Shown here one piece after another: positions 1-49,857 of a stretch of 49,857 nucleotides of DNA. The position numbers and the translations under genes were made by a program. Source of the stretch: a virus; the IMG/VR virus record IMGVR_UViG_3300042691_016421, positions 1 through 49,857 of that record, one strand, 5' to 3'. The first letter of the stretch is position 1. Each line of letters starts with the position of its first letter. The notes below the pieces were generated by a model. It made no database searches. It saw only the letters and a program-made list of their open reading frames with translations, and was not told the origin of the DNA.

Positions 1-706
1 ATAAACCTGCACTTAGTAGTGCAATGTTTACTGCTCTAGTAATTGCTTTGTTTTTGTATAAAATTCTAAGTAAATTAGATGGACTACCAAACTTGTCTAT
101 TGTTGTTAAGTCAATTACTTTGCCGGTTGCTATTAGGTCTTGTCCCCAGTAGAATGTACTTAGATTTACTCCTGTTATGTCAGCAGTAATCAAATCGTTC
201 ATATTACTGTATATGCCATTCAGATAAGTGGGTGCATTGTTGATTGCTTTAATCACAGAGTTTAACTGTTGCATCTTACTAAATGAGGTGGCAAACGTAT
301 TTAGGAAATCACTATAACTTCCATTATTAATATAAAATTCTTTGTACGCTTGATATGCAGGTAGTCTTAGCCATCCATATCGTGTAATAGCTCCAATATA
401 AGTATTTGTATAAGTTGTCGGCGGTGCAAGACCTAATGCAGGTATTGTTGCACTACCTATACTAATTAAACTATTGTATGTTGATTGAGATATTTGCGTT
501 GTTGGATTAGGACCTATTAATGCGTAGGCTGCGTTGATAGCTTGACTTAAGTTGTTTAAAGAAGTGGTGCTTACTATTGTTCCAGGAGTATAGTTATTAG
601 TTGCAGTACTAGAACCCATATACGTAACGGCATCTGGGTTTATTCTAAAACCTATGTCATTAACGAATGCGCCTAATGTGTTTAGTGTAAGCGGTGTATA
701 ACTCAT
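1..706 (-). CDS. Probable phage structural protein, 3' end cut off by the window edge
   Basis: I translated this frame by hand. From the ATG at 704-706 it stays open for 235 codons to base 1, so the gene continues outside the window. The protein starts MSYTPLTLNTLGAFVNDIGF and is rich in Ser, Thr, Asn, Leu and Tyr, with segments such as LSQAINAAYALIG, ITRYGWLRLPAYQAYKEF and TIDKFGSPSNLLRILYKNKA. No signal peptide, membrane segment or enzyme motif is visible. Its ATG overlaps the TGA of the PAAR gene (ATGA), so the two are probably translated together. Position after a spike-tip gene and a composition like that of virion proteins suggest a baseplate or tail component. That role is inferred from context, and I do not recognise a named family. 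The reading frame itself is certain. Confidence 0.8.
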   Translation of the reverse strand, partial: MSYTPLTLNTLGAFVNDIGFRINPDAVTYMGSSTATNNYTPGTIVSTTSLNNLSQAINAAYALIGPNPTTQISQSTYNSLISIGSATIPALGLAPPTTYTNTYIGAITRYGWLRLPAYQAYKEFYINNGSYSDFLNTFATSFSKMQQLNSVIKAINNAPTYLNGIYSNMNDLITADITGVNLSTFYWGQDLIATGKVIDLTTIDKFGSPSNLLRILYKNKAITRAVNIALLSAGL

Positions 707-984
707 GGAACATGTACATCAGGACTACCCTCAACGATACTATGACCGCAACTGTTTCCTGAACCTATTCTTAGTACTGGTACGCCCTCTGCAAATACAG
801 TTGGACTACCTGCAGTTGTTGACGCCGCCCTATGCGGGGGATGTGGATTACCCCACGGCGCATGTGATGATATCTGACTAACGTGCAACCCTACAGGTAT
901 TCCATTAGCAATAACCGTACTGGCACCGCGCATAATTGCGCCCCCTGTTTGATTTTTATCACCCTTGCGACTTAACTTTGCCAT
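703..984 (-). CDS. PAAR-motif protein, probable tip of the tail spike
   Basis: This 93-aa protein matches the small PAAR family (T4 gp5.4 type). PAAR proteins fold into a sharp cone that caps the trimeric central spike of contractile tails and helps pierce the outer membrane. Visible features are a Gly/Pro/Ala-rich sequence without helices, the phrase TVIANGIPVGLH, the PHPPH cluster (about residues 47-51), and the end SCGHSIVEGSPDVHVP. Candidate zinc ligands are H34, one of the His at 41-51, C79 and H81, consistent with the family's His/Cys metal site; the exact set cannot be fixed by eye. Length is normal for stand-alone PAAR proteins. The stop overlaps the next gene's ATG, and the start lies one base after the TAA of the Sm-like gene. 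Its presence indicates a contractile-tailed phage. Confidence 0.88.
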   Translation of the reverse strand: MAKLSRKGDKNQTGGAIMRGASTVIANGIPVGLHVSQISSHAPWGNPHPPHRAASTTAGSPTVFAEGVPVLRIGSGNSCGHSIVEGSPDVHVP

Positions 985-985
985 G

Positions 986-1279
986 TTATCCTAATATTAA
1001 TTTCTTTTCTGGTAATTGAATACCAGTGGTTGCTTCAATATATTTCATTTTTACACTATCTTCGGTTGTAGTATAAAAGGCAACACTATTAGTATTTAGC
1101 GTAACTTTAGCTCCAGGTTCTCCGGTAAACATGCTAGGAACTAGTCCTATACCCTTTTGACTAGGTGCAACGCTTACAGGTTCTTCAATAATTAGATTAT
1201 CACGTGTAATCTCAACTATTTTTGCAATCAATTCTTCTCCGCTGTTCAATTTGAACGTATATACTTGTCCGACTTCCAT
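986..1279 (-). CDS. Small Sm/Hfq-like protein
   Basis: This 97-aa protein opens with VGQVYTFKLNSGEELIAKIV and continues with alternating beta-type segments (NLIIEEPVSVAP, AKVTLNTNSVAFYT). It ends with KMKYIEATTGIQLPEKKLIL. A short strand, a Gly turn (NSGEELIAKI) and a second strand is the layout of the Sm1 half of Sm-fold proteins. I recall close relatives as uncharacterised proteins in T4-like phages of marine bacteria. RNA binding is possible by analogy with Hfq, but no binding residue can be verified here. The start ATG shares one base with the glutaredoxin TAA (TAATG), and the PAAR gene follows after one base. The Sm-fold call is moderate; the coding call is strong. Confidence 0.8.
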   Translation of the reverse strand: MEVGQVYTFKLNSGEELIAKIVEITRDNLIIEEPVSVAPSQKGIGLVPSMFTGEPGAKVTLNTNSVAFYTTTEDSVKMKYIEATTGIQLPEKKLILG

Positions 1280-1509
1280 TATGTGCTTTCTGTTAATTTT
1301 GTTTTGAGTTCTGTAAACCCTCCGATTAATTCTCCGTCTAGGAAAATCTGCGGTACTGTTCGGGCATTTGGAACTGCATCTAGTAGTTCTTCTTTAGTAT
1401 ATCCGTCTCCGATTTTACGTTCTTCAAACTGTATACCTTTACTTTTTAATAATGCCTTAGCTTGGTCGCAATAAGGGCAGTGGTACTTACTCCATACGAT
1501 TGCTTTCAT
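1279..1509 (-). CDS. Glutaredoxin
   Basis: This 76-aa protein has the full class I glutaredoxin pattern: first strand MKAIVWSKYH, active-site CPYC at residues 11-14, the cis-proline motif TVPQIF at 51-56, and the glutathione-binding GGF at 63-65. The length is typical of compact phage glutaredoxins (T4 NrdC type). It reduces the C-terminal cysteines of the class Ia ribonucleotide reductase large subunit after each turnover, using glutathione as electron source. The nrdA and nrdB genes lie just upstream, which supports this pairing. The start follows the RyR-like gene's TAA by one base, with an AGGA-type ribosome binding site inside the end of that gene. The stop overlaps the Sm-like gene start. 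Confidence 0.95.
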   Translation of the reverse strand: MKAIVWSKYHCPYCDQAKALLKSKGIQFEERKIGDGYTKEELLDAVPNARTVPQIFLDGELIGGFTELKTKLTEST

Positions 1510-1510
1510 A

Positions 1511-1945
1511 TTATTGTCCTAATAGTCTTTTCATTGTTCTTACATGTACTCTATCTTTTTCTTTTTCATCTTCGGGTAATTGATTATACGGTACATGTTG
1601 TGCGGCATTATAATCTGCCTTTGGATTACGTCTCATCCATTGAATATGAATAAACTCAGCAGCCTTTTCCTCATCATTAGGAAATTGTTTTACTGCTTGA
1701 AGTGCCGCTTGCCCTGCGGCTAAGTTTTCTTTCTGCCAATCAGGATGAATTTTATTAAAAGACTGATTGATATCACCTTCACTTCCATCGCTGTTCTTTT
1801 TGATTCTAGGCTTTGTGCCTGTAGGATCATAATTTTTTCGCCATTCTTCGTGCGCTAAACTAGCAAATTGTGTAACAGGATCTTCATTGATTTGCATAGC
1901 TTCATTAATCATGTTCAATTGTTTTCTAATATCTTTTTCTATCAT
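1511..1945 (-). CDS. RyR-domain-like protein of unknown function
   Basis: This 144-aa protein is soluble and charged. Its first half carries ASLAHEEWRKNY (about 28-39) and FNKIHPDWQKENLAAGQAAL (about 63-82). The second half carries FIHIQWMRRNPKA followed by VPYNQLPEDEKEKDR (about 118-132). This order (H..W, then ..W....A, then H..W, then Y..LP..E..KD) is that of the small RyR domain found in ryanodine receptors and in some bacterial and phage proteins. I call the resemblance from motif memory, not from a search. Its substrate is unknown; RyR-type domains have been proposed as ligand sensors. The ATG overlaps the nrdB stop (ATGA), placing it in the RNR transcript. A role in reductase regulation or in dealing with a host signal molecule are both guesses. 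Confidence 0.7.
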   Translation of the reverse strand: MIEKDIRKQLNMINEAMQINEDPVTQFASLAHEEWRKNYDPTGTKPRIKKNSDGSEGDINQSFNKIHPDWQKENLAAGQAALQAVKQFPNDEEKAAEFIHIQWMRRNPKADYNAAQHVPYNQLPEDEKEKDRVHVRTMKRLLGQ

Positions 1946-3054
1946 AATACTGGCAACTCCTCATAATCTACTTCATCACTCATAACACCAATAACATAGT
2001 TAGTTGATTCTGTTTCTTGTAACGCACTTTGTTTCTTGTTAATGTTCACGTGTTTGTTGAACCATGGAATAGGACTGTGCTTTGGATGATTCTCATTATA
2101 TTTAATACCAATATCTTTCAGTCTAGTAAATGCTGTATAGTCTACAAAGTCTTTAAGAATATCTGCGTTCAATCCAATCACAACACCTTTACTGAATAGA
2201 TAGTCTGCCCATTCTTTTTCTTCACGGATAACATCCATGTACAATTCGTATACTTCACGTTCACATTCTTGTTTTGCTACAATGAATCTTGGGTCATCTT
2301 TAACTACGTTATTGATTAACCAAGCTGTCCATTCTGTATGCAACAATTCGTCTTGCAATATCAAGGAGATAATGTTTCCGTTACCAATGTAAATCTTGTT
2401 CTCTACCATAGCAAGACTAGTTGCAAAACTAACCATAAAGCGTAATGCTTCTAATGCGTAACTAGCATTCAATGCTAACCAAATTGCTTTGATATGTTCT
2501 TCTTCACGAACCATACCTGTCATTTCACTGCTTAATTCTTTATGGCAATTTATTCTATGTAGTTCATCATAATATTTACCTACACTGCTAGACATTTCTA
2601 CGATTTCTTTGGTATCGTGAATTTTATTAAATTCTTCCTTAGGCACACCATATACGTTCCTAATAATATGACTGTAAGATTTTGAGTGAATATTAGTCTC
2701 AAAGAAACTCCAATTACTAACTAATGCTTCCAGTTCAGGAATACTAATGACTGGACTGAATACTTGACTTGGTGCACGACCCTGAATACTATCAAGTGCA
2801 GTTTGTCTCAATAGGTTGCTAGTAAAGATATGCTTGATTGCATCACTACTATCCTTGTGGTCTATCTTATCTTTTGTTAATGATATTTCTTCTGGCACCC
2901 AAAAGAAACCACGTGCTGTTTCTTCATACTTGGCTAGTCTCGGATACTTAACTTCTTCAAAACGTTGCACTGTCACAGGACCTTCTGGGTCTAGAAACAT
3001 TGTACGCTTTAGATAATTAGTCTGTTTACTTAAATTATATTGTTCTTTACTCAT
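1942..3054 (-). CDS. nrdB: Class Ia ribonucleotide reductase, small (beta) subunit
   Basis: This 370-aa protein is the radical-generating subunit of aerobic ribonucleotide reductase, which works with NrdA to make dNDPs for phage DNA synthesis. Matches to the di-iron site are D88 (ALDSIQGR), E119 and H123 (FFETNIHSKSY), E202 (LEALRF), and E236 and H239 (QDELLHT). The radical tyrosine is Y127, four residues after H123 as in E. coli. The first metal motif reads E-T-N-I-H, one residue longer than the usual ExxH of E. coli NrdB, which is reported separately. Length is normal for the family. The ATG overlaps the TAA of the preceding 67-aa gene, behind a GGTGAT ribosome-binding sequence, and the stop overlaps the RyR-like gene. 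NrdA and glutaredoxin are in the same cluster. Confidence 0.96.
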   Translation of the reverse strand: MSKEQYNLSKQTNYLKRTMFLDPEGPVTVQRFEEVKYPRLAKYEETARGFFWVPEEISLTKDKIDHKDSSDAIKHIFTSNLLRQTALDSIQGRAPSQVFSPVISIPELEALVSNWSFFETNIHSKSYSHIIRNVYGVPKEEFNKIHDTKEIVEMSSSVGKYYDELHRINCHKELSSEMTGMVREEEHIKAIWLALNASYALEALRFMVSFATSLAMVENKIYIGNGNIISLILQDELLHTEWTAWLINNVVKDDPRFIVAKQECEREVYELYMDVIREEKEWADYLFSKGVVIGLNADILKDFVDYTAFTRLKDIGIKYNENHPKHSPIPWFNKHVNINKKQSALQETESTNYVIGVMSDEVDYEELPVL

Positions 3055-3257
3055 TAATCACCATAATATTCTATATTCAATCCGCCCTCATCATCAACAT
3101 GCACACCGCATACATCAGAATCATTAAGAGCATTTAGTATCATTTCTCTATCTTCATCATCTATTTTAACAGGTTTATCTACTTTATAATAATACAAGAG
3201 ATAATTAATTTTATCCTGTAATGTCATATCATCTGTAAATTTTTCTATAAGAGGCAT
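3054..3257 (-). CDS. 67-aa acidic protein between nrdA and nrdB
   Basis: The protein starts MPLIEKFTDDMTLQDKINYL and ends CGVHVDDEGGLNIEYYGD. I chose the ATG at 3255-3257 rather than an in-frame ATG 21 bases further upstream. The chosen ATG overlaps the nrdA TAA as TAATG, the junction type seen throughout this operon, whereas the upstream one lies inside nrdA. It is strongly acidic and has a helical N-terminal half (LQDKINYLLYYYKV) and a short beta-like end. I do not recognise the family. Its place exactly between the two RNR subunit genes, overlapping both, suggests co-expression with them and possibly a link to RNR, but nothing in the sequence shows a mechanism. Confidence 0.65.
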   Translation of the reverse strand: MPLIEKFTDDMTLQDKINYLLYYYKVDKPVKIDDEDREMILNALNDSDVCGVHVDDEGGLNIEYYGD

Positions 3258-5587
3258 TATAACACACAACTTTCGCAATATTCATCTTCATCGGGCTCCT
3301 TGATAGGTTGAAAGTAAACTACATTGTTTGCTTCTTCCTGTAGACTTGCTTTACTACCCACTTTATTAATCAAACTATAATAGATAGTTTTAATTCCCCA
3401 TTTGTATGCAAGCATTAGATTCTTAGCAATCACTGTTCCGGGTACTTTACCTTCAGCAAAGTATGCAGGATTGTAAAAAGTGTTAGTACTTAGACTTTGG
3501 TCAATGTATACTGCCAACACTGCTGATGTTTTCAAATACTCTACACAATCTTTTTGATCCCACATCAATTGATAGCGATTCTTTAAACGTCTGTACTCTG
3601 GCACGACTTGTACAAACGAACCAGCCTTTGATTCCTTTACAGAAATCAATTCCATCGGCATTTCAATTCCGTTGGTGGAGTTTAACACAACTGAACTGGA
3701 TTCGACCGGTGCCACGGCCATTAAAGTTGCATTACGAATGCCATACTTCAATAATTTTTCACGTAGACTTTCCCAATCCATACTAGGACTAAAGTCTGTC
3801 AATTCATTAACACCTTTGCTTCTACGTTCCCAGGGGAATATACCCTGACCATAGAATGTGTGTTGACTACGTTGACATGCACCTCGTTCTTGTGCTAGTT
3901 CTACGCTTGTTTCAGTTAGATAGTATGCTTGATGTTCCATCCAACGTTTTACTTCTGCTAATGCTTCTGGCGTGCCGTATTTGTAACTACGCTTTGCATG
4001 CCAGTATGCTAAATTTGTAACCCCTACACCAAGAGGTTCGAAATCTAAGTTAGCTAACTTACTCTGAACACTGAGGAAGTCTTGGTAGCTAAGGAGATTA
4101 CTTAAACTTCTGACTAATACTCTACATGCCTTACGCATTTCTTGGGGAGTTTTAAACGCACCCCAGTTCACACTGCCTAATGTACATAATGCAATGCGAC
4201 CTGCCTCGTCTTCAATACGTTGAAAAGGTTTTGTAGGTAATAGTATTTCTTGGCATAAGTTACTCTGATAAATCGGATCAAGTTTAGTATCAAACGGACC
4301 CTGATTAATTACGTTATCAATGAATACTAGATAGATACGACCGGTGTCAGTACGTTCTTTTAGTATTCCATTTTTAAATATTTCTACTGCGGGCAACACT
4401 TTCTTTTTGATGCCGCGCTTATTTTCATACATTGTATAAAGTTTTTCAAATTCTTCACTGTCACGATAATATGCTTCATATAAGTCTGGTACATCATGTG
4501 GATCAAACAATGTAATGTTTTCATTCTTAGCAAAACGATTAAAGAACATTTTGTTGACTACAACACTGTAATCCATTTGACGCACACGTGTTTCTTCTGT
4601 ACCTTGATTGTTCTTTAATACAATCAAATCTTCAAACTGATAGTGCCATACTGGGAATGTAACTGTGCAACTAGCATTACGCACACCACCTTGACTGCAA
4701 CTACGCAAGTCACCAAACCATTTCTTTAAGAAAGGAATCATACCAGTATGCTTAATCTCACCATTACGAATGGGTGCACCTAGTGGGCGAATGCGACCAA
4801 TCTCTAATCCTATGCCAGCACGTTTACTAGCATACTTTGCCATCATTTCTCCGGCAGCGAATATACTGTCAAGTGTATCATCGCTAGAAATAAGTACACA
4901 GCTAGAAAACTGCTTAGTAGTAGTGCCAAGACCAGCGAGAACGGGGGTAGCAAGAGTAAAGTGGCCATCACTTGCACATTCGTAATATTCTTTGACATAC
5001 TTTAATCTCTTTTCTTTTGGTTCATTGTGGAAAGCAGTGGCGGCTGCTATCGCATACCTTACTTGAGGACTTTCATATAATTGACCAGTAGCACGGTTCT
5101 GCACCAAGTACTTTTCTGCTAATTGTGCGATAGCCGCATAAGTGTAATTTTCGTCCTTGCTGTGGTCAATAAACAAATCAATGATATCCCATTCATCCTT
5201 TGTATACCAATCTAATAATTCACTAGTGTACATACTAGCGTCAACGTTAGTTTTGACAATATCATAAAGTGGGGGAGGAGTGTATGTGCCGTATACGCTT
5301 TTACGTAGCATTGACACTTTCTGACGTCCTGCTACATATTGATAATTAACATTGTTAATGTCAGGGTTCTCTGTTTCATCAATCAAATTTACCATTGCTT
5401 TAAGCAATAGTTCGTCAATTGTTTCAGTGCTTATTCCATCATGTAATTCGATTTGTGCTTTAATCTCAATCATACTTGGACTAACGTTATCTATGCCCTT
5501 GCAATCATGTGCTACTTGTCTCTGTATTTTTGCTATATCTAGTGGTACGCTTTCACCACTTCGTTTAACTACATTAATATTGTTCAT
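3257..5587 (-). CDS. nrdA: Class Ia ribonucleotide reductase, large (alpha) catalytic subunit
   Basis: This 776-aa protein reduces ribonucleoside diphosphates to deoxy forms. Residues 1-95 form an ATP-cone-like regulatory domain (VVKRSGESVPLDIAKIQRQV at the start). Catalytic matches to E. coli NrdA are C230 (FSSCVLIS), N443/C445/E447 (SNLCQEI) and C468 (ALCTLGSVNWG). The radical-path tyrosine pair is in KTIYYSL. The C-terminal YCESCVL gives the C771/C774 pair that shuttles electrons from glutaredoxin, encoded nearby. Length is close to the E. coli enzyme, and no intein or intron interrupts it. The start is behind an AAGGTG ribosome binding site and overlaps the preceding gene's stop by ATGA. 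All key residues seen are intact, so it should be active with the downstream NrdB. Confidence 0.97.
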   Translation of the reverse strand: MNNINVVKRSGESVPLDIAKIQRQVAHDCKGIDNVSPSMIEIKAQIELHDGISTETIDELLLKAMVNLIDETENPDINNVNYQYVAGRQKVSMLRKSVYGTYTPPPLYDIVKTNVDASMYTSELLDWYTKDEWDIIDLFIDHSKDENYTYAAIAQLAEKYLVQNRATGQLYESPQVRYAIAAATAFHNEPKEKRLKYVKEYYECASDGHFTLATPVLAGLGTTTKQFSSCVLISSDDTLDSIFAAGEMMAKYASKRAGIGLEIGRIRPLGAPIRNGEIKHTGMIPFLKKWFGDLRSCSQGGVRNASCTVTFPVWHYQFEDLIVLKNNQGTEETRVRQMDYSVVVNKMFFNRFAKNENITLFDPHDVPDLYEAYYRDSEEFEKLYTMYENKRGIKKKVLPAVEIFKNGILKERTDTGRIYLVFIDNVINQGPFDTKLDPIYQSNLCQEILLPTKPFQRIEDEAGRIALCTLGSVNWGAFKTPQEMRKACRVLVRSLSNLLSYQDFLSVQSKLANLDFEPLGVGVTNLAYWHAKRSYKYGTPEALAEVKRWMEHQAYYLTETSVELAQERGACQRSQHTFYGQGIFPWERRSKGVNELTDFSPSMDWESLREKLLKYGIRNATLMAVAPVESSSVVLNSTNGIEMPMELISVKESKAGSFVQVVPEYRRLKNRYQLMWDQKDCVEYLKTSAVLAVYIDQSLSTNTFYNPAYFAEGKVPGTVIAKNLMLAYKWGIKTIYYSLINKVGSKASLQEEANNVVYFQPIKEPDEDEYCESCVL

Positions 5588-6033
5588 TGTACACCTTGAA
5601 TTTTTTGTTTTATTTTTGATACGTCTACGTGACGTTTGATGGTAAAATCGCTTAGTGTATTACTTAGTACCGTATTCGGCCAGTAATTAAGTACATATTT
5701 TGCACGGTCAACTAGGACTAATACCACATCATTGCCCGTTTTATCTGTTGCTTCAACCAATTCTATATCATCTATATCTGTTAGAAGTAAAGTATAACAT
5801 ATTCCTAATGCTTTTGCAATAGAACAATAGGTATTTTCTACCAAAAGTTCCCAAGGATCAGGCCATATATGACTATCTAAAATATGCAAATGGTGATTAA
5901 CTAATGGGGCCTGTTGCCAAAAACTGTCTATTAAAATACACTTATCTAGTGTGTTTAATTTTTCGGCTTTCGTTCTTAAATCATGCCAACTTTGCAGTCT
6001 GGATTCATAATTATGTTGAAATATATTAAACAC
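5584..6033 (-). CDS. 149-aa protein of unknown function, GTG start
   Basis: I do not recognise a characterised family. The start codon is GTG (6031-6033), directly after the TAA of the GT25 gene, and there is no ATG nearby in frame. The protein has an N-terminal charged segment (SWHDLRTKAEKLNTLDK) and an aromatic, His-rich stretch (DSFWQQAPLVNHHLH). These are followed by WPDPWELLVENTYCSIAKAL, then beta-type strands with acidic turns (LLLTDIDDIELVEA, VVLVLVDRAKYVLNYWP). It appears soluble and alpha/beta. The single Cys in a helix after WPDPWELL, followed by strands, could suggest a hydrolase-like fold, but no catalytic set is convincing. The stop overlaps the nrdA start (ATGA), so it is cotranscribed with nrdA. 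Confidence 0.75.
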   Translation of the reverse strand: MFNIFQHNYESRLQSWHDLRTKAEKLNTLDKCILIDSFWQQAPLVNHHLHILDSHIWPDPWELLVENTYCSIAKALGICYTLLLTDIDDIELVEATDKTGNDVVLVLVDRAKYVLNYWPNTVLSNTLSDFTIKRHVDVSKIKQKIQGVQ

Positions 6034-6744
6034 TTACCACTCTAATTTGTCGTTTCTTTTTGTTGTTCTACCTTCAAATGGTCTGGCGGCAATCGTAGTA
6101 TCTGCTTTATCACTCATAATGTCGTATGCATATACACCCTGATGTGTGATAGTGAATAAATCTGCTCTCATCATAATATCTAAAGGGGCACAAATACCAA
6201 ACTTTAAAACATGACTCAATAGATTTTTTGCCATAGACGGATCAATAGCGTATGCATGGGCACGACAAATAAATAGGTAGTTATGTCCTTCACTAGCGTG
6301 TGGGGGTATGGGATATATTTTCCAACCTTGGTGCGTCCACTCGCTACCACCTAGATATACAATTGTGTTATAGCTTTGCATCTCCTCAAACTTTTTAATC
6401 ATAACTGCGTCATGTTCTAGTATGACTATAGGTTTATCAATATTGGCGCAGTGTTCCCATAAACTAATGTGACTTAATGCACATGCCACTTCACCACGTG
6501 TTAAATAGTGGTCAGTGATTTTCATCATGTTCATTAGTTTATCATTTTTTAAATGCTCTGGAGCTGTAATCACACCGGGGGTTCCGATACCATTATATGC
6601 TTCCCAAACAGTATACGGCATGCCAATTTGACTGCAACTTTCTTGGCATCTGGCGCTGTACATTTCACTGTTCTTGTTACCTTTAACAGTAATTATGTAA
6701 GCATTCTCTACTTGTGTAGTATTGGTTCTAAATAAATTTAACAT
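6034..6744 (-). CDS. Glycosyltransferase, family 25-like
   Basis: This 236-aa protein matches the GT25 / LPS beta-galactosyltransferase family. That family transfers sugars to lipopolysaccharide or, in some members, to proteins. The diagnostic stretch GEVACALSHISLWEHC (84-99) corresponds to the family's G-E-x-G-C-x-x-SH-x-x-x-W motif. IVILEHDAV (106-114) corresponds to the usual LEDD metal/nucleotide-sugar motif, here with His replacing the first Asp. YNTIVYLGG follows as a core strand, and CRAHAYAID fits the family's C-terminal half. No membrane segment is visible. It overlaps the preceding methyltransferase gene by 7 bases. Together with the next two upstream genes it forms a sugar-modification cassette beside the giant fibre-like genes. 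The acceptor is unknown. Confidence 0.85.
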   Translation of the reverse strand: MLNLFRTNTTQVENAYIITVKGNKNSEMYSARCQESCSQIGMPYTVWEAYNGIGTPGVITAPEHLKNDKLMNMMKITDHYLTRGEVACALSHISLWEHCANIDKPIVILEHDAVMIKKFEEMQSYNTIVYLGGSEWTHQGWKIYPIPPHASEGHNYLFICRAHAYAIDPSMAKNLLSHVLKFGICAPLDIMMRADLFTITHQGVYAYDIMSDKADTTIAARPFEGRTTKRNDKLEW

Positions 6745-7346
6745 ATTTTTTCAAAAGCTGTTTGCCATGGATCAGGAACTTTAATTGGTTTGACGTTATG
6801 CCAATTGCATTGTATAAAACTTTCAATAGCCATTCTTGGAGCCATTTGTGCAGATTCAGTGCCGTTCTTATCTTTAAATTTCCAAACAGTAGCATCATCA
6901 CACAACATAACTCCACCAGGAACTAGTAGTTTAAACGCTAGTACTAAATCTGTCAATACTCCGGCTGCCCTATGGTCACCGTCAATGTAAATTAATTGGG
7001 CCCTAACGCCACGATTGATTAAATCAATTAATCCATCTTCACTATGCTTGCGAATATATTCTACATTCTTATGTTTGCATTCGTTCAAATTATATGTGAA
7101 GTTGTTATGTATAACTAGAGGATCTTCACTCATATCATTACTGCCCACATGAGGATCGACAGCATAGATTTTAAGATTAGGATTGTGTGGCGTTAGGTTA
7201 TCTGCTACCCAAAAAGTTGTATTACCTTCAAAGACACCTACTTCAATATAAGTTTCAGGTAATCCATATATGTTTATGAGATGGGCGATGTTCTGCATAG
7301 AGCCCGCCCCACCACAACTAAAATCCATTGTGATTCTATATGACAT
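6738..7346 (-). CDS. SAM-dependent methyltransferase, class I (Methyltransf_24-like)
   Basis: This 202-aa Rossmann-type methyltransferase has motif I at YIEVGVFEGNTTFW (33-46) and the acidic ribose-binding strand IYAVDPH (60-66). IYIDGDHRAAGV (119-130) is the typical Methyltransf_24 metal/substrate strand, and PGGVMLCDD (143-151) is the next core strand. Many relatives act on sugars or on small hydroxylated substrates and sit in glycan loci. That fits its place between a glycosyltransferase/methyltransferase fusion and a GT25 gene. The ATG overlaps the fusion gene's TAA (TAATG), and its 3' end overlaps the GT25 gene by 7 bases. The fold call is strong; the substrate cannot be told. Confidence 0.87.
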   Translation of the reverse strand: MSYRITMDFSCGGAGSMQNIAHLINIYGLPETYIEVGVFEGNTTFWVADNLTPHNPNLKIYAVDPHVGSNDMSEDPLVIHNNFTYNLNECKHKNVEYIRKHSEDGLIDLINRGVRAQLIYIDGDHRAAGVLTDLVLAFKLLVPGGVMLCDDATVWKFKDKNGTESAQMAPRMAIESFIQCNWHNVKPIKVPDPWQTAFEKIC

Positions 7347-9124
7347 TAACGACCTAGTCCACCAAAGTTTGTAGTATCGTCATTGCTAGTTAATTTCAAT
7401 GGTTGTTGAAGTTTATCTTCTACTACCTTTTCGTACTCGCTAAAATCTATACGACCAGGCTTATGTACTTGAATCAAATATTTTGTACTAACTGCAACAT
7501 TATTAAAATGATTCAATGCATAGTTAAGTTCTTCTTGTCCTATTTCTCTGCTACGTAGTCTTTCTTGCCAAGGTTTAGTATAATCAAATTGCATATCGCA
7601 AATTTCAATATCAACATCTTGTTCAAATGCAGTAGCACTCTCAGTACCTTCTGTTTGTAATTTTTCCAACAACATGCGTTTATTAAACATGTTAAACATG
7701 CCCATAGTAATTACACGCTTATGGTCTGGATCATCTAATGCAGTATCACTACGCCAGTGTGGACTTTGTACTTCCCAAATAGCGCCATTGTGACTGATAC
7801 GATACATTTCTTTCATTGCCTTGATAAAGTCACTGCTAGTGTCACCCAGATGTTCTATAATATCTTTAGCAACAATATGGTCAAATTCATTATCTTCAAA
7901 AGGCCAAGGGAAACTATTCAAATCAACAATCTTATCTGGTTTTACTGTAGGACTAATGTCAACATTAACAAATCCATCAATTTTCTTAAGACCACATCCC
8001 AAATTCAATCGTTTAGGTACACGATCCTCATCAGGCATATCAATATGTTGTAGATTGAATTTTTCTTCTAATTCTGTATACAATGTTTGAAATGTATCGT
8101 TCCACTTACTTTTAGTTGTTTGTCTAAACAGTCTAACTGTTTCATAGTAAGGTGATCCGCGATTCTCAGGACTCTTATATGTCCATGTGTGATAAGGTAG
8201 TACGGGTACTAGTACCCAAGTTTCTTTACCCATACCAGCCGCAATGTGTGCAATACTTGTACAACTTGTGATAACAATATCTAAGTTACTGATTGCTGCC
8301 ATTGTATCTTCCCAACTAATTAAGAAGTGTTGTAAATCAGTTACTCCTGCAGGCAAACTGATTAGGTTATGATCCTTTTGTAAACTATAGATTTGTAGTT
8401 CGGGATACTTTGCCAAGTTAGTGATGAAGTTCTCTGGGAAGCGTCTAAACTGTTGATGTTCAAACTTTGGATTACCTGCCCAACGAATGCCAACTTTAAT
8501 CTTGTCACTGTTAATCATGCTCTTCCAAATCTCAACACTATCACTGCGTGGTGTTAAGTATGGTTTGCTTGGGAAGTTATCAAATGTATGACCTGACACC
8601 CATCCAGCACTAAAGCCTGGCACCCAGTAATCGTGTGATACAGTACTTGCTTGGTTGCGTAATATAACTTTATCTACGCCTTCAATACGTTCAAATACGC
8701 TTACTAGTTCTGGTGCAGCCGCAATATAAACTTTATCTGCACCGTTGTTCTTAAAGCTAGTCGCAAAACGACTGTGAATAATTTCATCACCATAACCACC
8801 TTCTAGTGATACGATAATGCTTTTACCTTTAATACTATGTTGGTCTGGATTAAAAATTGGTGCGTCTGTACGCAATGGTGGGCTACCATATACATTTAGA
8901 AAACGTCCATTTTCTAAATACTGACAACCTTTTTGATATTCTCCGTCTTGTATTAAGAACCAACCTCTATTAAAACAATGACGCATCCAAATGTCTTGGG
9001 TGTTTTTACCATTCGGGTCAAGAATCTTTTCAGGTCCGATATTTTCTAGTTTGTCACTTAATACTCTTGCTTCTTCGTGTCTGCCCTCTAACTGGAGCTT
9101 CAACATCTCATCTATTTCATGCAT
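7346..9124 (-). CDS. TPR / GT9-like glycosyltransferase / methyltransferase fusion
   Basis: This 592-aa protein has three parts. Residues 1-80 resemble TPR helices (FNRGWFLIQDGEYQKGCQYL). Residues 100-345 resemble the heptosyltransferase-like (GT9) fold: IIVSLEGGYGDEIIHSRF at 103-120, VGIRWAGNPKFEHQQFR at 211-227, and the nucleotide-sugar motif VITSCTSIAHIAAGMGKETW at 284-303. Residues 368-560 are a SAM methyltransferase with LNLGCG at 373-378, VNVDIS, PFEDNEFDHIVAKDIIEHL and a C-terminal IQVHKPG strand. The fusion suggests transfer and methylation of the same glycan. It is the first gene after the RCC1 array, has its own AAGAGG ribosome binding site six bases before the ATG, and is coupled to the next methyltransferase. 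Targets may be virion fibres or host surface glycans. Confidence 0.85.
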   Translation of the reverse strand: MHEIDEMLKLQLEGRHEEARVLSDKLENIGPEKILDPNGKNTQDIWMRHCFNRGWFLIQDGEYQKGCQYLENGRFLNVYGSPPLRTDAPIFNPDQHSIKGKSIIVSLEGGYGDEIIHSRFATSFKNNGADKVYIAAAPELVSVFERIEGVDKVILRNQASTVSHDYWVPGFSAGWVSGHTFDNFPSKPYLTPRSDSVEIWKSMINSDKIKVGIRWAGNPKFEHQQFRRFPENFITNLAKYPELQIYSLQKDHNLISLPAGVTDLQHFLISWEDTMAAISNLDIVITSCTSIAHIAAGMGKETWVLVPVLPYHTWTYKSPENRGSPYYETVRLFRQTTKSKWNDTFQTLYTELEEKFNLQHIDMPDEDRVPKRLNLGCGLKKIDGFVNVDISPTVKPDKIVDLNSFPWPFEDNEFDHIVAKDIIEHLGDTSSDFIKAMKEMYRISHNGAIWEVQSPHWRSDTALDDPDHKRVITMGMFNMFNKRMLLEKLQTEGTESATAFEQDVDIEICDMQFDYTKPWQERLRSREIGQEELNYALNHFNNVAVSTKYLIQVHKPGRIDFSEYEKVVEDKLQQPLKLTSNDDTTNFGGLGR

Positions 9125-9181
9125 GTTTTTCCTCTTTTATAAAGTAATGTAGATACACTACTTATTCAGGAAAAACACTGT
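9125..9181 (-). other. 57-bp intergenic gap between the RCC1 array and the glycosyltransferase cassette
   Basis: This is the longest gap between genes in the window. It holds a 22-base hairpin (listed separately) and the ribosome binding site AAGAGG (9131-9136) of the next gene. A TATAAAAG sequence lies just before that site; it differs from the T4 late box TATAAATA at two positions and sits too close to the start codon to be convincing. No other element is visible. Confidence 0.6.
9142..9163 (-). terminator. Hairpin, possible weak terminator or RNA-processing site
   Basis: On the transcribed strand AAGTAGTGT pairs with ACATTACTT around the 4-nt loop ATCT. This gives nine base pairs including one G-U. 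The stem is AT-rich and is followed by TATAAAAG rather than a U-run, so it is not a classical intrinsic terminator. It could slow transcription after the giant genes, stabilise the 3' end of their message or be a processing site. Confidence 0.4.
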
Positions 9182-12100
9182 TTATATATTTTTTATGAAG
9201 CCGCCGCCACCGCCACCACTACCCACTGTAGAAGGTGATGATACTACCGAAGAACCTATTTGTATTGGGCTAGACACATATACAGCATAACTATTTGTTC
9301 CGGATTGATGTAAATCGTTTCTTCCCCAGAAGTATAATGCATTGTTAGTATCAGTAATCAAACTGAATTCATTACCTGCACGAACTTGTGTCCAGCTACC
9401 GGAAGCTACTACTACTGGACTACTATTTATTATTCCAGTTAAACCAGTATTCACTTGCACCGGGCTTGATTTATTTACAGTGGTATTATCACCCATCCCT
9501 CCGTATGTATTAAATCCCCAAAGCCATATTTGTGAGAATTTATCTATATAACCACCAACGTTGCCGCTTTGTGCTATACTAACAACATTACCTGATGCTG
9601 TTATTTGTACTGGACTACTGCGATATATCGTAGTATTATCACCTAATTCTCCTTGAAGATTATAGCCCCATGCCCATAAGTTATTATTGATATCTATAGC
9701 AAATGCATTCTCTACATTAGTACCTTTAGATACTACTTGTTTAAATAAACTTGAACTTGCTACTTGTACTGGACTACTTCTACGAACAGTATTGTTATCA
9801 CCTACACCCCCGTTTTGACCAAGACCTGTAGCAAATATTTGTCCAGTAGCTCTTAAAAGATATATGTTATTGATGCTAGCTGCCACTTGTATATGCTTTT
9901 CAGTACCAATTTGATATGGACTACTTCTATCAATAGTAGTGTTGTCTCCCAACTGACCGTAAATATTTCTACCCCAAGACCAGGCTATGTTATCAGTATC
10001 AAGTGCAACGGTGAAGCCACTATCGCTAACTGCAACTTGCAACCAACGTTTACTTGCAAATACTTGTACTGGGCTACTGCGTGATATAATAGTGGCATCA
10101 CCCAATTGACCAGCACTATTATCACCCCATGCCCACAATGTATTATCTGGTTTAATTGCAAAAACAAAAGTTTGTACATAAGTCGCGGCACAGACTGATG
10201 CCCAAGAACCTGGTATTTGTACAGGGCTACTTCTAGCAATTCTATCTCCCTGTACTAATTGTCCTGCGGCGTTTTGGCCCCAGGCCCATAATGTATAATT
10301 TGTTTTAATAGCATAAGTAGCGCCTGCTGTGGCGTAACTAGCGCAGTCAACTATAATCCAGCTTCCGCCACCGGATACCTGTACAGGACTACTACGTGTT
10401 ATTGTAGTGTTATCTCCCAATACTCCATAATTGTTATAGCCGGTAGCCCATAATGTTCCGTCGTTTCTAATTGCATGTCTGACATAGCCACCACCACCAC
10501 TGCCGCCACTATATTGCCATCCTGCATTATTACCAGCACCAATACCAATTGGCATAGGATTTACTCCGGCTGAACTTCCCCATCCAAATAGTCTACTATC
10601 TCTAGTTATGCCTAATGTATGACTATAACCAGCACTAACTTGTGACCAACTACTATTGCCTATTTGATTTATCCCTGCTATATAAGTTTGACTTAAGCCG
10701 CCAACAGTTATAGGTGTACTTGTTGTTGTCACCGTTGAGTTATCAGCTAATTGACCAAGACCGTCAGTTCCCCAGACATATAATAGACCATCAGTTTTCA
10801 GAGCCGTTACATAGGACGCTCCCACGCCCACCGTAATAAAACTTAAACCTATTGTAGTTCTAAGTTTGTTAGGATATATGAATGGATTTTGGCCTACAGT
10901 ATTAATTTGTACTGGGCCAGCAATTAATCCAGTAGTATTATTTCCTATATTACCTACTGGATTATTTCCCCATGCAAATAATAATCCATCACTTCTTATA
11001 GCACTTACATAAATTGCATCATAATATGCAGTAGGCGTTCTACCTACAATTGGATAGGTATTATAGTTTGCAATTTTTGCGACTGATACTGCAATCCAGC
11101 TACTTGTTCCTATTTGCACAGGACTACTGCGATATATTGTAGTATTATTACCTAATTGACCATTGGGGCCATTATTTCCCCAAGCCCATAATGTAAAATC
11201 TGCTTTAATAGCAAATGTTGTGCCACCACCAGTTGATACTGCAATCCAGCTACTTGTTCCTATTTGTACAGGACTAGAATAAAAAGCAAACGTATTTGCT
11301 GTATACACTGAATCAAGTTGAACTGGGCTACTTTTTGACACAACCGTGTTATCTCCGAGTTGACCCGTAAGACCATTGCCCCATACAAACAATCTGTTAG
11401 TAGTACCATCATTCAATAGACCGATAGCAACACCATTATTACCAGTACCAGACCCGATAGATACCCAACTACTTGTACCTATTTGCACAGGACTACTACG
11501 TGTGATTGTAGTGCCATCACCTAGCTGACCAACATTACCAAGTCCCCAAGACCATATTGTACCAGTTGTTGTTCTAGCTATGTATGAGCCGGCGCTACTA
11601 AAAATTGATACAATTTGTGTAAAGGAATACCCGGACATAATTTGCACTGGACTACTACGATACAATAGATGATTTGAATCATCTCCAAATTCTCCATAAT
11701 TATTCCATCCACCTATGTTGTATAATTGTCCTAATGTATTAATTGCGGCTTTAGTATATACTGCTATTGCTACACTACTCCAATTATTATTAGAACCAAT
11801 TTGCACAGGGCTACTACGTGATACGGTAGTACCATCGCCTAATTGACCATACGTGTTATCACCCCATGCCCACAATGTACCATCAGTTTTTATTGCGAGT
11901 ACACCTTGCGTCCCGGCGCCTTGTCCACCTTGGGCGGCAGCAGTAGTCCAGCTACCTAAAATTTGTACTGGTCTACTACGTGATATAGTATCATTTTGAC
12001 CCAATTGTCCGTATAAATTTTGACCCCACGCCCACAATGTGTTGTCATCCATTATAGCTATCTGCATTGCTCCAGAATCTGCACCAACACTAAATATCTG

Positions 12101-15100
12101 CGTCCAACTTGTACCATTAGTACCTATTTGCACAGGACTACTACGAGCGATAGTAGTACCATCACCAAATTGACCTACGTTACTATTTCTACCACCTATA
12201 GAAATTAAAAATCCCTTTGTAGTAATAGCAAATACTGCGATGCCGCCGTCATTGGTCGGAGTACCACTAGATGCTAAAACATACGATGTAGTAGCACTTA
12301 ATTGTACAGGGCTACTACGATTTAATGTATCATTTAATCCAAGTGCTCCTGTCAGATTTCTGCCCCATACGTAAAGTAAATTGTTTCTTATAGCTGTAGA
12401 AATAGTACCGGCTACAGCATAACTCCAAGTATCACTACCCATTTGTACTGGACTACTGCGGCTTATTGTTGTATTATCACCTAATTGCCCATATGAATTA
12501 TTTCCCCATGTCCATACTGTACCATCTGTTGCTAAAGCTAATGTATACTGGCCAGTACCAGATCCGTCTTGACTTCCCATTGTAGCCATAATCCAACTAT
12601 TAGCCGTTCCTACTTGTACCGGGCTACTACGGCGTATTGTTGTATTAGTACCTAATTCTCCTTGAGTATTTTCTCCGCATACATATAACTTACCTAAAAT
12701 GTCAATCATTCTAAAGCCTTCACCGGCCGCTATAAAAGTAAAACTACTAGTAGTCATAATTTGAATCGGGCTTGATTTATTAACAAAGGTGTTATCACCC
12801 AGCTGTCCATTATTATTAAGTCCCCATACAAATAATTGACCTAATTTGTTTATAGCTGCCATACCACCTAAACTATTGCCACCAGATACAGCAAGTTTTG
12901 ACCAAATTGCTAATGCACCTATTTGTACAGGGCTACTACGATTTACTGTAGTGCCATCACCTACTTGCCCAAATGAATTGCTTCCCCAACCCCATAAGGT
13001 GCCATCTATTCGTATGGCATGGGCGCAGCCTGCGGCAGCACTAATCACAAGCCAACTACTAGTACCTACTTGTACTGGGCTACTACGTGATATAATATCA
13101 TTTTGACCTAGCTGGAGACCTGCTCCCCAGGCCCAAATACTACCATCATACCTTAATCCCATAGTAAGTGCGTTACCTGCAGATATATCTTTCCATATGT
13201 TAGGATTTAAAATTTGTACTGGTTGACTGCGATTTATAGTTGTACCATCACCTAATTGACCCTGGTTATTATAACCCCATGACCATAAATTATATGAAGT
13301 ATCAATAGCTAGTTTATGCCCAGTACTAGTGTAATTTGTAGATGCTAATTGTAACCAACTACCACCCACTTGTACAGGATTACTTCTGTTAATAGTATCA
13401 TTCTGACCTAATTGTCCGTATACATTACCACCCCATACATATAATTGTTTTGTTGAGTTAAGAATGTACCCGCCGGAATTGTAGTCACGCAAAGTATCAC
13501 CGGCAACTATACCTAAGCTACCAAAATAATTGCTTCCCCAACCCCATAATGTACCGTCTGGTTTAATACCAAAACTATTTCTAGCTCCAGCTGAAATCAC
13601 ACTCCAACTACTTGTGCCTATTTGCGTTGGACTGCTTATTAAATTATTTGATGTAGCGGCTATTACAGTAAAATCAAAATCCACTGCAACAGGCCATGAT
13701 TGATTAGTGGTGATTCCTATTACACCTACTGGTGGATTGCCCCATGCAAATAATTGTCCATCTGGTGCAATAGCATGAGATTTTAAATATCCTGCACTAA
13801 CATATGACCATTCATTTCCACCAACACCTACATAAAAATTATTTGCAGCCACTCCACCAATAGTTGAAACTTGTACAGGGCTACTGCGATTAGATAATGA
13901 TGAGTCACCTAGTTGACCACTAGTGTTTAATCCCCAAGCCCATAATGTATTATCTGCACGTATTGCTACATTATGTGATAACCCTGCAGATATCATTTTC
14001 CATGAAGGTAGCATTATCAAAGTACCAACTTGTACTGGACTACTACGGCTAATTGTGGTATTATCACCCAGTTGACCTACAGCATTAATACCCCAAGTCC
14101 ATATTGTGTTGTCTTGTCTGAGTGCCATTGTGTGAGAGCCACCTACGGATATCTGAGTCCAACTACTTGTACCTATTTGTATTGGACTGCTACGATTTAA
14201 TGTATCGCCAAAGCCAAGTTGACCCACTGCATTATTTCCCCAAGTCCATAATCTACCTACAGTGTCAATAGCACCTACGTGCAATGCTCCAGTAGTAATT
14301 AATGTATTTGTTCCTATGCTTGTAGGTAAGACTGTAAAGCTAAACCCTGTAAGAATCTGTACGGGACTACTACGATTAATTGTAGTGTTATCTCCTAACT
14401 GTCCATTGGCATTATATCCCCATGCATATAGTTGACCTGATGTATTAATTGCGTATGTTGTCGCTCCCGCAATGACTCTAAACCAATTAGCTAATGCACC
14501 TATTTGTACTGGGCTTGATTTTGAATTAACCGTATTGTCACCTAAACCACCTACATTATTGTATCCCCAACCCCATAGTGTACCATCTGTTCTGATACCT
14601 AGCATGTTGCTATGACCTATAGTCACTGATGTCCAGCTACCTGCTAGTTGTACAGGGCTACTACGATTTATCGTGTCACCAAAGCCTAATTGACCTGCAG
14701 TATTAAGACCCCAAACAAACAATCTACGTGAAGAAGTAATTGCGTACCCTACGCCATCTGCTGAGTTAGTACCAGTCTCAACGTATATTTCAGGTGCAGT
14801 ATTATTGCCTAACTGACTTGTAGTATTTTCTCCCCAACCATATAATAGACCTTGGGTATTCAATGCAAAGGCATGATAATTTCCTGCAATTACTTGATTG
14901 AAACTGGTTGTATTATTAATTTTATTAGGTACTGCTGTGTACAAAATAGATGATGTACCTATTTGTACAGGACTACTTCTTGTGATTGTAGTACCATCAC
15001 CAAGTTGGCCGTTAGAATTAATCCCAAACGCATCAAGCATGTAATTTGATTTTAACGCTAACCCAAAAGTTGAGCCAAAAGTAAATGTACCTATCTGAGT

Positions 15101-18100
15101 ATAACTTGATGCCCAACGTAGTTGTGTTGGACTTGATTTACTAACTGTAGTATTATCACCCAACTGCCCGTATGTATTAACTCCCCAGGCGTATAATAAA
15201 CCAGATGCATCTATTATCCATGTCGCTTGTTCGTTATTACATGCTATTGCTAACAAAGGCATATTATATGGGAATAAGCTACTTGATAAACTAGCACTTC
15301 CGACTTGTACAGGGCTACTACGGTCTACTGAAGTACCATCACTAAAACTATAATTATTATTACGACCCCAAGCCCACACAGAACTATTAGTTCTTATACC
15401 TATCATGTTTGTAGTAGCCCATACACTAGTCCAACTACCTGTAATTTGAGTTGGATTACTTCGATTCAATGTATCATTAACACCCAATGATCCAACACTA
15501 TTATTTCCCCATGCATACAATGTACCAATGGTTGTTATAGCTGCCATTTGATTTACACCCAATGACATTTGATTTAATGCTAAACCACCTGCTACCTGTA
15601 CAGGACTACTTCTACTTACAGTACTGTTATCACCTAACTGACCACTATCATTAGCACCCATAGCCCATATTACATTTCCCGTTGTGCCTGCTGCCTTGAA
15701 ATTGTTACTATATGTATAGTTAGGTAAGAAACTCCAAGTTGTTAATAATCCTACTTGTGTGGGAGCACTTCTATTAGCCGTATCTCCCAATCCCAATGAT
15801 CCTGTGCTATTGTTGCCCCAAGTATATAATGTTCCTGTACTAGTAACAGCAATGCCATGACCTATTTGTGTCCAACTGACACTAGGAGAAGTAATTTGTA
15901 CCGGATTACTTTTGTTTATTGTGGTATTATCACCTATTGCGCCCGAACTATTATCACCCCAAATATATAAATTATTAGTGCTAGTTGTTAATGCAAATGC
16001 AGTTGATCCGTTAGTTCTTACAACTTTAGTCCAAGTATTCAATGTACCAACTTGTACTGGGCTACTTCTATCAATCGTATCATTTAATCCAAGTTGTCCA
16101 AGATTATTTCTACCCCAAGCCCATAATGTTCCAGTTGTTGAACCTACAATCATTTTAATTGCTAATGTCCAATCGGTGCCTCCACCTACCTGTGCCCATG
16201 AACTACCACCAACTTGTACAGGGCTACTACGTGATATGGTTGTTCCATCACCGAATTGACCTGAATTATTATTTCCCCATGCCCATAATGTATAATCATT
16301 TTTAATAGCGTAAGTATAATTATTGGCTGATTTAACACTTATCCAACTTGAAGCACTACCATCGAATGTAGGCAATTGTGTGGGACTATAAGCAATAGTA
16401 GCATCAGTACCAGCTAAGACTACAGGACTACTCTTATTAACAGTAGTGGTGTCACCAAGTAGGCCTGTGCTATTTACACCCCATACATAAGCTAATCCGC
16501 TAGCTGATGGCCAGAAACAACCAAATGTATATCTAGTCCAAGTTGTATAATCTCTAAATCTTACTCCGCCCAACAATGTTATTGTGTTAGATGTTGTTGC
16601 AACTCCTGTCCAATTGGCTGCGCCACTCATACTACCCCAGTAGTATAAGAAATTATTTTGAGACAATGCAAATGCACCATAGTACCAGCCGTATACAGCT
16701 TTCCATGATGTTGTAATAGATGATCCTATTTGTACAGGGCTTGACGCATCAGTTGAAGTATCATCACCAATATATCCACCGGTTGCACCTTGATTATTTC
16801 TGCCCCATCCCCACATAGTGCCATCAGTTTTAATACCGTACATATTAAAGTTGCCAGTATTGCCAGCACCATTCATACTTACCATAGTCCAACTACCTGC
16901 AATTTGCACTGGACTACTACGTGATATAGTACTATTATCTCCTAATTGACCATACGTGTTAACACCCCATGTCCATAACGTACTATCAGTTTTAATTGCG
17001 GCTACTTGATTGCTTGCAGGATTAGTATATAATGCTAACCAAGTTGTATCACTACCTATTTGTACAGGGCTTGATTTACTAACATTAGTGTTATCACCTA
17101 TTACACCATCAGTATTAACTCCCCAGCCCCATAGTTGACCTAGCGAATTTATAGCGTGTGCACCGGCATACCAACCGTCTGTGTTTGTCCAATTAGTTTT
17201 AACACCTATTTGTACAGGACTACTACGTGATATAGTAGTTCCGTCACCTAACGTTCCACCTGTAGCATTTCCCCAACCCCATAATGTTCCATCGACTCTG
17301 ATAGCATGAATATGATTTACACCTATACTTACTTGTGTCCATAAAGAACTTCCTATTTGTATTGGACTTGATTTACTAACGGTAGTGTTATCACCTAACT
17401 CACCTGAACTATTGTCCCCCACTGCCCACAATGTTAAATTGCCTTTAATCCATTGTGTAAATCCTTTTGTAAATGTGTTAGTATCAAATCCACCTTTGCT
17501 AGCAATACTTTGATAATCAGCACCTTGCAATAATCCTAAAGAACCACTAGAAGCTGTTCCCCATGTAAACAATCTACTATTACTATCAATTGCAAACATA
17601 TTATTATTGCCAGCAGACACAGTAGACCAATTGCTATTTCCTAGTTGAGTAGGACTCATTATCATCTTTCTAGGTCCACTAGCTACTAATGTAGGCACGC
17701 TTTTACTAACAGCAGTATTATCACCTAATTCGCCACTTGTGCCCAAGCCCATAGAATACAATAATGAATCTTTGATAAACATTATAGTAGTTTGTGTTAA
17801 GAAATTACTATAATTATTAGAAAGTAAGAAAGTTCCACCTGAACCCATAGATGTTATTTGTACAGGACTACTACGTGATGTAGTAGTACCATCACCTAAC
17901 TGACCACTAGTGTTTAATCCCCAAGCCCACAGTGTATTATCGGTACTACGCACAGCTAGGATACTTTGAGAATATACTCCAATTTGTGAAAAACTATTAC
18001 CTGTTCCTATTTGTATCGGACTACTCTTGTTAACTGTAGTACTATCACCTATCATACCGTCATTATTATATCCAGTACCCCATAATGTTCCATCAGTTTT

Positions 18101-21100
18101 TAATAGGTATGTAGTATATCCCTCATTTGACCCTATTGCGGTATAACTTCCTGCAAGTTGTATAGGACTACTCTTATTGACAATTGTTCCGTCACCCAAT
18201 TGACCAGCACTATTGCCTCCCCATGTATATACTGTGCCGTCAGTTCTTAATCCAACTGAATGACTCAGGCCTAAAGAAATCTGACTCCAGCTACCTGAAA
18301 TTTGTACAGGGCTACTACGACTAATCGTATCACCTAGACCTAGTTGTCCTAAATTATTATATCCCCAAGTCCATAATGTAGCATCATCTTTTATGACCAT
18401 AGTACGGAATTGTGATGTAGCAACTTGTGTAAAACTAGAACCTGCAAATATTTGTTGAATCTCATGTGCTGTGTTTACCCCAACCTGAGTCCAACTACTT
18501 TGTGTTGCGGCATTCCCTAAACCAAGTTCAGATGTTGCATTATAACCAGCCGCATATAATTTATTGTCAGTAAGTGTCATTGTAGTACCACTTAATCCAC
18601 CAAGTGATACTTTTTGCACGTTAGTTCTCATTTGTGCAGGATATCCTCTTGACACAGTTGTACCATCTCCATACTGAGACCAGGTATTATTTCCTACCAT
18701 CCATAATGAATTATCTGCTCTTATTAATGCTACATAACTAGAACCAGCAGATGTAACTTGTATCCAACTACTAGTACCTACCTGTACAGGGCTACTACGT
18801 GAAGCATCAATACCAACTTGTGTTGGGCCACTTCTATTCGTATTAGTTGTACTACCTAAAAGTGCCCCAATACCCCATAGTTCTAATGCATATTGGTCTC
18901 CCCATAAAATAGCATTAGCCTGTCCGACACCATATTTGTGAGGTAGGGTAATAGCATTCAATTGAGTAAATGATGTAGGATATATTGCAGACATTTGTAC
19001 TGGACTGCTACGTGAAATAATAGTATTATCACCTACTTGACCCCAAATATTCCATCCCCATGCCCAAAGAGTATTATCTATTCTCAATGCACTAACTAAG
19101 AATTGACCAGTTTGCACTTGACTCCAACTACTTGTTCCCACTTGTGAAGGACTGCTACGATTTAGTGTATCACCAAACCCCAACTGCCCTACGTTATTAA
19201 TACCCCAAGTATATAATCTACCTAGATTATCTATAGCCACACTACTATCCCATGCGGTACCTATAGCTACATATGATACTGAAGATGTTATTTGTACTGG
19301 ACTACTTCTATTAATAGTAGTGCCATCACCCAACTGACCACTAGTGTTTAATCCCCATGCCCATAGTTTAGAGTTACTATCAAGAGCCACAAAAAAACTT
19401 TGACCTGCATGAACATCTATCCAACTATTACCTATACCTATTTGCACAGGTTGACTACGTGTTACCGTATCACCAAAACCCAATTGTCCTACGTTATTTC
19501 TACCACTAGTAAATAAATTAAAGGCGGTATTTATATATGCGGCTTCAGTGTTTCCTATGGCTGCTCTGCGATAATTACCGCCTCCGCCAATGTTAACAGG
19601 ACTGGATCTAGATATAGTTTCATTAGTTCCAAACTGTCCATACTGATTGTTTCCCCAACCCCATAATGAAGTATCACTACGTATGGCAGCTACAGCACTT
19701 CCACCGGCAGCAATAAAAGTATAACTTGCACCAGTATGAATTTGTATAGGTGACAAACGTTGTACAGTTAAACCATCACCTAACACTCCTGACTCATTGG
19801 TGCCCCAAGAATATAATCTTCCTAACCTATCGGCAGCTATTGCTGAGTTACCTAAAGTAAATGCTATAGTGTTCCATGCTATACCTGATGCAATTGTTGG
19901 CGCGGCACTTGTAGCCGCGCTAGTGCTTACGCCTGCACCCCATGTAAATAATTTATAATCAGTATTGATAGCAAAAACGTTTTGTGTAGCACCAGAGCCA
20001 CCAATAAATAACCAGCTACCTGCAATTTGTACTGGACTACTTCTTGTGATTGTGGTGCTATCCCCTAATTGACCTAATGAATTCATACCCCAAGCCCATA
20101 GTGTATTATCACTACGGATAGCTAATGTAGTATTATTATTTCCGTCAGTAGTCGCTACAAGTACAACTGAGCTCCACTTGTATGCACCAAGTTGTACCGG
20201 ACTACTACGATTAATTGTACTTCCGTCACCCAGTTGACCATTATTGTTTAATCCCCAAGAAAACAAATATCCATCTTTTCTAATTGCTAAGGTGGTATTT
20301 GCGCCTAGTGTTACTTGAGTCCAACTACTTGTTCCTATTCTAGTAATCCAACTTTTATTAACAGTAGTGCCATCACCGATTTGTCCGCTAGCGTTATAAC
20401 CCCAAACAAATAATGTGCCGTTACTATTAATTGCAGCCATGTGGAAGGCACCGGGCATGGCAGTTGCAATAGAATTCCAATTAGTAAAGAATAGACTATT
20501 AGTAGGTCTAAAACTTAAAGTATTATCATATGTAACAACTGTTGGGCTTGCTTGTGGTGTCGCCGTAGTACCTATACCCATTTGTCCAAAACTATTATTA
20601 CCCCATGCAAACAATACCCCATCATTACGTAATGCATATGTACTCTGATATCCTACAGTTACGCTAGTCCAAGAATAAGTTTGTTCAGGTATTGTATAAT
20701 AATTTTCACCACTACTATTATTAGTATTAGATGTTCCCCATGCAAACAATTTACCAGTATTTGTTATAGCATATGTTCCCCTAGTACTTGCCGCAACTTT
20801 AGAAAATTTAAGGTCAGTGTTTATCGCTAATCCTACTTGTGTGGGGCTAGAAACACTAGCTATAACAGGATCATATATATTTCCACCATATCTTAATTGG
20901 TTAAGTAATTGGGCCCAAGTCCAAAGAGTGCCGTCTGAATCAATAGCATATTGTCCATTATTTGCCGAGTAACCGATGCCACCACTAAAAATCCATGATA
21001 GAGGATTATATGTACCTAGTTGGCCACCTACATTCGACCCCCAAGTATATAATTTATTATTTCTTATACCTATGCCTGAATTCGAATGCACACTAATCAT

Positions 21101-24100
21101 AGTCCAAGAACTATTAGAAACTTGTACTGGTGTGAAATTTTTTCTATATATTAATGGGTACCCAGATTGTCCATAATCAGTGGTTGCCCACGCCCAATTA
21201 AATAATGTTCCGTCATTTTTTATTAAAGTTATCCAATTTGGTGAGCTGAATGCATATCCTGTCACATCTATAAAACTACCAGACAAAGCAGTAAGTTGCA
21301 CTGGGCTACTACGTGATATAGTAGTGCCATCTCCTAATTGATTAAGTGAGCTTCCACTAGCACCCCATGACCATACAGTACCATTAGTTTGTAAACCTAT
21401 AGTTACAGTTCCTATAGGAACTACTTTACTCCATGTATACTGGGCTCCTATTTGTACTGGACTGCTACGTGATATAGTATCATTTAGTCCTAATTCTCCA
21501 TTATTGTTTGACCCCCATCCATATAAAGTATTATCACTGCGTATAGCAAACACATTGACATTGCCAACATTAACCTGTGTCCAGCTATATGTCTGAACAG
21601 TCTGTGCAGTAGCTTGTTTTACGTTAGCACCCCATGCATATAATTCACCAGCTGAATTAATTGCTGTTGCAAAACTCATACCTGCACTTATAGCAGACCA
21701 CGATTGATTTACTGTTTGAGTTATTTGTACAGGACTACTACGAGGGAATCCATCACCATATCCTAATTGTCCTGAACTATTTTGTCCCCATGCAAATAAA
21801 CTTCCGAATGGATCTATAGCTAATGCAAAATTTTCTCCGGCTGCAACTGATGTCCAATAACTAGTACCTATTTGTACTGGACTACTACGTTGTATTGTAG
21901 TACTATCACCTAATTGTCCGTACCAATTATCTCCACCAACACCCCATAATGTACCGTCTAGACGTATTTGATATTGAGTAAGACCTCCGCCTGTTGCTAA
22001 TTGTATCCAGCTATGTGTACCGTTAATGCCCGATTCGGCTGTAGCAAGAGTTCTAAATCCGGCTATTATCCAAAGTGATCCGTCAGTTTGTATTCCGAAA
22101 TTAGCTCCAAAGGTAGAGGAATCATTGCTTGCAATAGCAATACTTTGCCAATTAGATGCACCAATTTGTACAGGACTACTCCTACTTACAAAAGTTCCGT
22201 CTCCTAAGTAACCAGCTGATGATCCCCATGCAAATAATTTATTGTCTGACCGTATTGCAAAAACTGACCCTGCAATTGAGTTTGGACCTGTTGCTCCAAA
22301 CACACTTTTCCAACTATTATTACCTACTTGGGTTAGTGTGTTCCTATTTACTGTATCATTTAAACCTAATTGACCATAAGTATTGGGCCCTGCACTAAAT
22401 AAAATACCATCATATCTTATTGCATAGATGTTAGCGGGGCCGCAACCTATTTGAATCCAACTATCATTTGAAATTTGTACTGGGCTACTACGATTGATAG
22501 TACTTCCGTCACCTAAATTTCCACCTCCATTCCATCCCCATGCAAAAAGAAAACCTGTATTAGCTTCTAAAGCAATTACATGTAATGAGCCGGTATCTAC
22601 TTTACTAAATGTTCTGCTAGATGCAATTTGAACTGGACTACTACGGTTAGCTATACTATTATCACCTACAGAACCATAAAAATTATATCCCCATGCATAC
22701 AATCTACCTGCTGAATCTAAAGCAACAGTAAAGTTTTGGCTATTTCTTACAAAACTCCAATTATTATTAGTACCAATCTGTATAGGACTACTACGAGTTA
22801 TAGTGGTTCCGTCACCTAACTGACCTTCAAAATTTCTACCCCAGCCCCACAATGTACCGTTTGTTTTGATAGCCATTAAATGAGATTCACCCGCCGATAT
22901 AACAGACCATGATGCTATATCTGTTATATTATTTCTTGCAAGTTGACCAAATTGATTATTACCACTAGAAAATAATAATCCATTAATATCTATTCCTAAT
23001 GAAAAATTATTTCCCGCGGATACAACATTCCAACTACTTGTCCCAACTTGTAATGGGCTATTTGTTGATGTTACCGTGTTTAAGAACAATTGACCCTGAT
23101 TATTATTCCCCCAAGCCCATAATGTTTTATCACTGCGAATTGCTAACGTATGATTAGTACCTGCACTTATTGCTGTCCAACTACTTGTTCCAAGTTGTGT
23201 TGGACTATTAAACAATAATGTTCCACCTACTTGTACCGGGCTAGACCTAGTTGAACCTGCAGTAACTAGACCCGAAATAATATAATTATCGCCCTGACCA
23301 CTGTCACCTCCCCAGGCCCATAAATTGTAAGAGGTATCAAGTGCCATCATACCGCGTTGGGTGTTAACTAACTGAAGCCAATTTGAAGTTCCGAGTACTT
23401 GAGTAGGATTTGATTTATTAATAGTAGTACCATCACCTAGTTGACCAAAAGTCGAATTAAGTCCCCATCCTATTACTTTTCCTGAACTATCAATAGCAGA
23501 ATGATGACTTTGTGTAGATTTTACTGCTACGCTAGAAACACCATTAGCTATTTGTACAGGATCACTTCTTGAAATTACTGTTCCATCACCTACTGTGCCT
23601 ATAATATTAGTGCCCCAACCATATAATGTACGATTGGTATTTAAAGCATAAGAATTATTTAAGCCAGCACCAACACCACTCCAATTAGATAAAAATCCTA
23701 ACTGTACAGGGGTGCTACGACTTATAATGTTACCGTGACCTAATTCACCATTAAGATTGTAACCATGTGACCACAATGTTCTATCATTTCTTATTGCTAA
23801 TGTGAATTCAAGACCTAATGCAACATCATTAAATTTGACACTTACTGAAACTTGTACAGGGCTACTTCTAGCAATAAGAGTGTTGTCTCCAATTTGACCA
23901 GCACTGTTTGACCCCCACATAAAAAGATTACTGTTTACGTCAATTGCCGCTGTAGTTCCCTGTCCCAAACTAGTGTTTCCGGGATTGGCTCTTACTAATG
24001 TCCAACTACTTGATCCTACTTGAACTGGACTTGACTTACTAACAGTAGTATTGTCCCCTAGTTGTCCTTGTGCATTATAACCCCAACTGAATAATCTACC

Positions 24101-24661
24101 ATTTATATCTATTGCAAAGGAAGTGCTAGGACCGGCAGCTATGAAAGACCAACTGCTATTTCCTATTTGCACTGGGCTAATACTATTACTAACATCACCT
24201 TTACCCAACTGACCTGTAGTATTTTCACCCACAGCCCATAAAGTGTTGTCTTGTCTTAGTAGTAATGTATGAGTCCATCCAGTAGCTATAGATTTCCATC
24301 CAGCATAATTAAATATACCACCTAAACCTAATTGATTAGATGTGTTACTACCCCAAACATACATTAAATTGTCACTACGTAATGCAAGACTATGACTAGC
24401 ACCAGCATTAATATTATTCCAACTATATCCTAAACCAATCTGTACAGGACTACTACGTGTGAGATATGTACCATCACCCAACTGTCCTGAAGAATTCAAA
24501 CCCCATGCATATAGCAAGTTGTTACTTTTTATAGCCAAAGCATGAGAACCACCTACACTAAGCTGTTTCCAGCTGGTGCCTATTTGTATAGGGCTTAACG
24601 AATATTGAGTAGTGTAACCGGCAACCTGTGTTAAACTTGAACGGTTTGTATTAATACTCAT
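9182..24661 (-). CDS. Giant RCC1-repeat protein 3 (5159 aa), probable virion fibre or adhesin
   Basis: This is one uninterrupted 15.5-kb reading frame. Nearly all of it is RCC1/ATS1-type repeats of about 49-52 aa with consensus SW..ISAG..HTLAIR.DGTLWAWG.N..GQLGDGT followed by T.(S/N)RSSPVQIG. In known RCC1 proteins such units form blades of seven-bladed beta-propellers; length alone suggests about 100 units here. The start MSINTNRSSLTQV already lies inside the repeat pattern, so there is no separate anchoring domain. The end carries a Gly run (GSGGGGGGFIKNI). No signal peptide, membrane segment or enzyme motif is seen. Its ATG overlaps the TGA of giant gene 2. Location after virion structural genes points to a fibre, coat or adhesin, by inference. 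Ser, Thr, Asn and Gly are very abundant. Confidence 0.9.
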   Translation of the reverse strand: MSINTNRSSLTQVAGYTTQYSLSPIQIGTSWKQLSVGGSHALAIKSNNLLYAWGLNSSGQLGDGTYLTRSSPVQIGLGYSWNNINAGASHSLALRSDNLMYVWGSNTSNQLGLGGIFNYAGWKSIATGWTHTLLLRQDNTLWAVGENTTGQLGKGDVSNSISPVQIGNSSWSFIAAGPSTSFAIDINGRLFSWGYNAQGQLGDNTTVSKSSPVQVGSSSWTLVRANPGNTSLGQGTTAAIDVNSNLFMWGSNSAGQIGDNTLIARSSPVQVSVSVKFNDVALGLEFTLAIRNDRTLWSHGYNLNGELGHGNIISRSTPVQLGFLSNWSGVGAGLNNSYALNTNRTLYGWGTNIIGTVGDGTVISRSDPVQIANGVSSVAVKSTQSHHSAIDSSGKVIGWGLNSTFGQLGDGTTINKSNPTQVLGTSNWLQLVNTQRGMMALDTSYNLWAWGGDSGQGDNYIISGLVTAGSTRSSPVQVGGTLLFNSPTQLGTSSWTAISAGTNHTLAIRSDKTLWAWGNNNQGQLFLNTVTSTNSPLQVGTSSWNVVSAGNNFSLGIDINGLLFSSGNNQFGQLARNNITDIASWSVISAGESHLMAIKTNGTLWGWGRNFEGQLGDGTTITRSSPIQIGTNNNWSFVRNSQNFTVALDSAGRLYAWGYNFYGSVGDNSIANRSSPVQIASSRTFSKVDTGSLHVIALEANTGFLFAWGWNGGGNLGDGSTINRSSPVQISNDSWIQIGCGPANIYAIRYDGILFSAGPNTYGQLGLNDTVNRNTLTQVGNNSWKSVFGATGPNSIAGSVFAIRSDNKLFAWGSSAGYLGDGTFVSRSSPVQIGASNWQSIAIASNDSSTFGANFGIQTDGSLWIIAGFRTLATAESGINGTHSWIQLATGGGLTQYQIRLDGTLWGVGGDNWYGQLGDSTTIQRSSPVQIGTSYWTSVAAGENFALAIDPFGSLFAWGQNSSGQLGYGDGFPRSSPVQITQTVNQSWSAISAGMSFATAINSAGELYAWGANVKQATAQTVQTYSWTQVNVGNVNVFAIRSDNTLYGWGSNNNGELGLNDTISRSSPVQIGAQYTWSKVVPIGTVTIGLQTNGTVWSWGASGSSLNQLGDGTTISRSSPVQLTALSGSFIDVTGYAFSSPNWITLIKNDGTLFNWAWATTDYGQSGYPLIYRKNFTPVQVSNSSWTMISVHSNSGIGIRNNKLYTWGSNVGGQLGTYNPLSWIFSGGIGYSANNGQYAIDSDGTLWTWAQLLNQLRYGGNIYDPVIASVSSPTQVGLAINTDLKFSKVAASTRGTYAITNTGKLFAWGTSNTNNSSGENYYTIPEQTYSWTSVTVGYQSTYALRNDGVLFAWGNNSFGQMGIGTTATPQASPTVVTYDNTLSFRPTNSLFFTNWNSIATAMPGAFHMAAINSNGTLFVWGYNASGQIGDGTTVNKSWITRIGTSSWTQVTLGANTTLAIRKDGYLFSWGLNNNGQLGDGSTINRSSPVQLGAYKWSSVVLVATTDGNNNTTLAIRSDNTLWAWGMNSLGQLGDSTTITRSSPVQIAGSWLFIGGSGATQNVFAINTDYKLFTWGAGVSTSAATSAAPTIASGIAWNTIAFTLGNSAIAADRLGRLYSWGTNESGVLGDGLTVQRLSPIQIHTGASYTFIAAGGSAVAAIRSDTSLWGWGNNQYGQFGTNETISRSSPVNIGGGGNYRRAAIGNTEAAYINTAFNLFTSGRNNVGQLGFGDTVTRSQPVQIGIGNSWIDVHAGQSFFVALDSNSKLWAWGLNTSGQLGDGTTINRSSPVQITSSVSYVAIGTAWDSSVAIDNLGRLYTWGINNVGQLGFGDTLNRSSPSQVGTSSWSQVQTGQFLVSALRIDNTLWAWGWNIWGQVGDNTIISRSSPVQMSAIYPTSFTQLNAITLPHKYGVGQANAILWGDQYALELWGIGALLGSTTNTNRSGPTQVGIDASRSSPVQVGTSSWIQVTSAGSSYVALIRADNSLWMVGNNTWSQYGDGTTVSRGYPAQMRTNVQKVSLGGLSGTTMTLTDNKLYAAGYNATSELGLGNAATQSSWTQVGVNTAHEIQQIFAGSSFTQVATSQFRTMVIKDDATLWTWGYNNLGQLGLGDTISRSSPVQISGSWSQISLGLSHSVGLRTDGTVYTWGGNSAGQLGDGTIVNKSSPIQLAGSYTAIGSNEGYTTYLLKTDGTLWGTGYNNDGMIGDSTTVNKSSPIQIGTGNSFSQIGVYSQSILAVRSTDNTLWAWGLNTSGQLGDGTTTSRSSPVQITSMGSGGTFLLSNNYSNFLTQTTIMFIKDSLLYSMGLGTSGELGDNTAVSKSVPTLVASGPRKMIMSPTQLGNSNWSTVSAGNNNMFAIDSNSRLFTWGTASSGSLGLLQGADYQSIASKGGFDTNTFTKGFTQWIKGNLTLWAVGDNSSGELGDNTTVSKSSPIQIGSSLWTQVSIGVNHIHAIRVDGTLWGWGNATGGTLGDGTTISRSSPVQIGVKTNWTNTDGWYAGAHAINSLGQLWGWGVNTDGVIGDNTNVSKSSPVQIGSDTTWLALYTNPASNQVAAIKTDSTLWTWGVNTYGQLGDNSTISRSSPVQIAGSWTMVSMNGAGNTGNFNMYGIKTDGTMWGWGRNNQGATGGYIGDDTSTDASSPVQIGSSITTSWKAVYGWYYGAFALSQNNFLYYWGSMSGAANWTGVATTSNTITLLGGVRFRDYTTWTRYTFGCFWPSASGLAYVWGVNSTGLLGDTTTVNKSSPVVLAGTDATIAYSPTQLPTFDGSASSWISVKSANNYTYAIKNDYTLWAWGNNNSGQFGDGTTISRSSPVQVGGSSWAQVGGGTDWTLAIKMIVGSTTGTLWAWGRNNLGQLGLNDTIDRSSPVQVGTLNTWTKVVRTNGSTAFALTTSTNNLYIWGDNSSGAIGDNTTINKSNPVQITSPSVSWTQIGHGIAVTSTGTLYTWGNNSTGSLGLGDTANRSAPTQVGLLTTWSFLPNYTYSNNFKAAGTTGNVIWAMGANDSGQLGDNSTVSRSSPVQVAGGLALNQMSLGVNQMAAITTIGTLYAWGNNSVGSLGVNDTLNRSNPTQITGSWTSVWATTNMIGIRTNSSVWAWGRNNNYSFSDGTSVDRSSPVQVGSASLSSSLFPYNMPLLAIACNNEQATWIIDASGLLYAWGVNTYGQLGDNTTVSKSSPTQLRWASSYTQIGTFTFGSTFGLALKSNYMLDAFGINSNGQLGDGTTITRSSPVQIGTSSILYTAVPNKINNTTSFNQVIAGNYHAFALNTQGLLYGWGENTTSQLGNNTAPEIYVETGTNSADGVGYAITSSRRLFVWGLNTAGQLGFGDTINRSSPVQLAGSWTSVTIGHSNMLGIRTDGTLWGWGYNNVGGLGDNTVNSKSSPVQIGALANWFRVIAGATTYAINTSGQLYAWGYNANGQLGDNTTINRSSPVQILTGFSFTVLPTSIGTNTLITTGALHVGAIDTVGRLWTWGNNAVGQLGFGDTLNRSSPIQIGTSSWTQISVGGSHTMALRQDNTIWTWGINAVGQLGDNTTISRSSPVQVGTLIMLPSWKMISAGLSHNVAIRADNTLWAWGLNTSGQLGDSSLSNRSSPVQVSTIGGVAANNFYVGVGGNEWSYVSAGYLKSHAIAPDGQLFAWGNPPVGVIGITTNQSWPVAVDFDFTVIAATSNNLISSPTQIGTSSWSVISAGARNSFGIKPDGTLWGWGSNYFGSLGIVAGDTLRDYNSGGYILNSTKQLYVWGGNVYGQLGQNDTINRSNPVQVGGSWLQLASTNYTSTGHKLAIDTSYNLWSWGYNNQGQLGDGTTINRSQPVQILNPNIWKDISAGNALTMGLRYDGSIWAWGAGLQLGQNDIISRSSPVQVGTSSWLVISAAAGCAHAIRIDGTLWGWGSNSFGQVGDGTTVNRSSPVQIGALAIWSKLAVSGGNSLGGMAAINKLGQLFVWGLNNNGQLGDNTFVNKSSPIQIMTTSSFTFIAAGEGFRMIDILGKLYVCGENTQGELGTNTTIRRSSPVQVGTANSWIMATMGSQDGSGTGQYTLALATDGTVWTWGNNSYGQLGDNTTISRSSPVQMGSDTWSYAVAGTISTAIRNNLLYVWGRNLTGALGLNDTLNRSSPVQLSATTSYVLASSGTPTNDGGIAVFAITTKGFLISIGGRNSNVGQFGDGTTIARSSPVQIGTNGTSWTQIFSVGADSGAMQIAIMDDNTLWAWGQNLYGQLGQNDTISRSRPVQILGSWTTAAAQGGQGAGTQGVLAIKTDGTLWAWGDNTYGQLGDGTTVSRSSPVQIGSNNNWSSVAIAVYTKAAINTLGQLYNIGGWNNYGEFGDDSNHLLYRSSPVQIMSGYSFTQIVSIFSSAGSYIARTTTGTIWSWGLGNVGQLGDGTTITRSSPVQIGTSSWVSIGSGTGNNGVAIGLLNDGTTNRLFVWGNGLTGQLGDNTVVSKSSPVQLDSVYTANTFAFYSSPVQIGTSSWIAVSTGGGTTFAIKADFTLWAWGNNGPNGQLGNNTTIYRSSPVQIGTSSWIAVSVAKIANYNTYPIVGRTPTAYYDAIYVSAIRSDGLLFAWGNNPVGNIGNNTTGLIAGPVQINTVGQNPFIYPNKLRTTIGLSFITVGVGASYVTALKTDGLLYVWGTDGLGQLADNSTVTTTSTPITVGGLSQTYIAGINQIGNSSWSQVSAGYSHTLGITRDSRLFGWGSSAGVNPMPIGIGAGNNAGWQYSGGSGGGGYVRHAIRNDGTLWATGYNNYGVLGDNTTITRSSPVQVSGGGSWIIVDCASYATAGATYAIKTNYTLWAWGQNAAGQLVQGDRIARSSPVQIPGSWASVCAATYVQTFVFAIKPDNTLWAWGDNSAGQLGDATIISRSSPVQVFASKRWLQVAVSDSGFTVALDTDNIAWSWGRNIYGQLGDNTTIDRSSPYQIGTEKHIQVAASINNIYLLRATGQIFATGLGQNGGVGDNNTVRRSSPVQVASSSLFKQVVSKGTNVENAFAIDINNNLWAWGYNLQGELGDNTTIYRSSPVQITASGNVVSIAQSGNVGGYIDKFSQIWLWGFNTYGGMGDNTTVNKSSPVQVNTGLTGIINSSPVVVASGSWTQVRAGNEFSLITDTNNALYFWGRNDLHQSGTNSYAVYVSSPIQIGSSVVSSPSTVGSGGGGGGFIKNI
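24658..24661 (-). promoter_or_regulatory. ATGA stop/start overlap joining giant genes 2 and 3
   Basis: The message reads CTG GGG GAC GGT ACA TGA, and the ATG inside ACATGAG opens gene 3 in the -1 frame. The GGGGGA run six bases before the ATG can act as a ribosome binding site, favouring reinitiation. No standard X-XXY-YYZ slippery heptamer is present at the junction. Confidence 0.75.
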
Positions 24662-27600
24662 GTACCGTCCCCCAGTTGTCCATTGCTGTTGTTACCAAAT
24701 GTATATACTGAACCATCAGATTTTTCTATTATGTTATGATTGTATCCAGCACTTATTAGTGTATAACTAGAACTACTAATTTGCACTGGACTACTTCTAT
24801 TTATCGTAGAAGAATCGCCGACTTGTCCATTTACATTGTAACCCCAAGCAAATAACAATCCTGAGGAATTTTTTGCTAAACTATGATTTTCTCCTGAACT
24901 TACACTACTCCAACTATCTGTACCTATCTGTACGGGACTACTTCTATAATAATTACCATAATCAACTGATCCAATTTGTACTGGACTGCTTGCGTTGGCT
25001 GCGGCAACAAATGACATACCGGCTAATTTATACTGTACACCGTATGTATTTGTATTGTTTTGTCCCAATTGACCGGTAGTATTTAATCCTGATGCTACCA
25101 TCTTATAACCTAATACAGGATCATTAGACATAACTGCTGTTATATGTGAACCACCTGATGCTAGTAGGGTAAAGTTATATGTGCTTAATTGTACTGGACT
25201 AATTCTATCCGTAGTACTTCCATCTGATAATATTGAACTTGAACCACCATTGGATCCCCATGCAAACAAGCTATTATTAGATAAGATACCATATGCAAAA
25301 GAATAACCTGCAGATACAGTACTCCAATTACTGTTACCTACCTGTGTAGGACTACTTCTATTTTGAAGTAAAGAAATTTGTACTGAGTTTATTGATCCTA
25401 GTTGTACTGGACTGCTACGATTTACGTTTTGATTATCACCTAATGAAACCCATCCAGCTGAGTTGAAACCCCATGACCAAACTAGTTCTTGATTTTGTGC
25501 TGTAGCGCCTGATATCGTTGTTGTAGCAAAGGTACTATCATATCCTAAAGATAATTTACTCCAAATAATTAAAGGTAAGTTGCCAACCCATGATGAAATT
25601 ATTTGCACAGGACTACTACGTGATACAGTTGTAAAATCTCCTAGTTGTCCTTCATTATTACGACCCCACATCCACAGTACACCACTTGTTGATATAGCAC
25701 CTGAATGTGAACTTCCTGCAGAAATAACAGACCAGCTACCTGCAATTTGTACCGGGCTACTACGTGATATAGTAGTATTATCTCCCAATTGGCCAGTACT
25801 ATTACTTCCCCATGACCATAGTGTATTATCAGTTTTCAATCCTAATGCATGTGTTGTTGGGGTGACAAATCCTGTAAAGTTAGAAGCATTTATCTGAGTC
25901 CAACTACCTGGTATTTGACTAGGTGTATATTCAATATATCCTGTTGACAATTGTACTGGACTACTTTTGTTAATAACGGTATTATCTCCTAATTGACCAA
26001 CACTATTTGATCCTACTGTAAATATTGACCCTGATGAATTTCTAAATGCGGCATATGAACTTCTCACCGATACAATAGTATTGTTAGTTGAAGAACCTAC
26101 TTGTCTTGGTTGGAATTGGGTGCGGCTGGCCAGTGCAAAGTTATTTCCTGTTTGACCAACATTATTACTTCCCCATGACCATAATGTACCATCTGTCTTA
26201 ACAGCAAATTGATTGTTCACACTAAAATTGTCATTACCGAAACCTACTTGTGTCCATGAACCTGCAATTTGTACTGGAATAGGTTGAAACATAGATAACG
26301 ATAAAACGCCGGACCACACTGCACCTGTGATTGACTTATTAGTAAGAGTTAAATCACCTAATTGACCTGTTGTGTTAAGTCCCCAAGCCCACATTTTTCC
26401 AGTTGGTTCGTTTGAAACTAGTATATAGTTTCTTTCAAAACCACTGAACAGTTGTATAAATGAGGCGCTGTTGGCAGTATTTAAACTAAGTAGCTGTACA
26501 GGGCTACTACGACTAACTGTTGATGAATCACCTACTTGACCACTATTATTTCTACCCCAAGCAAATACTAGATAGTCTGTCCTTACTGCTGTAGTAGAAC
26601 GGTCTGTAGTTGCCAATGTAATCCAACTAGCGTCAGTTCTCACTTGTACTGGACTACTACGATGCACTGTGTCATTAAGTACTCCTAATTCTCCGTTGTT
26701 GTTAGCACCCCATGCAAATAATTGTCCTAATGTATTTAAATATGCAAATCCATTAGCATACGGACGCATTTGTGATACGTTTGCAAAACCTGATGTAACT
26801 TGTACCGGGCTACTACGATTCACGGTAGTATTTGATGCAAGCTGTCCAAGACTATTACTACCCCAAGTCCAATATGTACCATCGTTTTTCAATGCCATAC
26901 TCATTGCGGCACCGCCCCAGATATTTGTCCAGGTACCTGCAAGTTGCACTGGACTACTTCTACTGGCAGTAGAACTATCACCTAACTGACCGTTACTATT
27001 AATTCCCCATGCCCATAATGTACCATCTGTCTTAATAGCTAACATATGAAAGTTTGACCTGCCTGTCATAAGAACAGACCAACTACCGGCTATTTGAGTT
27101 GGGCTACTACGTGATATAGTATCACTTTGACCTAATTGACCATCGGTATTACTACCCCATGCCCATAATGTAGCGTCATCTTTTATACCAAAAGATGCAC
27201 TGTTTGGTGCGTTTGTATTAGCACCTGCAACTAGGGTCCATCTTCTTACTCCACCTGCTGTAAGTACAATAGGACTAGATTTAGTAACTATGGTGTTATC
27301 TCCTAATGCACCAGCAGTACCTAATCCATACATGTATAATGTATTATCCCCCCTTAGAGCCATAGTATGACTATCTGAACCGGCTATTTGTGTGAAGCTA
27401 TAAGTAATTCCCAATGCCTGATATTCGTTATATCCCCATACCCATAATGTACTATCTGATTTAATTGCCGCACTACTGTACTGTCCTGCAGTGACTTGTG
27501 TAAAACTAGAACCAACTTCTAATTGAATTGGTCTAGGAGCCCACAATCTATAAACAACATTGTTACTAATAGTGAAGGGATATAATGTTGTGCTACCCAG

Positions 27601-30600
27601 ATAATAATTACCTGCCGCAGATACTTGTACCGGGCTACTACGATTTATTGTAGTGTTAGTGCCCATGGCTCCTATTGAACCATTACCCCAAGTCCATGCA
27701 ATACCATTATTATCAACACCGGTAATTGTTTGTGCGCCCTGAGATGAGAATGTATATGATATTGGAGTTCCTATACCTGTACCCGGACTTCCTGATTGCG
27801 TATAAACAAAATTTGTAGCTATCTGTACTGGACTACTACGTGAAACGGTAGTATTGTCACCCACAAGTCCAAGACTTGTACTCCAGCCCCAACCATGCAA
27901 TGCTAATGATGCTTTGTTTACTGCATATTGAACACCAAAGAATCCTCCGTTATTTGTACCACTACTCTGGTCTGCGTATCCATAAACCTGAGTCCAGCTG
28001 TTAGCACCTATTTGTACTGGACTACTTCTAGCTACTGTATCATTTTGTCCACAAGATCCATTAGTGTTTACGCCCCATGCAAATAATCTTCCAACACTAT
28101 CAATTGCTGCCATGCCACCTTGTGTTGTAGCAACTGCACTCCATGTACTAGCACCTATTTGTACAGGACTACTACGGTTTACTGTATCATTCAACCCTAA
28201 ACCACCTGCACCATTCGCCCCACTGTTAAGTCCCCAAGACCATAATGTGCCACCGGTTTTAATTCCTAAAGCCATATCTCGTTTAATACTGATAGTAACC
28301 CAACTACCAGGCACTTGTACAGGACTGCTACGATTAACAGTATCATTTAAACCTAACACACCTGATGTGTTTAACCCCCACATATACAATCTACCATCAT
28401 TAGTTATTGCGGCAGTTACTTCACCAACTTGTGATGTTGTAAAGAAATTGAAAGTTAATCCTGTTGTCCCTGCTACTTGAACTGGACTACTTCTAGCGAC
28501 AGTAGTTAAATCTCCTATTTCTCCATTGGTATTACTTCCCCAACTCCACAGTGTACCGTTTGATTTCATAGCATGTGTAGTTGACGTTGTTGTGTTATAT
28601 CCTGCACTTTCTGATTTTACCCATAGATTATCTGTTGCAGTTCCTAGAATACCTGGAATGTTATTATCAGCAGTACTATTATTACCCATTTGACCAAAGT
28701 TATTTCGTCCCCAAGTCCATAGATATCCGTCATTTGTAACTCCTGATCCAGCACCATATGTTAGCCAATGTTGTCTAAGGGCTGTTCCGCCAGTTAACTG
28801 CAATAATCCATTATTGCCCCAACCATACAATTGTCCTGTTGTTCTTAGTGCAAGTGTATGTGATGTACCCGGTGCCACTTGACTCCAATTTGTAATACTA
28901 CTAGCTACTTGTACTGGACTACTTCTATTAATAGTAGTACCGTCACCAACAGCATATAAAGTATTAGCACCCCAGGCCCATAATGTACCGTCAGTTTTTA
29001 TAGCATAAGTTACTTCAAATCCAGCTGACACATAAGTATAACTACCTGCAACTTGTACTGGACTACTTCTAGCTACTGTATTATTTTGACCTAATTGACC
29101 TGAATTATTTTTGCCCCAAGTAAATAATCTCCCTGAAGCGTCAATTGCCGCAACATGGCTCCAACCAGTTGCTACGCTAGTCCAACTACTATTTCCTATT
29201 TGTAGTGGATATGAAATATTAGTAGAGGGAAGAGCGTCACCAAAGCCTAATTGACCAATATTGTTGTTCCCCCAAGAAAATAATTTACCATCACTACGTA
29301 TTGCTATCATAAATCCAGTATTGTCTGCACTATTTGCACCGGCACTTATTGTAGTCCATGAATATGTTGTTGATAGACTTCTTCCTAATTGTCCAAAGTC
29401 ATTTGCTCCCCAACTCCATAATGTACCGTCGGCTTTTAATGCTAACGTAAAATTAGATCCTACACTTATTGCAGTCCATGAACTAGTGCCTATTTGTACA
29501 GGGCTTGAAAGTAATTGAGTTGCGTATATATCGGTTCCAAATTGACCGTAAATATTATTACCCCAAGCCCATAATGTATTATCACTCTTAATAGCCAATG
29601 AAGTGAAACCACCATAACCAGAAGATACGGATAACCATGAACTATTACCTATTTGTATAGGATTACTTCTTGCTATAGCACTACCGCCTGTATTATCACC
29701 TAATTGACCATACCGATTATCACCCATAGAATATAATTTATCATTTTGATTAATCAATAGCGATGATAATCCACCACCGGATACGTCTTTAAAAAATAAT
29801 GATCCGGCTTGTACAGCCGTAACTACGGAATTGGCAACAGTACCTAATCCTAATTGACCATTGGCATTATTACCCCATGCAAATGTTGCATAATCTTCTC
29901 TTATTGCAAATCCGTTATAATAGCCACCTGCTACTAGTTTTCTAATAGTTGATACATATCCCAATTGTCCAACAGTATTAGAACCCCATGTAAATAATTT
30001 ACTAGTAGTTGTAATTCCTGTACTAAAATCAACTCCAGCAGATACTACACTCCAACTGCTACTACCTATTTGTAGGGGATTATTTATTGTACTATAACTT
30101 AGTGATCCAACTTGTACTGGACTACTACGGTTTACGTTAGTATTATCACCTACAGAACCATTTGCGTTTGAGCCCCAAGCAAAAAATCTACCAGCAGTAT
30201 CAATTGCCGATGATACAAAATTATTACATGCTACAGCTGACCATGTGCTTGCACCAACTTGTACAGGGCTACTACGACTAATCGTAGTGTTTTGACCTAG
30301 TTGACCCCCATCATTTCTGCCCCATGACCATAAGAAATAACTAGAATCTAATGCTATTGTAAGTGAAAGACCTAATCCAAGTTTATACCACGTTTTGCCA
30401 ACACCTGCTTGAACAGGACTACTTTTGTTAATAGTGGTACTATCACCTATTTGACCAAAATTATTATATCCCCAAATCCATAATGTATTATCAGATTTAA
30501 TACCACCTGATATGCCGTTTCCTGCAGTTATACTAGTCCAATTACCTGAAATTTGTACTGGACTACTACGTGCGGCAGTAGTACCATCACCTATCTGGCC

Positions 30601-33600
30601 AAATGTATTATTGCCCCATGCCCATAATGTATTGTCTGCTTTTCTTGCTAAAAATGTTCTTCCACCTGCGGCGCTGTTTGCTCCTTTGCCTCCTACTACC
30701 TCTACAAAAGTAGTTCCGGCAAGTACTTGTACCGGGCTACTACGAGTGACTGTGGTTGCACCATTGTCGCCATATATACCACCAAACCATTGACCCCATA
30801 CATATATAGTATTATCTGTTTTTATACCTAACGTAGTTTCGGCAGTTACTGCAACAATAGACCAACTGCCACCACCGGATACCTGTACAGGACTGCTTCT
30901 ATAAGTTACAGTATTATCACCCAACTGTGCGTTACTGTTTGCGCCCCATCCCCATAATGTTCCGTCTGACTTGATTCCGAATGTGAAATAATCAACAGGG
31001 AATACACCTTCACCGCTAGCTACTATCATAGTCCAACTACCTGCAACTTGTACTGGGCTACTTCTACGAATAGTAGTGTTATCTCCTAGTGACCCGCTAG
31101 GATTATTATCTCCCCACATAAATAATTGTCCGGCACCGACAGTATCTGATAAAATATATCCATTAGTATTGCCGCCGCCTACTAACAACATTGATATAGT
31201 TTTTGGAGTATTATATCCCACTTGTCCAGTATCATTCTTACCCCAAGCATACAGTTTACTAGTGTTATCTATTGCAAGTACATGTGACGCTCCTGCACTT
31301 ACACTAGTCCAAGATTTAGCACCAAGTTGAATAGGTACACTACGTGTTACTGTATCTCCTTGACCCAATTGATATACAGAATTAAGACCCCAGGTAAATA
31401 ATCTACTAGAAGTATCAATGGCACTACTATAACTTAATGAAGCTGATATTTTAATGAACTCGTTAGAATACCCATTGGATAAAAATATAGGACTTGACCG
31501 TGCTACAGTATCACCTAAACCCAATGCACCAAATGTATTATTACCCCATACATACAGTTTATTCTGTCCATCACGTATCATCATAGAGCCACGATTGATA
31601 TATGCTTCTTTTAAATTTCCAGTAAAAGGCAATGCAACAACACTACTTCCTATTTGCACAGGGCTACTAGTATTAGCACCCGAAGATGTTATTAAGCTGT
31701 TACTTGTGTTTGTGCCCCAGCCCCAAATTGTATTATCGCTTCTTCTTGCTAGTGCTGTTCCACCACCACTAGCGTTTAATGTACCCTGTAAATCAACCCA
31801 TCTATTATCTGCAATTGTTCCTAATTGTACCGGACTACTTTTATTAACTATGTCACCTAATCCTAAAACACCGGTGGCGCCTTGACCCCATGTGAATATG
31901 TATCCGTTACCTATTGCACCTGCTGAATATTCACCTAAATTAGTAACACCAGTAAATGTTATATTACTGAAAGGTGTAGCTACTTGTACAGGACTACTAC
32001 GAGATAATGTAGTGCCATCACCTATTGTACCGTATGTTTGGTTTCCGCCCCAACCATATATTACGTTGTTAGTATCACTAGCAATGAAGGCAGCATTAGA
32101 TGAAAATCCAAATCCATTAACTGGACCTATAATATAATTCCAGTTAGTTGATGTTCCCACCTGTACAGGACTTGATTTAGTAACAGTAGTACCATCACCC
32201 AACAATCCACCATCTCCATATCCCCATGTCCATAATGTTCCGTCAGTTTTTATTGCCGCGCTTGAACTTATTCCTGCCGCTATAACAGAAAAATCACTTA
32301 ATGATAATACTTGAGTTGGGCTACTGCGTGAGACAGTACTAGTTAATCCTAATTGCCCTACGTTATTCATTCCCCAACCCCAAATTTTATTACCAGTAAG
32401 CGCAAGTATATGACGCCATCCTGTAACTACCTGGCTAAATGAAGATAATCCTACACCAACACCTCCATTTAATTGCACTGGACTTGATTTACTAACAGTA
32501 GTACCATCACCTATTTTTCCATCACCACCATTACCCCATACAAATAATAATCCACCTACTTTTATACCTACTGTAAAGGCATTGCCTGCACCTAATGCAT
32601 TATAACCATATACACTAGTCCAACTACCTGCAATTTGCACTGGACTACTACGTGATACAGTAGTACCATCACCTAACTGACCCTGGTTATTATCACCCCA
32701 TAAGAATAATCTACTATCTGTTGTTATTGCCCCATACACACCTTTAGTAAGACTAGCCCAATTAGTATTAGTACCTAGTTGTACAGGACTACTGCGACTA
32801 ATTGTAGTTCCATCACCTAAATACCCCGCACTATTAAATCCCCAGGCCCATAATGTGCCATCATTTCTGATAGCCATGACTGCACCTGATACTACTGATA
32901 CAGCGGACCATAAAGTACCACTATTAATTTGTATAGGACTGCTACGTGATACCGTAGAGCCATCACCAAAAGTTCCTTCAGCATTTCTTCCCCAACCCCA
33001 CAGTGAGCCACCGCTTAAAAAGAATGTAGTTGTGTCTGTTGTTAAACTTGCAGTGTTTACGTTATAACTTAATTTAACGCCTATTTGTACTGGGCTACTT
33101 CTACGAATAGTAGCACTATTGTCACCAACTTGCCCAAAATCATTAAATCCCCAACCCCACAATGAGTTATCACTTTTGATACCATATCTATTATATGCAG
33201 TATAGGCAATAGTTGGTATATAGTTCCAAGTACCAGCTAATTGCGTTGGCGCACTACGACTTGCTGTTGAAGTATCTCCAACTTGTCCATATATATTATT
33301 TCCCCATGCAAAGTATACACCGGTATTAGTAAGTGCTGTGCCTGCACTAATTTGAGTAATACTTAAGGCAGCAAAAGTTGCAATTTGTACTGGACTACTT
33401 TTTGCTACAGTCGTACTATCTCCAATCGCTCCGCTAGAGTTGCTTCCCCAAGCCCAAAGATTACCATTACCTGTAGTCAGTGCATATGTGGTGTCCTCCA
33501 TTGTTTTTGCTACTAATGCCCATGAAGTTAATGCACCGACTTGGACAGGACTACTTCTATTAATTGTATCTCCTAACCCGAGTTGTCCTGCATTATTATA

Positions 33601-33975
33601 TCCCCATGTCCATAATGTACCATCACTTTTAACTGCGGCGCCGTGAAAGCCACCACCACCTATTGACACCCAGTAAGGTGCAAAAATTTGTATTGGGCTT
33701 AATCTAGTTGTATTAGTACCATCACCTACTTGGAAGGCTGCATTACCGCCCCATCCCCATAATGTATAATCAGACCTGATTCCCAAAGTATGATTCGCTC
33801 CGGCACTTACATTAAGCCAACTTGATGTACCTAGTTGTATTGGACTTGATTTACTAGCAGTGGTATTATCACCTAATTGTCCTGATGTGTTATCCCCCCA
33901 GGCCCACAAGGTGCCGTCACTTCTGACTGCCATACTATGAGAAGATCCGTTACTAATAGTTGTCCAACTTAACAT
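24658..33975 (-). CDS. Giant RCC1-repeat protein 2 (3105 aa), probable virion fibre or adhesin
   Basis: This 9.3-kb frame consists of RCC1-type repeats from the first residues (MLSWTTISNGSSHSMAVRSD) to the last (VYTFGNNSNGQLGDGT). Both termini fall inside the repeat unit. The first three units measure 49, 49 and 50 aa when aligned at SW, and about 60 units are expected from length. No additional domain, signal or membrane segment is seen. The start codon shares one base with the TAA of giant gene 1 (TAATG), with only an AGGA eleven bases upstream as a ribosome binding site. The stop overlaps the next start as ATGA. It either makes a separate protein by termination-reinitiation or is the middle part of one ancestral array. 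A virion-surface role is inferred from context. Confidence 0.9.
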   Translation of the reverse strand: MLSWTTISNGSSHSMAVRSDGTLWAWGDNTSGQLGDNTTASKSSPIQLGTSSWLNVSAGANHTLGIRSDYTLWGWGGNAAFQVGDGTNTTRLSPIQIFAPYWVSIGGGGFHGAAVKSDGTLWTWGYNNAGQLGLGDTINRSSPVQVGALTSWALVAKTMEDTTYALTTGNGNLWAWGSNSSGAIGDSTTVAKSSPVQIATFAALSITQISAGTALTNTGVYFAWGNNIYGQVGDTSTASRSAPTQLAGTWNYIPTIAYTAYNRYGIKSDNSLWGWGFNDFGQVGDNSATIRRSSPVQIGVKLSYNVNTASLTTDTTTFFLSGGSLWGWGRNAEGTFGDGSTVSRSSPIQINSGTLWSAVSVVSGAVMAIRNDGTLWAWGFNSAGYLGDGTTISRSSPVQLGTNTNWASLTKGVYGAITTDSRLFLWGDNNQGQLGDGTTVSRSSPVQIAGSWTSVYGYNALGAGNAFTVGIKVGGLLFVWGNGGDGKIGDGTTVSKSSPVQLNGGVGVGLSSFSQVVTGWRHILALTGNKIWGWGMNNVGQLGLTSTVSRSSPTQVLSLSDFSVIAAGISSSAAIKTDGTLWTWGYGDGGLLGDGTTVTKSSPVQVGTSTNWNYIIGPVNGFGFSSNAAFIASDTNNVIYGWGGNQTYGTIGDGTTLSRSSPVQVATPFSNITFTGVTNLGEYSAGAIGNGYIFTWGQGATGVLGLGDIVNKSSPVQLGTIADNRWVDLQGTLNASGGGTALARRSDNTIWGWGTNTSNSLITSSGANTSSPVQIGSSVVALPFTGNLKEAYINRGSMMIRDGQNKLYVWGNNTFGALGLGDTVARSSPIFLSNGYSNEFIKISASLSYSSAIDTSSRLFTWGLNSVYQLGQGDTVTRSVPIQLGAKSWTSVSAGASHVLAIDNTSKLYAWGKNDTGQVGYNTPKTISMLLVGGGNTNGYILSDTVGAGQLFMWGDNNPSGSLGDNTTIRRSSPVQVAGSWTMIVASGEGVFPVDYFTFGIKSDGTLWGWGANSNAQLGDNTVTYRSSPVQVSGGGSWSIVAVTAETTLGIKTDNTIYVWGQWFGGIYGDNGATTVTRSSPVQVLAGTTFVEVVGGKGANSAAGGRTFLARKADNTLWAWGNNTFGQIGDGTTAARSSPVQISGNWTSITAGNGISGGIKSDNTLWIWGYNNFGQIGDSTTINKSSPVQAGVGKTWYKLGLGLSLTIALDSSYFLWSWGRNDGGQLGQNTTISRSSPVQVGASTWSAVACNNFVSSAIDTAGRFFAWGSNANGSVGDNTNVNRSSPVQVGSLSYSTINNPLQIGSSSWSVVSAGVDFSTGITTTSKLFTWGSNTVGQLGYVSTIRKLVAGGYYNGFAIREDYATFAWGNNANGQLGLGTVANSVVTAVQAGSLFFKDVSGGGLSSLLINQNDKLYSMGDNRYGQLGDNTGGSAIARSNPIQIGNSSWLSVSSGYGGFTSLAIKSDNTLWAWGNNIYGQFGTDIYATQLLSSPVQIGTSSWTAISVGSNFTLALKADGTLWSWGANDFGQLGRSLSTTYSWTTISAGANSADNTGFMIAIRSDGKLFSWGNNNIGQLGFGDALPSTNISYPLQIGNSSWTSVATGWSHVAAIDASGRLFTWGKNNSGQLGQNNTVARSSPVQVAGSYTYVSAGFEVTYAIKTDGTLWAWGANTLYAVGDGTTINRSSPVQVASSITNWSQVAPGTSHTLALRTTGQLYGWGNNGLLQLTGGTALRQHWLTYGAGSGVTNDGYLWTWGRNNFGQMGNNSTADNNIPGILGTATDNLWVKSESAGYNTTTSTTHAMKSNGTLWSWGSNTNGEIGDLTTVARSSPVQVAGTTGLTFNFFTTSQVGEVTAAITNDGRLYMWGLNTSGVLGLNDTVNRSSPVQVPGSWVTISIKRDMALGIKTGGTLWSWGLNSGANGAGGLGLNDTVNRSSPVQIGASTWSAVATTQGGMAAIDSVGRLFAWGVNTNGSCGQNDTVARSSPVQIGANSWTQVYGYADQSSGTNNGGFFGVQYAVNKASLALHGWGWSTSLGLVGDNTTVSRSSPVQIATNFVYTQSGSPGTGIGTPISYTFSSQGAQTITGVDNNGIAWTWGNGSIGAMGTNTTINRSSPVQVSAAGNYYLGSTTLYPFTISNNVVYRLWAPRPIQLEVGSSFTQVTAGQYSSAAIKSDSTLWVWGYNEYQALGITYSFTQIAGSDSHTMALRGDNTLYMYGLGTAGALGDNTIVTKSSPIVLTAGGVRRWTLVAGANTNAPNSASFGIKDDATLWAWGSNTDGQLGQSDTISRSSPTQIAGSWSVLMTGRSNFHMLAIKTDGTLWAWGINSNGQLGDSSTASRSSPVQLAGTWTNIWGGAAMSMALKNDGTYWTWGSNSLGQLASNTTVNRSSPVQVTSGFANVSQMRPYANGFAYLNTLGQLFAWGANNNGELGVLNDTVHRSSPVQVRTDASWITLATTDRSTTAVRTDYLVFAWGRNNSGQVGDSSTVSRSSPVQLLSLNTANSASFIQLFSGFERNYILVSNEPTGKMWAWGLNTTGQLGDLTLTNKSITGAVWSGVLSLSMFQPIPVQIAGSWTQVGFGNDNFSVNNQFAVKTDGTLWSWGSNNVGQTGNNFALASRTQFQPRQVGSSTNNTIVSVRSSYAAFRNSSGSIFTVGSNSVGQLGDNTVINKSSPVQLSTGYIEYTPSQIPGSWTQINASNFTGFVTPTTHALGLKTDNTLWSWGSNSTGQLGDNTTISRSSPVQIAGSWSVISAGSSHSGAISTSGVLWMWGRNNEGQLGDFTTVSRSSPVQIISSWVGNLPLIIWSKLSLGYDSTFATTTISGATAQNQELVWSWGFNSAGWVSLGDNQNVNRSSPVQLGSINSVQISLLQNRSSPTQVGNSNWSTVSAGYSFAYGILSNNSLFAWGSNGGSSSILSDGSTTDRISPVQLSTYNFTLLASGGSHITAVMSNDPVLGYKMVASGLNTTGQLGQNNTNTYGVQYKLAGMSFVAAANASSPVQIGSVDYGNYYRSSPVQIGTDSWSSVSSGENHSLAKNSSGLLFAWGYNVNGQVGDSSTINRSSPVQISSSSYTLISAGYNHNIIEKSDGSVYTFGNNSNGQLGDGT

Positions 33976-33977
33976 TA
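33973..33977 (-). promoter_or_regulatory. TAATG stop/start overlap joining giant genes 1 and 2
   Basis: Gene 1 ends GGA AAT AAT ACA TAA and the last A starts ATG TTA AGT TGG of gene 2, again in the -1 frame. Only a weak AGGA lies eleven bases upstream. Translation of gene 2 therefore probably depends on ribosomes finishing gene 1. Confidence 0.75.
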
Positions 33978-36900
33978 TGTATTATTTCCTATCTGTCCAA
34001 ACGTATTATCACCCCATGTAAATAAATTACCATACGCATCAATTGCATTGCTACTATTATTAGTAGCGGCAATATACTTATATATCTTAGTACCTACTTG
34101 CATCGGACTACTTCTAGGTAATAAGCTACTATTATTTAACCCGCCGTTAAGATTGGCTCCCCATGTCCATATTGTACCATTTTGTGCCAATGCTACACTA
34201 TAACTTTTGCCTGCTTGGACATCTGTCCAATTGCCTGATACTTGTACTGGACTTGATTTAGTAACAGTAGTACCATCACCTAATTGTCCATTACTATTTG
34301 TACCCCATGTCCATAGTGTATTATCGATTCTAATTGCTGTAGTGAAATTATCAGATACACTACCTATTATCCAACTATTTGTTCCAATCTGCAATGGGCT
34401 ACTTCTATTAGACGTTGTTATATCTCCTAATTGTCCGAATCCATTATAGCCCCACATATATAATCTACCCAAAGCATCTATTGCCATGCTAGTTGACATA
34501 CTAGCATTAACAAATGCCCAGCTACTTAATAGTCCTATACGAACTGGTCTATCATAAAAATTTCCTTTTCCTGTACCCATTTGTACAGGGCTACTGCGTG
34601 AAAGAACATCATTAAATTGTCCCAATTTTCCAGAGTCGCCTTGACCAGTCACCATAGTAGTATCATTCAATACACCAAATATATTAACACTGCCTGCATA
34701 TAAATTAGTAAAGCTAAATGATCCTACTTGCACCGGGCTACTTCTAGATAGAGTATCATTTTGTCCTAACTGTCCCCAAGTATTATCTCCCCATGCCCAT
34801 ATTGTTCCATCAGTTCTTAATGCACTAGAGAAACTATAACCTGCACTTATTTGAGTATAACTGCTAGAATTTAATTGTATAGGGGATGGTACTATAGTTT
34901 TTAGTGCTGTATCTATTTGTACAGGACTACTTCTTGAAATTACAGTACCATCACCTAGTTGTCCTGAACTATTCGACCCGAATGTAAATAATACTCCCGC
35001 AGAATTTATATATCCTGCTTGATTTTCTATACCACTAATTAAATCTGTGTTAGGAAGCTGTTTATATGTTCCAGAAAGTACAATGGGACTTGATTTATTA
35101 ACTGTGGTATCATCACCTAGTTGACCTAATTGATTACGACCCCATCCATACACTACACCACCACTAGTTCCGAGTACCGTAGTTGCAAATGCAGTTACGT
35201 CAGTCCAACTACCAGGTACTTGCACTGGGCTACTTCTAGCTGTTGTATTATTTTGTCCTAATTGTCCGTATAAATTTTGACCCCATGACCATAAAGTATT
35301 ATTAGATTGTAATGCTACTACACCATATAAAGTAGATACAACTTTAGTCCAAATATTCAATGTACCAACTTGTACTGGGCTACTTCTATTAATTGTAGTT
35401 CCACTACCTAAATTTCCATTGACATTGAGACCCCAGGTCCACAGTGTGCCATCTGTTTTTACTATAGCTACATATGATAAACCTTGACAAACTGAACTTA
35501 TGCCACCACCAAATATTTGCACAGGACTACTACGACTAATTGTACTATTATTCCCTAGTTGACCTACGGAGTTACTACCCCAAGCATACAATCCACCATT
35601 ACTTGTTAAACCTATTGTGTTTCCATTTGTAGTATAAATTTTAGTCCAATTGAGAGCAGTTCCTATTTGTATCGGACTACTGCGATATATTGTAGTATTA
35701 TCACCTAGTTGTCCAATATTATTGTATCCCCATCCATAAAGAACACCAGAAAAATCTACTGCAAACATACTTGCAGAACCAAAATCACCACCTAAGGTTC
35801 CTAAAAAGCTAAATGACATTGTACTAACTTGCACTGGACTACTTTTTGACACTGTAGTACCATCGCCATATGACGGCGTTGTAACGCCTACAGTTGAACC
35901 CCATGCATATAAGTATCCACCATTTTTTAATCCAAAAGTAGTAGAACCCATTGATACTTGTAGCCAACTATTAGAAGAAGTTATAGTTGCAAGTTGACCG
36001 AATGTATTACTACCCCAAAGATATAAGCTATTATTAATCAAACCCATAACGTGTGAACTGCCTGCGGCAATTTGAGTCCAACTACTTGTTCCTATTTGTA
36101 TAGGGCTACTACGATAACCCATATTAGATTCTAAGTTATTTGCTAATACTCCAAATGTTCCATTGCCCCAACTCCATAATGTACCATTACTCTTAGTAGC
36201 GATAGTAAAATCACTTTTTATACTTACTAAATTCCAACTACCACTAGTTTGTATTGGGATTGAACGAGTGACTGTAGTATTATCACCAACTTGGCCACTA
36301 GAGTTAAGTCCCCATACAAATAATCTCTTGTCTGTTGTTATTGCGGCACTAAAAGATGCGCCGGCGGTTATTAAACTCCAGCTACTATTACCAACTTGTA
36401 ACGGGCTGTTTCTAGCTGAGGCTGAACTTCCAGTACTTGTTTGTGTTGGGCTACCTTTATCAACTGTAGTATTATCACCCAATTGACCTGTAGTGTTAAG
36501 TCCCCATGTATTAAAATTACTAAGAACATCTAGTCCATAAGAACTATATGCACCTGTAGAAACATAAGTCCAACTGCTAGTACTTACTAAAGAAATTTCT
36601 CTAACTGCTGTATTTACTATCTGTACAGGATTACTTCTTGCTATAGTAGTACCATCACCCAACTCACCATTTTTGTTTCCACCAAATGCAATTGCATATC
36701 CTTGGCTAGAATAAGCTATAGTATGAAACTGAGTGTCAGTACTTGCAGGAATGCCAGCACCACCTGCATATACTTGAGTAAATGATATACCTGTAGATAT
36801 TTGTACAGGACTACTTGTATTGTTTATTGTATTATTACCCAACTGTCCTGCAGAATTCAAACCCCAGGTAAATAATCTACCTAGGCTGGTAATCCCGACT

Positions 36901-39900
36901 GAATGAAAGGTTCCAACAGAAATATTAGTCCAATTACTGTTACCTACCTGTACAGGACTACTTCTATTAATTGTATCTTCTAATCCAAGTTGTCCTACAT
37001 CATTTCTTCCCCATGCATATAATCCATTATTAAGTTGAATTGCTAAAGTGTGACCACCACTATTGCCGCCGGTTGATACTGCAATCCAGCTACTTGTTCC
37101 TATTTGCACAGGGCTACTACGATTAATTGTGGTGTTGTCACCTATTTGACCAAGGGAGTTGGAGCCTGAAGCAAATAATCTATAATTAGCATCAATTACC
37201 ACTGATGTTGAGTCCCCGGCTGATATAACAATCCAAGAACTAGAACTTATTTGTACTGGACTGCTACGACTTACTGTTGTAGTGTCACCCAACTGTCCAC
37301 TGGTATTTAATCCCCAAGCCCATAATGTACCGGTAATATTAGTTGCCAATACATGCGTAGTTTTTACACTTACTTTTGTCCAGCTACCTGCAATTTGTAC
37401 CGGGCTACTGCGTGATACTGTAGTACCATCACCTAATTGTCCACTGGTATTTAATCCCCAACCCCATAATGTATTATCTGGTTTGATTGCAAATATCGTA
37501 TCTTTATTGACTGAAGAAGAAATCGCTATCCAACTGCTTGTGCCTATTTGTACTGGACTACTGCGTGATACAGTTGTAGTATTATCAAGAAATACACCAT
37601 TTGATGCTTTACCCCATTGCCACAATGAATAATCAAGTCTAGTTGCTAACCCAGTACTAATGAGACTAAACGAATTACCAGAACCTACTTGACTAAATGA
37701 GTTAGCACCCCAACCATATAATAAACCAGTTGTAGTTATAGCTAATGCATGTGATTCACTTGCAGTAACACTAGACCAACTAGTTGATGTACCTATTTGT
37801 ATCGGACTTGATTTACTAACAGTAGTATTATCACCTAATTGATATGAAGTGTCATCACCCCATGCATACAATTTTCCATCAGTTGTAATTCCATATGAAG
37901 CATTATAATTACTTGCAATAACAGACCAATTGCTAGTTCCTAATTGTACTGGACTGCTACGACTTACTGTTGTACTGTCACCCAACTGTCCTACATTATT
38001 ATATCCCCATGTAAGTAATTTAGTTGTAGAATTTATTGCTGTGGTAAATCCATCTCCTGTGGTAGACCCGGCTATATTATAAGGATTTAATGTTGTTACT
38101 GCCGGTGTACCTGTTGTAAAATATGCGGGATTACCAACTTCATTTAACTGCCATCTTGCACTTGAATTACTATAATAAGTAGTATAGGTGTCCATGTAAT
38201 AATAAGGCAATGCTATACCTGAATAATTATACTGACCTATACCCAATCCTGCATATTGAACAGTACCTGATATACTTGCGGGTGCGCCAGCACCGGTTGA
38301 ACCTACTTGATTATAATTATATGGTATTCTAGCTGGTGTAAAACTAGCATTATACATTGCTTGACCGGATATAATACGAAGTCCGTGGATATAACCGTTC
38401 CAATATGAATTTGAGGCTCCGCCTCCATTGGCACCAATAACTAATATTGTTTGTACTGTAATAGCAGTAAGTGTCGTAGTACCAGTTAAGGTTTGGCTTA
38501 TACCATTAATGTATATTGATATTGCTCCGGCATTTACACTAATTGCAATATGAGTCCATGTACTAGCTGATATAGCATTTACTGTTACCGTGCTTGTAGT
38601 TCCGCCGGCACCGCCTATATTTAATAATCCATACTCAACTTGTCTACTACTATTTATACTAACAGCAAAATTATTAGTAGATGCTGTGCCACTATTTCCT
38701 GCAATTACGGATCTTACCGCACCGCCGGTATAATAAACCCAAGCCTCAAACGTGTAGGTATTAGCCAATGCTGTTGGTATACCAGTACCTGTATACCAAC
38801 TAGATGATCCGTTAAAACTTACACTATATGCTTGAATAGTAGTATCAGGTTTGCCACCTGCAGAAACAAGATTCCAATTAGTTTCTGATCCTATCTGTGT
38901 AGGGGTACTACGATTAATCGTTGTTCCATCACCTAGTTGACCATTACTATTATTTCCCCAGGCATATAATCTACTAAAAGGACTACTTATTGCTACACTA
39001 TGACTTGATCCTGCAAATATTTGTGTATATTTTACTAGTGTTTCGTTTGTTCCTGCCAAATATGTTGTGAAGGGTGAAGGTGCTCCTGTATATCTCGGTG
39101 AACCGGCGCTGGTAATAGTTCTACTATTAGCACTATCTACGGCTGGATTTGTTTGCAATGTTAATAATACAACTTGACCAGCAGTTATTGCCGCAGTATT
39201 TGCACCGCCGTATGGATTAGCAGACTGTGTTAATTGTAATGGACCAGTTGGTGTTGTAAAATTCACTGAGGCAGCATACACAATACTATTAGTAAATCTA
39301 AGATTGTTTATCAATCCTCTAAAATTTACTCTAGGATGTCCAAAATATGATCCAATCCATGTTTTATTAAATGCTACTGTACCACTAGTAACGTAATTAG
39401 CCCAGGTAGCACTTGCTAACCAGACACCATTAATATATGCATGTGTGAGTGTAGTATTTCTCACTATCGCAAGATGGTACCATGTATTAACACTTAAACT
39501 TGCGCTGAAATTAGTAGTTGCAAAACTGTGTTGAAGTGCTAGTGTTGAGCGGCCAGTTGATGAATTATTATAATACGTTTGTATAGAATTATTATTGACC
39601 ACTAGTACCCAACTCAAAACACCATTAGTCCAATCACCAAAAGAAAATATTGGTTGCGGGAAATCAAAGTCTGTTGCGTAAAAGAAACATTCAAGTGTTT
39701 TACTTGTTGTGTTAAAATCAAAGGTAGAACCTGTTGCACCACTTTCAGCAAGACTAAAATTATTCTGTGTTATTGAATTAGTTAATGGATATTGATTGAA
39801 TACTGCTGATATAGTTGCTGATGATGGTGATACACCTGCACTAATTTGTGTTGGACTACTACGTGTGATATATGTACCATCACCTAGTTGTCCACTACTA

Positions 39901-42900
39901 TTATCACCCCATGCATATAGTGTACCATCAACTCTTAATGCCAGTGAATGAGTTGAGCCTGCTGAAACACTAGTAAAACTAAATGCACTTCCTTGACCAG
40001 TGGCAGCAATTTGTACAGGGCTACTACGATTAATTGTGGTGTTGTCACCTATTTGGCCAAGCTGATTATTTCCCCAACCCCATACAGTATAATCACTACG
40101 TAATGCTACTGTATGAGATAATCCAGATGCTATTCTTGTCCAACTTAACCCCGATAATTGTCCATTGTTACTTGCACCCCAGCTAAATAATTTTCCATCA
40201 GAACTTATGGCTAGAGAATGAAAGTTACCTGCTGCCACTTGACTCCAACTTCTTCCTATTCCAACTAATACCGGGCTACTCTTATTAACAGTAGTTGTAT
40301 CTCCTAATTGACCTACAGAATTAATTCCCCATGCATATAATGTGCCGTCATTTTTAATAGCTAATACATGTGATTCGCCTACAGAAATTTTATTCCAGTA
40401 ATTATTTAAAAATGCAGGGAATGCTATATACATAGGATCTAGCTGAGTACCCCATCCGTATAAGTATTTGTCTTTTGATACACCTAAAGTATGATAAGTG
40501 CCTGCACTAACTGATATCCAACTACTTGTACCAATTTGTACAGGACTAGATACGTTAGAATATGCAGGAACTAATACTGGACTACTTCTATTAACAGTGT
40601 CTCCTAAACCCAATTGTCCTTCTACATTATAACCCCATACATATAATCCATTATCCCTGAACGCTCCGTTATTAGGAAAACCCACTGCTTGGGGAGGTAG
40701 ATTAACAATTTTAGTTAAATCCCAATTTGATCCAATTTGTACTGGACTACTTCGCCGTGAAGATCCAGCACTATCTATATATCCGCCTTCACCGACGAGA
40801 TTTCCCCCCCAACTGTATAAATAGCCATAAGTGTCAACTGCAAGAAATCCGGCAGTACCACCTCCTTCGAATGCACGTACACTAATCCAACTACCGGCTA
40901 TTTGTACCGGACTACTTCTATTAATTGTATCATTTTGACCTAATTCTCCTTGAGCATTTCTACCCCAAACCCATAATGTATTATCTATTCTTATGGCTCC
41001 GGTTGCGTTGGTCGAGGCACTTATGTATGTCCAGCTACTTGTTCCTATTTGTATTGGGCTACTACGTGATATTGTAGTACCATCACCTAGTTGACCATTA
41101 CTATTGTTTCCAAACGAGAATAGCGCACCGTCAACTCTTAATGCATGAGTAACGCCATTAATTAGCGAAACCATTGTCCAACTACTAGTACTTATTTGTA
41201 CAGGGCTACTACGAGAAACTACATCCCCTGTTCCAAGTTGGCCGAAGCCATTACTACCCCATATCCACATCTTATAATTAACATCTATGGCTGCCCCAGT
41301 GCCTGAGCCAGCATATAATTTAGTAAATAAACCTGAATTTATAATAGGTGTGGGTATGGTCCTGCTACTCACAGTATTGTCACCCAACTGTCCACTGGAA
41401 TTTAATCCCCAACCGTAACATCTACCATCTTCTGTAATACCTAATGTAAAGCGACTTCCTGTAGATATTGATTTCCATTTAAGTAGCCCATAATCACCAG
41501 AACTTGCGCCAGACACACCAACTTGTACAGGATTACTCCTATATACAGCGCCCACTCCTATTTGACCATCGAGATTGTATCCCCATCCCCACAATGTACC
41601 ATCATTTCTAATAGCCATAGTGTGGTCTGATATTGCTACACAAGACCATCCTACATACGGAGTTGGTCCTGTACTTGGTCCTATTCCCAATTGACCATTC
41701 ATGTTAAAACCCCAGGCCCACAAGCTGCCGTCACTACGTATTGCTACTGTATGGCTTGCGCCTCCTGTTATTGAAGTCCAGCTATTACTACCTATTTGTA
41801 CTGGACTACTACGATTTAATGTTGTACTATCACCCAATTGTCCACTATCATTTGCGCCCCATGCAAATAATGCACCGTCACTTCTAATTGCTATTACATG
41901 ATTTCCACCATCACGTAATGCTATCCAATTAAGATCCGTTGCTACACTATTAATACCTAATTGTCCGTAATTATTAACACCCCATGAAAATAATGCACCA
42001 TCACTTCTAACAGCTATTGTATGTGAGCCACCTGAACTTACAGCAGACCAACTACTGTTTCCAATCTGTACTGGACTACTACGTTGTATCGTAGTACTAT
42101 CGCCTAATTGCCCATATGGATTCAATCCCCATGCAAATAGTTTATTTTCTGTAGTAATAGCTAATGTGTCAAATTTGCCAGCACAAATATATGTGTAACT
42201 ACTTGACCCTACTTTACCTAATACTGCTTGGAAATTAGGATTAAATGTACCTACTTGTGCAGGACTACTACGATTGTCTGCCCCGACGCCACCTCCTATG
42301 CTGTATAATTGCCCAACAGAGTTAAGATAATATGTTCCCCATGCGGATATAGTAACACCTTTACTTGCAGGTGTACCAAAATTGCCCACCTGAACAGGAC
42401 TTGAATAATGTGCTGTTGTATTACCTAAACCCAATTGTCCACCTGCATTATAACCCCAAGTAAATAAGTTATTATTAGCATCTACTGCAATTGTAAAAAA
42501 TCCAGTTCCTGAAGTATTAAAATTTGAAGCTACTTGTGACCAACTACTATAACCAATTTGAGTTGGGTTAGACCTATATAAGCCAGTAAAATTAAAGCCA
42601 AAATCGCCAAAGTCATCTCTACCCCATGCAAATAATAAACCAAGAGAAGTTATACCGTATACAGCATAACTACCTGACACCATAGACCAACTTAACTGTC
42701 CTACCTGTACAGGCTGGCTACGATTAATTGTTGTTCCATCACCTAATGAGCCGTATGTTTGATTGTATCCCCATCCCCACAGTGATGAGTTTGCTGATTT
42801 TATTGCAAAGCCGCCACCGTAGCGTCCAAAAACTTTTTGATATCCTGTACCAATTTGTACGGGACTGCTTTTATTTATTATTGTGCCATCACCTAGTGCA

Positions 42901-43835
42901 CCTGCAGTAGCTATACCGGTAGCAAATAATCTACCATTAATATCTATCATATATGTTGCGGGAAGTGAGGATGCGGCATCACCTACCGAGGCTGCAACTT
43001 GAATATAACTACTTGTACCAATTTGCACCGGACTACTACGTGCAACAGTAGTACCATCACCCAACTGTCCAGAGGTATTTGCACCCCAACTCCATAAACT
43101 TCCGTCACTTCTAATAGCATGACTGGTTGATTGGCCGGCGGCTATTTGTGAATAGCTATTTCCGGTACCTAATTGTACTGGGCTACTTCTATTAATAGTA
43201 TCAGCTAGGCCCAATTGACCGTGTACGTTAGAACCCCAAGTCCATAAGCTACCATCGCTTTTTAATGCTACAACATGGCTGTCACCACTAACCATTTGAA
43301 CATATGATATTCTAGCACCTAATTGACCTGCAGTATCTGCACCCCAAGTCCATAAACTACCATCACTCTTTAATGCAACATTATGATATCCACCAGCATT
43401 TACACTAGTCCAACTTTTGTTGCCTGAAATTTGTACTGGATAACTTCTATTAATTAGAGATGCATCTGCTAGTTGACCATAGTTGTTTAGTCCCCATCCC
43501 CATAGTGTGTAATCTTTATCTATAGCTACTGTATGATAATTACCTGCACTAACTGCAATCCAACTAATTGTGCTAGCAATTTGCACAGGACTGCTTCTAT
43601 CTAGTGTAGTATTATCGCCCAATTGACCTAAACTGTTAGACCCCCAAGCAAATAATATACCATCACTACGTACTGCTACAGTATGTGTGCCACCTGCGGC
43701 AATTTGACTCCAACTGTAATATTGAGGAGATGTTGCACCTATTTGACCATAGGTGTTGTCACCCCACATGAATAAATTAGTTGCCGAGCCTGAAGCTGCC
43801 TGTACTGCAAGTAAACGCCACGCTAAGGAGCTCAT
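33975..43835 (-). CDS. Giant RCC1-repeat protein 1 (3286 aa) with two LamG-like domains
   Basis: This is the first of the three giants and the only one with a distinct short N-terminus (MSSLAWRLLAVQAASGSATN) before the first unit at LFMWGDNTYGQIG. RCC1 units of about 50 aa fill residues 20-1340 and 1920-3286. In between, two LamG/concanavalin-type domains (about 1345-1593 and 1668-1842) are separated by a single RCC1 unit; such domains commonly bind carbohydrate. The start has the best ribosome binding site of the window (GAGGAGG, four bases before the ATG), and its ATG overlaps the TAA of the chaperone-like gene. The protein ends mid-repeat at FTWGDNTFGQIGNNT. The strong initiation site and the lectin domains suggest it leads expression of the array and contributes receptor binding. 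Confidence 0.91.
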   Translation of the reverse strand: MSSLAWRLLAVQAASGSATNLFMWGDNTYGQIGATSPQYYSWSQIAAGGTHTVAVRSDGILFAWGSNSLGQLGDNTTLDRSSPVQIASTISWIAVSAGNYHTVAIDKDYTLWGWGLNNYGQLADASLINRSYPVQISGNKSWTSVNAGGYHNVALKSDGSLWTWGADTAGQLGARISYVQMVSGDSHVVALKSDGSLWTWGSNVHGQLGLADTINRSSPVQLGTGNSYSQIAAGQSTSHAIRSDGSLWSWGANTSGQLGDGTTVARSSPVQIGTSSYIQVAASVGDAASSLPATYMIDINGRLFATGIATAGALGDGTIINKSSPVQIGTGYQKVFGRYGGGFAIKSANSSLWGWGYNQTYGSLGDGTTINRSQPVQVGQLSWSMVSGSYAVYGITSLGLLFAWGRDDFGDFGFNFTGLYRSNPTQIGYSSWSQVASNFNTSGTGFFTIAVDANNNLFTWGYNAGGQLGLGNTTAHYSSPVQVGNFGTPASKGVTISAWGTYYLNSVGQLYSIGGGVGADNRSSPAQVGTFNPNFQAVLGKVGSSSYTYICAGKFDTLAITTENKLFAWGLNPYGQLGDSTTIQRSSPVQIGNSSWSAVSSGGSHTIAVRSDGALFSWGVNNYGQLGINSVATDLNWIALRDGGNHVIAIRSDGALFAWGANDSGQLGDSTTLNRSSPVQIGSNSWTSITGGASHTVAIRSDGSLWAWGFNMNGQLGIGPSTGPTPYVGWSCVAISDHTMAIRNDGTLWGWGYNLDGQIGVGAVYRSNPVQVGVSGASSGDYGLLKWKSISTGSRFTLGITEDGRCYGWGLNSSGQLGDNTVSSRTIPTPIINSGLFTKLYAGSGTGAAIDVNYKMWIWGSNGFGQLGTGDVVSRSSPVQISTSSWTMVSLINGVTHALRVDGALFSFGNNSNGQLGDGTTISRSSPIQIGTSSWTYISASTNATGAIRIDNTLWVWGRNAQGELGQNDTINRSSPVQIAGSWISVRAFEGGGTAGFLAVDTYGYLYSWGGNLVGEGGYIDSAGSSRRSSPVQIGSNWDLTKIVNLPPQAVGFPNNGAFRDNGLYVWGYNVEGQLGLGDTVNRSSPVLVPAYSNVSSPVQIGTSSWISVSAGTYHTLGVSKDKYLYGWGTQLDPMYIAFPAFLNNYWNKISVGESHVLAIKNDGTLYAWGINSVGQLGDTTTVNKSSPVLVGIGRSWSQVAAGNFHSLAISSDGKLFSWGASNNGQLSGLSWTRIASGLSHTVALRSDYTVWGWGNNQLGQIGDNTTINRSSPVQIAATGQGSAFSFTSVSAGSTHSLALRVDGTLYAWGDNSSGQLGDGTYITRSSPTQISAGVSPSSATISAVFNQYPLTNSITQNNFSLAESGATGSTFDFNTTSKTLECFFYATDFDFPQPIFSFGDWTNGVLSWVLVVNNNSIQTYYNNSSTGRSTLALQHSFATTNFSASLSVNTWYHLAIVRNTTLTHAYINGVWLASATWANYVTSGTVAFNKTWIGSYFGHPRVNFRGLINNLRFTNSIVYAASVNFTTPTGPLQLTQSANPYGGANTAAITAGQVVLLTLQTNPAVDSANSRTITSAGSPRYTGAPSPFTTYLAGTNETLVKYTQIFAGSSHSVAISSPFSRLYAWGNNSNGQLGDGTTINRSTPTQIGSETNWNLVSAGGKPDTTIQAYSVSFNGSSSWYTGTGIPTALANTYTFEAWVYYTGGAVRSVIAGNSGTASTNNFAVSINSSRQVEYGLLNIGGAGGTTSTVTVNAISASTWTHIAISVNAGAISIYINGISQTLTGTTTLTAITVQTILVIGANGGGASNSYWNGYIHGLRIISGQAMYNASFTPARIPYNYNQVGSTGAGAPASISGTVQYAGLGIGQYNYSGIALPYYYMDTYTTYYSNSSARWQLNEVGNPAYFTTGTPAVTTLNPYNIAGSTTGDGFTTAINSTTKLLTWGYNNVGQLGDSTTVSRSSPVQLGTSNWSVIASNYNASYGITTDGKLYAWGDDTSYQLGDNTTVSKSSPIQIGTSTSWSSVTASESHALAITTTGLLYGWGANSFSQVGSGNSFSLISTGLATRLDYSLWQWGKASNGVFLDNTTTVSRSSPVQIGTSSWIAISSSVNKDTIFAIKPDNTLWGWGLNTSGQLGDGTTVSRSSPVQIAGSWTKVSVKTTHVLATNITGTLWAWGLNTSGQLGDTTTVSRSSPVQISSSSWIVISAGDSTSVVIDANYRLFASGSNSLGQIGDNTTINRSSPVQIGTSSWIAVSTGGNSGGHTLAIQLNNGLYAWGRNDVGQLGLEDTINRSSPVQVGNSNWTNISVGTFHSVGITSLGRLFTWGLNSAGQLGNNTINNTSSPVQISTGISFTQVYAGGAGIPASTDTQFHTIAYSSQGYAIAFGGNKNGELGDGTTIARSNPVQIVNTAVREISLVSTSSWTYVSTGAYSSYGLDVLSNFNTWGLNTTGQLGDNTTVDKGSPTQTSTGSSASARNSPLQVGNSSWSLITAGASFSAAITTDKRLFVWGLNSSGQVGDNTTVTRSIPIQTSGSWNLVSIKSDFTIATKSNGTLWSWGNGTFGVLANNLESNMGYRSSPIQIGTSSWTQIAAGSSHVMGLINNSLYLWGSNTFGQLATITSSNSWLQVSMGSTTFGLKNGGYLYAWGSTVGVTTPSYGDGTTVSKSSPVQVSTMSFSFLGTLGGDFGSASMFAVDFSGVLYGWGYNNIGQLGDNTTIYRSSPIQIGTALNWTKIYTTNGNTIGLTSNGGLYAWGSNSVGQLGNNSTISRSSPVQIFGGGISSVCQGLSYVAIVKTDGTLWTWGLNVNGNLGSGTTINRSSPVQVGTLNIWTKVVSTLYGVVALQSNNTLWSWGQNLYGQLGQNNTTARSSPVQVPGSWTDVTAFATTVLGTSGGVVYGWGRNQLGQLGDDTTVNKSSPIVLSGTYKQLPNTDLISGIENQAGYINSAGVLFTFGSNSSGQLGDGTVISRSSPVQIDTALKTIVPSPIQLNSSSYTQISAGYSFSSALRTDGTIWAWGDNTWGQLGQNDTLSRSSPVQVGSFSFTNLYAGSVNIFGVLNDTTMVTGQGDSGKLGQFNDVLSRSSPVQMGTGKGNFYDRPVRIGLLSSWAFVNASMSTSMAIDALGRLYMWGYNGFGQLGDITTSNRSSPLQIGTNSWIIGSVSDNFTTAIRIDNTLWTWGTNSNGQLGDGTTVTKSSPVQVSGNWTDVQAGKSYSVALAQNGTIWTWGANLNGGLNNSSLLPRSSPMQVGTKIYKYIAATNNSSNAIDAYGNLFTWGDNTFGQIGNNT
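38310..38840 (-). other. LamG-like domain 2 within giant gene 1
   Basis: This second laminin-G-type domain carries VSFNGSSSWYTGTG, NTYTFEAWVYYTG, ASTWTHIAISVNAGAISIYI, NGISQTL, and SYWNGYIHGLRIISGQAMYN. It differs clearly from domain 1, so the two are not a recent duplication. About 70 residues of unassigned, Tyr-rich sequence (38090-38310) follow before RCC1 units resume at LLTWGYNNVGQLGDS. Confidence 0.82.
39050..39805 (-). other. LamG-like domain 1 within giant gene 1
   Basis: The RCC1 pattern stops and about 250 residues of a laminin-G/concanavalin-type sandwich follow. Key segments are TSKTLECFFYATDFDF, VNTWYHLAIVRNTTLTHAYI, NGVWLASA, and TWIGSYFG with LINNLRFTNSIVY. The W-Y-H-L-A-I-V-R strand followed by a Y-I-N-G hairpin is characteristic of LamG_3. 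Such domains in phage tail proteins often bind host polysaccharide; binding here is inferred. Confidence 0.8.
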
Positions 43836-44371
43836 TACGCCTCCTCAGGTTTAACAGGATAGACTACTGTACTTTCATCCAAAAATTCTGGATCATTTTC
43901 ATATATGGCAGGTAAGTCTCTCAACTCCTGTCTATACGTATTGTACAGTGCTGTTAGTTGTTCTCCATTAAGTTGCATAACGTCTGCTAATTGAGTAAAA
44001 TCTGTAGCAGTTAATAAAGTATCTCTTTTCATTCTTAATTGAGCCATAGCGTCTATATGTCTATTTAGCTTAATTTGAAGTAGCTGTTCTTCGGTTGGTA
44101 TCACCGGTTCAGGTGGAGTATATATAGGTAAATTAACAACTTCTAAAGTTTCTATTACTGTATCATTTTCAATTCTATATACTGGATTTCCTAATCGCTG
44201 AGTATTAGGATCATATATAGGTACTTCTTTAACTAATGTTCTCCAACCTAATGAGTATATATAACTCTCATCGGATAGAGCATGAAAATTACTTATGTTT
44301 CTCCAGTTATCCGGTAGCAAATCATAAACACCTGTAATTTTATTATCTTCAATGTGAGCATAATTTGCCAT
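43835..44371 (-). CDS. 178-aa protein with a tail-assembly-chaperone-like C-terminal domain
   Basis: I chose the ATG at 44369-44371 (MANYAHIEDNKITGVYDLLP) over an ATG eleven codons upstream. The chosen one forms the TAATG junction with the preceding gene, and the upstream extension lies inside that gene. The N-terminal 75 residues look like a small beta domain (GWRTLVKEVPIYDPNTQRLG), followed by a Pro-rich linker (YTPPEPVIPTEEQ). Residues about 105-155 (MAQLRMKRDTLL, ATDFTQLADVMQ, EQLTALYNTYRQELRDLP) match the Phage_tail_APC pattern, where TDWTQL and YRQALRDLP are typical. Such proteins are found next to tail-fibre genes and are thought to help assemble fibres. The position directly before the RCC1 giants suggests that role for them. 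Confidence 0.8.
   Translation of the reverse strand: MANYAHIEDNKITGVYDLLPDNWRNISNFHALSDESYIYSLGWRTLVKEVPIYDPNTQRLGNPVYRIENDTVIETLEVVNLPIYTPPEPVIPTEEQLLQIKLNRHIDAMAQLRMKRDTLLTATDFTQLADVMQLNGEQLTALYNTYRQELRDLPAIYENDPEFLDESTVVYPVKPEEA
43840..43846 (-). promoter_or_regulatory. Strong ribosome binding site of giant gene 1
   Basis: GAGGAGG lies four bases (CGTA) before the ATG, inside the last codons of the chaperone-like gene. It is the closest match to the anti-Shine-Dalgarno sequence that I found at any start in the window. It marks the main entry point for translation of the RCC1 array. Confidence 0.8.
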
Positions 44372-44898
44372 TATAAATTCTGCCCAGTAATAAAAGATTG
44401 CCAACTAGATCCAGCATCAACTGTAAAAAATACAAATACGTCTTTTTTTCCACTAGTTGAAGTTATTGTTGGTGCAACATTACTAGGCCATTTAAAACTT
44501 GAAGGCCAGGTCACTGCTCTTGCTGTTCCGTCTCCGGTAGTAATAAGCACAAAAGAACTAACTCTACCTACAGCTTGTACATTTGTAACAGCCACTAAAG
44601 ATATGTTGTTGTTTAATAATACTTCAAACAATGTTGCACCACTAATATCTAGTGATAGAATATTGTTAGAAATAGTTACTAACTGTCTTTTTTCTGCACT
44701 GTTGTTGTTTAATAACAAACCATTTAAGTTTATAGTTCCTTGTAGACCTACAGTTGAAGTAGCAGGTACAAAAGTCAAATTAGGATTCACATAAGCTGAA
44801 TTTGTTAACCCAGAAGAAGTAGGTTGCAGGTCAAGATAGTAAGTTGTTACATCATTGATTGCAGTCGTTACCTGTAATACACTATTTGTCAATGACAT
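44371..44898 (-). CDS. 175-aa fibre-like virion protein
   Basis: This beta-rich protein with many Thr, Ser and Asn begins MSLTNSVLQVTTAINDVTTY. Its C-terminal part (FVLITTGDGTARAVTWP, then SFKWPSNVAPTITSTSGKKD, then VFVFFTVDAGSSWQSFITGQ) is a motif seen at the end of many phage fibre proteins. There a W-P-x-x-x-x-W-x-x-G-x-x-P-T-x-T segment precedes a strand with D-G/A-G-x-x-W. The length suggests a short fibre component or a fibre connector. It has a clear ribosome binding site, AAGGAG (44904-44909), which overlaps the stop of the preceding structural gene. Its own stop overlaps the chaperone-like gene. Confidence 0.78.
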   Translation of the reverse strand: MSLTNSVLQVTTAINDVTTYYLDLQPTSSGLTNSAYVNPNLTFVPATSTVGLQGTINLNGLLLNNNSAEKRQLVTISNNILSLDISGATLFEVLLNNNISLVAVTNVQAVGRVSSFVLITTGDGTARAVTWPSSFKWPSNVAPTITSTSGKKDVFVFFTVDAGSSWQSFITGQNL

Positions 44899-44903
44899 AA
44901 AAA

Positions 44904-44909
44904 CTCCTT
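44904..44909 (-). promoter_or_regulatory. Ribosome binding site AAGGAG of the 175-aa gene
   Basis: AAGGAG lies five bases before the ATG and overlaps the TAA of the upstream 1075-aa gene. It supports the chosen start. Confidence 0.75.
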
Positions 44910-47900
44910 AAGCCTGAGCTTCAGTCCAAGATGCACGTCCAAATATATTAGCTGAACCACTACCAATATTTTGAGCCGTAATAGTGATTACGTCAGGACC
45001 ATCAGGATAAATACCATTATTAGATAATGCTGACCCGCCACTTAAAATACTAGTACCCATATCACGTATTAAATCTAATTCGACTGATGTTGTTGTAAAA
45101 CTTGCACCACCTGATGTATTTAAGAAGAATCCATAAATTATTTCGCCACCGGAAACAGTTGTGCCCGCAGTATGTGTTATATATTGTGCTAGACTAGAAC
45201 CACCTTGACTTTGCCAGTTAGGGGTTGCACTACTTACAGTACCGTTCAATACCAGGGTCATCAAGAATTGACCGTTTGAGAACACGTCCATCTGTCGTAA
45301 AACCATCTGCATACGGTTAACAAGTTCACGTGTTCCTAGTGTGCTGGCAGTTATACCGTTACTTACTGAGGGTGCAATGCGTAAACTAATAATAGCATTA
45401 GTGGTGCCGTTAGAAATTGATAATGCTGTAGTCATACCACGTGTGAACACGAATGATTTATCATCATCAAAACGTCCATCCATAATAACTGAAGTACCCC
45501 AGTGACTTATTGTTGGTGAGAAGTCTGGTGCATATATTTCTACCATTGTCATATTTGTATTAGGTGAACTAACTGTAAATGTTTGTGCTGTAGTTTGTCC
45601 CAATGGGGCAAATATTAAGCTAGTTGATCCTCCCGCGCCAGTAGTAGCATAATTTAAAGTGATGCTAGTATTTGTTACAAAACTCACAACACCTGCTCCA
45701 GGCGGTATATAAGTACCAATTACTTGTTGCCCAATTTGAACTCCACTAGTGCTAACACCTGTCAATGTCGGACTACCTGTAGTTGCAGTAAATGTTAATG
45801 TACCACCTGCAGACGTTCTAGTAAGTCCACTTAAATAAGGATTGAATAATATAGTAGAAGAACTAGCACTAAATGTGGCCGCTTGACTCATAGTAACACT
45901 AACGTTAGTAGAAATACTATTAACTATTGTACCATAAGGTATACCAACACCTTGTATATATTGTCCTACCACAGTTCCTGTAGTGTTAGCCATTGTAAGT
46001 GTAGTACTGCCGGATATAGTATTACCGGTTAAACTTACATCTTGTGATTTACCTGTGTACTGTACAAATTCGCTTTGTGTACTATTACGTATCCAAACAG
46101 TACCAGGAAGACTTGGTGTAGCATTATACCAATCTAAATGACTTGCTACATATGCAGATGACGCTCCGCTAGTTAATGTTTGTGTTAGTAGCGAAGTTCT
46201 TGGGAAAGTAGCAACTTCATAACGTGCAGGTAAATTACCTGAACGCATATATGCTTCATAGTTAACGTTATTGTTAATCATTTTGTGACAGTAAATGATG
46301 TTTCCATCTCCGCCTCTAAAGCCCCAACGAATAAAACCAGCACCATACCATGAATAGTCCATGTAATACATCTGCATTTTACCTATGTCTACTGTAAATC
46401 CACTTGGTCCTGTACCATCGACACGGTCTAAATTCCATTGACTTTGCGGAACTCTAGTTTCAATTGTTTTACTCATAGTAGCATTAGTTAAATTACTAGT
46501 GCCCCTATATGGGGGATTTATTGTCAGTGATGTATCACTAGTAATATTTAATACACGATAACTCATACCTTTGATAACAATGAAATCATTAGGTTGAAGT
46601 TGTTTACTAAAATAAGTAGCTACTCCATTAGTCGTTTGTCCGGTAACAGTAGAATCTCCTGCGTTCACGCTTACAAACCCGGCAATTTGATAAACTGAAC
46701 TACGTCTTACTGCGTACAAGGTTTGTCCATCAAATTCAAAATATATGCCGTTCTGGCTATCAAATGTGCCAATTCTACAAGATGCACCATTCCATCCTGT
46801 AACACTTAAAACATAAACACCAGTTGCGACAAAAGGTGAAGGTGGTGCAGACCCTGCAGTATATGTGAATCTATATGGATCTAATACAGTAGCTACTGTA
46901 AAGTTACCATTGTAAGCTGTTTCGTTACATCTAGCAACACTAATACTTGTGCCTGGTTCTAAGTTATGTTGTATTTTTGTAACAACTGTTACGGTGGTGC
47001 CAGAAGCAGTGATACTATCAACGTTTAAACTAGGCTTCAATAAAGTACCTGTACTAATTTGAATACCTTTACCTGACTGATAGCGGAAATATCTACGAGT
47101 CTGACGAATCATTTGTTGATTATGACTTGACGAATTGGTACTGAAAGTAACACCGCCGTCAAATGGTCTATGATTGAATGTTCCCAATGGTCTGCAATAT
47201 AAAGTACCACCTGTAATCGTACCCGATGTTGGGTTATTAGTTGCATAGAATACAAAAACAGTAGGACTAGTTACTGTTGCAACCATCCAACTTCCGTTTG
47301 GATTATTTGTTGCGCCGGTAGTGCCGGTTATCGCTATTTCATTTCCAATTGACAATCCATGAGGTACGGTAGTAGTTACTGTAATCGCAGTACCTGAGTA
47401 TGCATAACTAGTTACAGTAATGCTAGCACCAGTAAATATACTTCCAGCATATACGCCAGTTACGCCATTGTTAAAAATACTACCTGTAGTACCTGTAAAA
47501 ACTGCTTTACCGGTGTATGTTGAAGATGTTGAACCGTTGGTAGAATCAATTAAGTATAATCCATCAGCACCAGCAAATGTAGAATCTCCGACAAAAACTA
47601 CTGAGCCGGCAGCCACTGCCCCTGAAGCAAAAGTTAATACATAGCTACGACTACCATTAGTAGCATTAATACCAGTAATAGCTAAAGGGGTTGCAACGTT
47701 AAAATATGCAAATGGGCGATTATTAATCATAGTTAAACTTTCCCATTTAGTAGATTGTACTGAATATTCAAAGTCAGTATCAATCAATGCTTGCGGTTGG
47801 CTAGTTCTAAATTTGTTAACTGGATCGGTATATACCTCGCTCGGAGTAAACTTCTCGTCATACTCATCAATGAGAATTTCTATCTTGTTAGAAGATGCCA

Positions 47901-48135
47901 TACCTGTACATGCATTTTGCAATACTACGGTCGTAAATGTGTTACCAACTGTGTCAGTAGTAATAGAATAACTAGTAAATTTGTTATTAGCATCAGAGAA
48001 GTTATAAATTACCTGATTGGTTGTTACGTTAGTAATTAACACAATTCTTTCCCTCAGAATGCCTTGTGGAATTACGATTGTTTTTGATGTTGGGTCAAAC
48101 GTATAATACGGACTCACTATTGTTTTTCTAGCCAT
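44908..48135 (-). CDS. 1075-aa virion structural protein of marine T4-like phage type
   Basis: The opening (MARKTIVSPYYTFDPTSKTI) and TDFEYSVQSTKWESLTMINN (about 120-140) resemble large structural proteins of T4-like phages of aquatic bacteria, known to me as virion proteins without an assigned role. Two similar modules at about 248-310 and 378-440 share the pattern HxLxxGxxIxVxxxxxxxxNGxxxVxxVxxxxxFxY. The core segment GAGFIRWGFRGGDGNI, then NNNVNYEAYMRSGNLPARYE, at about 600-642 is the most distinctive part. Two further beta modules around 705 and 780 (SGSTTLTMANTTGTVVG and TATTGSPTLTGVSTSGVQIG) repeat each other. The start has GGAG five bases upstream, and a late-promoter-like box lies 30 bases upstream. 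A baseplate or fibre-base role is inferred. Confidence 0.82.
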   Translation of the reverse strand: MARKTIVSPYYTFDPTSKTIVIPQGILRERIVLITNVTTNQVIYNFSDANNKFTSYSITTDTVGNTFTTVVLQNACTGMASSNKIEILIDEYDEKFTPSEVYTDPVNKFRTSQPQALIDTDFEYSVQSTKWESLTMINNRPFAYFNVATPLAITGINATNGSRSYVLTFASGAVAAGSVVFVGDSTFAGADGLYLIDSTNGSTSSTYTGKAVFTGTTGSIFNNGVTGVYAGSIFTGASITVTSYAYSGTAITVTTTVPHGLSIGNEIAITGTTGATNNPNGSWMVATVTSPTVFVFYATNNPTSGTITGGTLYCRPLGTFNHRPFDGGVTFSTNSSSHNQQMIRQTRRYFRYQSGKGIQISTGTLLKPSLNVDSITASGTTVTVVTKIQHNLEPGTSISVARCNETAYNGNFTVATVLDPYRFTYTAGSAPPSPFVATGVYVLSVTGWNGASCRIGTFDSQNGIYFEFDGQTLYAVRRSSVYQIAGFVSVNAGDSTVTGQTTNGVATYFSKQLQPNDFIVIKGMSYRVLNITSDTSLTINPPYRGTSNLTNATMSKTIETRVPQSQWNLDRVDGTGPSGFTVDIGKMQMYYMDYSWYGAGFIRWGFRGGDGNIIYCHKMINNNVNYEAYMRSGNLPARYEVATFPRTSLLTQTLTSGASSAYVASHLDWYNATPSLPGTVWIRNSTQSEFVQYTGKSQDVSLTGNTISGSTTLTMANTTGTVVGQYIQGVGIPYGTIVNSISTNVSVTMSQAATFSASSSTILFNPYLSGLTRTSAGGTLTFTATTGSPTLTGVSTSGVQIGQQVIGTYIPPGAGVVSFVTNTSITLNYATTGAGGSTSLIFAPLGQTTAQTFTVSSPNTNMTMVEIYAPDFSPTISHWGTSVIMDGRFDDDKSFVFTRGMTTALSISNGTTNAIISLRIAPSVSNGITASTLGTRELVNRMQMVLRQMDVFSNGQFLMTLVLNGTVSSATPNWQSQGGSSLAQYITHTAGTTVSGGEIIYGFFLNTSGGASFTTTSVELDLIRDMGTSILSGGSALSNNGIYPDGPDVITITAQNIGSGSANIFGRASWTEAQA

Positions 48136-48164
48136 TTTTACTCCAGTTAACTAAGATTATCATA

Positions 48165-48172
48165 TATTTATC
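48165..48172 (-). promoter_or_regulatory. Candidate T4-type late promoter (GATAAATA)
   Basis: In the 46-bp gap before the 1075-aa gene the transcribed strand reads GATAAATA. This is one mismatch from the T4 late box TATAAATA, which alone defines late promoters of T4-like phages. Placing the box at -13 to -6 gives a leader of roughly 20-25 bases containing the GGAG ribosome binding site. No other gap in the window has a comparable match. No late sigma factor gene is in view, so this rests on sequence and position. Confidence 0.5.
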
Positions 48173-48181
48173 TTACCTAAA

Positions 48182-49857
48182 TTAATACCCGAACATAATA
48201 TCAGCCGGGCTGAATGGATATTTCTTAACATTTGTACTTGATACCCCTGACTGTGTTCTGACCATAATATCAGAATTTGTAGGGGGCGGGCTACTAAATG
48301 TTATATATCCTGTATCAATAATTGTATAGCCCTTGAAGGCTCCTAATACGAAACTTTGCCAAATTACATCAACATTCCATACAAATGCGGGCTGTATAGA
48401 TCCATTTACTGCAACTAGTATAGAGAACGGGTCGGATAATGTTGACGGTACTTGATTATATGTAAGTTGGAAAGTACCTCTAGATCCGTCTGCTGAATAT
48501 GACAAGTCATCAAATTCATATAATCCAGTAGCACCTGTTGCCGCCCATGTCAAGTTTCCGGCGCCGTCTGTAACTAAGGTCTCTCCTAGACTACCGCCAG
48601 TTATCTTCAAATTAGCGTTAGAATTTAATGTGACTAGACCAGTTACTGTTAGACTTAGTAAGTTACCCAAACTTGTAATATTTGGCTGGGCCGCTGTTGA
48701 TATATTACCAACATAGGTGTTTGCAGTTATTACGTTGGCACCAGAAATATTACCACCTGATCCAGATCCTGTAGTAATATTACCCGCAAATAGTGTACCA
48801 GTAGTTTTGTTGAATGTTAAGTTAGCATTTCCAGCAAATGAGCCAGCGTCATTGAACTGAACATATGTGTTAGCTCCGCCCGGTGTGCCACCACCTCCAC
48901 CTCCACCGGCAGCCCAAGTCAAGTTTCCTGCGCCATCAGTCTGTAAGAAATAGTTTGCAGTACCGCCTGCGATATGTAAATTGCTTGCATCTCCTAGTGT
49001 TACATTTGGTCCAGATAATGATACATTTCCTGTAGCAGTTATACCATATGTAGTTAATCCTCCTACACCACTAGTACCTAAAGTTAAATTACCATAAATA
49101 CCAACATCACCTGATATAGCATTATGACCTGTGACTATTGTTATAGTTCCAGAACTATCTTGGATATTGCTTGTTTTTACATACCCTGTACCAGTAGCTA
49201 CTAATCCACCGGATACAGTTAAACCACTTAATGTACCGACACTTGTAATGTTTGGCTGTGCATTTGTAAGTACTGTACCAGCATAAGCCGCATAGTTTGC
49301 ATTTGCTACAGTACCAGTTAATTGACTACCATTACCAACAAAATAGTTACCAGTTATATTTGCATTAGCATCACGTATTACTACTGTGTTTGCGGTAGCC
49401 GCCGTCGCTGTATCATACCCATCTAATAAATCAGCATTTAAGTTTGTTACTTTGGTAGTTGACGCTACTGTTAAAGGTGCTGTTCCTGTTGCAATATTAC
49501 TTACTAAGAAGCTAGCGGTTATATTGCCAGCAGTTGCAAAGTTACCGGATGTAGTTGTACCAGTTACACTTAAACTTGCTAGTGTTCCTAATGATGTAAT
49601 ATTCGGTTGAGCATTAGTAGTTAATGTACCAGTTAGATAATTAGCACCTACTAAATTGCCACCTGTAAATGTGTTACTTGCACCCAATGTTGTATCAATT
49701 AATGTACCAACTGATGTAATATTAGGTTGACTATTTGTGAGTACTGTACCAGCATATAAACTGTAATTTGCATTTGCAATAGTACCTGTTAATTGACTGC
49801 CATTACCCAAGAAATAACTAGCACGTACATTGCCAAAAGTATTGAATGTCGCTACTT
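48182..49857 (-). CDS. Fibre-like protein with QPNITS/GNGSQLTG repeats, 5' end outside the window
   Basis: The frame is open through the window edge: bases before the TTG at 49808-49810 translate as VATFNTFGNVRASYF, which fits the repeat. The true start therefore lies beyond 49857, and 557 codons are visible. The protein carries four copies of QPNITS(V/L)G(T/N)L, two of GNGSQLTGT.ANANY and two of DGAGNLTWAA. It also has NADLLDGYDTATAATANTVV, a type common in phage fibre shafts, and a Gly-rich hinge (AAGGGGGGGTPGG). The C-terminal 110 residues (LYEFDDLSYSADGSRGTFQL onward, ending PFSPADIMFGY) form a separate, non-repetitive domain, perhaps a tip or attachment domain. It is likely a long tail fibre or related adhesin. 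Confidence 0.83.
   Translation of the reverse strand, partial: VATFNTFGNVRASYFLGNGSQLTGTIANANYSLYAGTVLTNSQPNITSVGTLIDTTLGASNTFTGGNLVGANYLTGTLTTNAQPNITSLGTLASLSVTGTTTSGNFATAGNITASFLVSNIATGTAPLTVASTTKVTNLNADLLDGYDTATAATANTVVIRDANANITGNYFVGNGSQLTGTVANANYAAYAGTVLTNAQPNITSVGTLSGLTVSGGLVATGTGYVKTSNIQDSSGTITIVTGHNAISGDVGIYGNLTLGTSGVGGLTTYGITATGNVSLSGPNVTLGDASNLHIAGGTANYFLQTDGAGNLTWAAGGGGGGGTPGGANTYVQFNDAGSFAGNANLTFNKTTGTLFAGNITTGSGSGGNISGANVITANTYVGNISTAAQPNITSLGNLLSLTVTGLVTLNSNANLKITGGSLGETLVTDGAGNLTWAATGATGLYEFDDLSYSADGSRGTFQLTYNQVPSTLSDPFSILVAVNGSIQPAFVWNVDVIWQSFVLGAFKGYTIIDTGYITFSSPPPTNSDIMVRTQSGVSSTNVKKYPFSPADIMFGY

Follow-up and report, generated by a model that had tools for sequence, protein, structure and literature searches.

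The stretch of DNA analyzed here (hereafter the window) is a linear virus record of 49,857 bases (IMG/VR record IMGVR_UViG_3300042691_016421), in which an array of RCC1-type beta-propeller repeats, encoded by three contiguous genes (A, B and C), fills positions 9182-43835 of the minus strand. The products of these genes probably represent a giant tail-fiber-associated, host-contacting complex of approx. 30 seven-bladed RCC1 propellers that are inserted into one another; with slightly less confidence, we propose that A, B and C together form one recursive structure of at most six levels, with seven blades per level, in which outer propellers and the root propeller are completed across polypeptides. 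An earlier note on this DNA had envisaged a plain string of propellers, but loops that bracket groups of seven blades point to propellers inside propellers, and this is the new aspect, i.e., that the blades are not a plain string and that loop types can be read as opening and closing brackets that hold seven blades. To our knowledge, recursive nesting, if true, would go far beyond known single propeller insertions. It would also mean that a recursive protein architecture is readable from sequence and that giant repeat proteins could be solved with a rule open to testing, namely that matched loop types enclose seven blades. Phage RCC1 proteins, so far suspected to be DNA packers, would then be likelier to sit at the tail surface, and this phage would devote approx. 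35 kb to probable host contact.

The RCC1 array and its three genes

Genes A, B and C encode 3,286, 3,105 and 5,159 amino acids, respectively (11,550 in total), over 34,654 bp or 69.5% of the window. The earlier description, i.e., some 11,550 RCC1 residues filling 70% of the window as three coupled genes, thus agrees with the exact coordinates, and the coupling consists of TAATG and ATGA overlaps. The main features of the array are:

33975..43835, minus strand: gene A, 3,286 aa, approx. 55 RCC1 blades and two LamG stretches (ORF, HMM)
24658..33975, minus strand: gene B, 3,105 aa, approx. 58 RCC1 blades; GQLGDGT-stop directly past strand C (ORF, HMM)
9182..24661, minus strand: gene C, 5,159 aa, approx. 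97 RCC1 blades; two D strands at the N-terminus (ORF, HMM)
9185..9223, minus strand: glycine-rich C-terminal tail of gene C, GSGGGGGGFIKNI (sequence)
38367..38771, minus strand: best LamG (Laminin_G_3) stretch, gene A residues 1689-1823 (PF13385)
39030..39830, minus strand: long insert at gene A blades 27/28, taken as the other LamG site, limits approximate (blade positions)

A Pfam search bore out the assignment to RCC1-type repeats, as all 150 scored PF00415 (RCC1) matches, with 195 candidates, were above the curated cut-off. A custom HMM built in this analysis found 211 RCC1 units in A, B and C at iE<0.01, and counting of three-strand blade cores gave 55 + 58 + 97 = 210 blades, two of which were inferred inside long loops; the earlier figure of approx. 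200 units and approx. 30 seven-bladed propellers fits both counts (210 = 30 × 7). Whole-domain matches to PF25390, the RCC1-like domain that represents a seven-bladed propeller, covered 16 stretches in A, 18 in B and, for C, 13 in one half and 16 in the other. Most likely, the approx. 210 repeats fold as approx. 30 nested seven-bladed propellers. In gene A, two stretches also passed as Laminin_G_3 (PF13385, LamG, concanavalin A-like). GYIKN-type endings similar to the tail of gene C occur in the related records G003, G022 and G023.

Gene neighborhood and independent records

In the direction of transcription, the array is preceded by a tail fiber gene, the phrog_5838 virion protein gene, the phrog_9017 tail fiber gene and the PF16778 chaperone gene. 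The flanking genes are:

48182..49855, minus strand: tail fiber protein (phrog_6942 match), running off the record end (PHROG match)
44908..48135, minus strand: virion structural protein (phrog_5838), 44.8% identity to Synechococcus phage S-RSM4 (PHROG)
44371..44898, minus strand: tail fiber protein (phrog_9017) (PHROG match)
43835..44404, minus strand: tail assembly chaperone (PF16778) (profile match)
7346..9124, minus strand: 592-aa protein with start MHEID and a methyltransferase match, directly downstream of the array (profile match)

In addition to the 592-aa protein, the downstream side encodes Methyltransf_24, a GT25 glycosyltransferase, both ribonucleotide reductase subunits and PAAR. 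The phrog_5838 protein matched 114 phage records, mostly Synechococcus phages or cyanophages, with 44.8% as the best identity, a comparison at the level of this one protein. Among 47 loci fetched with phrog_5838, five (L012, L013, L014, L033 and L055) contained RCC1 units, including two of this same phage. The array can be regarded as phage DNA, as it is surrounded by the phrog_5838 virion protein, tail fiber PHROGs, the tail assembly chaperone and PAAR.

The array is also not an assembly artefact, as it is present as a whole in a separate virus record of 75,325 bases (G001, IMGVR 3300008113_005947), in two blocks with 99.84% and 99.93% identity; the earlier note's placement of a genuine array in a phage genome therefore holds. 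The only length difference within the array is a 126-bp in-frame deletion (42 residues) in G001, where the bases at window positions 21498-21623 are missing and one blade is lost together with the D-less loop before it, i.e., an opening bracket as defined below. As this loss would break the bracket count, it may represent either a misassembly or a true variant. A further record (G002, IMGVR 3300008107_007069) spans a portion of A and B but lacks two short stretches of the window, at 41871-42027 (157 bases) and 33569-33702; the 157-base gap shifts the frame and is thus likely an assembly collapse.

Between the window and G001, the three genes differ by 38 single-base differences (23 synonymous, 15 non-synonymous). 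With approx. 7,940 synonymous and approx. 26,710 non-synonymous sites, the ratio is near 0.19 for the array (array sums by hand) and 0.08 for 12 flanking genes, two other flanking genes being left out. These substitution counts suggest that the reading frames of A, B and C are kept by selection. Eight of the 15 non-synonymous differences fall within an 11-base stretch of B and one of them, scored singly, would be a stop; the G001 frame of B is open across this cluster, which may be a local assembly difference.

Loop types bracket groups of seven blades

In a normal blade, strand D (RSSPVQIG) lies in the loop that comes after the core strands A-B-C. Other loops are odd, as they either are short and have no D strand or hold two D motifs and a linker. 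If an outer blade were interrupted by an inner propeller after strand C and before strand D, an entry loop without D, an exit loop with two D strands and seven blades per level would be expected. The loops of a related protein, L147, for example, read 6(4(4(7)3)3), followed by one full and one partial blade.

The bracket pattern was first spotted by eye; automatic rules were written later, which differ from one another and none of which refers to seven. Under the first rule, 22 of 49 leaf brackets enclosed exactly seven blades (shuffle mean 2.0, maximum 8 in 2,000 shuffles). The second rule, for which G023 was left out as near-identical to G022, gave 22/42 leaves at seven and 25/42 at multiples of seven (shuffle multiples: mean 2.6, maximum 10 in 5,000). 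A third rule, applied at three thresholds to 11 proteins, gave 17/27 to 18/28 (shuffle mean approx. 1.5, maximum 7 in 2,000). When all closed levels rather than leaves were counted, 31 of 47 were of size seven in 11 proteins, including the three of the window and with G023 taken in place of G022 (shuffle mean 2.98, maximum 10-11 in 5,000). Under this all-closings rule, 33 of the 47 levels were multiples of seven; 16 were not seven and 14 of these were not multiples of seven either, while each other size from 3 to 12 was seen twice at most.

For the window alone, sevens were found at 5/15 leaves with the first rule, 7/14 leaves with the second and 5/13 closings, the last value being reached by one in 5,000 shuffles. 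Automatic parsing of the first G023 protein put all five closings at seven and left one open level of seven, which the double-D start of the next gene would close. With the third leaf rule, gene C and gene E of G003 share the prefix 2(7)2(6(3(4(2(5(7), a common prefix that is absent under the first (22/49) and second (22/42) leaf rules. Overall, D-less and double-D loops behave as matched brackets around seven blades, which suggests propellers inserted inside propellers.

The same loops would be ordinary linkers if the array were a linear row of approx. 30 independent propellers forming a long flexible tail fiber or whisker. We consider this arrangement unlikely, as seven blades lie between an opening and a closing far more frequently than shuffled loop orders would give, and as the pattern 4(7)3 recurs in L147, L068, G003 and G023. 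It is nevertheless consistent with a 14-unit protein (L076) that has no bracket loops, and with the arrays of G021, G024 and G025 (5 proteins), for which the all-closings rule found no closings; given the latter result, nesting is not shown to be universal among such arrays. Hair-like tail appendages, which a linear fiber might resemble, are described for phage CBB, which lacks the RCC1 protein of phage GAP32 (PMC5259590).

A structure model of a relative places a propeller between the brackets

Insertion and linear arrangement make different predictions for the 4(7)3 segment of L147, a relative, which has 14 blades and was modeled with AlphaFold2 from a 52-row alignment (nine rows were window segments). 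The model (mean pLDDT 89.9, pTM 0.56) closes the middle seven of the 14 blades into a propeller, rather than blades 1-7 and 8-14 as a linear string would have it. Runs with pLDDT below 50 occur only at residues 182-187, 536-545 and 702-716, which correspond to the predicted entry loop, the predicted exit loop and the end. The stretch that aligned with UVR8 (4d9s), at Z 55.5 and with 1.4 A over 349 residues, was 188-543, i.e., the predicted inner bracket. This confident model thus indicates that, in the relative's segment, an inner seven-bladed propeller sits between the predicted brackets. The fold search barely tests the region outside residues 182-538, and both outer parts are covered together in only two of its 50 rows (Z approx. 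17); closure of the outer propellers and joint folding across proteins would follow from the bracket reading.

An earlier alignment with badly placed rows (L077:5717-7816 and L089:11087-13156) had been set aside, and it was the 52-row alignment that was folded. A two-sequence AlphaFold2 model (mean pLDDT 52.8) matched largely beta-solenoid or beta-helix folds; we regard it as uninformative and not as evidence for a solenoid.

Parse of the three genes as one string

Parsed by hand, A, B and C read as one balanced string of 210 blades, six brackets deep, with a root of seven blades. This parse has 25 closed levels, of which 22 contain seven blades, two 14 and one 21; the three levels with sums of 14, 14 and 21 need extra in-line propellers. 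Hand judgement while expecting seven entered at A38, A50, B41, B49, B56, C26, C27, C37, C39, C59, C61, C68 and C85 (this list of loops is not exhaustive), and the hand parse departs from the automatic parse in all three genes. The root propeller would draw six of its blades from C and the seventh from A, and one propeller begun in A/B would close in C:

43737..43832, minus strand: root-propeller blade, gene A blade 1 (hand parse)
24326..24571, minus strand: root-propeller blades, gene C blades 1-2 (hand parse)
22937..23179, minus strand: root-propeller blades, gene C blades 10-11 (hand parse)
10553..10648, minus strand: root-propeller blade, gene C blade 88 (hand parse)
9299..9394, minus strand: root-propeller blade, gene C blade 96 (hand parse)

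With this composition of the root propeller, A, B and C would have to assemble together. We propose that the chain exits an outer blade past strand C through a short D-less loop and builds a full seven-bladed inner propeller, and that the return loop would then supply the last D strand of the inner propeller, followed by the waiting D strand of the outer blade; repeated at up to six levels, such insertion would give a branching tree.

The joints between the genes are the following:

33973..33977, minus strand: A/B stop-start overlap, TAATG (sequence)
24658..24661, minus strand: B/C stop-start overlap, ATGA, with the same ATGA joint in G003, G022 and G023 (sequence)
24668-24673, minus strand: GGGGGA, a Shine-Dalgarno-like stretch within the GQLGDG codons just 5' of the ATG of gene C (sequence)
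24572..24661, minus strand: N-terminal part of C, which carries a pair of D-strand motifs (NRSSLTQV...SLSPIQIG), predicted closing bracket for the propeller begun in A/B (motifs, bracket reading)

Gene A, the first blade of which is the one assigned to the root propeller, stops directly past strand C (GQIGNNT-stop), and G003, which is not split at the A/B point, has a short D-less loop there (NNGSYYS). Likewise, the B/C joint is located right past strand C of B, and C opens with two D strands. That a Shine-Dalgarno-like sequence is embedded in the codons for the repeat motif GQLGDG, in the window and in relatives, may be a simple reason for splits at the B/C point. The overlapping stop-start joints would keep synthesis coupled and favor joint assembly of the three proteins. 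Sequence errors are an unlikely cause of the gene splits, given that G001 has exactly the same A/B joint and that the ATGA joint recurs in relatives. In G021 and G024, the corresponding joints are a 28-base gap and directly adjacent genes, respectively.

Related arrays and the seven-blade unit

Seven is also the prevailing unit in smaller RCC1 proteins. Exactly seven units were found in 94 of 119 distinct complete RCC1 ORFs of related viral loci (after removal of duplicates, of ORFs that reach a record end and of five loci from the same phage), with the other 25 spanning 3-70 units; this predominance of seven-unit proteins is compatible with a linear string as well. Among complete bacterial RCC1 ORFs, the seven-unit peak is weaker (18/76). 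RCC1 repeats were found in 34 phage records, 101 of 143 viral loci (RCC1 queries had been used to fetch 96 of these loci) and at least 79 bacterial loci; the earlier remark that they are best known from eukaryotic proteins undersells their phage and bacterial spread. Clusters of 6-7 adjacent or nearly adjacent ORFs, each with 7 RCC1 units, were observed at L090, L101 and L092.

The same gene order, which the earlier note had proposed to look for in other contigs, is present in G003, with two giant genes, D (4,821 aa) and E (5,123 aa). Another record shares the G003 sequence in the stretch compared. Gene C and G003 E show 34% identity overall. By hand parse, G003 D has the same skeleton as A and B and differs by whole propellers. 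We propose that relatives differ by gain or loss of whole propellers at bracket sites, so that the phage would build a dendrimer-like adhesin through insertion of domains and not by repeating them end to end.

Altogether, G003, G021, G022, G023, G024, G025, G027 and G028 carry RCC1 arrays of 35 to approx. 181 units (35-122 in the stretches read for the seven records other than G003), and in the portions that the records cover, all are smaller in total than the array of the window. A PF16778 chaperone gene adjoins the array in all six of these eight records that hold the upstream side, and a protein with a MHEID or similar start (likeness by eye) lies on the other side, on the opposite strand in G024. 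Positions 13179-39059 of the G027 contig (L182, L183) are taken up by one RCC1 ORF that is open at the record end and encodes at least 8,626 aa. Two of three pieces of this ORF were scanned and contained nine Laminin_G_3 stretches; LamG is also present in G003 E.

Comparison with known RCC1 proteins and likely role

The blade sequence (PF00415, PF25390) and predicted fold of the array are shared with cellular UVR8, HERC RLDs and RCC1, and UVR8 is both the best solved sequence match for the first 14 blades of C and the best model match for the L147 segment. These cellular proteins align as single seven-bladed domains, whereas the window encodes approx. 30, which the bracket reading places inside one another and which are distributed over three genes. 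In DDB1-type intertwined propellers, one propeller is inserted into another and three propellers are present in one chain; DDB1 thus resembles our reading of the window in its insertion, but its insertion does not recur over six levels and involves a single chain instead of three. None of the literature matches listed (titles and beginnings of abstracts, with few subscription papers and no preprints) dealt with nested RCC1 propellers or a phage RCC1 array this large.

As in the window, RCC1 or RCC1-like genes are present in the tailed phages W70, GAP32, phAPEC6 and 121Q. Three RCC1 proteins of W70 (W70_237-239, 40-43 kDa; PMC11370258) and the RCC1 protein gp1 of GAP32 (PMC5259590) were detected in virions by mass spectrometry. 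The W70 proteins are separate and approx. of seven-blade size, whereas those of the window are giant multi-propeller chains.

For the RCC1-like proteins of phAPEC6, a DNA-condensing role was proposed (PMC7247149), and the same idea is repeated in the paper on the virion RCC1 proteins of W70 (PMC11370258); these papers suggest DNA packing, whereas we favor the tail. Internal DNA-condensing proteins packed in the head appear very improbable to us in the case of the window. A, B and C together contain 515 K+R and 507 D+E (pI 7.6-8.4; S+T+N+G 44-46%) and, with this near-neutral net charge, lack a basic DNA-binding character. Eukaryotic RCC1 is a Ran exchange factor that binds chromatin. Moreover, the array lies among tail fiber genes, A carries LamG, and one relative joins RCC1 to a tail fiber family. 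In this relative, L090, a phrog_9017 tail fiber match, i.e., a match to the family of the window gene at 44371-44898, is followed by a seven-unit RCC1 propeller (one of six RCC1 proteins scanned).

We also weighed whether the proteins act outside the virion, as released or cell-surface proteins during infection, e.g., as a decoy or glycan-binding factor. Glycosyltransferase and methyltransferase genes adjoin the array, as such a role might predict, but the array directly follows the tail chaperone gene with overlapping joints, and the virions of W70 and GAP32 contain RCC1 proteins, which makes a non-virion role improbable, if less so than DNA condensing.

Overall, a host-contacting adhesin at the tail surface appears the likeliest role, as suggested by the position next to tail fiber genes, the tail fiber fusion in a relative, the LamG domains and the RCC1 proteins in W70 and GAP32 virions. 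The array is encoded among tail fiber and tail chaperone genes, and the fiber or adhesin role considered earlier gains support from this neighborhood, from the lectin-like LamG inserts and from the fusion. A, B and C would then be present in the virion and bind a ligand; the LamG domains and the many blade surfaces may bind host glycans or other surface molecules.

The lake and reservoir cyanophages BUCT-ZZ01, with a "BNR repeat" protein of 700 aa, and S-SRM01, with three RCC1 genes, both Kyanoviridae, offer a parallel in gene order. As in the window, their RCC1-matching genes come close after tail fiber genes (in BUCT-ZZ01, after a tail fiber gene and a small gene), while their products have approx. 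344-700 aa as compared to 11,550 aa. The main text of the S-SRM01 paper does not mention RCC1 or "chromosome condensation" (PMC8557907).

Other features of the records

Searches of the window for tRNAs and, at the gathering threshold, for Rfam families gave no match, and direct repeats at the DNA level merely echo the protein repeat. Near the ribonucleotide reductase genes, at window positions approx. 1279-1509, lies an ORF of 76 aa that has a glutaredoxin-like CPYC motif, as seen at 26482-26712 of G001. Positions 1-23776 of the G001 contig (L059, L060) extend approx. 24 kb past window position 1 and contain many ORFs. Several of these carry CxxxCxxC motifs that resemble those of radical SAM proteins.
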